A stretch of 64,000 nt of DNA, taken from Amphiura filiformis (Eukaryota; Echinodermata; Ophiuroidea; Amphilepidida; Amphiuridae). The position numbers and the translations under genes are program-made. The stretch is taken from positions 30,696,204 through 30,760,203 of the forward strand of contig NC_092640.1 of NCBI RefSeq assembly GCF_039555335.1, in the 5' to 3' direction. Below are positions 1 to 64,000 of this stretch, piece by piece. The notes beneath the pieces are model-generated. The model had not been told where the DNA came from and did no database searches. It saw only the letters and a list, made by a program, of their open reading frames with translations. Each line of letters starts with the position of its first letter. The first letter of the stretch is position 1.

Positions 1-96
1 CTCCTTTCCATTGTGAACCATTTTTCTCCAGTGTTTTGTGCTGGGAGACATCTTTAGTTTAACACGCCCGCTCTATGCATTGTTTAAGGCTCAAGT

Positions 97-834
97 CTAT
101 ACAATTGAAAACTTTTAGACTTAAACTTGAATGCAAAATTATAATCACTTGCTGACTTGCGAGTTATCTTTAGTGTCCCCACTTGTTATGATAAACATGT
201 TTTATTAAACATGTTAAGCCATTCCATTTATTTCAATTAAGCCTGCAAGGCTTGATAATCTTTACTTCAATTCTTATGTTATGCATGAATTCGAAGTTAC
301 CTCATTTCGTGAACATTTTGACATTTATTGTGATATTTCTGTATACACAATTGTAAGCTTTTAGACTTAAACTTGGAATTCACAATTATAATCACTTGCT
401 GACTTGCGAGTTATTATCTTATCCATGTCCCCATTTGTTATGATAAACATGTTTTATTAAACATGTTAAGCCATTGAATTAAGTTCAATTAAGCCTGCAA
501 GGCTTGACAATATTTACTTCAATTCTTATGTTATGCATGAATTCGAAGTTACCTCCTTTTGTGAACATTTGACATTTATTGTGATATTTCTGTATATACG
601 ATTGAAAGTTTTTATAGACTTAAACTTGAGTTCGCATTTATAATCACTTGCTGACTTGCGAGTTATTATCTTATCCGTGTACCCACTTGTTATGATAAAC
701 ATGTTTTATTAAACATGTTAAGCCATTAAATTCAATTCAATTAAGCCTGCAAGGCTTGATTATATTACTTCAATTCTTATATTGTTATGCATGAATTCGA
801 AGTGAACATTTGACATTTATTATGATATTTCTGT
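97..834. repeat. Tandem repeat, about 245-bp unit, three copies
   Basis: Three consecutive units begin near 98, 342 and 595. Each holds the same ordered words: CTGCTGACTTGCGAG is approximated by 'cttgctgacttgcgag', then 'gataaacatgttttatta', then 'gcctgcaaggcttga', then 'tatgcatgaattcgaag'. The units differ by scattered substitutions and small indels. No open frame runs through them. The array may continue to the left of the window. It could be a minisatellite or the repeated part of a larger element. Confidence 0.9.
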
Positions 835-1055
835 TTCAAATGATTAACTTGAAAACGTTTAACGCTCTGATAAAACATTTAATGTTTGTGTTAATTTAAA
901 CCGCATAATTTAGCATTAAACATGTTTTCAAAGTTACGTAAAACTTATAACCAATTGATTATTCTTACTTTCCACTAAAACCTGTAAACTTATACATGAC
1001 TCACTGTTACTTTACTTTCACTTAACATGTACATTTATTGGGCGTGGAGGGTGGG

Positions 1056-1393
1056 TTTTTCAATAGAAGTTGATCTCTCGATGATAAAACATGATATGAA
1101 TGAGTAAAAAACCCACTTGCATTTGACCAGCTACAATTATGCCAAGTGATTGGTTGTATCATAGCAACAACAAAACCCTTTAACAAAACCATTATGATTG
1201 CATCAAAACCCTGCACCTGTTTTACATGGGTGAACGCATATCTGAAATCACTGATGTGCGTAACTCCCAAGTGGATCAACGGCTTAACCCATATTATACA
1301 CAAGGGTAAAAAACCCATTTATACGCCTGGCCAAAAATTTTCTCCCCATTGACAATCTGGTTTTAATTCGACTTCGCTTAATTAAACGCCATT
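1056..1393. repeat. Direct repeat copy 1 (about 338 bp)
   Basis: Almost identical to 6519-6857, starting at TTTTTCAATAGAAGTTG and ending at TTAATTAAACGCCATT. It contains open frames on both strands, but the same frames occur in the second copy only because the DNA is copied. The ends are not the TG...CA of a typical LTR and I see no pol-like sequence between the copies, so this may be a young interspersed element or a local duplication. Confidence 0.85.
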
Positions 1394-3040
1394 GTCAATG
1401 AACTCAAAAACAAAAAACATGGGAGACAACACTTTTTGTGGTGGTCATGTTCTATACCAACCGAGAGATCATTTGGTTTATTTATAAAGAATATCCTCTA
1501 TGGGATTTCTTAAGTATCTCATACCAAAGAAAAATGCCCTGACACCAGACACAACCATAATCTGCGCGTATTTAAAGGCACATTATTTCTTATGACGTTA
1601 TTAGCACTATAGTAATCTAACAACTTCTAGATTCCATGGGAAAGTGACCCATGACCCGGACAAGACCATAATCCGCAGCCATTTCCGGGCACATGTTATT
1701 CCCTATGATAAATGCCCCAAAGCCAAACATGACCATAATTTGCGCTAATTAAGGGCACAAGTTACCATATACCATTGTTCATCATCCCCGGGGTTCATCA
1801 TATTTCTAATATTCGCTAATTAGCACTATATATCTTATACCATAGGCCTATAATTGAGCCCAAAAAGGTCCCAAAACGCAGACAAAACTATCACGCGCTA
1901 ATTGAAAGGCCATCGCCATATGGAATCATTATCGTGTGTATTTTATAACACTCAATTCAATACTTTTTGCAGATTTCAAATAATGACCATGTCATTTGCC
2001 ATGATTTGTCATAAATGCATATAATTAATGCAGAATATCATTGAAAGCCGAAAAATAACTGCCAAACAAGTTCCTTCATTTCAAAAGGAACTTGCTTAAC
2101 ACCCGCCCCTTTTTTTTTCATTTCAATGATTGCAATGGATGCAAATCATGCAACATGGAACATGCAGCATGAAGTTAGCTGGCGGGCGCTATTCGGCTTT
2201 ATAGGATAAAGAATTATTTCACTTGTGGAGCTTGAGTTGATGATTGTGATTTTAGAGTGGCACAAGATTGGCCAACATAATTACACAAATTACTTTTGGG
2301 TTAAGCGATTAGCACCTCGAGAACTGATTTTAAGCATTGAAGTGGCTAAATGCTTTACAGTATATTTTATTTCTTACACGGTTTTCAATTGTTGAATAAA
2401 ATAAACCCATACTTTGAAATCATACATATCAAACACAACTTCCTATACCAATCCGTTGGCTTTAATACTGTCACTGATACCGAATAGATGCAATTGGAAC
2501 GTAGAAAAACCTAATCAAAACCTTCGTGGGATAAAAGCAGGAAAACCTTCCAATTGCAGCGTGTATCGTTTCAATATTTACAAAGGATTTTCATACAGGA
2601 TCTATAACATTTTTTCTTTTATGAACTTGGTTTACCATTTCGCCTTTGCCAACTGTGAGGTTCATAGCAAGAGAGTTATATCAATATATGTTACCTACTG
2701 GCTTTATTATGCATTTCACGAATTACGTTTCAATTTGTATCCCCAAGGAAACCAAATTAAATGCATTTTAGACTGCTTAATCCTGTACTGTATACTTGTA
2801 GTTCATTGTCCTTTTTTGTTCATTGTTTTACTCTGGTGATGCTCATGCCATTTCCAAATAAAGTTTGCTTGACTTTGTTTTGTGACTACAAACTACTTGC
2901 ATTGGTTTTTGTTTTCATCTGAGCTTCCATCAATTGCCAATTCCATGCTGTCACACCCCTGACAATTATGTTGATGATGCGGTGATGCGACTATTAATAT
3001 TATAATCGACTGTGCATCGATTTTAACGGTTTACAACATC
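1394..3040. other. No gene recognised; degenerate short repeats at 1530-1915
   Basis: Four diverged segments near 1534, 1643, 1707 and 1855 share a pattern of 'ACCATAAT' followed by 'tgcgc' and 'aagggcaca'-like words at roughly 70-150 bp spacing. The rest is AT-rich. A 141-codon open frame at 2414-2839 has no recognisable domain and is treated as chance. Confidence 0.4.
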
Positions 3041-3059
3041 GTTCATCTAAACACGTAAT

Positions 3060-3345
3060 AATTCCTGCATATGTGAGAGACGTTCGCACATCCGGTCCTT
3101 GCGATTTGGTAGAAGAATTTAAATATCACAGATACACATAGGTCATGTGGTTCTTGAGTTATGTTGTAAAGAATGTTGAAACCACAACACTTTTGTAAGA
3201 CGTGTGGACTTACCAACTCCTTAACAACAATACAATAATCCAACACGTTTTCACGGTATATGATTTGTAGAATGAACTTTGCCAAACATCAACGTGTTAT
3301 TTTTCCATGATATATTGATTTAGATAACGAATCAATATATATCCA
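3060..3345 (-). repeat. Interspersed repeat family R1, copy 1 (inverted)
   Basis: The reverse complement matches 32640-32975 and the split copy 38930-39140 plus 40060-40150. Shared words include ATCTAAATCAATATAT, 'acactttgatgttttgcaa'-like sequence and ACAACATAACTCAAGAACCA. All copies carry short open frames that look alike on translation because the DNA is homologous. Its class is unknown. Confidence 0.7.
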
Positions 3346-4172
3346 AGTGTTCATGCATGTCCAAGCGTTCCTGCGTGAAATTGTTTTTAATTTCCATGAG
3401 ATCATGAACTTAGCCTTGTGAAGTACATGTACTGTCAATTGTCGCTTGTTGTAGACTGAACTTTATACCGTGCATGATGTCCACTACACATTTGGCCATA
3501 TCCCACTCGATATTGTTCATGTTCGTAATGTTCACAAGCGGCCTACAATGTATATGCTAATTCCACAACTTCAACACTATGAATTTCTGAAATGAAAGAA
3601 AAATACACAGCAAGAGACAACTGATGCTATACACTGTATGTCTTATACTACTGTTTTATGATATGCAGATATGATTTGTCTGTTAGTGCCTGTTCTGCCA
3701 TGTTTCTTTTTGGACATCTGTAACTTGTAAATATAGGCCTACTCCTTTGTTTTTATTTTTAAAACGCCTATTTGTTATAAAATTGTTTACCATTGTAGCT
3801 CATTGTATGCATGTGGATTCGCAAGCGTGACCTTCGCCCTTTCAACTTAGGCTTGTCTTACTACATTAGTTGTTTAACTATAATGTAAATGGTGGCCAAC
3901 ATCACAACGCACTATGCAATTAGTGGCTTCCTCATATAACTGCTCCTCCTACTTTGTTTACTAAAATCAACATGTTTCTCATCTACTTTGTATAATCATG
4001 TATTCCTTGCCCGTTGCCTACATACATACATATCTTATAGCATATTTGATGTGTCCGCATACTTTATAATACCACCTCAGTATAAACATGAATGCCTATA
4101 TACACAGTTCACCTTTTTAGTATAGGCCTATACTCAAAATATATTTCTTGCCTGTACGAATATGCCATGTGG
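3346..4172. other. AT-rich DNA, nothing recognised
   Basis: No exon-like frame with splice borders, no RNA gene and no repeat shared with the rest of the window was seen here. Confidence 0.4.
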
Positions 4173-4723
4173 TATGCCTATATGTTCCGCATTATTAGCC
4201 AGTACCTAAGGTATTTCCTAACCCTGTAATAAGCATAAGGGTTCTCAGATTTTACATTTGCACAAGTCAATTTGTTTTTGTTTGTTTGTTTTTTGTTTTG
4301 TTTTTCATTCTTTTTAACTAGGCCTCTCGTTATTTACCCTATACTTGCACTCCAAACGTCATAACCATCGATGGAGTATAACTGGTATTAGATTGACAAC
4401 CACCTCAAAGAATTTTAATGCATGCCACTACAATATTTTGATATGCCTATGTTCCATATTATCAGCCAGTGCCTAAGGTATTTGCTACACACTGTAATAA
4501 GCATTTAAGGGTTCTCAAATTTTACAATTGTACGAGACAATTTTTGTTTTTATCATTCTTTTTAACCAAGCCTCTCGCGCTTTACCCGATACTTGCACTC
4601 CAAACGTCCTAAACCATCGGTGGAGTTGTGTGAATGCACGAATTCAACATAACTCGTATTAATTGGCAACCACCCAAAGAATCTCTTTAAACGCATGTAA
4701 TTTATAATTTTTTGATATTAGGC
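4173..4723. repeat. Tandem duplication, about 270-bp unit, two copies
   Basis: The unit starting near 4173 recurs near 4443. Shared words are 'cagccagtacctaaggtatt', TGTAATAAGCAT, GGGTTCTCA and 'actccaaacgtc', followed by 'aaccatcg' and 'caaccacc'. The second copy has a short insertion near 4630. Confidence 0.8.
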
Positions 4724-4890
4724 CTAAGGCCTACTATACTCAATTCCATTTATTTTTATTTATTTTTTCTTCTTGCACTATATTACCTGTATGTATTCTT
4801 TGATATAGTTGCATTAAATTGTATAATGCTGATCCACTAATCGGTCATTTCTACCTTGTTACTAATTTATGTTTTGAAAGACTATTTATA

Positions 4891-5324
4891 TATTTTACTG
4901 CATATCTATATTATATCATTACCCTTACAATTTTGTTTCATTTTAATCTACTAGATGCTATTACTGTATCTGGTATGCTTATTATTTTATATATTACTTA
5001 TACTTCATTTTCCTTATTTGTGACCTAAGTGACCATCCCTATTTGTTTAACCTCCAGAAAAATAAGATATTTTTTCTTGTTGGCCTTCCTTACTTCCCGT
5101 TTTTGTATTTTACTGCATATCTATATTATGTCTATCATTACCCTTACAAATGGGGTTTCATTTTGCTATTACTGTATCTGGTATGCTTATTATTTTTATA
5201 TTTATATTAGGCCTATTACTTATACTTCCATTTTCCTTATTTGCGACTTAAGTGACCATCTCTATTTGTTTACCTCCAGAAAATAAGATATATTTTCTTG
5301 TTTGCCTTCTTTACTTCCCGTTTG
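4891..5324. repeat. Tandem duplication, about 215-bp unit, two copies
   Basis: The unit beginning TATTTTACTGCATATCTATA at 4891 recurs at 5106. Both contain GCTATTACTGTATCTGGTAT and end with 'ttacttcccgttt'. Hydrophobic-looking open frames at 4819-5286 are a by-product of the pyrimidine-rich repeat and are not called as genes. Confidence 0.85.
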
Positions 5325-5329
5325 TACAG

Positions 5330-6515
5330 CAATTGTTCACATCTATTGTTAATCTGGTTAGTTTCTTATGTTATTCAGATGTCAGTTCTAGTAGCTTTTT
5401 TATCCTTTCATTTACTTGATAAGATCCAGACTCTGCCATTATATAGCTGGTCTATCTCTCTTGATAAACAATAGTTTTTCTTTCTCCTTATTCTGTTTTT
5501 CATTATAAATAGAACCATGAATTTAGTGCAACCTCCTTGACCCTACCATTTGTTGCTTAATTACATTTGTTCCCCGCTAGTCCTGCTTGTACTTATTGCC
5601 TACCATAATTAATACAACTTTTATATCCTGAAATATTCGTGTTTAGGCCTATTATTTTTTGACGAAACCATGTCAATCTGAAGCGTCATTAATTCGAACT
5701 TGTGTGATACTAATTCGGGGTTTTTACGTACTCTATATCAACTCGCAATAACTCGAAGATGAATCTGACCGTGCATTTGTATATAAATTGATCCCCCAGT
5801 ATACAGAAGGTACCATAGGTCCTACTACTTGCCCTCCGTCTTACACATCCATGTGCTCGTGTATATTGAGCATGTTTGAAATTAATCTATTTAACCACAT
5901 AATAATATTAATTCATATTATTCATAATTATTCGATCAACTGAAATGCCCCCGCTGGCACTATTTAATGTTTTAATTAACTCGCCTCCTATCTTATGCCT
6001 TTACGCACTCATTTCTTGGCACTGCTTATAGATGTTATACGCGTATTTTAATAGATGTTATACGTAAGGCTTACATTTAATAAAATTTTCAAAAGATACG
6101 AGATAAAGTATAATAGTTGCTTAATCTTTTGCTATATGTATGTTACCCGTATAACTTAATCGCTGTCCTTCGTGGTGATCCTCCTTATTGCTATTTCTGT
6201 TATTTATTATTATCATTATTATTTCATAGTATAAATTAACAGATTATAATCATAACTTGCCTACTCAAGTCCTCTGTCTCTTCCATACCGCCGAAAGACA
6301 AGAATTCCACCATGATGACGCCCCGTCCGTCCTGCTTTACAATCACAATCTATGTAACATTCTACTTGCACTCGATACACTGATTGTTTTACTGTTGCCA
6401 TTTTGTTAATATCCTGTTAGGAGATTCCTATACATTGCCATAGAGCGAATGCAAGCATTAAACATGCCACTGTTTTATATTGACATGCAGCTATTTAACC
6501 ATATAGATGCTTTAA
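5330..6515. other. AT-rich DNA, nothing recognised
   Basis: No supportable gene, RNA or repeat was seen in this stretch. Confidence 0.4.
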
Positions 6516-6518
6516 CCA

Positions 6519-6857
6519 TTTTTCAATAGAAGTTGATCTCTCGATGATAAAACATGATATGAATGAGTCAAAAAACCCACTTGCATTTGACCAGCTACAA
6601 TTATGCCAAGTGATTGGTTGTATCATAGCAACAACAAAACCCTTTAACAAAACCATTATGATTGCATCAAAACCCTGCACCTGTTTTACATGGGTGAACG
6701 CATATCTGAAATCACTGATGTGCGTAACTCCCAAGTGGATCAACGGCTTAACCCATATTATACACAAGGGTAAAAAACCCATTTATACGCCTGGCCAAAA
6801 ATTTTCTCCCCATTGACAATCTGGTTTTAATTCGACTTCGCTTAATTAAACGCCATT
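6519..6857. repeat. Direct repeat copy 2 (about 339 bp)
   Basis: Second copy of the repeat at 1056-1393, about 5.46 kb downstream in the same orientation and differing by only a few bases (for example one extra C near 6570). Its right edge coincides with the left edge of the segment shared with 35924-36300. Confidence 0.85.
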
Positions 6858-7237
6858 ATATTTAGGGGGGTCTTTTCATAGGCCATTACTTTTTTGTATG
6901 TGTAATTGAATAAAAAATCAAAAACATTATTGTTTTGTTTTCTTTCCTTCATTTGTGCTTTGTTTTGCATCGAAAGGGCCAATATCAACAAGTTGTTTGT
7001 AAGAGGTATTGTGTGGGGAAAGATGATTCTTGCATTTTATTTTTTATTTTTATCTTAACAAACAAAAGCAAATTTCTCAGTCATAGTCTTGAAACAGTCA
7101 TGGGTATGCATGCAAAAATATTGCAACAGTACACAGTAGAATATAAAAAACTGACATAGGCCTACATACCACCAACATGACCAACCACGCATGGGAATTG
7201 GGGAAGCAAATACTTTAAAACGAATTATTCCGAATTA
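6858..7237. repeat. Segment shared with gene B intron 1 (5'-region duplication, part 1)
   Basis: Matches 35924-36299 nearly throughout, from TTTAGGGG through 'cattactttttt' and CATCGAAAGGGCCAATATCA to CGAATTATTCCGAATTATAT. Together with 8264-8300 and 9225-9430 it forms a duplicated gene 5' region; in the copy near 36300 these parts are contiguous. The gap here is filled by the LINE remnant at 7239-8263. Confidence 0.8.
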
Positions 7238-7238
7238 T

Positions 7239-8263
7239 ATTTATTTATTTATTTTATTTATTTGGCTTCATACACTGGTTACAATATCAAATAACAAAAT
7301 TAGATAAAAGATGGATAAATATATTGCACAAAGTAAAAGTATAAAAGACATATATATATACATGTGAATAAAACGCACCACGGTAGCCCTACTAGTAATA
7401 GGCCTTTTGACTGTGGTGATCCAAAACCATGCATGCATAAAACCTGGCTATGTCCAGAGAGCTGCTGCCAGTGACTGTAAATTCCCCAGAAATAAATTTT
7501 ATCTCGGGGACAGCGGTTAGTGGGTTGTGAGCTGTCACTGGGTTTTAGCAGTTCTCAGTATATAGCATGGTGTATATAATGTGTAATATAAAAAAAGGCC
7601 CTGTGGTAGGGCTACACCACGGATCCAGCACATGTAGGAGAGATACCAGTGTAGAGGATTGGGATGAACAGGTGCATATCACCTCTAAGACCATCCCACC
7701 TCAAGATCAAAAATTTAATTAAGACACCCTACAAATACATATACACAATTCTTTTATAAAGCGCCGTTACATCTAGACCACAGCGCATAAACAAATTCAA
7801 AGCATAAATACAATATAACAAAACAAAGTGAGCAATAAAAACAGTCAACTTTTTGGGAAGAGATGTGATTTCAATAATTTCTTAAAGACTGGTAATGAGT
7901 TTGCAGTACGAATGGTGATGGGTAAATTGTTCCACAGTCCAGGAGCAGCCAGAGAAAAAGCTTTATTTGCGGCAGAATGGAGAGATTTGGCATTGAACTT
8001 ATGTATAGTAAGCCGTGTTGTATCTGAAGCAGAGCGAAGTCCAGTACGCGATTGATGGTAGGGTGTGAAACAAGAAGCTAGCACAGCTGCATACGGAAAC
8101 CCACGTACAAATGTCAGCCGGCCGAAAATTTAACTCAAAATGAGAATGCAAAAAATTAACCACATTGCTTTTAAAAACAGAAAAAGATGAAGAGGACCTA
8201 ACACTAAAGGGAAGCTGATTCCAAATTGGCACAATGCGGTTAAAAAAACTGGACTTAAAAGCA
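7239..8263 (-). mobile_element. Truncated LINE 3' end, CR1/L2-like (minus strand)
   Basis: On the minus strand 7845-8084 encodes a segment with 'APGLWNNLPITIR' and 'SLPVFKKLLKSHLF', the signature of the extreme C-terminus of CR1/L2-type reverse transcriptases. A second similar tail with 'IPIWNQLPFSVRSS' lies at 8130-8240, so either two fragments are joined or one is frameshifted. The 3' end on the minus strand is an ATTT-type simple repeat at 7239-7262, as expected for this clade. The insertion interrupts a sequence that is continuous near 36300, which gives an empty-site comparison. Only the 3' portion is present; it is not functional. Confidence 0.75.
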
Positions 8264-8838
8264 TATCAACGCAATAAAATTGCAATACTTTAGGGACTTT
8301 AGTAGGCCTACATATGTATTTGAACAGCAATGAAGCCGGCCATAGGCGCGGCTAGGCGTATCATACCATACATTGCAGTTCAAATGAAACATCATCATGA
8401 TCATGACATGCCGTTTGTACGTTGAACACGGCACAGCACATACATCTCGTATGCAGAGAAATCAAATAGCTAGCCGGTCTTTTCAATCCCATCATTTCAA
8501 CCTATTATTATGATGTAGACACGCATGCACGATGATTGCGGCCTAGTCGAGCCTAGCCTGCATGCCAGTCGGCCTGCTGACTCACCGCGTATTAAATGGC
8601 ACAAAAATACCTCAAATTTTGCACAAAACAATCCATGATGTCAAATTATCACATCCAAAGTGTCGCCATGAACGTCAGCTTCAACTTCTCCAGCCAAAGT
8701 TTTCCATTGATAATCAGATTTCATGTAATCATGAAATTAAACCTTGTTTGATGTGTATTCCCATTGTCACAGCATAACGGTTTTCCAACTTGTCTTCAAC
8801 GATAAAGCTGCTAATGAGCGTTGAGGCTACAACCTAAT

Positions 8839-8989
8839 AATTAAAGACCGAATTAAAAAAGACTAGTTTGCGTCTGACGTCATGACAAAGGCCCGCCGTG
8901 ATTGGTTGCTGACCTGCACAGTATGGCATTTTTGGTCTGGTTTACAGGACGGCATACGCAAGCTAGTCTTTTTAATTCGGTCTTCAATT
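8839..8989. mobile_element. Short foldback MITE
   Basis: About 27-bp terminal inverted repeats: AAAGACCGAATTAAAAAAG at the left and CTTTTTAATTCGGTCTT at the right, with CGCAAGCTAGTC/GACTAGTTTGCG inside. Total about 150 bp with no coding capacity. AATT flanks both ends. Confidence 0.8.
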
Positions 8990-9224
8990 ATACAACATAT
9001 GAGTTTGAAAAAATTCTAATGCATAATTCATGAACTTGATATACCCACACCATTGTCGCCACGTGCTAGGTGTTTCTAGAATCCCTATAGAATAAGATTA
9101 ATTTTAATGCTAATTTATTGCACATGCTGAGGAAGCGTGATTACCTTTTGAACATTCGGAAATGGCGATAGGCGAATTTATGTATGGCGCAGAGAGGTGG
9201 GGGATATATATTGGGCTCTCGATA

Positions 9225-9430
9225 TTGGGCGGAAATTAGAGTACTTGTCGGAATATAAATGTGTACAATCGGCCTACATGCCGCGCAATGTGCGGCATTT
9301 TAGGTGTCAATTTCAAAGCATACTACCTCCTGCGGAGGCAGAAAAATACACCAGAAAAATGTGACACAAGGCAGCTATTGGACTTAATGCCTTTTGGAAA
9401 CAAACTCTTCATTTGTAGGTCTATATACAT
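9225..9430. promoter_or_regulatory. Probable promoter/5' region of gene A
   Basis: Immediately precedes the first coding exon of gene A and matches 36346-36560 (shared 'gcggaaattagagtacttgt', 'aatcggcctacatgcc', TGCGGCATTTTAGGTGTCAA). A segment conserved between duplicated copies just upstream of a start codon is consistent with promoter or 5' UTR. No TATA box position or transcription start can be fixed from sequence alone. Confidence 0.4.
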
Positions 9431-9434
9431 AATT

Positions 9435-9476
9435 ATGAGTGCCATGATGGCGTGGAGACTATCTTTCTTGCTAACA
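9435..9476 (+). CDS. Gene A exon 1 (signal peptide start)
   Basis: Encodes 14 codons, MSAMMAWRLSFLLT, followed by the donor GTAAGT. The start is supported by the matching exon of gene B (33810-33857), which shares the MSA..MAW core, the SFLLT end and the identical donor. Phase 0. Confidence 0.75.
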
Positions 9477-12400
9477 GTAAGTACCAATATGGCCACATAG
9501 CCTACTTATTGTCTGTAGGCCTACATGCTTTAATTCCTATGAATATTACTTTAGCTGCGATTTTAAATCATGAATTCGAGAACTTGTCCCGCGCCGGCAC
9601 ATTTCCTTGCTTTTTGTAGTTAGATAGTGTGCCGAGATTGCCGACCAGTATTTCGTTTATATTGTCTAGTTCCATAATTTATTTTGCAACACTATAAATT
9701 ATACTCAGTTATTATATTTTTTTGTGGCGAGCAATCGTTCCCGTGGCGTAGCCAAGAGGGAGAGGGGGCAAAGCTGCAAAGGGGGGGGGGGCGCATGTCG
9801 TTAAAGATAGGCTACATATTTTGTTACATACATAGGCCTACATGATACATGTAATGTTGTGGCGCTCATAAGTATGAGTAAATGAGAAATAACGTTTTGA
9901 TACTATATTCACCATGCTGATTCTACTTTCTCTGGTTTCTTGTATAAATTACAGGTCTACAGACTACACTCAATAAAAACATATACCTATTGGATAGGCC
10001 TATAATGTGCAAATACATGTGAATAAAAATATAATGCATAATTGTACATAGGCTACTCGTAAGTAGTCTGGCCTGTAACAGCAGCATGTAAAGTCTGCAC
10101 AAAAAGTAACTCAGCTGTTATAAATACGCCTATAGATTCAGAACTAATAATTGTTTTCACAATATTTCAGCATAGAGAGAAGCATGATTTATTTACACGC
10201 ATTTTGATACCCCATTCGTCAAATGTCGTTCAATATTAACAACACAGTAGTGCTTTTACAAAAAATACCCGAATTTAAAAGTTGCAGTTTACAGCGATCA
10301 ATGGTTATAATGCCAGCACTGTAAACACGTAAAGCCCGCCATTAGAGACCTTGCGGAATGAAGTTACTTTAACTTTAACTTTAACGTCTAGAGGATTATA
10401 GAGGATTATGTATTCAAAACCACTCTGCCATTAAAGCCGCTTGAAGTTAAAGTTAACGCGAGAATCTATAGTGTGCCGTAAATTATGATGAAATACGTCA
10501 TACTTTAGAACAATAGTTTGCCTATTTCCTCATAGACTACATAATTACCACTTATGTATTATCTAGTTAATAGACCAATTATTGGAAATCTAATTTGGTT
10601 TGGGTAAAAACATGCTACATGTTGCTGAAAATTACTGATTGAATTAAATCAAAATAAATTTTGTTCCAAACGTCACACTTGATATATAATTTTGTGTGTG
10701 CTCATGACGTACACCAAATCAGCTTGCGGAACCAAGTTTTTGGCTTGACTTCAACGCCAAGGGGATTAAGTTCCCGTAAAATGGTCTGGTTTTACTTGAG
10801 CCAGCAGTGTACGATACTTCTGGAAGAGTAAAGCAGGTGCATAACATTTTTATATATAACATGTCATAGGTTGTGCCTGGTAAGAGAGAGAGAGAGAGGA
10901 TAGGGAGGAGGAGAGGGAGGGCATTGGAAGTGGACAGGGAGGTGCTTTGCTGGGAGCCAGGGGGGGGGCGCCCCGTGGGACATCTTCTCTTCCTTCTTGA
11001 CCCTTCCCTTTTGGATGCTGGCCGCCGTGATATTTTACGCTTTTAGGCCCTTTTCTGCCATTTTAAGCCCATTTTGTAAAAACGTTTCCTTTGAGAATCG
11101 GCCCACGCCCTCCTAACAGAAAACCCTGACAAAATCACTGGGGAGGGGGAAACAGGAGTGCAGTGGGTAATTATAGGAGGTCAAGTTTGAGAGAGCGAGT
11201 ACAGATAAAGGGGGAGAAGGAGGGGAAAATAAGGAGAATGTAGGGAAGGGGAAATAGGAGGGGAAGGGGAGAGAGATTCAGAAGGAGGGGAAAGAAATAA
11301 AGAATATGTATTTCATTAGGCTTTGCGAAGTAAATTGGAATATGGAATTGACAAAGCTGACGAGCCTTTATTAAATAATATTATATATATATTGGCCTAT
11401 AACTATCGTAAGAATATTGATTGAAACGTATAGGGCCTAGCTAGTTTCAAAATAATATGATAAGGAGATTAAGGGTCGGTTCATAGTGAATATTCGAAGG
11501 CGAATATTCGGCTTCGAATACTTTTTGTGACGTCAAAATATATACGGCAACGAATAAAAACGGAGTTGAATGGGATTAAATATCGCGCAACTGATAGCGA
11601 GATACTATTGATTTATATGAAAGGCTCGAGGTCACCTAAATATCGTTCGACAAACGATGATTTCAAAAATCCCCAATGAAAATTAAGGAATCTGGAATGA
11701 GCATTTTGAGCGTTTTGACAGTATTTTTGTGGGACATGAGAGCACATCAGACATATCGAATTACATTATGAATACGAAGAATGTCTTTCTGATCAAATAA
11801 TTTTTTGAAATTCACGATATAATACAAATTTTATGACAAATTATTAAAATTTGATATTTTTCACATATTGATATATAACAGTCAACAGTAAATATTATAA
11901 ATCTAATGATGTTTTCTTAAAGTGTATGTAGCTGGGAGGAAAAGCCGACGATCAATTGAAAATTTTGCCCTTTCATATTGAAGATATGGATTTTTTTTCC
12001 CAAAAGACCTAATTTTTTGGTGTTTTTGGGAAAAATCCATATCTTCAATACGAAAGGTCAAAATTTTCAATTGATTGTCGGCTTTTCATCCCACCTACAT
12101 ACATGGCCGTTCCTAGGGATTTTGCCGCCATAGGCAATGCCCCTCCCTGCCGCCCCACCAAAGCATACCAAAAAGGGGGTTACCCCCTTGAAAACTCCTC
12201 AGTTTTGACCTATTTGTATACTGCCCACTACTGATTTCCTCAGTGGCGTAGATTTCTTTTGGACATTGGAGGGATGGGGTTGCCACGGAAAAATAAATCT
12301 TGAATTATAATGCGCGCGAAGCGCGTGAAAAATATTCCCATTTTTTAAGCTAAACTGTTGAAATGTGGTGCAAAAATGAAATAGATGCGCGCGAAGCGCG

Positions 12401-13130
12401 AAAAAAATTGCACCTTTGGGACTGAAATGGCCAAATAAGAGGTGAATTGGTCAGAAACCCACATACAGGCGTCAACATTGGGGGGGAGGGGATGATTGTA
12501 TGGAGCATCCTCCCCTGGCAAAGTATTGGGGGAATTTATCCCCCCCGGATCTACGCCTATCAGCCAATGAAAAAAGTATTCACCGGAAATATATTTGTGG
12601 GAGTTGAAACTATGCAGAACAACCAAAACCACGAGCGTTGGTACCCTATCATTGCGTGTTCTTTTAAAATAAATTCTTGTTTATTTCTATAATTTGTGAA
12701 TCAGACATTAAAACACACTAGCAATGTAGGCCTACACAAGTTCGGAACGCAACTTTCTATTTTTTGACGCGTATTTCGGTCGAATGCCAAAATTGATTGC
12801 TCAATGAATCATGAAATGAGAGCAATACTACTTTGATGATACCGATCTCAAGTGGATATCAGCCAATGAAAAAAGTATTCACCGGAAATATATTTGTGGG
12901 AGTTGAATTTTGTTGAACTCGACAGATATATATTTGGTGGGTCACCGTGGGTGGTCTCATATAACACTTGTGAGGGCTGTCATATTTGTCGTCGCTTCAA
13001 TCATATCTTATGATATTTATATATTTATTTATATATTTCGCTCCTATATTTTATAGTTGAGCACTGTATCTAGTGATGGTTTCACTATAATTTTTTACTA
13101 TATATTTATTTATATATTTATTTATATATT

Positions 13131-13177
<47 letters not shown>

Positions 13178-13182
13178 TATAT

Positions 13183-13217
<35 letters not shown>

Positions 13218-16200
13218 TATATTTATTTATTCATTTATTTATTCATTTATTTATTTATATATTTATTTATTTATTTATTTAATTATTTATGTATATATTG
13301 ACTTATTTATTGACTTATTTATTTATTTTTTATTTATTTATTTATCTATTGACTCATTCATGTCTTGATTTGCTTTGCAGTTGAAACCTACAAGAAGGTA
13401 CCGGTTACAGGCAGGTCGTAAATGCCCCGAAATGCAAATCTTTTTGACTCCTATTCAGGTCAGGGGCGTAACCAGACCTGACCTTCCGGGGGGGGGCAAG
13501 ATTGAAAAATTTCCCAATTTCTGATCAAAAGTTTTAGTATTTATGTTCGAGAGAAAGCTCGCTTGCCGCGAAGCGTTAAACGGGTGGAGTCGGTGGGGTC
13601 CAGGGGCAAAGCCCAGGCGGGGGTCAAGGGGGCTGAACGCCATGAAGCTCCTGGTTTTTGGCATATTAGAAAATATCAGTGTTTCAGAGTACAAATTTCA
13701 AAATGAAAGTAGTAGGCCTATAGATCTTCTTCTCTCTTTCTTTCCCTTTTCTCTTCTCCTTGAGTCCCTTCCCTTTTCTCTTCTCCCATCCCCTTTTCTT
13801 CCCTCTTTTTCTTTTCTTCTTTCCCTTTCTCTTCCCTCTTTCTTTTCCTTTTTCTCGTCTCCCTTCCCTTTTTCTCTTCTTTCCCCTTTCTCTTCCCTCT
13901 TTTTTCTTCCCTCTTTTTTTCTTCCCCTTTTCCCCTTCCCAAATTTTTACTCTTCTTCCAGGTTTGTTGTGTCCGGGGGCAGCTTGCACCCCCGGCCCCC
14001 ACTGGTTACGCCACTGCTCCTATTTAGACCCATTTATACAGACATTAAATCATGACAATAGTTCAATGGAGTTTACCTATTATGATTTTCGTTAAAGAAA
14101 TTCTCTAAATTTTGCTTACATTGGTCAACAGGCAATACTTGTTAACAGTCGGGCAACGCTGTGAATTGTAGAACTATATCTTTCTCCGGTTCATAGTTTT
14201 ATATTCGAAGCCGCATACATTTTGACGCCCAAAACGTATTCGAAGCCGAATATTCACCTTCGAATATTCACTTTGAACCAGCCTTAACGCTGGGTCCCGA
14301 CATAATCCATGTTGAGTGGTATCGCGAGTTCATTCATGTTTACTCAAACGAAGCTCTTAAGGTAGAGTCTTTTGTCTTGAAGTGGGACTAATAACCATTT
14401 GACTAAACAAAAGAGAGACATTTGGATGTAGTTGGTAACAAGCTCTTACACATGCCCTTCTTTTGAACGCACATTGATACACATGTCCCGAGTTTAAGCA
14501 ACAAGACGCTGTTGGTACAGAAACCAATCTGACGTTCGCGTTGAAGTGAATTTGAGCAAGAAATCCAATCAATATTTTTGAAGTTGCCGTTAAAGTTCCA
14601 GTAACTTCATTCCGCAAACTCTCTATTATCTTCGCGCTTACTTCAAATCAATACAAGTAACTGCAACTTTTAAATTGGGGTATTTTTCTTTCAAAACACT
14701 GCTGTATTGTCAATATTGAACAAAATTGGACAAATGGGGTATCAAAATGCGCGTAAATAAATCATCCTTCTTGTTATGTTAAAATATTGTGAAAACAATT
14801 ATTAGTTCTGAATCTATAGGCGTATTTATAACAGCTGAGTTACTTTTTGTGCAGTCTTTATTATGAAATAACACTGAGGTAATTGACTATACCATAGCCT
14901 ACTCCAACTGTAACGGTATAGAAAAGAATCAACATGACACCATATCCCATAGGCCTAGGCCCCTATGAGTGTTTGCTCAAACTGGAGCTCAGTCCGTACA
15001 GGAAGAGGCAATTACTGGGGTAGTAAAGACCGGTACAACGATGTCAGAGAAATGGAATACACCATGCTACACATACACCCACACCCCACCTCCATACCGA
15101 CACCACCCCCACATTCGCCCTCAACACAAAATATGAAAGTAATGTAGTTTTACCATTTTTCGGATTACCACTGAGCATGCTGAATAGGCCCCTAGGCTTA
15201 TTATATAATTTGCAGCTGAAACTAAAGAAAAACTCACAGCTGACCTCCTATACACATATCAATTTACATACATACCCCAACTCACCCTTATCATTCCATT
15301 ACATAAATATACCCACCCCACCCAATAAACACAGACCTACCAGTGGCGGCACCGGGCTTTTTTGAGGGGGGGGGGGGCAAAGTGAATTTTATGGGGGATC
15401 AACCAATTTTGTACAAAATTGCCGCAAAAGTTGATATTTGTTTTAGTTTCAGTTTATTTATTTTCCATATCAACAACGCAATGAAAAGATATATAATACA
15501 TAATGGAAGGATGACCAAAAAAAAAAAAGAGCAAAGCTCGAGAAGACTTTGACCACCCTGAAGATTTGTGTGATTGGGGGAATCAAACGGGGATGGGGGT
15601 CAAACGCACTTTTTCTTCCCAACAAAATAAATGCGCACGGTCATGTTTGGGCAGTTGTACAAATCTATTCATTTTTTCCAGCCATGGCTTAATTCTGAAT
15701 TGTCACCTAATTTGGGTGTACTTTGTCTTGGGTCCAATCTCTGTCATGGAAAATTTGCTATATCTTTCTAAATATAATAAGTGTTTGTTCTAGATTTGTG
15801 AAATAGCGTTTCATATTTGAAAGAACTAATGTTTAATTGCAACATTTCGAAACCACAAACCTAAACTGGGTGTTATGATGTACAAGATTGGGCTACGAGT
15901 ATGCATTTTACCAAGTTGGCAATAGGTATTTCCTTCATGTTGCCAATGCATGACTTTCTTTATTATACTCAAAAACGGATTTTATTATACTAGAAAGTTG
16001 TTTACGTGCATGTAGGCTCCTTCACAGCCGGTTTCTGTCGTGTATGTTTACGAATGAGCTACATGCAGACTGGGTTGCCAGGGACTACCAGGACAAAGTA
16101 TCGTTTTGACTATAACAATGTAAATATTAGCAAGATTTGGATTTGACCCCCTATCAGGTTAACTGATAACATAATTAATTGGAAATCTGAAATAAACACT

Positions 16201-19200
16201 TATTTTGTAAACAGGTGAAACTCTATGATTATTTATGGTTGGAAACTTAGGAAATTGCTGTTAATGAAATAAATAATATATTAAACATACATTTTGTTTT
16301 TTCAACGATGAAAATCCATTCACAAATAAGGTTTTTAGGAACCATTTGACATTAAACATTTTGAACAATTGCTCTATGAAAATAAGGGATATAATTGCAC
16401 CGCTGATCCAGGCTGCTGATAAGCTGTCAACAAGTGTGATCACTAATTCAACGATAATAATGAGCAATTATCTGACCAGAGGCACATTCTCCGATAAAGT
16501 GTCCAAAAAGCCAAATCTGTGTCGCCCATAGTGTCAAGTCGTATTCAGACTTGTTTCGTCAGAAAGAAATGACTTTTATTAATATAACTAATACTTCGGA
16601 GTTGCTTTCTAAAATGTGTGGGGCTGGAGGTTGTAACATGCCTAGAAAGTATAAAACAATAAAGCTGATTATGCATGTCCATTGTTTTCCTCCATGTCGC
16701 CAGCCAAGGTACGTTCCGTATAATGTGTCCCTGTTCGTTAAAGGTGAACCTCATTGAAAATAAAGTTATATATCAATGGAAAGCTTATGATATCAGGATA
16801 TTAAAAATAATTTTTTCCGATTTTTTTGATGGCCAATAAAGCTGAAAAATTAAAAAAATGAATGAATTTTTGGTCTTTTAAGGCGCCCAAAAGCACCCAA
16901 ATCAATCGTCTTTGACCTTGAGAATGCTCGTGACGTAAGCTCAGGGTTCGCAGTCACGTGATCCTACTCGGAAACATGTAAACAAGACTTGCTTCCTGTA
17001 CTTTGCAAGCTGCCCGGCAAGTCTGATTTTCAAAATAAAGCTTGAAATGAGAAGAATCTTCAAGTTGCTGATTCCTTCTATATATATTAGAAATAATAGA
17101 ATTATTGTCAACACGAAAATGTTCCGTAAATTTTTGACAAAATCAGTCATAACTGGCTGGGTATAACTGGGTAATTGAGTTTGAATTTCGCGCTGGGATC
17201 AATTCCATGCGCAAATGATTGCTGCTACCGTATACCGTTCATGTCATGGACTGAATAAACATGATCGAATAACAAATTAAATAACTTGTTTGTGACATTC
17301 CCTATTCTTGATTCATTTAAAAATATCTGATTTTTAAAAATATCGTCTTGTAGTAATCAAAAAATTAATTAAAAAACGCCGATTTCATCAAATCCAGCCC
17401 ATAAAGGTTTTCATATTATAACGCATTGCGGTAATACATTCTCCCGGTACATTCTTTCCACACAATCATAATCACGATTGAAAGAAACAGATACTTTATT
17501 ATAAAATAAATACGATTTAGGCTTAGTAGACCGTTATTTGATGGAATTCTGAAATCTGAATAAAATTAAAATATTGTCACTTGTGTCACGATTCTTTTAA
17601 TGATACTACCATCAGTGTACTGAAAAAGTGAAACATTCATGTATGGATTACCGAACACGATGCGTAAATTGCTGCTTTTATGCTGAAGAAATTACAGGCA
17701 GCCGCGCCGATCAAGGTGGGCAAACACAGCGACTCGCTTCGTCTCCGGTAGCACAAGTTCAAGTTGCGCCGTGTTTCAGCAGATTTGATCAATCGTTCCC
17801 TTATATTTGGAACATCTACCGGAATAAATGTTGCTGATGAAGTAGCAATAAGTTGGAAATATCAGAATGTGAATATCAAATCGGTCATTTTGTCTGCAAG
17901 CACAGTACGTACAGTCGCGGATACGGAACACTCGGCGACTGAGTGAGTTCACCCCGCCCCGTATGTATCTACGAGTTCGCCTATCATACATGACCGGTTG
18001 TAAAGTTAAGAAATAATTTAAAAATCCCGTACATGTACTTTATTCTATTCCTTCATTTTCTCATTGTGATAAGTTCATCTCAACTTGGTGTGACGATCTG
18101 AACTGGTAGCACTAGCAGTTATTTTTTGCAATCTGTTTTCATTCCGGTTCTTCGGCGAATCTTCGCTCTTTGTGCTTTACTGTAATATTCCCTGCATATC
18201 GTGGATGGCTTGGCCTATCCCAAATCACCCCGGCCAGCATGCAGCACTTTTCCCATTTTTTAATCCACACACTTTATTCAGGAACTTCATTCTTGATTTG
18301 ATCATGATGTTTCCTTCATGTTATTCTTATTTTATTGAAGATATTTTTCATGTTAAGTAAGTTGGCAATGACTGAGTTCGTGCATTGGGCCGATGCATGC
18401 CACAGTAATGCATGGACATTGTGTTTACAATCAAACCCGGAAGTAACTGTGTGTCCCCGTGTTGACGTCATCATCGAAAGCGCCCAATTTGAACGATTTC
18501 GTTTTGTAATTTAGGGGGTGCCAATATCCAATCTTTGCATGGAGATTATGTCTATCCTGGTGCGTTAGGCAAATAAAAATATTCTTTTCTGCTTCCTGGC
18601 ATCATAAGCTTTCCATTGATATATAACTTTATTTTCAATGAGGTTCACCTTTAAACATGCGCGCATAATAATGGATTATAGGTACTTTTCATTAGTGGTA
18701 TCATGCCCTAATAATAAAGTATAAAACATCACAACGCAAGTTATTAAATTTTTCCAACAGGTCTTTGAGACTATGTCGCCAAAATTGTTCACAGATACGT
18801 TACCATATTTCTAATGAACAACAATCTGTCAAAATAACTGGCTATATGAATGTTCCCATATGTTATGGATCAAGCAGGCTCTATAGTTATATTATATATG
18901 TGGTACATAACACAATCATGGTTTCAAAGTAAAAAAATCAGGTCTATTAATGGCAAAAAATCCTGACGTTACGTTCATGCGTTCACAGATACGTTACCTA
19001 AATTCTACTCCCCTCGGAAAAAACGCTGTGATAAATGAAGCCAAATACCATATCAGACTTTAGTACATTGGGTGATGACTGATCAAGTATGGGCATTAAG
19101 TCGGTAAGTTTTTACACTTGCACGATTAAGACAAAAGTGGGAAAGGGCTTCACAGATACATTACCACTGATACGTTACCCCCATGCGTACAAGTAATATT

Positions 19201-22200
19201 GCTCAAAAATGAAGTATTGTTGAAAAATCACCCATGCATTGTTTTGTGTTCTGAAACTATTAAAGTTTACGATTCTGAATGATTTTCACGAATTCTTCGT
19301 GGTTGGCATTTTGCAATTCCTGAGCCCAAACTTGGACGCTTTATCTGAGAATGGGCCCAGACAGGAACCAAGCTGGGTATAAACAGTGCAGAAGGCTACT
19401 ACCATCACTAATTGATGCTGGGAGTGACACTGGTGGTGGTGGGGGGGTAAATACCAGTAATTGGGGGTAGATAGTGGCTTTGGTTTTACACATTTTGGTA
19501 TAGCAACTGGACAGTTTATAGTTGTAACAATATAATCAACACATTCAGAAAATAAAGATTGGTTTGAGCCCAGGAATCCCTGGGATTAAGTAATCAGTCT
19601 TTTTGATTATATTGTGATCAGTGTAACTACCAAATAAACTATACATTGCGAATAAATATCTCAAATAAAATACCATGTTTTTAATGGATTTTAACTGTAA
19701 TTTACCAAACATTGGTAAATGGTAAAAATAATGGTAAAACACAGAAGAGGTAAAAGGACAGAGATATGGAATTGATATGAAATCCCTTAAGCAGCAAACA
19801 TTCTTAAGGTTGTCTGAATATAGATTGTTGTATAACTTGGATGATGTGATTTCAATTGAGCAGTTTGTTACAGGTATGAATTAAAGGAGTATTTTGTGAT
19901 CCTAGCATCCTCTTTTTGTGACATTTTTCAGTACATATCCACGAAAAAGCTTATTTCAAAAATTTCAGTTGATTCCGATTTTGCGTTTGCGAGTTATGCA
20001 TGATTATGTGTATTACAATGCTCCAACGAAATTCAAATTTCACGATATCTTTGCAAAACGAATTAACCTGCAAGAAATATTTTGTAAATAAACATTATGT
20101 AGCCAGAGGTTTCCAGTGGTTTCCAGTTTTTGTGAAAAGTGGCAGATGAGGCTGCGGATCACGAAATGCCCTTTTAAATGTAGACCTATTTCGCACACAT
20201 TTTTCAATTCAGCTTTCAACATGAAAATTTTGAGTATTTCCTAGTATGTCATTGGTGGTGTATTTACCAATAAATGCCAATATTTCACACCCGGTTAGTT
20301 GTGCCAAACATTCAAATTTACTAGCATTCCAAGTAGGCTACTTGCAATTCAAAGTTATGAAGTTGATCTGCATCCATGGCGTTGTCTTTTTAAAGACATT
20401 TCTTGTTGGTTTTGTTTCAGGTGATCTGTTTAGCCGATCACACAGAAGCTTTCACAACACTACCGAGCGACCCCGTATGTAATTGTAGTCAACCACCACC
20501 CTGTCTCAGGAATTTAGGCATATTTCCAGTGCCACATAGCCTAGTGGAGATTACTTGTCCCACAATCATGACAATCGGCCCACCACGCAGTGTATGTGTT
20601 AAACACCCGTTGGATAAGTTCCAAGTAACGAACAGGAGTGTTACCGATGAGTTAGACAATGGGAGACAATATTGTACATCGAATGTTCAACTTTTTACGT
20701 GTGAGCCTGACGGTAAGTTTCTCAGTGCCAATGTATCATGATGCAGTCATGTCTACAGTAGAATTCATCTCGACCTTTGCAGGACTTAAACCCCATTAAA
20801 AGCTATTAAACCAAGATAACACTCATTGAAACAGCTCAACTGATTAAATCGGATCTTCTCTGGTTGTGCACATGTGTCTGTTTTACATGTGCGATATCGC
20901 AATAAAGCTGGTATTATAGCTTCAGTTGGGTAACCGATTATAAAGGAATTGCAAGGAAACAATGGTATGTGGACCTTTGTTCACGAAATGAGACAATGGC
21001 CTGCTTTTTGTTAACCAGCATTCTTGAAAATGAGCAACATAATGATTGTTGACTTAACACGGTTTGGAAATAATTTCTTCATATTTTTGGTGTTATCTGT
21101 CGTTTACATATCCTTCCTAAAACACAAAAGTGCGACCCTCTCCAAACACCTAAATTAGCTAAAAATTTAGGACATGTTACAAAACTATATTTTCTAGAAT
21201 TTCAGAGAATAGTTTAAATGTAGCTTGTACCGTTTTTTTGTGGCATCCTTCAGAACGGAGCGGTCCGTTACCAATATAGCTCAATATTTTCGGTCAAATC
21301 TCCATTCAATTAACACGGGGAGTTGGCTAGCTATGAGCTAGCTATGCTTTGCCCTCACTCATATTCTATACGAAAGTGCGACTATTTCTGAACATCTAAC
21401 CTAGCTGTAATTTTAGGTCATGTTAGAGAAATATATTTGCTAGAAGTTTGGAGAATAGTTTAAATATTGGCCGGTTATTTTTCACACAGTGATGTTAACT
21501 AGGCAAATGCAATATACTTCTAACATACACTATTTGTAAAGGTCGCGCGTCAATGGTGAGAGCACTGTGTATTGTGTATAGGAAAACGGACAGTAACTGC
21601 AGTATGTTGCTCTGATTTTCACCGTAAAAATCAAAATGGTGTCTTATAAAAATTAAACATGTGTCTATAAGGAACACGATCAATTAAGGCATAGACACAG
21701 ATACATTGTAACAAAGTCATATACTATAAAAAATATATACCTATAGGCCTATACCTAAATGTTAACATTTCGAGGGTTTCAAGCACCAACTTTTTTGACC
21801 TCAGCTGAACCAAACTGGAACGCACCTGTCCGTTCCATTTTGGTTAGGGGTGCTACTCGCCCTTACACCACATGTACGCGCAAAAGGAATACACTACATA
21901 TTCAGGGCTGGATTTACCATTGGGCCAGATGGGCCCGGGCACAGGGCCCCCAAATGTTTGGGGCCCCTAAATTGCCCTGTGTATGTTTCTTGTTAACCCG
22001 GAAACACCATTTTGGAACAAAATAGGGTAAAATAGCAAAATTTGGCCCTTCATACTGCAGTTACTGTTCATTTTCCTATACACAGTAGGCCTACTCTTAC
22101 CATTGACGCGTGACCTCTACCTCTGTATGTTTAGGTATAGGGCATTGCCTAGTTAACGTCACTGTGTGAAAAATAACCGGCCAATAAAAGTACTCTCTGA

Positions 22201-25200
22201 AATTCTAGAAAATATAGTTTTGTAACATGTCCTAAATTTTTAGCTAAAAACTTTGGTGTTTTAGGAAGCAAGGGCACGGCACGGCCTGCAAAATTTTCTG
22301 TGTCAATCGAATGCATATTTTACTGACTATCACTCACTTGTGTACCGCTCTCTTTACAGACATGACAACCGTAAACACGACAACAACTGATGTCACAACG
22401 TCATATTCCATGACAACGACATCAGGATCAACATCAACAGATAGCGCCACGTCAACGTCATCAGATACGTCAACATCAATCCCGTCAACGTCAATCACGT
22501 CAACGTCAATCACGTCAACGTCAACAGACACCATAACATCAACAACAGATTACACAAGTACCGGGACAAGTACCAGACCCTCTTGTAAAAATGGTAATCT
22601 TTGAAACAAATTGGCAACTACTGAATTACAATGCTTCATTACAATGCTTCATAGAGCTCTTAATCTTTAGAGGAGCACTAAACACTAAATAAGATAAAAA
22701 AATTTAAGATATTTATTTTGTTGCTACTAAACACGGATGTAAAACGTCATGGGTGCCGGTCGTTGAAGAGATTATCAACGTGGTGACTGGGCTATTCCAG
22801 TTGAAATCCACACTACCCCTGTGGAAGTATTTGGAAATATTTTCCACAGGGGGAGTATGTTTTTCCAAGTATAATTGGTCAGAGTTAATCATTTTGAAAC
22901 TAATACTCCCCCTGTATTATGGCTTTACCTACAGCCTGTCTCAAAAAAAATTGTGCAAGTGAAAAGCGCCCTCTTTGGCAATTAGAAAATACCGTTGTGA
23001 CATAATGCTTACATCAAAGTCACGGGTGCAGTCTTAGCTCTCAAATGCCGTTTGTTCTGTTCAATTTGCTTGTTACAATTTCGAGATATGTTTATTTAAC
23101 AACGAAAGGGTAAAATCACAATTGTGCCACTTTTACTAGGGAAGAGAGCTGTACATGTAAATCAATGATAGCTGATGTTGATGCGTCAATGCACTCGCCC
23201 TTTCGGGGCGCATGCATTAGACGCATCAACATCAGCACGCGTGCATTATTTTGTCTAATATCTCTCCCAACAAGTAATACGCGTTCATTAACCTATAACA
23301 TATATAAGTGCGCCATATTTGTTTGTCTTTTAACATATCTTAAGTGACCAGTATTTACCATGATAAAATCATTGACATACACATGTATTTAATTTTTTCA
23401 GCAGAATGTGAAATATTTATTTATCTTTTAATCTCTTTTAAGTGGAAAAAGAGAATCATCATTCCTGCTTCATGATAAAACAGTAAAAACAGTCAAAAAA
23501 ATAAATTTTGTATTGTGTAATTGATGCATTCTTTTGATTTCACGAAGGAACTCATGATAAACTTGATGCTATCACTGTTACATGTAATGCCCTCTTCCCT
23601 AGTAAAAGTGGCACAATTGTTATTTTACCCTGTCGTCTTTAACTAAACATATCTCGAGATTAAAACAAGCAAATTGAACAGAACAAACGGCATTTGAGAG
23701 CTAAGACTACGCCCTTGACGTTGATGTAAGCATTATGTCACAACGGTAGTTTCTAATTGCCAGAGAGGGCGCTTTTCACTTGCACAATTTTTTTGAGACA
23801 GGCTGTATATCTTCCACAACTGGAGTGAGTATTTCAAATGGAAGTTACCGTTGTCTATTCACCCGGGGGGGGGGGTCACTCTCACACAAAAGTGCCTCCC
23901 ACCCGCGTCCGAACACCTCTGAAATGCACCCTTAATGGCGAATTTTCACATAACCAAATTGCACCCACACCCCGGGGGCACTCCAACTTTGAGGTGACGC
24001 GTATGTAGGGCTGTTAAGACCCCTTTTTCAGCATCGCTGTCACCCAAAGACCCCATATTTTTTACGAACACATGCTCGCTCCGCGCTCTGTCACCCGAAG
24101 ACCCCCTATTTTTCCATTTGATCTGTCACCCAAAGACCCTTACAAGTTCAATTTGAACAGCAACTTTCATTTATCACTGATTTTGTTACTTATTTTGAAA
24201 AAATAAAGAAATTTGAAGCCATTTAGAACTAGAAATTTGATTTTTGAGGTTTTTGTGGCGCTGTTTTGGTTCTCACCCAAAGATTCCATTTAAAAAAAAG
24301 TCATGTTCTCACCCAATGACCCCATATTTTTTACATTTTGCTCTCACCGAATGCCAAAAATCATGCTCTCACCCAATGACCCCATATTTTTTACATGTTG
24401 CTCTCACCGAATGCCCCTTAGTGCGAAAGCGCCAGCCCTACACCTATATCCATTTCAAATTGAAGTGCCCCCCCCCCCCGGGACCCACACATGCAAAATC
24501 ATACCCTAAATGGCGTAGCACATGCAAAAACCATACCCTAAATGGCGTCAACTGAGAAATATCTATATTGATACCCTAAGTGGCGTTAACAGGGAAATGA
24601 GCTAATTTGATACCCAAGGTGTCTTTTTGATGTTACAGACATATAAATACTGAAGAAAACATACACAAAAGTAACAATAACCAATTAAAAAGTGGTGATT
24701 TTTATCAAATTAGTGCAAACTCACTCAAACAATAATATTACTAACCCTAAACGTCTAAGGATTTGGCTGAAAAGGACCCCTAAATGGCGATGCCTTCTGA
24801 AAAAGTACCCCCTTTTCAAAAAGACGTCGTCGACGACGCTGTGTGGTGAAAAACATACCCTTTTAGACGTTTTTCTTGGACACGGGTGCGTAGCAAGTCA
24901 AGTAGTGAGTGACCCCCGGGTCTATTCAATTCAGAATTGATACTCCCTTTGTGGCAGAGTTTAGCCGAATCTTCCACAGGGGTAGTGTGGATTTTAAATG
25001 GAATAGCCCATTTGCCGAACTTGCATGCCAACCAGAACTGGGACAACACCCTAAAATTGATCAGAATTTAGGTTTTCGTATGTTTGGAACAATATAGATG
25101 TGCTTGCTAATGAAGCTGGAAAATGGCAAACGTGACAGCAATAATTTTTTTTTGGGGGGGCTTTGGGGCGCCAGCGCCCCGGGGTAAAAGCAGGGGTGGC

Positions 25201-27649
25201 CAAATTGAAGGGGCGGCGGAAGAAGAAGGGGCGGCAAAAACAGGGGCGGCAAAAACCACAGGGGTGGGAAAAAGAATTAGTAAATAAAAAAGGGCGGAAA
25301 AATTTGATAAAGCATAAATTTTTTTGAAAAAATGGTACTATACATCAAAATTTCCTGCTTTTCCGCCTGAAACCCTTTTTTTTTTTGCCCTTCACTTTTT
25401 CAAACGACCGAGAAAAAATTGGGTCAACCTTTTCGGGCTGTTGAGGAAGGGGCGGCAAAATTGAATATTCTTCAGCCCCCGGGGTTGGGGCGGCCACGGT
25501 ACGCCACTGTTTGCGCTATCGGCTCGAGTGAGGACTCTGGAAATTCTGCTCAGTGCAAGTGCATTATTTACATGTTACAAGTGACTTCAGTTTTGATGTG
25601 TGCGATTTTTGTTGTTTGATTTGTTGGTTTTAAGGTAATGTCAGAAATTTCTTATTTTCGTGATTTTTAGGAACAGCAAAACCCTGTAAGGATAATCGAT
25701 GCAGAAACTGTGGCTGGTTGGTTCTCTTGTTTCTTCCAGTTTTGCTTCTCCTCTTTGCGTCTTGGTATCATCGCCATAAAATAAGAATTTGGATCCGAAG
25801 GTATATAAATAACTCGATTAAATGTAATGTTAACAGAATAGAGCGACACGTTTGTGAAGGTTCCCATTCATCCATGTATCCAGTATAAAAAATTAAACTC
25901 TTTTAAGATAAGGTGCGATATCGTAACCTCCCCAAAACGCGAGTTCAGTTGAATGGTTTTAAAAAACCATTCAACTGAACTCGCGTTTTGGGCGAGTTTA
26001 CGGTATCGCACTTTATCCTAGGTGCGTCTCTATGTCGTCTATTGATTTGGCGGCAATTGGTCATTGACCAGTGGCAGGGTGGTGTTGCCAGAGGTCGTTG
26101 ATTTTGAGTCAAACTTCTTAAGAATGTTGTTTTATTACTGAGCCCGATTGTTAGTAGCGTGGATTCTGTTACATACAATGTACAACGACCTCTGCTAACA
26201 CCATTCTGCCACTGGTCAATGACCAATTGCCGCCAAATCAACAGACGGCCTAAAGATGCACCTAGTATAAAGTGCGATACCGCACAGTGTAATCGCCCCG
26301 ATATCTTCATGGCAGAAATCGCCATGATGGTAGTCCGCAGCCACGCATGGCCATTTTGTTCCGACCTGTTTAATAGTTCTGAGACGCATAATGGGCCGAG
26401 GGACATCCGACTAAGGCTATTGACAATAGCCTGGTGACTGACCTCTGTAGATGTCAGTGAGCATGGTATACGTCACCACCTCCACCAGTGGCCTACGCTG
26501 CGCTATAGTACCGTGTATCTTCCGTGACCCGAGTGTTTACGAATGAGGGCAGCTGTCTTTTTTTGTTCGGCACATATCAAATCAGAATTTGTGTCAGTTT
26601 TTGAGTTCAAAACGCACGGTTATTTCTCAATACGCAAGCTAACGACTATCATATTCGTTCAACACATATTTTCAAGTGCAAGCCTTGAAATTGGCTTCTT
26701 TAGAATCAAAAAATTACGGGAGATTTTCTACCCCGGTATCCAAAGATTTATCGTCTGAATATCAAATCGTGCATAGAACATACACGTGTATCTATCCCGG
26801 GTATTGATTTTAGTTTCTCTGCTGTACAATGTAATTATTTACCAGGTGATGTCGGTGTGTACCGTAGCCTCTCAAAACGCGAGTACAGTTGAATGGTTTT
26901 ATAATACGGTCGTGGCACTTAGAAGCTTCCGTAGTTTTAAGATTTTGATTTTATAGAATAAACCGACATTAACAGTTTACAAAGACGGGTGTGATATAAT
27001 GTCATTTAATGATTTTTCAAAGCATTCTGCTATCCTTAGTTTAGACAATCATAATACCTATCGTAGACATGGTAGAATTCCATTTACAAGCATAATAATA
27101 TGCCTCTACATGAGTATTTTTTAAGTAAGAGGCGAAGGCAGATGACCTCCACAAAAACATTATTTAGAGTTTGAGCAACTATATTACTGATACAGGCGGC
27201 TGTGCAAACAAGTATTATTGTAAGACCAATCTATTGTAATGTTTTGTGGAAAGTGTCTGCATTTCGTCTCTTTCGTCAACGTCTCTTTTCGTCAAAAAAA
27301 GAAAGAAAAAAAAAGCCCTCTCATTTAGAGGCATATGCTTGTAGATGGAATTCTACGGTATTACTGCAACGCCAATAGATTATAGATTTCAAACTCCACA
27401 ACTTAAATAAATACCGCAATATCAAACTATGCTCATATTTACAGGTGTATTGGGGTTACGATTCCGCATGGGGCCATGTCTTCAGAATTATTGACCGAAC
27501 AAGGCTCCATTTACAGAGAACCCACGACGCAGGATTCAAATCCGGATTCGAATAATTCAGATGAACAACAAAACGATGATGCAGGAATTGAAATAACGCA
27601 AAATTTAAATAATCCAGTGGAAGAACAACATGACGAAACAGCTATATGA
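9435..27649 (+). CDS. Gene A: type I membrane protein with Cys-containing ectodomain and mucin-like stalk (5 exons)
   Basis: I assembled this gene from exons 9435-9476, 20421-20712, 22360-22593, 25671-25800 and 27445-27649. All junctions are GT-AG, with phases 0, 1, 1, 2, and the frame stays open to TGA at 27647-27649, giving 300 aa. Visible order: signal peptide (residues 1-24, hydrophobic LSFLLTVICLA), ectodomain 25-111 with seven Cys, Thr/Ser stalk 112-189, juxtamembrane CxxxxCRNC, membrane span about 205-222, basic stop-transfer RHKIRIWIRR, then an acidic Asn/Gln-rich tail of about 75 aa with one Tyr in GSIYREP. Ectodomain sequons NCS and NRS suggest N-glycosylation; the stalk suggests heavy O-glycosylation. 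Gene B is a tandem paralogue with the same exon phases. The family is not recognised; a cell-surface receptor or adhesion role is inference. Untranslated exons were not identified. Confidence 0.75.
10870..11290. repeat. Purine-rich (GA/GGA) low-complexity tract
   Basis: Contains (GA)n at about 10885-10898 and long G/A-rich runs around 10900-10975 and 11150-11290. It lies inside the large inverted-repeat element. No coding evidence. Confidence 0.6.
11923..12103. mobile_element. Foldback MITE
   Basis: About 80-bp arms: 'gccgacgatcaattgaaaat' at the left pairs with 'attttcaattgattgtcggc' at the right, and 'tcatattgaagatatggatt' pairs with 'aatccatatcttcaatacga'. No coding potential. Confidence 0.75.
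12240..12556. repeat. GTGGCGTA-type interspersed repeat
   Basis: Starts AGTGGCGTAGATTT and ends GGATCTACGCC, an imperfect terminal inverted repeat, with two internal GCGCGCGAAGCGCG palindromes and G-runs. Similar ends occur at 13462-14017. Open frames here are not genes. Confidence 0.6.
12559..12907. repeat. Direct 47-bp repeat pair
   Basis: The segment containing CAGCCAATGAAAAAAGTATT and CACCGGAAATATATTTGTGG occurs at 12559-12606 and again at 12860-12907 with essentially no change. Confidence 0.8.
13015..13352. repeat. Long (ATTT)n microsatellite
   Basis: Dominated by ATTT/TTTA tetranucleotides with scattered ATAT and CATT variants over more than 300 bp. The 103-codon Ile/Phe/Tyr-rich frame through it is an artefact of a 4-bp repeat read in triplets. 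Confidence 0.95.
13462..14017. repeat. GTGGCGTAACCAG-type repeat with polypyrimidine core
   Basis: The ends are GGGGCGTAACCAG and CTGGTTACGCCAC, an inverted pair. Between them lie a G-run, a 'gcgaagcg' word and, at 13727-13950, an almost pure C/T tract. Arg/Lys/Glu-rich frames on the other strand are translations of this tract and are not genes. Confidence 0.7.
14940..15335. repeat. AC-rich intron segment shared with 36595-37500
   Basis: Shares 'gtcagag.aatgga' followed by ACACCC-rich DNA and 'aatgtagttttaccattttt' with the gene B intron copy. It marks the continuation of gene A intron 1 after the large inserted element, in the same order as in the duplicate. Confidence 0.6.
15345..15450. 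repeat. G-run repeat, GTGGCGGCACC type (partial)
   Basis: Starts AGTGGCGGCACCGGGC, then a G-run and 'aaattgccgcaaaagttgat'. It is related to the complement of 59690-59945 and to 61336-61535. Confidence 0.6.
15451..16737. other. Intronic DNA, nothing recognised
   Basis: Part of gene A intron 1. Only short overlapping frames on both strands; no domains, RNA genes or repeats were recognised. Confidence 0.35.
16742..18650. mobile_element. 1.9-kb TIR element flanked by TTAA
   Basis: TIRs of about 55 bp: AGGTGAACCTCATTGAAAAT at the left and ATTTTCAATGAGGTTCACCT at the right, continuing inward through 'aagttatatatcaatggaaa' and its complement. TTAA stands directly outside both ends (16738-16741 and 18651-18654), consistent with a TTAA target duplication. 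No intact transposase is visible, so it is called non-autonomous. It lies in gene A intron 1. Confidence 0.8.
18785..19190. repeat. Scattered word repeat TTCACAGATACGTTACC
   Basis: The word occurs near 18789, 18981 and, with one change, 19149; a shortened CTGATACGTTACC follows at about 19168. Spacing is irregular (about 190 and 165 bp) in AT-rich DNA, so it is not a tandem array. Element ends were not found. Confidence 0.55.
20421..20712 (+). CDS. Gene A exon 2 (ectodomain)
   Basis: The acceptor TTTGTTTCAG precedes 20421 and the donor GTAAGT follows 20712; 292 nt, phase 0 to 1. Encodes LADHTEAF at the predicted signal cleavage, then VCNC, PPPC, ITCP, SVCVK and DELDNGRQYC. These six Cys positions are shared with gene B exon 2; a seventh Cys (FTCEPD) is specific to A. 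A is shorter by about 23 residues between PPPC and the VCVK block. Confidence 0.8.
20738..21606 (+). repeat. Interspersed repeat family R2, copy 1
   Basis: Begins right after gene A exon 2 with 'atgatgcagtcatgtctaca' and ends at 'ggacagtaactgcagtatg'. Near-full relatives lie at 29303-30152 (+) and 37808-38441 (inverted), and a partial inverted copy at 22051-22266. Contains 'acatatccttcctaaaacac' and 'tttaggacatgttacaaaac'. No coding frame survives; the class is unknown. Confidence 0.8.
21902..22045. repeat. GC-rich interspersed repeat fragment
   Basis: 'GGGCTGGATTTACCATTGGG' followed by 'cagggcccccaaat' stands out by base composition from its AT-rich surroundings. This looks like a dispersed repeat fragment; the flanks are R2-related. 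Confidence 0.4.
22051..22266 (-). repeat. Repeat family R2, partial inverted copy
   Basis: The reverse complement of the 3' part of the 20738-21606 copy, including 'cattgacgcgtgacctctac', 'aaaataaccggccaat' and 'taacatgtcctaaattttta'. Together with copy 1 it forms an inverted pair inside gene A intron 2. Confidence 0.75.
22360..22593 (+). CDS. Gene A exon 3 (Thr/Ser mucin-like stalk)
   Basis: Acceptor CTCTTTACAG, donor GTAATC, 234 nt, phase 1-1, so it can be skipped or repeated without a frame change. Encodes about 78 residues made almost only of Thr, Ser and Asp with internal STSIT repeats, ending RPSCKNG. It is typical of an O-glycosylated extended stalk. The DNA is an imperfect ACATCA/ACGTCA repeat, which explains length variation relative to gene B exon 3 (58 residues). 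Confidence 0.8.
22931..23806. mobile_element. Foldback element with about 230-bp arms
   Basis: ACAGCCTGTCTCAAAAAAAA at the left is mirrored by 'tttttttgagacaggctgt' at the right, and the arms continue for about 230 bp (for example 'gtgccacttttactagggaa' and 'ttccctagtaaaagtggcac'). The centre holds a separate hairpin at 23168-23238 (GCTGATGTTGATGCGTC and its complement, loop around CGCCCTTTCGGGGCG). No coding frame. Confidence 0.85.
23861..24921. mobile_element. TIR element with 6-bp target duplication and internal word repeats
   Basis: The ends ACCCGGGGG...TCACT and AGTGACCCCCGGGT are inverted; CTATTC stands directly outside on both sides (23855-23860 and 24922-24927), a clear target-site duplication. 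Inside, 'cacccaatgaccccatattt' and close variants recur near 24048, 24100, 24310 and 24370, and 'ataccctaaatggcgt' recurs near 24500, 24535 and 24572. A shorter inverted relative is at 31945-32424. No transposase. Confidence 0.85.
25141..25515. repeat. GTGGCGTACC-type G-rich repeat
   Basis: A G-rich block with repeated GGGGCGGCAAAAA words, ending 'ggtacgccactg', the complement of the common AGTGGCGTACC start. Intronic. Confidence 0.6.
25671..25800 (+). CDS. Gene A exon 4 (transmembrane)
   Basis: Acceptor TGATTTTTAG, donor GTATAT, 130 nt, phase 1 to 2. Encodes CRNCGWLVLLFL, a hydrophobic span of about 17 residues, then HRHKIRIWIRR as stop-transfer. Gene B exon 4 (44229-44379) is very close in both DNA and protein, the most conserved part of the pair. 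Confidence 0.85.
25906..26019. mobile_element. Near-perfect palindrome (half of a double foldback)
   Basis: Arms at 25931-25959 and 25965-25992 are perfect complements (CCAAAACGCGAGTTCAGTTG and its reverse) with a loop of a few bases. The outer parts 'ataaggtgcgata' and 'tatcgcactttat' extend the pairing to about 114 bp. A diverged single arm is seen near 26871-26905. Confidence 0.85.
26001..26285. mobile_element. Foldback element sharing an end with the preceding palindrome
   Basis: 'ggcggcaattggtcattgac' near 26050 pairs with 'gtcaatgaccaattgccgcc' near 26214; the outer ends 'tatcgcactttat' and 'ataaagtgcgata' repeat the terminal word of the palindrome at 25906-26019. The two structures therefore share the same TIR and probably derive from one family. 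Confidence 0.75.
27069..27363. mobile_element. MITE in gene A intron 4
   Basis: 'ggtagaattccatttacaag' and 'tatgcctctacatgag' at the left are mirrored by 'ctctcatttagaggcatatg' and 'cttgtagatggaattctac' at the right. About 295 bp, AT-rich, non-coding. Confidence 0.7.
27445..27649 (+). CDS. Gene A exon 5 (cytoplasmic tail and stop)
   Basis: Acceptor ATATTTACAG; enters in phase 2 and ends at TGA. Encodes 67 residues after the split Arg, including GSIYREP and an acidic Asn/Gln-rich end. It shows no visible similarity to the tail exon of gene B even though the preceding membrane exon is nearly identical. No AATAAA polyadenylation signal was found close downstream. Confidence 0.65.
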
Positions 27650-27723
27650 AATTTGCCTATACCTCTTGAGGAGCGGACAGACGAATAACGCAAAAAACTG
27701 ATTCCGTCCGCAAGTCTTGTTTT

Positions 27724-28306
27724 TATGGTCCAGGACCACAATGCTATATTGGAACTCCATTATTTTTAAGTTTTTTACACCCGGCGTAACTTACGCTAAC
27801 ATTGATAAAAAATCCACAAATATTTTCGCTACTCCTACCGCGTGTCCACACCTAGTCTACTCCTAGCACTAACGTCGACCAGTTCCACCAATTATTCACT
27901 TCTGGTCGGCGTAAACATCGGCTACCACTTCCGGTATTTTCGTGACCTTTTTCAACCACGGGATATGTAATGTCTTTGTTCCGACCAACAAAAGGGTCAA
28001 ACTTACACCGGGTGCCAGGAGTAGCAGCGTTTACATTGTAACCTAAGCCTGGCGGAGGTTAGACCCAGCTCGCTACTCCTGACTTTTGTCAGGAGTAAAT
28101 CGTCGGACGTACGCCTGGCGGACCTTACGCTGACCATCGTTCACACTGCCACTAGGCCTACTCCTGGCAGCGCCTACCGCTACTCCTAGCAATTTGCGCC
28201 GACCAAGTTCCGCCGCGCGTACGTACGACAATGTGAACACAAGTCAGCGGCCTCAGCCGTGCGGGGCTTACGACATTAATGATTTTGCATTGTGGTCCTG
28301 GATCAC
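27724..28306. mobile_element. TIR element with GC-rich word-repeat interior
   Basis: TGGTCCAGGACCACAATGC at the left pairs with GCATTGTGGTCCTGGATCA at the right. The interior is unusually GC-rich for this locus and repeats 'ctactcctagca'/'ctactcctggca' and 'cgaccaagttccgcc'-like words several times. Non-coding. Confidence 0.7.
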
Positions 28307-28551
28307 ATGTTGTGGACGAAATGATATATTTGTGAAAATACACGGGCTGTATGCATATCTATTTAAATACAAGGAAGGTCTGAATTTTTTTTTATTATTA
28401 CCAGGTTCGGTCTGTATGTATAAATGAAAGTTGATCTTAAGTTGAAAGTTAATCCTGGGGGAGGGGCAGGAGGCAGTGGCGTGCGCAGCACATTGAATGT
28501 GTGGGGGGGGGGCAGGTTGTTCAGTTCCCCCGAATGGAGTCTGAATACCCA

Positions 28552-28898
28552 GCAAACACAAAAACGTTTTAAAAACGTTTTAAATAAGTTATATTTTGGC
28601 TTTTGGTTTAGGTAAAAACGTTTTAATAACATTAAAATGTCGGGTTATATAAAGGTCATGATAACGTTTTAAAACGTTTTTATGAAAACACACTACAACA
28701 ATATTTTTAAATGTTGTCAAAATGTTATTGTAAACTATTTTTGCAAACATTTTTGCCAAATATTGTGTCAATACTAAAATAACATTATGTTAAAATATTT
28801 GAACCCAGCAAACATAGAAATGTTCTTAAAATGTTTTTTTTTCAAAAGCTTTTAATAACATTTAAATGTCGGGTTATATAAAGGTCATGAAAACGTTT
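28552..28898. repeat. AAAACGTTTT interspersed repeat, two units
   Basis: 'acccagcaaacacaaaaacg' starts the first unit and 'acccagcaaacatagaaatg' the second at about 28803; both contain 'aatgtcgggttatataaagg'. Related copies occur at 46990-47270 and 55370-55600 in this window. Confidence 0.8.
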
Positions 28899-28923
28899 TG
28901 GGTTAGGGTTAGGGTTAGGGTTA
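28899..28923 (+). repeat. Interstitial telomere-type repeat (GGGTTA)n
   Basis: About four perfect TTAGGG units in a row. TTAGGG is the usual telomere unit of animals, so this is an interstitial copy. It abuts the 28-bp repeat and then a LINE fragment. Confidence 0.9.
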
Positions 28924-28959
28924 ATCCTGGGGGAGGGGCAGGAGGCAGACCCACTCCTC

Positions 28960-29285
28960 CATGCCTTTGCTTGGTAGCAGAACTGTATACTATAACCCAG
29001 TTCCTATCGTCTGACCAAAGTTCATCAGTTGGGCTTGGTGTAATGAGACGATGTTCTAGAATTCCGGCAATGTCAATACCTGCATCAGCACAGCCCATGA
29101 ATAGCTGATGGATTTTCCCTTGTTGATTAATAGTACGGACAAGGTAGACAGGCGACAATAATCAGGGCCAACAGTTCGTGATGGTGTGCCGAGTTCCCGC
29201 TGGTCCGTCATGGAGTCAACAATAGACTGCCGCTCATCTACCCTCGGAATGTTTGGAGATTTGCTTGTAGTTTTCGTAATCATTG
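28960..29285 (-). pseudogene. LINE endonuclease fragment (minus strand)
   Basis: Two overlapping minus-strand frames (28874-29158 and 29056-29283) together resemble the N-terminal part of a LINE endonuclease (exonuclease/endonuclease/phosphatase fold): residues such as GIDIAGILEHR (expected core Q/LEHR) and WVIVYSSATKQRHGGVGL are typical. The frame changes near 29130, so it is broken. The rest of the element is absent downstream, where a telomere-type tract follows. Confidence 0.6.
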
Positions 29286-29302
29286 AGTTGCAGGGAATTA
29301 TT

Positions 29303-30152
29303 CATGATGCAGTCATGTCTACAGTAGAATTCATCTCGACCTTTGCAGGACTTAAACCCCATTAAAAGCTATTAAACCAAGATAACACTCATTGAAGCAG
29401 CTCAACTGATTAAATCAGATCTTCTCTGGTTGTGCACAAGTGTCTGTTTTCAATGTGCGACATCGCAATAAAGCTGGTATTATAGCTTCAGTTGGGTAAC
29501 CGATTATAAAGGAAACGAAAGGAAACAAAGGTATGTGTACCTTTGTTCACGAAATGAGACAAAGACCTGCTTTTTGTTACCCAGCATTCTTCAAAATGAG
29601 CAACATAATGATTGTTGACTTAACACAGTTTGGAAATAATTTCTTCATATTTTTGGTGTTATCTGTCGTTTACATATCCTTCCTAAAACACAAAAGTGCG
29701 ACCCTCTCCAAACATCTAAATTAGCTAAAAATTTAGGACATGTTACAAAACTATATTTTCTAGAACCTATTTAGAATAGTTTAAATGTAGCTTTTACCGT
29801 TTTTTTGTGGCATCCGTCAGAAGTCTGCGTTTCGATACCAATATTTTCGGTCAAATCTCCATTCAATTAACACGGGGAGTTGGCTAGCTATGCCTTGCCC
29901 TCACTCATATTTTACAAAAGTGCGACCATGTCTGAACATCTAACCTAGCTGTAATTTTAGGTCATGTTAGAGAAATATATTTGCTAGAAGTTTTGGAGAA
30001 TAAATAAAATATTGGCTGGTTATTTTTCACACAGTGATGTTAACTAGGCAAGTGTCCATTCTTTCCAACATACATCATTTTGTTGAGGTCACGCGTCAAT
30101 GGTGAGAGCACTGTGTATTGTGTATAGGAAAACGGACAGTAACTGCAGTATG
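29303..30152 (+). repeat. Interspersed repeat family R2, copy 2
   Basis: Same start 'atgatgcagtcatgtctaca' and same end 'ggacagtaactgcagtatg' as 20738-21606, with high similarity in between. Lies in the spacer between genes A and B. Confidence 0.85.
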
Positions 30153-30159
30153 TTTAGTC

Positions 30160-30952
30160 CAGTCCCAGCAGCTTTACGGGTGATCAGCCCTGTTTCAGCT
30201 TATTTCTGGACACACAGCAGCCGAGATCTACCAATATGCAGTAGTTCGCCTCTGATCTGGAACATGTTGGCCAGTGTTGGAAGGTTGACCAATGATGACA
30301 TGTTCAACACCAGCCTGTTGACCGTTGGGAAGTAAATCTTCCTCTTCCGCGCTTTGGCCCATGATGAAAATTCGGAGCCATTGAGATAGGCTTCTCCAAT
30401 ATGAAGAGAATCACTACGTCCTTGTCCCCTTAGAATACTCAAGAAAACAAAGATGGAGCTTGATGTTCATGGCAAGAAACCTTGGAACTAAACTAGCCCT
30501 ACCAGAAAAACAGCACCCGATCTTACCGCACTGTTCTCCAGCAGTTTAAGGACAAAGTCCGGCCGGAACATATCTCACAAGTGCTCTTGAAAGACCTGGT
30601 ATTAAACCTAACCTAACAAATGCCACGAATACCAAGATAAGAGTAACAAAGGGGAAAGAACACTATCTCATCATGATTGTGTCGCTGACTGTACTGTCTA
30701 CATCGTTGCAGTAGCAAAAACGAATGGCCAGGACATTTGAACATACTGGCCGTTGAATCTGATGGTTTCCTCCGCCCTAAAGCTGGCATGTTCAACAACT
30801 GAGCTAGGGAGGTAGAGGAAGCTCATTCCCTCACTCTGGTAAAATATCAGCCCGCACCTGGGAGCACCCAATGGGAAATCCAACACCAGAAACAGCATGT
30901 TAAACACTTTGCAACCGGGGTTGCAGGTGTTGGTAAAGGTAATTTTCAGCAC
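30160..30952 (-). other. Minus-strand protein-like fragments, unrecognised
   Basis: Open frames at 30200-30442 and 30698-30952 on the minus strand have balanced, protein-like composition unlike the AT-rich noise around them. No domain was recognised. They may be pieces of a decayed mobile element adjoining the R2 copy. No splice structure could be supported. Confidence 0.25.
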
Positions 30953-30989
30953 TTACATACAAACTTTTATTTACAATACAAAAACACTC

Positions 30990-31150
30990 AGATATCATTA
31001 CACAGATTTCCTTTGATTACACTGAATACAAAATCAATACAATTTACTGCAACTTTCAAATCTTGGGTTACATTGATTTAAATGTACACTGTGACGTCAA
31101 TATTTAGTCAATTCCTGCAAATGAGGTGTCAAAATGTGCAGAAATAAATT
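30990..31150. repeat. Solo arm of the 10090-14860 element
   Basis: 'caatacaatttactgcaact' through 'gaggtgtcaaaatgtgcaga' aligns with 14645-14760 in the same orientation. Only one arm is visible. Confidence 0.5.
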
Positions 31151-31439
31151 CTACTTCCAACGCATTTTACAGATTTGTAATACAATTACCCGTTTTTGAA
31201 AAATGGTCATTATTTAAGGGGGGGTTAGTTACTTTTTTTGTGATGTTTATATGTACTATTGATTACGTATCAGTATTAATTTACTTGATTAGTGATTACG
31301 TAACAGCATTAACATGAAATTAATAGTAAAGTAGGTAATGGGGATACGCATCCTGCACAAGAATAAATAAACACAATGGGGAACGATTGCTCGCTACAAG
31401 AGGAAATTTAATAATTTAATAAGAAAGAATGAACAGTTT

Positions 31440-31530
31440 AGAGATCGGAAGGTATTGGGTTCGATTCCCGTGCCGGCACATTCCCTTGCTTTTTTTTTCA
31501 AGTTGGGTTGTGTGCCGGTCGGGATTTGTG
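31440..31530 (+). repeat. Possible tRNA-derived SINE remnant
   Basis: GGTATTGGGTTCGATTCCCG has the form of a tRNA T-arm/B box, followed by 'tgccggcaca'. 'ccggcacatt.ccttgctttt' also occurs at 9590-9620 in gene A intron 1. No complete cloverleaf, so not a tRNA gene. Confidence 0.4.
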
Positions 31531-31944
31531 TTTATTTGTTGTCATGTTTAATTGTAACACTTTGGGTTGGTAAAATGTTCATTCTTTCTTGTGAAATTTT
31601 AATTTTAATTTTAATTAAAATAGACTACACTGCAAAATCACACAAAAAGCGTGCCTTTTAAATTGTAGTATTATGTGATTAAATTAATTTTTTTGGCTTT
31701 TGTTTTTTATTGATGTTGCAAATATAGTTAAAATTGTGTCTTTCAAAATACTCGAATGTAAGTTAGTACGTGCTGGTTGGTGATAAACAATTTCTAAAAG
31801 TTTCAACTGACTTTCAGCACAAAAATCCAACTAACCTTGAATGGCTGATTTCAGTGGTTTTTTGTTTCACATAATGAGATGAGCTTGTAGTCCAACCATG
31901 TTGTTAAACAAACAATCAAACAATACTGTTATTCATGGTCTTGG

Positions 31945-32424
31945 ACCGGGGGGGGGGGCACTTCAATATGAAATGGACATAGGTTTAGGGCTGGCACTTC
32001 CGCACTAAGGGGCAATGGGGTCAATGGGTGAGAGCATGATTTTTGGCATTCGGTGAGAGCAAAATGTAAAAAATATGGGGTCATTGGGTGAGAACATGAC
32101 CCTTTTTTTCAAATGGAACCTTCGGGTGAGAGCCGAAACAGCGCCACAGAAATCTCGAATATCGAATTTCTAGTTCTAAATGGCCTCAAATTTCTTTGTT
32201 TTTTCAAAATAAGTAACAAAATCAGTGATAAATGAAATTTGCTGTTCAAATTGAAAAATAAGGGTCTTTGAGTGACAAATCAAATGGAAAAATAAGGGGT
32301 CTTTGGGTGACAGAGCATGTGTTCGTAAAAAAATATGAGATCTTTGGGTGACAGCGATGCTGAAAAAGGGGGTCTTAACAGCCCTACATACGCGTTACCT
32401 CCAAAGTGGGAGTGCCCCCCCGGT
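31945..32424. mobile_element. Short inverted relative of the 23861-24921 element
   Basis: The ends ACCGGGGGGG and CCCCCCCGGT are inverted. The interior is the reverse complement of the 24000-24440 part of the longer element, with 'tatggggtcattgggtgaga' words recurring. It lacks the 'ataccctaaatggcgt' section. Confidence 0.75.
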
Positions 32425-32639
32425 CTCACATAGTAATCCAGGGCCGACAGCAAGTTATTTCACTCAACTTGAATGAATTAAAAAAAAAATCCTTTATCTC
32501 ATGTATTTATAATCTCACTATAGATTTCTGTCTTGTTTGAATAATACGAATGAGGTGCTCTTTGAGAGAAGACGGTAACCATGGTAACGTTTATATCACC
32601 CCAAAACAACGATTACATGTTCACAATGAAGTAGACTTA

Positions 32640-32975
32640 ACAGTAAGGGTAGACGAGGTATTGTTGGTCGAAGCAGCCAAAAAAATCGATTTTCATTAGC
32701 TAAATCAATATATTATTGAAAAATGACACTTTGATGTTTTGCAAAAATTCATTCTGCAAATCTTATACTTTGAAAACTTGCTTGATTTATTGTTGTTAAT
32801 GACCCGGGTTATGTACGTTTTACTAAAGTGTTGTTGTTTCAGCCCTCTTTACAACATAACTCAAGAACCACAGAATTCTTCTTCTGATCAATGCAATTTT
32901 TGCCGAAGCTCACTACCATTCGCAAGATTCTGTGAACTACCAAATCGCAACAGTTTGAAATAGTTGCTAACCTTC
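32640..32975 (+). repeat. Interspersed repeat family R1, copy 2
   Basis: From 'tattgttggtcgaagcagcc' to 'tttgaaatagttgctaacct'. It gives the uninterrupted order of segments that are split at 38930-39140 and 40060-40150 by an inserted element. Confidence 0.8.
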
Positions 32976-33809
32976 AGCCCGGGCCTTAAGCGTATTCAAG
33001 ATTCAAATAATTGTAATTGAAGAATGATTTTCCAAAACATTTTGACCACTGCTCGTATGACGGGAATTAATAAATTGAAATGAAATTAAACAGATCATGT
33101 GACAGTTTCGTTGATATATATTATAGGTAAATACTATTTCGTGTTAGAACCATACGGTAGTATATGATACAATTATGTTGGCATAATAATGTGACGTCCC
33201 TTAAACATAAAACAGTAAAACTTCGATTTTTCGGCATTTCCCTTTGCGTGTGGTACTCCATTTCGTCATTTCTGTATATTTTCAATACATTGACGGCAGA
33301 ACTCTTTGCGATAACCTTAAACAGAAATTAATTTCAACACTAAACCGATCAGTAGCCTATTATATTTACTAAATCTTGTCTTATCAAGAAGTAAAATCTA
33401 CATTCCCCTCAATGAAACAATTAATACGGACGGAATTAAATAAATTATGACTGAGAAGGAAGTCAAAAACACAAAAAACGTCACAATTCTACCTATTGTG
33501 TTTTATGATTGACCTTGTGCAAGTTCATGTCTGACTGAAAATAAAGGTATTATCCGTACCAGCGCATGCATTGTGCGATTTAACTTGCATTAGCGAGTGA
33601 CGAGCGATCGGTTTTAACAAGTGAATTAGACCACGGCCTTCTGGCGTAAAAATATAAAATTTATAAACCATTGGATAGTTAATAATCGCTCGCCATAAGC
33701 GACTTGGATTATGAAGTTAGCTATAAGAATAAGGAAATGCATGTTCTACACGTTGATAAATACAAATTAGTGTTTGTATTTTGGTAAATATTATGATTAT
33801 ATTGTACGT

Positions 33810-33857
33810 ATGAGTGCTGTGATGGCATGGGGAATTGGGTTATCTTTCTTGCTAACA
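33810..33857 (+). CDS. Gene B exon 1 (signal peptide start)
   Basis: Encodes MSAVMAWGIGLSFLLT followed by the donor GTAAGT. Two codons longer than gene A exon 1 and otherwise matching, which supports the start choice in both genes. Phase 0. Confidence 0.75.
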
Positions 33858-36800
33858 GTAAGTACAATTTGATTTCTATTTTTAAATTGTAGACTTGGTT
33901 AACATGGATAAACACTGAAAATAGCTTTCAGACATTGGTTTATACCATTTTGACTTAAATATTCGCATGTTTTAATATATGTACAAAGTGCCTATGCACA
34001 TGCACAGGAGTTGATCGTCATTACTGCATTAGACTTGGTTAACAAACATTGAAAATGGCTTTCAGATTATGGCTTATACCATTTTGACTTAAATATTCGC
34101 ATGTTTTTTATGTAGATTATGCCTGTGCACATGCACAGGAGTTGGTCGTCATTAATGCATGTAATGTCGCCAAGGAGATAGTTGTGTTATATGCATTGCA
34201 TATAATGTTATGACGCTCATATTATTATGTTCACTGAAGAGGAAGTATTATTTTATTTTATGTGTCGCATCATGCATATACATCAAGTGTACCTTTTATT
34301 CCGAATAATGTCCACCATGATCATTATAGGTAAACATTAGAGGAAAACATGTTAATTGGGGCCTTATATTGGATCTTATGCTCAAGTACATGGGAATAAA
34401 ACATGCATTTTTGTATATAATTATAAGTACGGCGACCATACATAATGAACCAATGTAGTGTTATAGGCATGTTAGGCCGTATAAAATTAATGTTTTTGTT
34501 CTCGTCCCCTCCCTCCTCAATTTCTGTGATTTGTCAGATTTTTTTTTTTTTTTTTTAGATTTTTCAATTATTTTAGACTTTGGAATGATCTATGAATTTT
34601 TCATACATATAAATAAGTTTATTAGAGAACAAGGATCACTTCCAAGTCTTTTTGTGGTACTCTAGGGGGTTTATCCCTCAGAATCTCACATTTGAAAAAA
34701 AAAAAGTGCCTCATCGTTTCTTCAAGCACTGTTGGAAAAGACCGAAAACTACTGAAAATGGTGATTTTACATTGGAAAAAAAAAAAAAAAAAAAAACCTC
34801 CCTCCCTCATCAATTCATGAAAATCCTCTGGACGAGAACCAAAATATTAATTTTATACGGCCTTATACTAAACAAGAAATGTCTTTAAAAAAGACAATGC
34901 CTCCAAGATACCAGTGGGCCGCTTTTGTTATTAGTTAAGGAGACACTTATAATGCTAGCTTTAAGGTAACGCTATTGGATATAGATTTTTGTCTGATTGA
35001 AATATGTGAGCCCATTCTCTCCTGATTACAAAACTGAAATTTTTTATTTTAATCGGATATTCGGTTACCAAAATATGGCCTGTCAAAATGGCACTTAACC
35101 AAGAAGTTGGCAACAACTTTTTATTTTTGTTATGCAATGTTGTCAGGTAGGCCTTATTTTCTAATTATAGGCCTATATGCAAGAATTATACAAAGTAAAA
35201 TGTTCAGATCGGCTACAAAATAAAATGGATGCCTTTGGCAAATTTCCATTTGCATAATTAATTAGGGCCCTAATCAACTTTTCTAATAAGTGGCCCTTAT
35301 TAATTATGCAAATTGAAATTTGCCAAAACGCAACCGTAATTTTGTAGTATAGTGTGTGTTCTACCCATGTACCATGCCTCAGTACCATAGCTCTTTTAAT
35401 TGTAGGCCTATCTGATTATCTGAAATCTTTACTTTGCATAATTCATGCATGAATTAGAAAATCATCTGGCAACTGGACTTGTCAAAAATATAGAAAATAA
35501 AAAGAAAGTTGTTCCCAATTTTTTTTGGTTTCGCGCCATTTTGACAGGCCATATCTCAAGAACCGAATGTAATCTACAGGGCATAAGTTTTAACATACTA
35601 TAGTATTATTTAAATAGAAAGAAAATCTAAATTTGTGCATTAGCCAATAGGGCCACGGTCACCTAAAGCCATCTTGCAATCTTGCAGATAATTCTGATGT
35701 ATGAAATAAGACCTTCAAACTTTCAGATATGAAGAGTTCCAGGTGCAGGCAGCCGTTTCTGTTTTTTAAATATAGGCCTAAGTTGTATCAAGAGTCATTT
35801 CTTGTGGATTTTTTGACTGAAAATTACAATTGTAACGTTTCAGAGTAACACATTTTTGTATCAGATTCTTTTATGCTTGTTTATTATATTTTGTATTCAG
35901 GACTAAAATAATATTAATATTATTATATTTAGGGGAGTCTTTTCATAGGCCATTACTTTTTTTTGTATATGTGTAATTGAATAAAAATCAAAAACATTAT
36001 TGTTTTGTTTTCTTTCCTTCATTTGTGCTTTGTTTTGCATCGAAAGGGCCAATATCAACACCTTGTTTGTAAGAAGTATTGTGTGGGAAAGATGATTCTT
36101 GCATTTTATTTTATAAACAACAAGCAAATTTCTCAGTCATAGTCTTGAAACGGTCATGGGTATATGCATGCAAAAATATTGCAACAGTACTCAGTAGAAT
36201 GTAAAAAACTGACATAGGCCTACATACCACCAACATAACCAACCACGTATGGGAATTGGGGAAGCAAATACTTTAAAACGAATTATTCCGAATTATATCA
36301 ACGCAATAAAATTGCAATACTTTAGTACAGCAATGAAGCTGGGCGGAAATTAGAGTACTTGTCAGAATATAAATTTGTACAATCGGCCTACATGCCGGGC
36401 AATGTGCGGCATTTTAGGTGTCAATTTCAAATCAAACTACCTCCTGGCGGAGGCAGAAAAAGACAGAAATGAAGTCAAACAAATATGACATCACATCACA
36501 TGGAATGTTTGTTCAAACGGCCGCTCCGTGCGGTTTCTCTGGGTATAGTGTAGACTGCTTTGCATTGCCTTTTGAGAAACAATTTACACCACTATAGGCC
36601 TATGCCATTCCGGTTTCAGGATGGGAATTGTTCTCGTTCTGAATTATTATGAGATTGAAGAATTTCCAAAAGGGGATAGGGGCCTACCAATTAGGTATAG
36701 AGAAGACTGGTGTCACTACAATAATGTCAGAGGAATGGAACCACGAACCCCCGGCACGAACCACACGCATCACACAAACTCCCCCCCCCCCCCCCACACA

Positions 36801-39800
36801 CCCCCTCCACACAACACACTCTCATATACACCCCTACGTATTCAAACCACGCACCAATTATGTAAGCTGTATCTAGTTTGACCAGTTTCCGGATATGCCG
36901 TAGATTTATAGCAGAACTATGAAAACATTCATCTGACAGACATCCTATTTTCAACAATCACAAACGAACATCCCCTACCCTTCCAACCACCCACATACCA
37001 TATGCTCTTATACCCACCCAACACCCCACGCATCTACTTTGCCCATCCCTCACAAACATATCGATCACGCCCCATACATTCCCCACACATACACCCCTTC
37101 AAATAAACATACATAATCACTTTTTACACACACAAGATTGCAAGCAATGTAGTTTTACCATTTTCCGGAATACCACTGAGTAAAAGATTTACTCTAAGGA
37201 AGCACATCGGCCATCAAACACCCACAAACACACCCCTCCTATACACCCACCCCTCACTCATCCTATTTATAAACACGCCCCAACACACGAGTGCACCCCA
37301 TCCCACCACTCACCGCCACGCCCACACAAGCACTCAATCACGACACAAGCAAGCTGTGCAAGCAATGTAGTTTTACCATTTCCTGGATTACCGCCGAGTA
37401 ATAGATTTGCAACTGTTTATAAGGAACAATACATACCTTAACACATCCCACTCCCCGAAGTTCCTCCCATACACACCCCCACCCATCCGGCCATCCACCC
37501 TGTTCCTGCTATCAAACGTGGATGTTGTGGATTATACTGAGGACGTAACTTTCACTATCTGACCGTGGACACGCCTGGTCAAACTGCAGCGAATCGTGTA
37601 CCTTTTACATATGGGTATTACATAGCCTAAAATACATATTTTTACGCAATCAGCAATTCATTGTAGCTATAAAACAAAGCAAGGACGGTTGCAGGTGCGT
37701 CCTCGTTTGATAGTTAAGAAGAAGCAGATACGTGTCCTCGTTTTGTACCTAATTAAATGCCCTGCAGTTATTGCTACCATTACAGGAATACCATTTCATA
37801 TACTAATCATACTGCAGTTACTGTCCGTTTTCCTATACACAATACACAGTGCTCTTTCCCATTGACGCGTGACCTCTACAAATAGCCTACGTTAAAAGCA
37901 TGGGGATATGCCTAGTTAACGTCGCTGTGTGAAAAATAACCGGCCAATATTAAAAGTACTCTTCTAAAATTCTAGACAATATAGTTTTGTAACATGTCCT
38001 AAATTTTTAGCTAATTTAGATGTTTGGAAATATGCGTACTTTGGTGTTTTAGGAAGGATATGTAAACGACAGATAACACCAAAAAATATGAAGAAATTAT
38101 TTCCAAACCGTGTTAAGTCTGCAAACCACCATGTTTCTCATTTTCAAGAACGCTGGTTAACAATAAGCACGTATTGTCTCATTTCGTAAACAAAGACCAC
38201 ACACAATTGTTCTCTAGCGCTCGCTTTATAATCGTTCACCCAACTGAAAGTATAATCCCAGCTCATTGCTCCATTGTACGTGTAAAGCAGACACATATGT
38301 TGTGTGTATTTAACCAGAGAAGATATGATTTAATCAGTTGAGCTGTTTTCAATGAGTGTTATCTTGGTTTAATAGCTTTTAATGGGGTTTAAGTCCTGCA
38401 AAGGTCGAGTTGAATTCTACTGTAGACATGACTGCATCATGTAAACTCTTCTATACAACATTACACACAATCTGTTAATTGGAAGCTAAACATAATAAAG
38501 CATACATACAACTACGCCAACAACAATAACAAAACTGGGGAAATGCTCCATGATGCTACCCGTAGCCCTTAATTGAAATAATTTAAAATAAATAATCAAT
38601 TAAGTAACCAATTGGAGACTGCTTGCTATCTGAGGTTCTAGAGGGTCCAAACAAGAATTATACAGTAAGAAATAGCAAATAAGTAGGGATTTTGTGAAAA
38701 TCTACTGCCTGGGCGAAGCATGCTTCGATTTTACTGATATTCCAGCATAATAGTAGTATGTACTCAAGTAAAATTCTCTGAGAGTTCCAAATCGAGGGGA
38801 AAAAATGTTTTTTTGCCACACCCTATTGTCCATGTGACCCCGAAGTTCTTGCTACGCCCCTGAACCTCTGTCTCCTTATTTTTTTATCAAACAGAAATGC
38901 ATTTAAACAGCTATTGAATACAAACTCTTAATGGTAGACTAGGTATTGTTGGTTGAAGCAGCCACAAAATCGGTTTTCATTATCTAAATCAATATATTAT
39001 TGAAAAATAACACTTTGATGTTTTGCAATAGTTTATTCTACAAATCATATACTTTGAAAACTTGCTTAATTTATTGTTGTTAATGAGTTATGTACGTTTT
39101 GCAAAAGTGTTGCTGTTTCAGCCCTCTTTACAACAAGAACCATAGCACCTATAAAAAACTATATCTGTTAATATATTTCGTCGGCAGAATGCTACACTAT
39201 CGTAAGTGCAGTTTGGACAGTTTTACATGAGGAGCATATTTGGGTTTTGCGTAGCCGTTTGTTTCCAAGTAGCCATAAAATGACATGGGAATGTAAAGCA
39301 ATTTAATTTTGATAATTATATACTACAATAATTGGTATTAAAGTTAATAAATAGATTACTGATTAAAATGTCGTAAGTGCCACATACGATAGTGTTGCAC
39401 TCAAATAGAAGTTAGTGTAGAGTGCAACACTATCGTATGTGCCACTTACGATAGTGTTGCACTCAAATAGAAATTAGTGTAGAGTGCAACACTATCGTAT
39501 GTGCCACATACATGACATACGATAGTGTAGCATTGACTGCTAAATTAGGATATTCGTAATATCGGCTCAAATTTCCAGTATCTGTCATTTTATGTTACTT
39601 AACAACTGTTAATTTATTTCGGCACATAATATTTACAATAGAAAGACACCTTTTGCCCTAATGTTATCTCTCAAGATGTATTACTGAATCTAAGAATAAA
39701 AACACTGGATTTGTCGTCTCAACTAGGCAGCTTGGTCCAAGAAAGTAGCGTATGTGGCACATACGAGGGTCTTGCAGCAGATGGAAAAACAAAATTAGCG

Positions 39801-42800
39801 TGCACGACTATCGTAAGTGGCACATACGATAGTGTTGTACGCATTAATAAAATTGCAAATGCACTTGCGATATTTTATTTTATTAACTAAAAAATAATTA
39901 AGCAATTTTGAAACTTAAAACCTGGTTTAAAATTTTGTTTTTATAATAAATTATATGGCCTTCCATAATTCGTCAACATCTCAAATTGGACAAAAATGTC
40001 ACTTACGATAGTGTAGCACTTTGCCGACGATTTGAATTCTATATACACACTCGCTATACAATGATCAATGCAATTTTTGCTAAAGCTCACTACCATTCGC
40101 AAGATGCTGTGAACTACCAAATCGCAACAGTTTGAAATAGTTGCTAACCTTAACTCCTCGTATATATCTATTTCATTTGCTTGTTTTGTTTCAGGTGCTC
40201 TACTTAGCCGATCACACAGAAGCCTTGACAATAGACCCAACCGTCCCCATGTGTAACTGTCAACCACCACCATGTCTTACTGTAAATGGAAAGCCCATTA
40301 TATTTCCCGGAAAATTCAATGAAACAAATAGCATAGACAAAGAAGTCATTCCAGTCAACCCTGTAGTGCAGATTTCATGCCCTGTAATTGATCCGCTTGT
40401 TTCATTCGGCCCACAACACGAAAGCTCGTACTTCTTTCACCGTAGTGTTTGTGTTAAACGCTCGTTGGATGAGTTACAAGAAACAAACTGGGTTGCTACT
40501 GATGAGTTGGACAATGGGAGACAATACTGTACAGCATTGAATGCTGATCTTTTTGGTAAGTTTCTTGAATTGGACTATTCCTGTTGAAATCCATACACCC
40601 CCTATGGAAGACATGTCCTTAATCTTCCACACAGGGAGTGTGGTTTTCAAACGGAGTTATCTCAATTGGGGACTCCAAATGGGGTTACCTGAATTGGTGA
40701 CTTCATTTGAAATCTACACCACCTGTTTGGGAGATTAAGGTCATGGTCTTCCATAGGGGGTTATGGATAGCAACTGGAATAGCCCAATGCCAATTCATTG
40801 TGTTGGATTTTCCCCGTAAAATTAAAATGACAACAAATAATTAACAACAATTAAACATGTCTTCAACAATAAAAAAAAATACAATGATAGTTGTATAACC
40901 ACATTGTTAAAAACAACATGTACAGTATAGAGGTTGTGCAATAATTATGAGCCCCCGGGGGTAAAATTTCGAAACGGCTCGCCAAAATCGCTTGCCCCCT
41001 CTCGGTCCGATAAAAATCACTTGCCCCCCCTTCTCGGCCCGCCAAAAATCTTTGCCCCCCCCTCCTTGCACATGCCAAATTTTTGGGATCCCAATTTGCA
41101 ATAAACGGTCTATATACATGTTGCGAGCGCAGCGAGCAGGAACATTTGCGTACGGTTTTCCTAAGCCTTTTTAGAGCGTTTTGTTTAAAAGGCGCCCCAA
41201 GAATGTGTGCCAAAAATCACTTGCCCCCCCTCTCGACTTGCCAAAAATTGTTTGCACCCCTTTCGGCTCGCCAAAAATGTCTTCCCCCTTCCATTTTACC
41301 CTCCCCAGGGCTCATAATTATTGCACAGCCCCTATAAACCCAATGCTCCTTAAAGTACATCATATCATAATTATTTCATTTATAGAGGTAATCAACCCTT
41401 TCTCTCACCCTTTCTGCATAGACGTCCACTTCCAACAAGCTATCTGCATGTTGTTTTAAAATTCAGCCAAAATATATTCTGAACAAAGTATAGAATTTAG
41501 ATGTCTATTTAAGTTTTTCAGCTCACAATACTAAAATCATAAAAAGTAATATAAATAGTAAAACATCCAATTAAAATGGTTAACTCAAAATTTGTTTAGT
41601 CTGTGGATAAAGGATTTGTACATATTTTTGATTCGAACTGAAACCAACTTTGTTAAATTTTCCTTTTAAGGACCACCAACAACAATGACATCAACGTCAT
41701 ATGGCATGACAACGACATCAGCAACGTCAACAGATGACGATACATCAACAACAGACGACATAGCTGACGACACCAAGAAGAGTACTAGTACAACGGAACA
41801 AAGTACCAATATGACTACCAAGCCGCGCTGTGGCTCGGAAAATGGTAATAAGGAAGATTGAAATCTTCCTTCGTTGTTTGTTGTCAGTCTTTTCGCTCTC
41901 TTGTTTTTGTTTTATGCTGTCATCTACAAGTACTACATTTGTAAAAGCAAGTAATTTTGATATTCACTGACCTGACCGCATATATACAAAAACTCCTTAA
42001 AAGAAGGTTGGAAAGTTTTTCAAGCGTCTATATCTCAGATTATTTATGACATGTTCATATCGTGCTGCATATGGACAGCTAATTTATTCCCCTTTACAAT
42101 GACGCCACAATTGAAAGAAGCACCCCTTTTCACGACAGAGTACACCTCTTGTGAATGTAGTGGGGTCTCAAACAGAATGTGCAAAATTGACCATTATTCT
42201 GTGCAGCAAGTTGCAATCTGGGACCTTATGCAATCCTCAAGATGACAATGTAACGTTTTCCCCCACAGAACCAGGGTAATCAACGACTACCTACAGAATA
42301 ATAATATGCATGATACGGGAGTAGTCTAGATACAATGGAATGGCTTGCCATCAGCCCAGACTGTGACCTCAACCCGATTGAACACTTGTGGGACCAGCTT
42401 TGCTGCCTATTGCAATCACATTGAATGACCTGCGACGAATCCGGGTTGATTCATGGAATGTCATCCCACAGTAACGTGTGACCAGGCTGGTGAGCAGAAT
42501 GAGGAGGTGCCAGGCTGTCTTTCCCAAATTCCCACCCGCTATTGAGGTTATGTAGTTGTTCGAGCACAGAACAATGGGCAATTTGGCACATTCTGTTTGA
42601 GCCCCCCCCCCCCAATTCACAAGACATGTACTCAGCCGTGATAAAGGTGATTGTTTCAAATGCGGTGTCATAGTAAAGGAAAATAATTTTGTTGTCCATC
42701 GATATACAATACCGTATGAACATGTCACGAATAATCTGAGATATAGATGATTGAAAAAACTTTGCAAACTTTAATTTGTATTTCTAACAATTTCTTATAA

Positions 42801-45800
42801 AAATAACATAAACTATGACTATTTTTCTCGTGTATGAAATAGGTTAATAATCAATATCTCAGTACGCTTGTATTAATTTTGTACAATTTCTCGAGCAACA
42901 AGTGATACGCATTTATTAACCCTATGAAAACTACCTGCCGATTGGCCAAAAATAAGTGTTCATTATCCATTGGCCCAATCAGCAACATTGTTAGAATAAT
43001 TTCAACACGCAAAAAAATTGGGGTGAATTATTTGCAAAGCTCCATTCTGATTGGTGACTAAAGTGAAGATATCATGTAATTGACTAATCAGAGGCAATGT
43101 TAGATCGGCAGGTGAATGAAGTTGATATAGAAGTCGAATTAAATTTGGCATTGCATTTCGCAAACTCCCCTGCACACCGACACCGCCTGGCTAATAATTA
43201 TTTGGTGCAGAAGGGACACTAAAATGAATACACGGGATCGATACACGTGAATTGCTATGCACGATTTTGATATCAGACGAAAATCTTCTGATACCGGGTT
43301 AGAAAATGATGAATATCTCCCGTCATGATTTTTTTCTCAAGAAACCAGATTTGGTCTCATAAACTTGGAAATACGTGTTGAACAGATATGATAGTCGCTA
43401 GAATGCGCTTTGAAAATTGGCCGTGCGCTTTGAACTCAAAATTTGACCATTTTATATTGCGTTGGTCCTGTTATGGACTACAGCGTGCAGCGTGTAGTAC
43501 AGCTGCACTCACTGTAGGCAGTATAAAAGTCGATGACCATTGACCTCAATGGGGTATACAAGCTTAATCACGCACAACCAAGATCGATTACCCGGCTATT
43601 GTGAGTAGCCTTAGTTATGTCCCTCGACTAATTATTAGTTTAAAAGAGCTTTAAAGGTTTGAACCAAATGGCTAATCGTGGCTGTGGATTTAACCTACCA
43701 TGGCGATTCCTGCCATGAAGATATAGGGTCGATGACACTGTGCCCTGTCTTCAGAGTACATGGGGACATTTGGTTGAAAATTCAATACAAATTGTATGTT
43801 GATTATAATGAGCATTTCAAAGGTTATCTGAATATAGATTATTGGATTGTTGTGAGACTCAGAGGATATGATTTCAGCTCTTTGTTACAAGTATGAATTA
43901 AATGTAGCCCTATTTAGCACACATTCTTATTTAGTGTTTAACATGAAAATCCTTGAGTAGTATGTCATTGGTGATATTCCTCCGGGGATATTCCCATCTG
44001 GTTAGTTGTGCCATACACAAAATTAGGCCTACTAGCATTAGGCCTAGTACTTGTCAATGTAAAATTATGGAACATGATCTTTATCCATGGCGTTGTCTTG
44101 TTTAAGACAGTTCTTATTTCTGAATGAAGCGTTTCGATGTTTGCTATTCATGTTACTACGATATAGTGATTTATATTGTGTTTTCTAAAATACAAATGTT
44201 AAGACTTATTTTCTTGATTTCTCCTTAGATATAGGGAGTACCTGTGTTGATAAAGGTGCACTTTCTACCCGATCACGATGCAGAAACTGTGGCTGGTTGG
44301 TTCTCTTGTTTCTTCTGCTTCTGCCTCTGTCTTATGCGGCTTGGCGTTATCGCCATAAAATAAGAATTTGGATTCGAAGGTAGGCCTATATAAATAACAC
44401 TACTAATGTAATTTTAACAGAATTAAGCGATTCTATTTTACAAAGAAGGATATGATTTATATACAAAATTAAAATAACAATCTCTTGCAAAAATAGCCAG
44501 TAGGTAACACCCGGGGTAACACTCCTTTTCAAGACTGGTCCAAAAAGACTTTTCAAAACTGAGGTCATGACTACGGTATGTTTCTGTCCGATTGTAAGAT
44601 GTTTGAGAGACTGATCCACAATCAATTGTACTTCCACCAGAATTATAATTAACCTTATTTCTTCCAACCAATCTGGCTTCAGACCTAAACACCTGCTCAT
44701 CAGTTAAAAACCCTTAATTATATCCTCAAAAATGGCCATCTTATTGGAAGCATTTTTATCATGTTTACAGATCTCGAGAAGGCCTTTGATACGGTCAGCA
44801 ATTTCATTTTTCTCAATATACTAAAATTATTTGGTATCACAGGTCTGGGTCTAGATTGGCCATGTTGGTAAGAGCCAAGAGCATGAAGGTAGTATCTAGT
44901 AGAGAAGGAGTGAGCTCGCGTTAAGCTCATTACGTAAGTCCTATTGTAATCACAATAGGCCTATATAGAGACAGATAAACTTTTGATCTAATGATCATCG
45001 CCGACAATTTTTGCAATGACTCCGTCTCATGAGGGTTCAAATCACGTATGCGCAAAACATGTATTATGGATGCGCATACATTCACTTAGCTGTTGAAATT
45101 GATTATTCATATAATATGCTTTTTTAAGGACGGATAAAATTGTTTTAACCACTGTTTTAAAAATACAAAGATCTTATTAAAAATAAATTGCTCATTCATA
45201 AGTTCAGAAATGCTCCCATCAAACGAGGTGTATCTCAATGTTGCCCGGTACTGCCCGGGGTGGTCCGAGTTTATTTGTCTACCCAAAACTTACACAATTG
45301 TTCCTCCCCGAGGTTTCAAAATTAACCGCGTCCTGAGCCCTCTTTTTAACTAGCCAATGAAAGAGATATAAAGCATAATGTGCATCATTTTCATCAAGTT
45401 AGAATGACTTATGCTGTTTTAACATATTTAGAGCGCATACAATTGTGCGATCATGCATGAAGATCATAAGTGATAATCGTGTTACATAATCAAAACGTTG
45501 ACTGGAAACCTCAAAGGCGCGGCAATTATGATTGTACAATAGAATGCGTGCCAGCTTTCTCCTTTACTACCTGCTACTACCTTCATGGTAAGAGCCATAG
45601 TCAGGTGAAATCGGAACGGGGAAATGTAAAACCCACCTTTTTTTGTTATCTTTATTTCCTTATCAGGGCAAATTTTTCATACAATAGATCAATGAATGTC
45701 GTTTTGAGCAACACTAAATGTTGTTTAAATCCGCCCATTGTTGTAGTCAGGATATTTGGGGGGGGGAGGGTGACGACTTACGACTTTAAAGGCAAGGATT

Positions 45801-46486
45801 TGACGAAAATTTGCAGTGTTCTCGGTTGTTGTTTTAATAAAAAACGAAAGCACTGTGCAAATACTCAGGGTACGATAGAAACAGCATGCATCAGTATACT
45901 TATCGGGGTATATAATGCTAAAGGAACAAACTATACGCAGTGCCCTAAAAGAGTGTAAAGACGTGGGCATGTTCTATATAAATAGATGAAGTATATAGTA
46001 TATAATTTCATTGTTGAATATAATCATGATTATTGCAGTTATTACAAACCATCTGATGATGATCCAGAAGCGAATTGCAGCCCAAGTGCAGCCTCGTCTC
46101 TTGACGCATCAAAGAATACCGGTACTGCAGCCACGCAAAAAGAAAAGGATGATCCAAAGAATGCTGCTGGAACCTATAATAATCCTGCATATGAGGAGAA
46201 TGAGGTGGGAAAAGTTAATGATAAAACAAAGGAAAACAAAAAGAACAGTGTGGATGAACAAACGAATAACAATGATGATAAAAAAGATTCAAAATCGGAC
46301 CAAAGAAATAATACAAAGACAGAAAGTAATAATGGTATGGAAGAAAATTCAAAACCAAAAGAAGGAACATTTAAAACGGCTGCAATTCAAAAGGCAGCTG
46401 CGAATGATAGTGGTAAAAATAGAAAGCATTCGGGAAACAGAAAGAGTGGAACAGGACAGGGCAAATTGAAGACTCTTCCCGATTGA
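33810..46486 (+). CDS. Gene B: type I membrane protein, tandem paralogue of gene A (5 exons)
   Basis: Exons 33810-33857, 40195-40555, 41671-41844, 44229-44379 and 46039-46486 join through GT-AG borders with phases 0, 1, 1, 2 and stay open to TGA at 46484-46486, giving 393 aa. Order: signal peptide (1-26, cleavage expected after HTEA), ectodomain with six Cys (MCNC, PPPC, ISCP, SVCVK, RQYC) and an NET sequon, Thr/Ser/Asp stalk (137-194), CRNCG, membrane span about 217-233, RHKIRIWIRR, and a charged 150-residue tail with NPAYEE near residues 293-298 and a Lys/Asn-rich end. NPxY motifs in membrane-protein tails commonly serve clathrin adaptors or PTB proteins, so regulated endocytosis or signalling is possible but inferred. 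The family is not recognised. Confidence 0.75.
33890..34160. repeat. Tandem duplication, about 135-bp unit, two copies
   Basis: 'gacttggttaaca' to 'cacatgcacaggagtt' at 33891-34029 recurs at 34030-34160, with 'gacttaaatattcgcatgtt' in both. Lies just inside gene B intron 1. Confidence 0.85.
34940..35700. mobile_element. Foldback element with nested palindrome
   Basis: The left part near 35045-35110 ('tcggttaccaaaatatggcc', 'tgtcaaaatggc') is the complement of 35540-35580 ('gccattttgacaggccatat', 'ctcaagaaccga'). Inside, 35225-35275 and 35290-35335 form a second inverted pair ('tttgcataattaatta' and 'taattatgcaaa'). Borders are approximate. Confidence 0.55.
35924..36560 (+). repeat. Remnant copy of the gene A 5' region, first exon missing
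   Basis: Matches 6858-7237, 8264-8300 and 9225-9430 in order and orientation, without the LINE that splits the gene A version. Where gene A exon 1 would follow, the match decays near 36590 and no MSA..MAW exon is present; AC-rich intron sequence homologous to 14940-15335 follows instead. It lies in gene B intron 1 and looks like a relic of a third gene copy. Confidence 0.7.
36595..37510. repeat. AC-rich degenerate repeat region
   Basis: C/A-rich DNA with a C-run at 36781-36795 and repeated 'gcaagcaatgtagttttacc' words near 37140 and 37355, each followed by a 'taccactgagta' or 'taccgccgagta' word. Related to 14940-15335. His/Pro/Thr-rich frames are artefacts of composition. Confidence 0.65.
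37808..38441 (-). repeat. Interspersed repeat family R2, inverted copy
   Basis: The reverse complement of the family at 20738-21606, from 'actgcagttactgtccgttt' to 'agacatgactgcatcat', lacking the middle part. In gene B intron 1. Confidence 0.8.
38930..39140 (+). repeat. Family R1, copy 3, left part
   Basis: Aligns to 32650-32855. The right part lies at 40060-40150, after the inserted TIR element at 39178-40030. Confidence 0.75.
39178..40030. mobile_element. 853-bp TIR element with its terminal word scattered inside
   Basis: The 31-bp ends TCGTCGGCAGAATGCTACAC (39178) and GTGTAGCACTTTGCCGACGA (to 40030) are inverted repeats, extended inward by TATCGTAAGTG/CACTTACGATA. The core word ACTATCGTAxGTG or its complement recurs near 39370, 39400, 39425, 39445, 39490, 39520, 39745 and 39815. 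The insertion splits an R1 repeat that is intact at 32640-32975. No transposase frame. Confidence 0.85.
40195..40555 (+). CDS. Gene B exon 2 (ectodomain)
   Basis: Acceptor TTTTGTTTCAG, donor GTAAGT, 361 nt, phase 0 to 1. Shares with gene A exon 2 the blocks LADHTEA, CNC, QPPPC, SVCVK, LDE/DK and DELDNGRQYC, and the six Cys. It has an extra segment of about 23 residues containing FNETNS. Confidence 0.85.
40565..40790. mobile_element. MITE related to 22790-25010
   Basis: Begins 'ggactattcctgttgaaatc' and ends 'agcaactggaatagccca', with 'cttccacacagggagtgtgg' inside. It starts just after gene B exon 2, whereas the gene A relative is in intron 3. Confidence 0.6.
40932..41333. mobile_element. TIR element with CGCCAAAAAT word repeats
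   Basis: TGTGCAATAATTATGAGCCC at the left pairs with GGGCTCATAATTATTGCACA at the right. 'gccaaaaatcacttgccccc' and variants recur about six times inside. A single end remains near 63033-63065. Confidence 0.75.
41671..41844 (+). CDS. Gene B exon 3 (Thr/Ser stalk)
   Basis: Acceptor TCCTTTTAAG, donor GTAATA, 174 nt, phase 1-1. Encodes 58 residues rich in Thr, Ser and Asp with SYGMTTTS, matching SYSMTTTS in gene A, one NMT sequon and a C-terminal CGSEN. Shorter and more acidic than the gene A stalk. Confidence 0.8.
42005..42770 (+). mobile_element. Tc1/mariner-derived foldback remnant
   Basis: The ends 'ctatatctcagattattta' and 'aataatctgagatatag' are inverted, and similarity of the arms extends about 190 bp. 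At 42335-42425 the + strand reads MEWLAISPDCDLNPIEHLWD, the hallmark stretch around the last catalytic region of Tc1/mariner transposases; the frame stops soon after and the rest is lost. Non-functional, in gene B intron 3. Confidence 0.75.
42938..43115. mobile_element. Small MITE
   Basis: 'acctgccgattggcc' at the left and 'gatcggcaggt' at the right are inverted; 'attggcccaatcagcaacat' and 'tgactaatcagaggcaatgt' pair partly inside. Non-coding. Confidence 0.55.
43790..44130 (+). repeat. Displaced copy of gene A intron-1 end, before gene B exon 4
   Basis: Aligns with 19800-20410, the stretch that directly precedes exon 2 of gene A: 'tctgaatatagatt', 'tgttacaagtatgaattaaa', 'gttagttgtgcca' and 'ccatggcgttgtctt' occur in order in both. 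No exon 2 follows here; exon 4 follows about 100 bp later. This indicates a rearranged duplication. Confidence 0.7.
44229..44379 (+). CDS. Gene B exon 4 (transmembrane)
   Basis: Acceptor TTTCTCCTTAG, donor GTAGGC, 151 nt, phase 1 to 2. Encodes CRNCGWLVLLFLLLL, then a short polar break and RHKIRIWIRR. The CRNCGWLVLLF and HKIRIWIRR blocks are identical to gene A. Confidence 0.85.
44640..45250 (+). pseudogene. LINE reverse-transcriptase remnant
   Basis: Broken reading frames contain NQSGFRPKH (about 44665), FTDLEKAFDTV (about 44763) and APIKRGVSQCCPV (about 45210), which correspond to conserved blocks of non-LTR reverse transcriptases; the last replaces the usual GVPQGS. Frameshifts and stops between the blocks show it is dead. 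In gene B intron 4. Confidence 0.75.
46039..46486 (+). CDS. Gene B exon 5 (cytoplasmic tail and stop)
   Basis: Acceptor TTATTGCAG; enters in phase 2 and ends at TGA. Encodes 148 residues after the split Ser, starting YYKPSDDDPE and containing TYNNPAYEENEVG. The rest is Lys/Asn/Asp/Gln-rich and probably disordered, ending in a basic stretch. Unrelated to the gene A tail by eye. Frames on the other registers at 46008-46470 are shadows. Confidence 0.75.
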
Positions 46487-46562
46487 TATCGATCGCTATA
46501 TGTTGAAGTGCGACACTGAAAATGTACCCGATCACTCCATGGAAGCATATAGCGATAATTTT

Positions 46563-46968
46563 AGATTTCTTCAACACGTAATGCTCCTAGAGCACAAGTC
46601 AAAGCGACGCAACCGCAAATATTGATTTACTAAGTATGGCAAAAATAGTCTCGTGATCCATAGGTTGTGGGTTCGAGCTAGCCTGAATCCTTCTGGCCTC
46701 TAATGGCGGCGCCTTTTTTACCCACAATCCTTCACGTTGCCTTATTCGAGCACAGTGGAGCGGCCGTGCGTGAGTATTCGAGGACTGGAGGATCGAGTCT
46801 AGGTTCGAGCCCCTGTTGGATTCTACCATTTCTTTAATTTATTATTGTATTTTTCCTAGAGATTGATTTAACGATCATCTGACATAAATCTGAAGTAAAT
46901 AGCTGCCAGAAATATGTAGTAAAGTAGTCACTTGTGCTCCAGGAGCGTACCATGTTGAAGAAATCTCA
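46563..46968. mobile_element. TIR element carrying a tRNA-like SINE core
   Basis: 'agatttcttcaacacgtaat' and 'gctcctagagcacaagt' at the left mirror 'acttgtgctccaggagc' and 'catgttgaagaaatct' at the right. Inside, 46745-46830 has an A-box-like 'gtggagcggccgtgcgtgag' and a B-box-like 'aggttcgagcccc', suggesting a nested tRNA-derived SINE. It lies 77 bp past the gene B stop codon, so it may be within the 3' UTR. Confidence 0.6.
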
Positions 46969-46989
46969 AATATGCGAAATATAATTATA

Positions 46990-47270
46990 CTCAGCAAACA
47001 CAAAATGTTCTTAAAATGTTATAAACGTGTTTTTTGGTCAGTTTAATAACATTGAAATGTCGGGTTATATAAAGATCATAAAACGTTTTCAAACTACGTT
47101 TTATATGAAAAAAAAACACTAGAAAAACATTTCAAAAATGTTGGCAAAATGTTATTATAAAATATTTTTGGCAAATATTCATGCAAAATATTTTATATAC
47201 TTTGAAATAACATATTATTAAAAAGTTTTATAAATACCCTTTGTATAACCCAACATGTAAACGTTTTCTT
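46990..47270. repeat. AAAACGTTTT-type repeat
   Basis: 'cagcaaacacaaaatgttct' and 'tgaaatgtcgggttatataa' match 28552-28898; ends near 'aacccaacatgtaaacg'. Confidence 0.7.
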
Positions 47271-47289
47271 TGCTGTTCAAAACCTCTTT

Positions 47290-48370
47290 ATACTGTCCTT
47301 AGTCTAAGATTACCAATGTATAACATAGCATCATAATTATTATTCAATATATAGTACGCAATATCAAAGGTATACTTTCACTTTTCTTTTTTGTGAAATA
47401 CCACAAAATAAATCAAAATTGTTTAAAACATTCAAATAGTTTACCAATTTGGGTTTGAGCTTTGAATATACCGGATAATATGAATAATTATGATAATAAT
47501 GATGCTATACACTGTATAGTATACAGTCACTGTCACTGTATAGTATACATTGACAGTAATCTGATCATGATGCTGAATCTGATGTTATACCACTTTTCGT
47601 TATATCGAGGGCTTTTAAAGACCTATAACTGGTTATGTCCACTTTTAATGTTAAGTTATTGTTTTGCTGTAAGTTTAGTTTTTTTTCTTAAAAAGAATTA
47701 AAAAATTTAAACCTATATAGCTCAAAACATCACTTTTGGATATAGCCAGTTCTGGTTCTCAAGCTGAATTTATACTAAGAGTATAGGCTAAGAGTCGGCT
47801 CATAATGTTAATATTTTGTTATTTTTGATAATTGGTTATATAAAAGTTAAGAACATGTGTTTTCCAAAAATTAGAATGCATAACTTGAAATTAGTCTAGT
47901 CTTTTCAAGTCTAGGGTTTGATTGTCACAGAATACGAAAACACTCTAAAACGCATGTTTGGCCCTTATTTAAAAAAAATTAGACATATATTAAAATTTTA
48001 CTTTTATTGCCAGTTATAACTAACTATAAGATTAAGATTTAGCTATATATTTCATTTGGCAAAACAGGATAATATTTTTTAATCCAAAAAAATTAGTGCT
48101 GTTTTTTTCTGGAATGTGACCTGACACCACAAATGGACTGACTGGCGGCATTTCACTTTTTGAGAAATTGGGCAGGCAACGCTGCCTCAAAATAAGCTTC
48201 ACATTGATTGATCAAATTATGTGTCCAAATTTGTTTCTTAGCAAAAAAACAGGAAAATAGTTGAGAATCCTTTGTTTTCTGCTTTTTGAGAGGATTAATG
48301 GAAGAATGGGTCGACCATACCTCAAAACAGGCTCTGTCGACATTACAACCCATTCGTGGTGGGTAGTCAC
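47290..48370. other. AT-rich DNA, nothing recognised
   Basis: Downstream of gene B. No supportable gene or repeat beyond short direct words such as 'actgtatagtatac' near 47507 and 47535. Confidence 0.4.
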
Positions 48371-48374
48371 AAAT

Positions 48375-48508
48375 AAGTCGTGTTCACACAGTCGGATATA
48401 ACTGAGATATTACCGGTAATAAGCGACTCATAACCAGTAATAAATTTACTAATAGTGACTTATTACCGGTATTAAGGGACTTATGTCCGATCGTGTGAAC
48501 ACGACTTT
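48375..48508. mobile_element. Small foldback MITE
   Basis: 'agtcgtgttcacacagtcgg' pairs with 'ccgatcgtgtgaacacgact'; inner 'attaccggtaataag' pairs with 'ttattaccggtatta'. Confidence 0.8.
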
Positions 48509-48794
48509 AGATACATAGATACCGTTCACGTAGAGATGTAAAGGAATTTAAATCGTGTGCTTTCAGTGTATAGATTTGGGTCAAAATAATAATAAGAAAT
48601 TGGTTCAAATAGATTAATCTATTCAAAACTTTAATAAACCACGCAATCCTACCTGTCTGCCGATGTCATATTTGAGGTTCTTATTTCACAGCAAAAACAA
48701 GAATTAATATAATTATGAACAATTTTGAGTAACACTTGATAAAAACTTTGGTATTAACATTTGAACGGCATGTACATTTTGAACATATTATGTT

Positions 48795-49080
48795 AAGGGG
48801 CCGACCGTTCACAAACACTTGTTGGGGGGGGGGGGCTGATGCAAAAAAGGGGGGGTAACAATTTTTGACCATGCTAAGGGGGGGGTCCTGAAAAAACTTT
48901 TCCTGGGAAAATTGAGTTTATATGCATTTCTATGGGGTTGACCCATAATTTTCATGTCAAAAAAAAAGGGGGGGGGGCCTGAAATTTTTGAGATCTCAAA
49001 ACGGGGGCCCCGAAAAATTTTTGTGATGAAATTGTTTTGCATCAGGCCCTCCTATCGAGTGCTTGTGAACGGTCCCTAAA
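48795..49080. mobile_element. TIR element with G-runs (GACCGTTCACAA type)
   Basis: 'ccgaccgttcacaaacactt' pairs with 'agtgcttgtgaacggtccc'. The interior is a series of G-runs separated by AT-rich DNA. Non-coding. Confidence 0.75.
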
Positions 49081-49740
49081 TTCGTAACGTTTATCTTTTA
49101 AAAGTTGATTTTATTAACATGTGTGCTACATTGAACACACTTTTTAATGTGCTCATATTACAATAAATTAACATTTCCGTTAAAATATTAACACTTTTAT
49201 TAACACTTCTGTTATTTTTTGAAAGGAAGTGTATATAAAAGTGTTTAAATTTGGACAGAAATGTTAATTATTAACACTAAGAACTTGTTTGTACGGATAC
49301 GTTAAAATCGATGTAACATAGCTCAATACAGGAAAATTAGTTGACACGTGTAAAAATCTGGAAAAAAAAAAGAAATTTTGTTTGCAGACATTTTATTTTT
49401 TTAAATTTCAGTCAAAATCAATGGTTGAATATGGAATTTTAAACAGTTTTATTGTAAACTAAACGATTAGCATTGAACTATGTTTCATCTTACAAACATA
49501 ATACAGGAGTAACTTTAATTTTGACCGCTTAAAACATGCCAAATTAAACTTTGACCTTTTTGTGCCTCATATAACTCAGAATAAATTATTATTTTAAATT
49601 ATTAAAACACAAACGCAAGTGCTTTATTTTCTGACTGATTGATGAATAAACCCTACTTTGTATTCATTTTACACCCTATACATAGAAGAGCTTATGAAAA
49701 CATGATGATCATAATTATTATTTTATACGCTTGTGGCACC

Positions 49741-49874
49741 TTTTTGAAATATGGCGGGCACAAAAGGAGAGGGCGTACTTTGATTTGGGTAATCTTTTGT
49801 CAGCTGAAGCATACAAAAGATTATCCAAACCAAAGTACGCCCTCTCCTTTTGTGCCCGCCATATTTGAAAAAAG
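49741..49874. mobile_element. Near-perfect 60-bp hairpin
   Basis: Arms 49741-49800 and 49813-49874 are complementary with about three mismatches (ATATGGCGGGCACAAAAGGA and its complement, then GAGGGCGTACTTTG), loop about 12 bp. Most likely a young foldback MITE; the shape would also suit a small-RNA precursor if transcribed. Confidence 0.85.
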
Positions 49875-50253
49875 GCTAATTATAATATATGCATGGCGTC
49901 ATTCACACAGTGATTCTAGCGCAAGTGTGAAAAAAATTAAAATTGTTTATAAAAGTGCAGGATAAGTCATTCATATTGTCATCATTTAGTATTTTTGAAA
50001 TGATAAATTTGTCAAAAAACGAAGAAAACAGAAGTATTGACAAAGCTGAAGCCTCATTCATATGCATGCAGCTAATTTATATAGGGACCTACTGTCAGTA
50101 TATAAATGACAGATTCATGCAAATACACGGCTTTCGTCTGAACCACAAGCAGGCTATGTTAGTACATTTATGGCAATGAGTGACAAAGGTACCAAAATCT
50201 GAATTTGATGATTTTTATGATCGTCTGGATAAGCACACTGAATGGGCCTTTAA

Positions 50254-50640
50254 GGGGGTACTACACCCTTCGATAAATTTGTGACTATTTTTGCACTTTT
50301 CTCAAAACTTTTCAAATTGACAAGGTGTCCAACTCATTGATAAGATTACCCATTTCATTTTGAAATGATTCTGTGGCTCTGATAAGACAAACTATTCAAA
50401 TTTCATTTTAAAGTCATTTTTGATAAGAACCTATTCAATTTTTAACAAGAACCTATTCATTTTTTTTAAATGACAAGGCAATCTGCCGATCAAATTTGAC
50501 GAGTTCCTTGTCATTTTGATGAGAATATCCGATTCATTTTGAAGAGAAATATGTTCATTTTGAAGAGAAATCTATTATATCCCCATCTGAATAGTTTCCC
50601 TTATCAAATTTGACAAGTTTCAATTCAAATGATAAGATCG
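50254..50640. repeat. Half of a TTAA-GGGGGTACTACACCC element plus degenerate word repeats
   Basis: TTAAGGGGGTACTACACCC at 50250-50268 matches the end of the element at 52620-52980, but the rest is missing. After it, 'cattttgaagagaaat', 'gataagaacctattca' and 'caaatttgacgagttc'-like words recur in varied order. Confidence 0.55.
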
Positions 50641-51077
50641 TTTTAAGAGTGTAATATTAAGCATATTATATAGAACACATCACACCCGGCCCCGCAAATG
50701 TACATTTCATTACATAGATTCCTTACAATTTAGGTTCAATTTACTTTGCTGTCACAAAAAATCCTAAATGAATGTTTGTTATCACCGTATATCTGGAGTA
50801 TAAACTGGGCTTAAGATTAGAGTTCTCAAAGCAAATCTAGACACTGGCCTTTTATAATACGGGAATATAGATTTCGCAAAATGTATATCTGAAATTATGA
50901 AGAGTGAATTACAAGAAGTATTTAAGTGTCACAAGATCTGCTAAGAATATTTTGAACAAACTTTTGAAGCGAATGAATCTGCAAGAATCACTCAGTTATG
51001 TATGCACACACGTGTGAACCAAGGGAGAACAGTACCAGGTGAGTGCATTGATTGGTCACCCCAGGTTAAATAAGAAA

Positions 51078-52597
51078 TACATGGGCAATTCCAAGCGTTG
51101 CGGAATGATGCAAACTGCCTTTGTACGAATTTCTTTTTGATGCAGCAGCCAAATATGTATTAACAGCACAAGGTGAATAGCATAATGTTAAAGTATTTTT
51201 GGTTAGTGAATGATTAAGGTAGGAGAAACTTTTCCAAACCACCCTAATTTCCTAATTTGCATATGCAAAGTTCGCGAATGATGCGCACGGGACCAGTATT
51301 TTTTGCACTAAAACATTTTTGACAAACTCTGTGAGTTTAGTAATCTGAGATATTAAATTTGCCACTTAATCTAAAGCTTAGGATGTAAACTGACAATTGT
51401 CAGTATCGATTTAAAAAAATTTGGGCATCGTCTCTTTATGCCAAATTTTCCGACACTAGGTCACGTTGCGGAATGATGCAAGGAGCGTTGCGGAATGATG
51501 CTGTGTGTAAAATCCCATAGAAAATGAAAAGCAGTCCATGTTTGAAAATAAAAATAAATAGATCAATAAATTTGAGTAAATTGTGTTTTATATACTTGGC
51601 TACTTATGTTAGCTGACAAATATCAATATTTATCCAAAATATTTATCACCGATTTTTTTTAAATCAGATAACTTGTGTTGCATGGTCACATTTTGAAACT
51701 AAAATTATGTCAACATTTTGCTAGTCTAAAATTCTTGGAAGTGAAATTTAGCACTGGGTGTTAGCCATAGGATGTAACATAACAACTATCACCATCTATC
51801 AAGAAATAATCATCACTGTTTTTATTTTATCGTAAATTCAAAGAAAAAATCCTTGCAATCCATGAATCCTTATGGCGTTGCGGAATGATGCAGGGGGTTT
51901 TGTGGAGTTATGTCACTTACAATGGTTCAGGCAATGCTGAAACATCAATTACTGTAAAGATAATTCTGTGCAATGCATTTCAGAAAGTTCTAACCCAAAA
52001 TTGTGAATATTTTTTTTCAAACGGGCACATTATGAATTATGCATCATTCCGCAACGTTGCGGAATGATGCAACTTTAATTGGTCGTTACCGCCGCAAATT
52101 AGACTTTTTGAAAATTATTTTTGGGTCATTGGATAGGGATGAATAAATTTGCTTTGCATTCTAGTTTCAATGAAAATCAACCTTATTTTAAAATTGCAGT
52201 GGTAATAAATGATACTTTTGCGTTCCGGAATGATGCTTTTAATCGTAAAATTGGTACTCAAACAAATTACACGTTAGCTACACGTTATAAAATTTGAAAA
52301 TTTCTGGTGTTTATATTTTGAGCTACTTATAAACTTTATATTCACATGCATAATTTGTTTCCAAAATTTTACAGTACAGAGCAGTTGCTGTGTTTTTAGT
52401 TTTGCTGCTTTTACCAGTCAAGAATATGCAAATTTATGCAAATTAGGATGTTTTTCTAACAATGGACACCATTTCCTCCTAAAAAGTATGTTTTCAGGAT
52501 ATATAGCTTTTTAGCTACAATATGAGACCAAAATCACATACTTGACTTGATTTTTAAATTTTGACAATTTGGGCGAGGTTGCTTGGAATTGACCACA
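51078..52597. mobile_element. Element with short TIRs and scattered GTTGCGGAATGATGCA words
   Basis: 'atgggcaattccaagc' at the left pairs with 'gcttggaattgaccacat' at the right. GTTGCGGAATGATGC occurs near 51099, 51464, 51484, 51876 and 52055, once inverted at 52042 forming a palindrome, plus decayed forms near 51257 and 52224. No coding frame. Confidence 0.7.
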
Positions 52598-52619
52598 TAA
52601 TAATGGCTATTACATTTAA

Positions 52620-52980
52620 GGGGGTACTACACCCCTCGATAAATTTGTGTCGATTTCTGCATTTTTCTCAAAAACTAATAACACAGTGGTGACAAAAGTT
52701 ATGTATATTATAGGGGCAATGTATCCAATTACTACACTGGAATTTCAGTGACCCAAGACAAGCGGTTCGTTATTTATGATAAGAAATAAGGTACCGCTAG
52801 GATGTACCTCATTTCCTATCATATTAGACTGAACCGCTTGTCTTGAGTCACTGAAATTTCAGTGTAGTAATTGTATTCCTTGCCCCAATAATATACATAA
52901 CTTTTGTTACCAGTGTGTTATTATTTTTTGAGAAAAATGTAAAAATAGTCACAAATTTACCACAGGGGTGTAGTACCCCC
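52620..52980. mobile_element. Foldback MITE flanked by TTAA
   Basis: GGGGGTACTACACCCC at the left and GGGGTGTAGTACCCCC at the right, directly flanked by TTAA at 52616-52619 and 52981-52984. Arms of about 150 bp pair almost throughout, for example 'ccaagacaagcggttc' with 'gaaccgcttgtcttg'. Confidence 0.9.
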
Positions 52981-52999
52981 TTAAGCACAAAACGCTGAT

Positions 53000-55360
53000 T
53001 TGTATTAATTTGTGTGCAATTGATAGATTTTCACATCTGATATTTTCAGTCACCGTACTCCCTCTGTTTGTTAGCTTCCAAGAATTTTTACTCGGGCTTT
53101 CGCGATCAATAAACTGGTAGATTCCAAAATCAGAATTGTAAGCAATTATAATTACTAGCGGTCACCCGTATTTCGCGGTCACTGTGTTTATCGGTTACTG
53201 CCTTTTGCAGTACTTATATTTTATATTCTTTTTAATGTACTGGTCAGGTGTAATGGGCAGGTTCAATTGCAGTGTTTGAGTTAATTTTTTACACCCAATT
53301 TTGAAAGTTAAGGTGTAATTTCACTTGGTGCAGGGCAATTTGAGGTGCAGTCTCGGAATAATCAAAATAAATGTACAATTTTGTAGAACAATACTTTCAA
53401 CATTGGCAAAGTATTTTGCACAGACACTGATTATGCTGCTAACCTGTGAGTTACGCTGCTAAAAAGTCACCCATTTAACCATCTGTCTCTATGGGACAGG
53501 AAATTGTCAAAAGTTGGGGATCTTCAAAAGTCACCCATTTGGGCTACTAAATCACAGTTTGGCAACCCTGTTTAATTTGGGTGATTTGGAGACTTTGACC
53601 TAATTCAATAAACAAACATTTAACTGTTGACAATAGGTTCTAGTTTGAACACTGACATGATAATGTTGAAAAATTAGTTGAATAAACAATGCATGCTAAT
53701 GACTCAAGTCAGATTCTCCTGTGTAATGGTATATGAGTGACCCAATCTCAGCATTGATCAGATCAGACATAGGATTTGCGGGTTTCATGTTAAACAGCAT
53801 GACTGTATTGTAGTGTATTGTGACTGTTTACTCAGTGTTTACTCAGTGCTTAGTTCGCAGGTTGCTTGCTAGTGCATTAGTGCATTTTAAACTAATTAAC
53901 ATTATTTGACACCACTAACGTAAACAAAAACAAAATTGGACGTTTTATTGGGGTGCGGACAACCTTACTCTACGCAACGCAAAAATCCGTTTTCCGAAAT
54001 AATGTAAAACGTTGAAGTTTTTAGCCTTACCAATTCGCCAAACTCAGTAATTTATTATAGATGCAAGATGTTGCATTCAATATAACTTTTATTGCCACTA
54101 CTCATCTAATTATATAAACTCTTTATGACCATTTTACTATTGAACAATTTAATTCTAATAAACATCAGTATAATTTTAAGTTCAACGGAATGCTTTCATC
54201 ATGATTAATAATAACATATTTTTTAAAATTAAAATTCGACTATGGCATAGTCTAATAGTAGTACCATCGAGATATCATAGAAGGAGAATCCACGAACCCA
54301 GTTCCCTTTGTACTATGATGGTTATGAGTCGATACTGAGCAATCAGGTATGAATGGCGCACTATCGATTTGCTAAGCTTCTTATCTATTGAGCTTGGCCG
54401 GTTATGAACCACCGTTATCGCGACTTCTAAGCAGAATGACGTCATTTTTACCCACAAAGCATTGTGGCCGTGACCATAAACAAAGGAAAACAATTTACTT
54501 CCGGTAATTTTATAACGCCAATATTTCTTATGGCCAAGCTTGGCGGATCGTAGAAACAACATTGCCAGTCTTGGAAAACCTTTCCAAATCATTTCCACTG
54601 GTTTAAAAGTCCCGCAGACACCCGCCAGTATTACTAATCACGATCAGAAAAAATACATAATTTCACCGTAACTTTGGAAGGAAAAGAGGGAATTCGATCA
54701 GGTTTTCGCTAGTAAATCAACTTGAACTCGGAAACACAATAACGCAATCGAAGATCATGTGACCGATGCAAAAGGGCACTAATACCCTCCATTTCCGGTA
54801 CGGGTCACCTAGGGGGGTCGGTTTAAATTACATTTTAAAATAGATGATCGATATTGTCGCATAACGATCATAAACATCAAAGGCCGTGTTTGAGGGACTG
54901 TACTGATTAAATCCATTCAAGTGATGACTCGCGTTGAATAGCGTAATCGGCTTAACCCTATTGAGTGGATTAGGATTTTTCTGTGGAATCTCCTTCCATT
55001 AGTAGCTCGATGGTAGTACTAGTTAGTTCGTCACAAAATGTGTTGACTATCTTCAGTAGATAGCATTGTAAAAATAGCAATGCATACTCCCGTCCATACT
55101 AACATTTCGTCGCTTGCATTAGCAAAAAGAACTAGCCAGACCTGGATAATAATTATTCTTGTGACCTTCCCAATCCACACACACACACTTTATTGACTGA
55201 ACTCACACAAAACCATACTTCCAGATTAACAATGCAGAATTATTGAACTGAACAGAATACAAATACGATGATCAATACACTGAATACAACAACTTCCCAT
55301 AATACACTGCGGTTTAATGCATAACCGTTGACAAAAGAACTGTGAGTTCCAACAATACAA
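53000..55360. other. No gene recognised
   Basis: AT-rich to about 54250, then a stretch to about 55030 that is less AT-rich with CpG words and a TGACGTCATTTTT motif near 54439. This could be regulatory DNA upstream of gene C, but no transcript evidence exists here. Minus-strand frames at 54275-54598 have no recognised domain. Confidence 0.35.
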
Positions 55361-55369
55361 TCTCAGCAA

Positions 55370-55600
55370 ACACAAAACGTTTACAGAAAACGTTTCAATG
55401 TTGGGCTACATAATGGGTATAAAACGTTTTAATAACATGTTATACGTATTCACAAAATATTTCGTGCAAAAATGTTTGCAATATTGTTTAAAAATGTTGT
55501 TGTAATGTTTTTCATACTAAAAAAATGTTTTCACGACCTTTAGATAACCCGACATTTAAATGTAATCGAAACGTTAAACGTTTTGACCAGAAGTATTGTT
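55370..55600. repeat. AAAACGTTTT-type repeat (inverted order)
   Basis: 'ctcagcaaacacaaaacgtt' and 'ataacccgacatttaaatgt' relate it to 28552-28898 and 46990-47270. Confidence 0.7.
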
Positions 55601-55939
55601 CATGACTGGAAAGAAAAAAAGCAAGGTACACCTGGGGGTACACCAACTTGACGTGGGGGAACAAGTAAAATACAGACTAGGCAGTACGTAGGGGGGGGAA
55701 ACAAAATAGGCATTAGAAGAAAAAGTGTACTAGAACAAGTGATGAAAATCACTGAGCACACAAGTATAGACAAAAACCAAACAACCAATGTAGGCCTAAA
55801 AACAGGCAAAGTTAGGTGCAGAGTGCCAAAGTTTAATGGCCAAAAATTGCCAATTCCAGAACCCACGGAGGTGTCAGGAAAACAGTACAAAAGTACACTG
55901 GAGTGATGAAAATCACTGTGCACATAGTAGACAAACAAA

Positions 55940-56020
55940 CCTAACAGACAAAAAAATCAACCGACGTTTCGAGCAGATAAACTGCTCTTCTTCAGGGACA
56001 GACGACAAAATATTAAATTA
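55940..56020 (-). ncRNA. Hammerhead-like core, possibly of a Penelope-like element
   Basis: On the minus strand CTGAAGA (55989-55995) is followed by a hairpin GAGCAG...CTGCTC and then GAAA (55967-55970) and CGTC, the arrangement CUGANGA, stem II, GAAA of hammerhead ribozymes. Such motifs are known in Penelope-like retroelements. Stem I pairing looks weak and stem III is minimal, so activity is doubtful. Confidence 0.4.
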
Positions 56021-56439
56021 AACAACGAAAACAACATGCTGTAGTTTAAAAACAAGTACAAGACAAAAACTGAAGGCAAGTTGAATGGTAGCAAACAAGA
56101 CAAGCCCAGAGCAACTATAAGCTGTGTCTTTACTGTAAGAAAGCATAGTATGCAAATATACAACACCAGATAGGGTATTGTCCTAATGGACAGGATGTAA
56201 ATGTCAAGAGGGGTCGCAATCAATAGAAGAGAAAAAGATTGAAAAGAGGATATTGGACTAAATAGGAAAAAAGTGTCACTCAAACATATAAGAAACCGCA
56301 TCATCAGTTCCTATCCTGAGACGCTTCAGAAGAGAAAAGATGAAGCGGATTCAACATGGTTAAGATAAGACGGATTTGGGGATATAGACGAGAGACAAAC
56401 AAGGGGAGTCCTAGGTCCGGAACCATGACGGCTGCAGGG

Positions 56440-57150
56440 GATCACCAACAAATCATTATTGTTCATGAATTCCACAAGTTGGAAGGGCCGGCCATCTCAT
56501 CATTTATTGTTTAACCGTATTGTTTTCATACGGTACGTGAATTATGATTTAATATACAAATGTCTTGTAGTCTTGTTCCTATACTACCTGACCCGGCATC
56601 ATAATATAATAGTGGTCAATCTGAAATTGAGTTAGGCCTATACCAAAATATGGACTATGGTAATCAATAATAATTCAAATTTGATGAAACCTAGTTACTT
56701 GATAAACTGTACCAATCCTCACAAATATGACAGCAAGTTTGGTCTTACTTTTTGAGCATCAAAGATCAAAAGAATCATTTTGACACAATTGATTTGTGGG
56801 ACAGTTTTCACAAGTGTCGTACCAAGAATGTCGCTGTGCATTGTGGGATTGGGTTTTTGGCTGTCTGTGTAAGTTGTGACTACAGTAAACCATTTTATCT
56901 GTCGTGTAGTAGTCCGACTGCAGTAAGCCATACATGTAGGCATGATGATTCTAGTGTTATATAAAACCTAGTTTCCTACAAGTATATCCGACGCGACATC
57001 TGGGAAGGAGTGACATCTGCTTGGTCTGCAGACGATCATGGCATTAAACCACCTCCAGAATAGCTCGATGATATCACATAGTTATCGGACGGTGACAAGC
57101 TGCTTGCGTCCGCACTAATGCCCACTGTCTTCTGTAACACGAACTATCAG
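56440..57150. other. Upstream region of gene C
   Basis: No coding exon supported. The 170 bp just before 57156 are likely 5' UTR or promoter by position. A 70-codon frame at 56752-56964 has no recognised domain. Confidence 0.3.
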
Positions 57151-57155
57151 TACTG

Positions 57156-57311
57156 ATGACAGCTATGGATGAACGAGGCTTCAGCATACCAAATAAATGT
57201 CGCTCCTTGAAGTATATGTTTTTTGCTTGCCTTATATTAAGTGCTTTGGTAACTTATGTTTACATTAACAATGTCTTCCACTCGCACAGAGATTTCTTGA
57301 ACTCGATATCG
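57156..57311 (+). CDS. Gene C exon 1 (membrane anchor)
   Basis: 52 codons ending FLNSIS before the donor GTAAGT. Two in-frame Met codons at 57156 and 57165; either could start, as both precede the membrane span YMFFACLILSALVTYVYI. Confidence 0.8.
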
Positions 57312-60300
57312 GTAAGTTTAAATTCACTAAAATATTAAAATAATAAATATGCTACTCTTTGCACAACAGGTGAATTGCATAATGCAGTGCAAAAAATGAA
57401 AAATAGTGTTTTCAATGGCATCTAAGAGCCTCTAAGTAACCTTTGATCCCATATCCGTTTATTAACTAGGCTCGGCTCCAAATGACGGCGTAATATCATG
57501 GTTCATGATGGCAAATGCACCATGAGAAAAGCGAAAGTCGGATTTAAACCTGCACATGTTGCCAATTTAATTCCAGATTTCCAATATCCCAGCAAGTTGC
57601 CACCCCGGGAATTGAACCCGGAACCTCATGCACCGAGTATGTAGACCTATTAACCATTTATAGGCCCACGATCTCCCAAGGATGAGGATAGTGCCGTACT
57701 ATTACGCTGACTTTCGTATTCGGCGAGGAGGACGATTTCGACCTCCTGGTTTGTTTACAAACAGAGAGGTAGACAAAAAACCGTTCCGCGTGTCCAAACA
57801 CTTAAGTATCAGAAGGATGGTCCACAATAGCGTGATTCACGTAACCTGAATAGGGATTAAAAAGCTGTCACGTAGAACCATGTGCTTCTATTGTCCAATT
57901 TGCCATCAAGATTTCATATGGAAACAGTTCAGACCCAGTACAAGATCATGTCAGAAATTAATATTTTGTTCTGGGTCTGATTATTCGGACTAGGATGAGG
58001 ATAAGGGTGGTGGTGATCTAGGATGAGAATGATCAATCACGTCGTCGTCGTCGTACTATACGCAGAAAATGGTACATACTTACAATCCACATACAAACTA
58101 GGAAAGCATACTTTCAATGTACAGCTGGTTTTTTTTCACAACAAATGACTTACTCACCAATGTCTTCTGTGGCCAAACTTGATTATTTAAAGTCCTACTG
58201 CATTATAGTCCACTTAAAATATCAATTTGGTTGAAATTTGTTGCCAAAAACTGTGTTTAAATGTGTTTATTCCACCACATAAATTCTTGTGATCAAAATT
58301 CCCACCATTAGAATGTGCTATCTCCAGCATGTAGCCCTTTACACATAGCATGTAACCTCATCTCTGCTTATAGAAGCTGTTACAGGCATGTGTATACAGC
58401 ATGGTTACAGATAGGAGCACATTCAGGCTTGGTTAAAGTCTATCTTGTTATGATATGTTTGGTAAATTGGCCAATTAGGTCAAGACATATGTCATCAATT
58501 TAACCTTGGCATGAGAAAGAGTTGCCACTCATGCTTAAAATCCACCACATTATGGTGGATTAAAGAATAGCTTAATCTATTATGTACAGCTGTGTGTGGT
58601 CAAAAGAGTATACTTCATGACTTCTAATATTATTTGCCCCAACACATGTGTCTGGCACTTAACACTTTGGGTGGAATATTTGGAAACAGGTAGGCCTATT
58701 TATTTTTTTTAGTCCACAAAATGTAAACATGGAGACATGTACAATTACAGAATTTGACTTACTGGAAATGGGTTTTTGCTGAACAAAAGTAAGTAAACAT
58801 TATAGGGATCATGTTTTTCATAAATGGATTACAGGGTTTTAGTGTATTTTGAAAATGATGGGTTTGTGTGAATTTTTATAACTGGTGCAGTTATCATGTT
58901 TTGAAATATACACTCTTTGACAGCTCTCTCCGTGCCTGTTTGAATGCCTGGTTATACCATGTACCCATACACTAGGTATGGGTACATGAGACCAGGTATA
59001 TCGTCGTACAATGATGATGACTTTTGGAGCAAAGATTTCATCTTGTTCTGCAACATCCCCTGTATATTTTGATGCAAAGCTCTCGCTCTTTGTTTTAATT
59101 GCGTGGCTTGAACTAGAAAGAGTGCACGTAGACCTAAAGAGTTATTTCAATTAATTCAGGCAATAATCATGGCACCATTTTCATCATCTCTTTTCAGCCT
59201 GTGGCATCACTATTACGTGCCGATCGGAAAGATGTTTCAAGCATTGGCAACATTAATGCGTCACAAACGGTAGGTATGCACTGAGTAAGAATGGTAAGAT
59301 TCAAATATCAGATAATATGATCAGCCAGTGTGCAAAACAAGCTTATAAGCTCTTATAGACGAATCCATTTTCACGCATTCCTACACCTCAATGGCAGCCA
59401 TAGCTGGGACCCCCTTATGTCTATTCCACCTAAAATGTAGAATGATGTGGCATTGGCGGGGATATTAAACTACATTTCATCACCCGTGTTACACGTAGAC
59501 AAACGAATGATGGAAGTTAAAAACACAATACAATTATTCAACATCGATTTTTAAGCGGATTTAATCCACCCAATTGGGCAGTAACAACACCAGTTTGGTA
59601 CAGACGGGTCCCAGTAATGGCCGACCAAATCCTGACCATGACTTGGCTCCTGAGATTCGTCTATAGGTGGATACAGGGGGTCTCTAAAATTCTGCCGGGG
59701 GCACCCCTCTCAGGTCCCCCAGAATCAATGGCCAAAAGAGTCGCATTTGCGCAGTCAACATGATCAACAGGAGTCCGGGGGGTATTTTTCTTGCACCCCA
59801 GTTTGCCCCACCCACTTTTGAGGCAAACCCCTCAAAATCACGTAAATGTCCACTTTTTGCGGCAATTTTGCCCCCCCCCCTCTGAAATTCACTTTTTTCC
59901 CAATGCCCCCCCCCCCGAAAAAATCCTGGTGCTGCCACTGTCTACACTGCACTGGCGCAAGGGGCGTAGCTTAAGACCAGTATTAAAGTCTGATAATGTT
60001 TTTTCGTTCCGACAGACTAGATTCTACGTTTTGGCATGGCAGGCGTTTGGCAATTCTCCGCAGCTGTCATCTGTCATAAACGAATAACGGCTGAAAAAAC
60101 GCCGGACTTTTAATAATACATTGGCCTTAACCATGTTCTTAACCGGCTTAGGACGTTTGGACATAATAGGTCCTAACCTTATAGTATTATCCTTACGGTT
60201 TCGTCGTAAATGCTAAAGCCATATTGTATGCTTTGTATTTCAGGCCTCTGAACATTTAAATGTTTTGCAATATGTGCCAAGAAAGAAAATAACTGAGCGT

Positions 60301-63300
60301 CCGCCAACGACGGTATGTATTTCTGATGGATGTATTTATCTTTATCGTAAACCAAGTCTACACATGCTAAACGACAAAGTTGCAATAAATTGCTTAAACA
60401 TTTTGCAAAGTTGCCTAAACATTTTGCAAAGTTGCGCAAAGTTTTTTAAACATTTTGCAAAGTGGCGCACAGTTGCTCAAAACTTCATAAAGTTGCATAA
60501 AATTGCGCAAAGTTACTCGAGGTTAATGCAAAGTTGCTCAAAATTGCAAAAGATTTAGCACAACTTTGTGAAATTTTGGACAACTTTGGGCAAATTTCCC
60601 TGTGACATTGGGCCTTCTCTAAATTGCTAAAGAGAGCGAAAGTGCGAGGGGATTTCGTGATTGTAACATTCTCCGGTTATCTGTTTCGATAAGTATCCAC
60701 GAAAAAACTTGTTTGCTAACCTTTAAAGTGGTACATAAACCATTCAAATAATTGGCATCGTTCCTGCCGTTGGTGGGTGAACATCGATATGGCACGTTCT
60801 TCTTGTCCGCTCTTTATATATTTTATAATCACGTGAAGCCTATCTTGTCCTCACTTTCGTTAATTTAAAATTCGTGATCAATGTTCACCCCATCAATGGC
60901 AGGAAAATGCCAATTATAGGAATGGTCTATCCATGGCATTTATTCCGTTGGAAAGCTCCCGAAGCATATCATGATGATGGAATTTCAATTTTGTCAGATA
61001 ACATAGTTAAGCCCTTAAAATAATTAAGCCCTTAAATTTATACACATTTGAACAGATCGCTCTAAGAAATAAAGGTTCTAAAAAGGTTCTAATGTTGTCC
61101 TCTCAGGAAAACCCTTGGAAGTTCTAAAAAGAAAATGGCTCCAAATATGTGATACAGAACCGTTTTCGGTTCTTAAGAGAACCTTTAAGGATTCTCCAAA
61201 ATTAAATAACCTTTTTAGAGTTTCAAGAGGGAGGGTTCTCCTGAGAGGACAAAAAAGGTTCTATTTAGAACCTTTCTTTCTTAGAGTGAACGTTTTGCTA
61301 TACATCCCCTGGCAAAAACACCTTTCCCCTATAATATGCGGGGGGGGGGTGCATGGGGGAATTCCCCCAGTCAGAACTCTTGCCCCTTGTTTCCCCATAA
61401 AGCCCAAAGTGACGGAAATTTCCACTTTTTGCGGCAATTTTGCGCAAAATTTGTTGATTTTGCCCCCCCCCCTGATATTCACTTCACCCCGCCCCCAATG
61501 CCTCCCTCGAAAAAAATTCCAGCGCCGTCACTGTGGACAACCTAAAACGCACTGAGGTCTGTCATAACGAAATAACGGCCGAAGAAACGCCGGACTTATA
61601 AATAATATATTGGCCCTAAACGGCTGGGGACGTTTTGACATAATAGGTTCTGCAACTTTATAGCTACAAGATTAGCCTTACGGTTCCGTCGTAAGTGCTT
61701 TCATTCGTCGAAATATATTATCTTAAAGCCATATTATTGTATGCTTTGTATTTCAGGCCTCTGAACATTCAAATGGTTTGGAATATGTTCCAAGAAAGAA
61801 AAAACCTGAGCGTCCGCCAAAGACGGTATGTATTTCTGGATGTGTTTATCTTTTATCATAAACCAAGTCTAAACGACGAATGGAACAGGTTATTTATACA
61901 AATTTTCATCGATAGGCTCATCCCGGGTAGGCCCTACTGATCTCTAAGGTCCCATGTCACAGGCGAAATTGCCCAAAATTGTCCAAAATTGTCAAAATAG
62001 ACCAAAGTTACACAAAGTTGCATTAAGTTGCCTAAACATTTTGCAAAGTTGCGCAAAGTTGCCTAAACATTTTGCAAAGTTGCCAAAGTTGCCTAAACAT
62101 TTTGCAAAGTTGCGCACAGTTGCCTAAAACTTTTCATAAAGTTGCATAACATTGTGCAAAGTTACTCGAGGTTAATGCAAAGTTTCTCAAAATTGCAAAA
62201 GATTTAGCACAACTTTGTGAAATTTTTGTCAATTTTGGACAACTTTGGGCAAATTCCCCTGTGACATTGGGCCTTCTCTAAATTGCTAAAGAGAGCGAAA
62301 GTGCGAGGGCATTTCGTGATTCTAACATCCTCCTATCTGTTTCGATAGATATCCACGAAACACTTGCTTACTAACCTCCCGGACTAACCTTCATGTAAGT
62401 GGTACATAAACCATTCAAATAATTGGCACTTCCCTGCCGATTGTGGGTGAACATCGATATGGCACATCTTTCTTGTCCTCTCTTTCTTTATTTTATAATC
62501 ACGTGAAGCCTATCTTGTCCTCACTTTCGTTAATTTAAAATTCGTGATCAATGTTCACCCCATCAATGGCAGGAAAGTACCAATTATAGGAATGGTCTAT
62601 TCATGGCATTTATTCCGTGTGGAAGCTCCTGAAGCATATCATGATGATGGAATTTCAATTTTGTCAGATAACATAGGGGCTGTACAATTGTTATGTGTAA
62701 TGAAATTTCAAAATGGTCTGGCAAATTGCAAAAATTGCTTGTCGCACTTTTTTTGGCCGTGCCAAAAATAATTAAGCCCTTAAATTTATACACATTAAGA
62801 AATAAAGGTTCTAAAAAGGTTCTAAAGTTGTCCTCTCAGGAGAACCCTTGGAGGTTCTAAAAAGGACCAAAAATGGTTCTAAAACCGTCGAAAATGGCTC
62901 CAAAAATGTGATACAGAACCGTTTTTCGTTTTTTAGAGAACCTTTATTTCTTAGAGTGAACGTTTTGCTATGCATCCCCCTTGCAAAAAAAGCATTCCCC
63001 CTATAATATACAGAAGAGGCGGGGGAGGAGGAAGGGGTACACATAATTATTGCACCACCCCTTAGGCATTGTAGTCCCAGATTTAACCACGATTACGTTT
63101 CTTTGCAGGAACTTTGTGACGAAGAATGCCAGTGGGAGAGACGTCAAATTCGCTACAAAGCCGATGTAAACCAGGCATGCGATTTGAACAACGAAGCTCG
63201 CCAAATCACGAACTGGGCAGAATGGGTCAAAGTCAACGAATTAGTACTACAGTCTTTCTACTTTTCTGATAAACATAAAACTATTTATTGTGAAATCCCA

Positions 63301-64000
63301 AAATCGGCCTGCACTGGGATGAAGAGAGTATTTTACGTCATGAACGGTGGAAAGGACAAGAAAGTATTAACAAAAATGAATATACACCCGCATAGCTTTC
63401 GATCAAATTGGCGATTAAGTAACGAAAAATCGGTGAAAAAAGTTATTGAACGTTTGAAAACTTACAAATCTATTATGATCGTTAGAGAACCCTTCGCAAG
63501 AGCTGTATCTGGTTATCAAGATAAGTTTGATTTAAGGCCGAATGGTTTCTGGAAAGATTGGGCGAAAAAGATGTTGAGGTCTGAAGGAAAAGACCCCAGC
63601 TTAGTTGGCACCAGAAAGGACATCTCGGGCCACAAAGCACTGGTAACTTTTGAGGAGTTTATTACTTTTACTACGAATACGTCAGTTGTTAATAAGTACA
63701 GAGGAGATCAACACTGGATGCCTATCGCCGAAATATGTTTTCCCTGTCAATTCAACTATGATTTTATCATAAAAATAGAAAACATGAAAGATGATGTTGA
63801 ATATACTTTAAAACGGATTGGGGAAGAAAAACTTTTACAATATATGTTTGAAAAAGGAGGCCATGAAACAAAGAGCTCGAATTCATCTAGTAAAGAGGCA
63901 TATTTGTCTCAATTGACGCCTGATTTGGTGGCAGCATTTAAAGACAGATTTTCAAAAGATTATCATGCATTCAATTACAGCATGGACGTTTTGAATCTAC
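57156..64000 (+). CDS. Gene C: carbohydrate sulfotransferase, CHST8-14 type (partial, runs off the window)
   Basis: Exons 57156-57311, 59198-59269, 60244-60312, 61757-61825 and 63109-64000 all start and end in phase 0 with GT-AG borders. Residues about 19-40 form a membrane anchor after a short cytoplasmic KCR-containing end, a type II Golgi arrangement. The last exon holds the Sulfotransfer_2 domain: 5'-phosphosulfate loop IPKSACTGMKRVF, 3'-phosphate site VREPFARAVSGYQDKF, then GDQHWMP and CFPCQFNYDFIIKIEN, all standard for enzymes that transfer sulfate from PAPS to glycans such as chondroitin, dermatan or GalNAc. The loop has Met where Trp is common. The frame is open at 64000 just after FNYSMDVLNL, close to the expected C-terminus. 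The glycan substrate cannot be told. Confidence 0.9.
57587..57672 (-). repeat. tRNA-derived SINE or tRNA pseudogene (minus strand)
   Basis: On the minus strand CCGGGTTCAATTCCCGG is a perfect T-arm, and 'aaatggttaataggtc' resembles a D-arm/A box. The acceptor stem does not close, so this is not called a working tRNA. In gene C intron 1. Confidence 0.5.
58947..58996. repeat. Short hairpin
   Basis: CCTGGTTATACCATGTACCC and 'atac' pair with 'gtatgggtacat' and 'gagaccagg' around a 5-base loop. Intronic, function unknown. Confidence 0.6.
59198..59269 (+). CDS. Gene C exon 2 (stem)
   Basis: Acceptor TCTTTTCAG, donor GTAGGT, 24 codons, phase 0-0: PVASLLRADRKDVSS and a sequon NAS. Fits the short luminal stem region of such enzymes. 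Confidence 0.75.
59690..59945 (-). repeat. G-run repeat GTGGCAGCACCAGG type
   Basis: The complement starts CAGTGGCAGCACCAGGATTT followed by G-runs and 'aaattgccgcaaaaagtg'. The same repeat in the same orientation at 61336-61535 marks the left side of each gene C duplication unit. Confidence 0.7.
60244..60312 (+). CDS. Gene C exon 3a (first copy of the duplicated exon)
   Basis: 23 codons, phase 0-0, acceptor TGTATTTCAG, donor GTATGT: ASEHLNVLQYVPRKK then ITERPPTT. Polar stem-region sequence. Confidence 0.7.
60385..60590. repeat. GCAAAGTTGC word repeats, copy in unit 1
   Basis: 'aacattttgcaaagttgc' and 'gcacagttgctcaa' words recur about nine times in imperfect tandem. The matching tract in unit 2 is at 61975-62250 and has an extra repeat. 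Confidence 0.8.
61053..61290. mobile_element. AAGGTTCT MITE
   Basis: 'gctctaagaaataaaggttc' at the left mirrors 'gaacctttctttcttagagt' at the right; 'aaaggttcta' words recur inside. A shorter relative is at 62795-62958. Confidence 0.75.
61336..61535 (-). repeat. G-run repeat, second copy
   Basis: Same family and orientation as 59690-59945, sharing 'ccactttttgcggcaatttt' and a C-run before 'tgatattcactt'. Confidence 0.7.
61757..61825 (+). CDS. Gene C exon 3b (second copy of the duplicated exon)
   Basis: 23 codons, phase 0-0, acceptor TGTATTTCAG, donor GTATGT: ASEHSNGLEYVPRKK then KPERPPKT. 16 of 23 residues equal exon 3a, and both splice sites are intact. Confidence 0.75.
61975..62250. repeat. 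GCAAAGTTGC word repeats, copy in unit 2
   Basis: 'gcctaaacattttgcaaagt' occurs three times here; otherwise in the same order as 60385-60590. Confidence 0.8.
62795..62958. mobile_element. AAGGTTCT MITE, shorter copy
   Basis: 'taagaaataaaggttctaaa' at the left and 'gagaacctttatttcttaga' at the right are inverted. Shares the position in the duplication unit with 61053-61290. Confidence 0.7.
63109..64000 (+). CDS. Gene C exon 4 (catalytic domain, partial)
   Basis: Acceptor CTTTGCAG, then at least 297 codons with no stop to the window edge. PAPS-binding motifs IPKSACTGMKRVF (about 63292-63330) and VREPFARAVSGY (about 63481-63516) are intact, as are DQHWMP and CFPCQF. A single large catalytic exon is common in this enzyme group. 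Confidence 0.92.

Follow-up and report, generated by a model that had tools for sequence, protein, structure and literature searches.

Two genes, here called A and B, lie in tandem on the + strand of a 64,000-nucleotide stretch of Amphiura filiformis DNA (the window; all coordinates below refer to it). Each was modeled with five exons: A spans positions 9435–27649 and encodes 300 amino acids, and B spans 33810–46486 and encodes 393. All eight introns are of the GT-AG type, the intron phases are 0, 1, 1, and 2 in both genes, and the spliced frames contain neither internal stop codons nor frameshifts. An earlier examination of the same DNA, made from the letters alone (the sequence-only reading), had assigned these identical phases, and the uninterrupted GT-AG splicing bears them out. 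Its boundaries were also exact: 9435 is the first base of the A start codon, and 46486 is the last base of the B stop codon. It had, however, counted five junctions per gene, and the models give four. No Rfam or tRNA genes were found in the window.

The two genes have the same layout. In A, exon 1 (9435–9476, +) carries the start codon and the first part of the signal peptide (MSAMMAWRLSFLLT) and is followed by a phase-0 intron. Exon 2 (20421–20712, +) completes the signal peptide and encodes a Cys-rich head with seven cysteines; it is homologous to exon 2 of B and ends at a phase-1 intron. The Thr/Ser stalk (66% T+S) is encoded by exon 3 (22360–22593, +), which is 234 nt long and symmetrical (phase 1-1). 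Exon 4 (25671–25800, +) supplies the juxtamembrane cysteines, the membrane span, and a basic inner flank, and it precedes a phase-2 intron. Exon 5 (27445–27649, +), the least certain of the set, encodes an acidic tail with the C-terminus ETAI and the stop codon. In B, the start codon and the first part of the signal peptide (MSAVMAWGIGLSFLLT) come from exon 1 (33810–33857, +), again with a phase-0 intron; the end of the signal peptide and a head with six cysteines come from exon 2 (40195–40555, +), before a phase-1 intron; the stalk (48% T+S) from the 174-nt, symmetrical 1-1 exon 3 (41671–41844, +); the juxtamembrane cysteines, span, and basic inner flank from exon 4 (44229–44379, +), before a phase-2 intron; and a 149-residue hydrophilic tail containing NPAY, with the stop codon, from exon 5 (46039–46486, +).

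Do these exons represent genuine, related genes? When the window was compared with itself, the matches between A and B in gene order were 9434–9484 with 33809–33865 (the exon 1 region, 80.7% identical at the DNA level over 57 aligned positions), 20398–20506 with 40170–40277, 20586–20696 with 40441–40554, 22381–22456 with 41677–41749, and 25697–25846 with 44276–44430. These order-keeping matches are confined to exons and their immediate edges; the remaining A/B matches are inverted or out of order. At the protein level, the alignment scores of the heads and of the membrane spans were each reached by none of 2000 shuffles, and that of the stalks by five of 2000. The gaps in exon 2 are telling: in a plain nucleotide alignment, all seven are multiples of three (9, 42, 9, 24, and 3 nt in one row; 3 and 15 nt in the other), which corroborates the length change in the ectodomain that had been noticed earlier. 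The single A/B gap in exon 4 is 21 nt long.

We estimated dN/dS by NG86 counting with our own script, using 1000 bootstrap resamples. Signal peptide, head, and span, 148 codons in all, gave a ratio of 0.47 (bootstrap 95% interval 0.29–0.76), and 0.1% of the resamples were at or above 1. The head alone gave 0.45 (0.24–0.83; 0.3% of resamples at or above 1), and the stalk gave 0.66. The A and B heads are thus under net purifying selection, and they lack the excess of replacements that strong diversifying selection would predict. For exon 4 alone the ratio was 0.82, with a low dS of 0.31; silent sites, too, are alike in this exon, so that gene conversion or a constraint of another kind may have acted there, and the near-identity of the spans may be due in part to such conversion instead of to selection at the protein level. 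The dS of about 0.5 indicates that the pair is old and not allelic, and it rules out an allelic duplication or an assembly artefact. The coding status of A and B is supported by the dN/dS of 0.47, the in-frame gaps of exon 2, and the ordered, exon-limited homology. Codon-position composition, judged against the window's 257 stop-to-stop frames of at least 60 codons (a background that includes the frames holding these exons), did not distinguish either head from the other open frames; the stalks and tails stood out, the composition of B exon 5 being like that of coding sequence. From the features of the sequence, A and B are very likely a genuine tandem pair of unrecognized membrane-protein genes, and we presume that they are transcribed.

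The heads comprise approximately 86–110 residues. The six cysteines ascribed to the ectodomain by the sequence-only reading are indeed common to A and B, in the pattern CxC, PPPC, I[ST]C, SVC, QYC; A, however, has a seventh (C108). Successive cysteines are separated by 1, 5, 17, 12, 25, and 8 residues in A and by 1, 4, 34, 23, and 25 residues in B. The last two common cysteines are therefore 25 residues apart in both proteins, and the two preceding intervals differ (17 and 12 vs. 34 and 23), so that the length change falls mainly in the central part of the head; short gaps occur near both ends. Glycosylation sequons are present as previously described; those outside the membrane are at residues 35, 85, 117, and 189 of A and 58 and 183 of B, with none visibly at an equivalent position in the two proteins. 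AlphaFold2, given two-sequence alignments of both heads, returned mean pLDDT values of 32.5 and 37.1 and no usable fold.

The stalk of A contains 31 threonines and 21 serines in 79 residues, and that of B contains 19 threonines and nine serines in 58. An in-frame, 15-bp tandem repeat occupies positions 22467–22524 of the A stalk exon. Because the exon is symmetrical (1-1), it could be skipped or lengthened without damage to the frame. Between stalk and span, the proteins have four juxtamembrane cysteines each (187, 195, 200, and 203 in A; 190, 200, 212, and 215 in B); the CRNC pair of the “CRNCG membrane span” reported earlier is not the whole of this cysteine complement. Hydropathy analysis revealed two hydrophobic segments per protein: the N-terminal one and a second, CGWLVLLFL... 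(best 19-residue windows 203–221 in A and 215–233 in B). The latter is followed in both proteins by RHKIRIWIR. By the positive-inside rule, a basic flank resides inside the cell; this arrangement would put the N-terminal part outside, i.e., a type I, head-out topology.

The tails as modeled have no detectable homology: their best local alignment score, 34, was reached by 1514 of 2000 shuffles. We considered whether a visible NNP match might betray homologous tails, and rejected this idea because the match did not beat the shuffles at either of two gap costs (1514 and 1265 of 2000). This difference between the tails is a new observation that goes beyond the sequence-only reading. The A tail has 68 residues and the PDZ-type C-terminus ETAI, an ending of a type found in 2.8% of shuffles of that tail; the 149-residue B tail harbors NPAY, and NPxY occurred in 2.5% of B-tail shuffles. 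Both motifs are short, and we regard them as suggestive only. The YxN in the B tail is expected in 44% of shuffles, and the ITIM consensus [SIVL]xYxx[ILV] is not in either tail as modeled. With respect to the 257 frames of the window, the A tail falls within the most acidic 1.2% and the B tail within the most acidic 1.9%; the least hydrophobic 2% of frames includes both.

The last exons are our weakest assignments, that of A above all. The acceptor chosen for A (27445) ranks 14th by frame length among the 402 AG acceptors at 25830–33700 and second among the 42 whose pyrimidine tract is good. For B, no frame behind the 386 AG acceptors scanned at 44410–52000 is longer than the one at 46039 (149 codons), but this acceptor has pyrimidines at only nine of 16 positions and falls outside the 37 with a good tract. 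The second-longest B frame (147 codons) begins at a poor acceptor site at 45517, and a competing acceptor, at 45667, combines 13 of 16 pyrimidines with a 97-codon frame. The divergence of the tails could therefore owe something to incorrectly chosen last exons.

The ectodomain could not be assigned to a family by the sequence-only reading, which proposed a profile search; profile and sequence searches returned no credible match in Pfam, NCBIfam, PHROGs, or the PDB. For Pfam, both full proteins, both heads, and five exon pieces were searched at E up to 10; PFF1_TM (E 7.6) and Glyco_hydro_59M (E 0.2) fell below the cut-off and were judged to be chance matches. NCBIfam yielded nothing for the heads or the A tail and, for the B tail, two matches far below the cut-off (best E 0.18). 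PHROGs yielded nothing for either head. The heads found no credible match in the PDB by sequence or by profile, and the weak sequence matches (best E 0.38) were attributed to chance. The head alignment produced 30 pattern matches in viral contigs and 29 in prokaryotic genome contigs, and the span alignment produced 44 in viral contigs; none was confirmed. No relative of the B head was found in phages or plasmids, nor of the B span in plasmids. Since the collections other than Pfam and the PDB contain no animal proteins, absence from them is no sign that relatives are rare. Among the papers listed in literature searches for this family or an equivalent, none fitted. The earlier description of tandem, mucin-stalked type I membrane proteins that match none of the families searched is thus supported as far as these tools reach.

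It had also been proposed that further copies be sought. This was done within the window by tblastn with A and B, and no additional head or span emerged there: the matches fell on the genes' own and each other's exons, and the best match elsewhere was of low complexity (E 0.006). The introns of B nonetheless contain displaced pieces of A's surroundings. Positions 35922–36465 (+), inside B intron 1, duplicate stretches that lie upstream of A exon 1 (6855–7240 and 9226–9350), and 43898–44118, inside B intron 3, copies sequence that precedes A exon 2 (in A intron 1). These displaced copies imply more than a simple duplication of two genes; B may be a chimera that combines two earlier copies, and the arrangement hints at an additional copy, lost or fused.

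Several other elements of the window deserve description. A 288-nt direct repeat (1106–1393 and 6570–6857; 100% identical, 5.5 kb apart) suggests a recent duplication or a young mobile element. An inverted repeat of 217 nt in A intron 3 (22944–23160 and 23578–23794), whose arms are 92% complementary and separated by 417 nt, has the appearance of a foldback or hairpin element. There are 29 copies of the palindrome TAGGCCTA in the window, against 0.56 expected in shuffles, and a dinucleotide model puts the excess at 53-fold; among the sites are 44381–44388, 5208–5215, 44024–44031, and 35168–35175. An excess of this kind is reminiscent of echinoderms or hemichordates; none of the papers listed in a literature search on it was relevant. 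Eight of the 29 sites can be compared through repeats within the window. At the site at 44381, in B, the paralogous A sequence has a plain TA (a clean 6-bp gap); those at 44024, 5208, and 35168 are covered by gaps of 5, 7, and 9; those at 7157 and 36215, which form one pair, are present in both copies; and at 22086 and 44039 substitutions are the better fit. A GGCC flanked by a duplicated TA would be in keeping with a transposon-excision footprint or a tiny insertion.

Other open frames were scrutinized as well. The 331-codon frame at 63007–63999 (+), which is open at the end of the window, matches Pfam Sulfotransfer_2 (PF03567; E 9.5e-43, profile positions 2–252 of 252) and is probably part of a carbohydrate sulfotransferase gene, apparently a large last exon; a sequence search of the PDB with it, at E up to 0.001, found nothing. 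A frame at 7845–8129 (-), with the end APGLWNNLPITIR...FKKLLKSHLF, has no Pfam match; we take this end to resemble the C-terminal part of a reverse transcriptase from a non-LTR retrotransposon. Ten ORFs picked from a list of 108, other than those of A and B, gave no hit in Pfam when E values up to 0.1 were allowed.

What might these proteins do? We lean toward the view that A and B are old tandem paralogues that encode receptors or adhesion molecules of type I topology, with a common head and different intracellular outputs; a receptor or adhesion function is what we would infer from their architecture. An O-glycosylated Thr/Ser stalk, together with the short four-Cys segment, would project a disulfide-stabilized head from the membrane, and this head would probably bind an extracellular ligand. 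The tail would transmit or anchor inside the cell: the short, acidic tail of A might attach to a scaffold through its PDZ-ligand-type end, and the NPxY of the long B tail might recruit a PTB adaptor or serve as an endocytosis signal. Because head and span were kept similar and the tails differ, the pair most likely would read similar ligands into different outputs. A role in self/non-self recognition, which had been raised in the sequence-only reading, is unsupported.

Other explanations must be weighed. A and B could be structural or mucosal coat proteins (adhesion molecules or mucins) in which the stalk glycans matter most, the head is a spacer or a homophilic adhesion module, and the tails do not signal. 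The high Thr/Ser content of the stalks, the symmetrical 1-1 exons of 234 and 174 nt whose length is free to change, and the 15-bp repeat in A all accord with this idea, which we find possible but somewhat unlikely: conservation is stronger in the head than in the stalk (dN/dS 0.45 vs. 0.66), and a coat protein has no need of long hydrophilic tails. We rate as unlikely the notion that the head is a strongly diverged Ig-like domain, in which case A and B would be mucin-stalked, distantly related IgSF receptors. Both heads do contain a hydrophobic-x-hydrophobic-x-Cys followed by D-x-G-x-x-x-Cys, a combination found in 0.1% (A) and 0.2% (B) of shuffles. This motif, however, is a loosened one that was chosen after the sequence had been seen; the canonical D-x-G-x-Y-x-C is in neither head, no Pfam Ig family matched at E up to 10, and there was no PDB profile match.

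The locus might instead be one complex gene whose A and B exons can be mixed, e.g., by joining A exons 1–4 to the last exon of B. The common strand and matching phases would permit this, the last exon of A is the weakest, and pieces from upstream of A and from the region before A exon 2 lie in B introns 1 and 3, respectively. Each unit, though, has a separate start exon and a complete series of well-framed exons, and we regard such mixing as distinctly doubtful. Least credible to us, indeed very improbable, is that A, B, or both are duplicates in decay (pseudogenes) or chance open frames. The presence in the introns of repeats, some of them inverted, and of rearranged flanks, the heads' undistinguished codon-position composition, and the weak acceptors of the last exons would be expected of such sequences, but they must be set against the lack of any stop or frameshift, exon-2 gaps that are all in frame, and a dN/dS below 1.

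Beyond our favored reading of paralogous receptors or adhesion molecules lies a bolder version of it, which we offer as a quite improbable conjecture: A and B could belong to an undescribed paired-receptor family, perhaps of marine invertebrates, with a new Cys-stabilized head, a mucin stalk of variable length, and tandem duplicates that retained head and span but exchanged their whole tails, such that one kind of ligand leads to alternative outputs. Such a family would be analogous to the vertebrate paired receptors and to the tunicate fester system, having evolved from an unrelated head. The surface-receptor repertoires of invertebrates are poorly catalogued, and recognition proteins are able to escape profile searches; the compact pair, with unlike tails and a head that escaped all the profile libraries searched, supplies a definite probe for searching eukaryotic genomes, and a paired-receptor idea that can be tested. 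Should it prove to belong to a widespread or polymorphic cluster, the locus would be a candidate for immunity or recognition; should it be a single pair, it would represent an ordinary orphan duplication.

How do A and B compare with known systems? The sialomucins CD34 and podocalyxin combine a mucin region, a Cys-bonded globular part, and a PDZ-type C-terminus such as that of A. In these proteins the mucin region lies on the N-terminal side of the globular part, whereas the head is outermost in A and B, which also have no Pfam match. A similar layout is found in the TIM family, whose members lie side by side in the genome. TIM proteins are described as built of a six-Cys IgV head, a mucin region, a span, and a tail (PMC4913284, PMC5372657), and A and B likewise have a signal peptide, a small six-Cys head, a mucin region, one span, and a tail in type I order. 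The mucin-like stalk, single span, and type I topology are TIM-like by composition and hydropathy only. No Ig family was found in Pfam at E up to 10 with the full proteins or the heads, which is a weak negative if the domain is very diverged, and the heads matched no TIM or other Ig chain in the PDB at E up to 10. WFND, described as the phosphatidylserine-binding motif of TIM (PMC4913284), is absent from A and B; so is AE[DE]NIY, the tail tyrosine motif described for TIM1, and TIM4 is described as having no tail tyrosine motif (PMC4913284, PMC5372657). As judged from sequence, then, A and B resemble TIM in layout but lack these three features.

The fester proteins and fester co-receptors of the Botryllus fuhc locus offer a different kind of parallel. 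They have been described as adjoining membrane proteins whose partners are unlike in signaling output, with alternative splicing, in the fester families, of the exons between head and membrane span (PMC12065747). The co-receptors carry Ig and sushi domains together with ITIM or hemITAM motifs, whereas Pfam detected no such domain in A or B and no ITIM was found. The domains thus differ, and the likeness would reside in the logic: as proposed here, neighboring receptors with different outputs.
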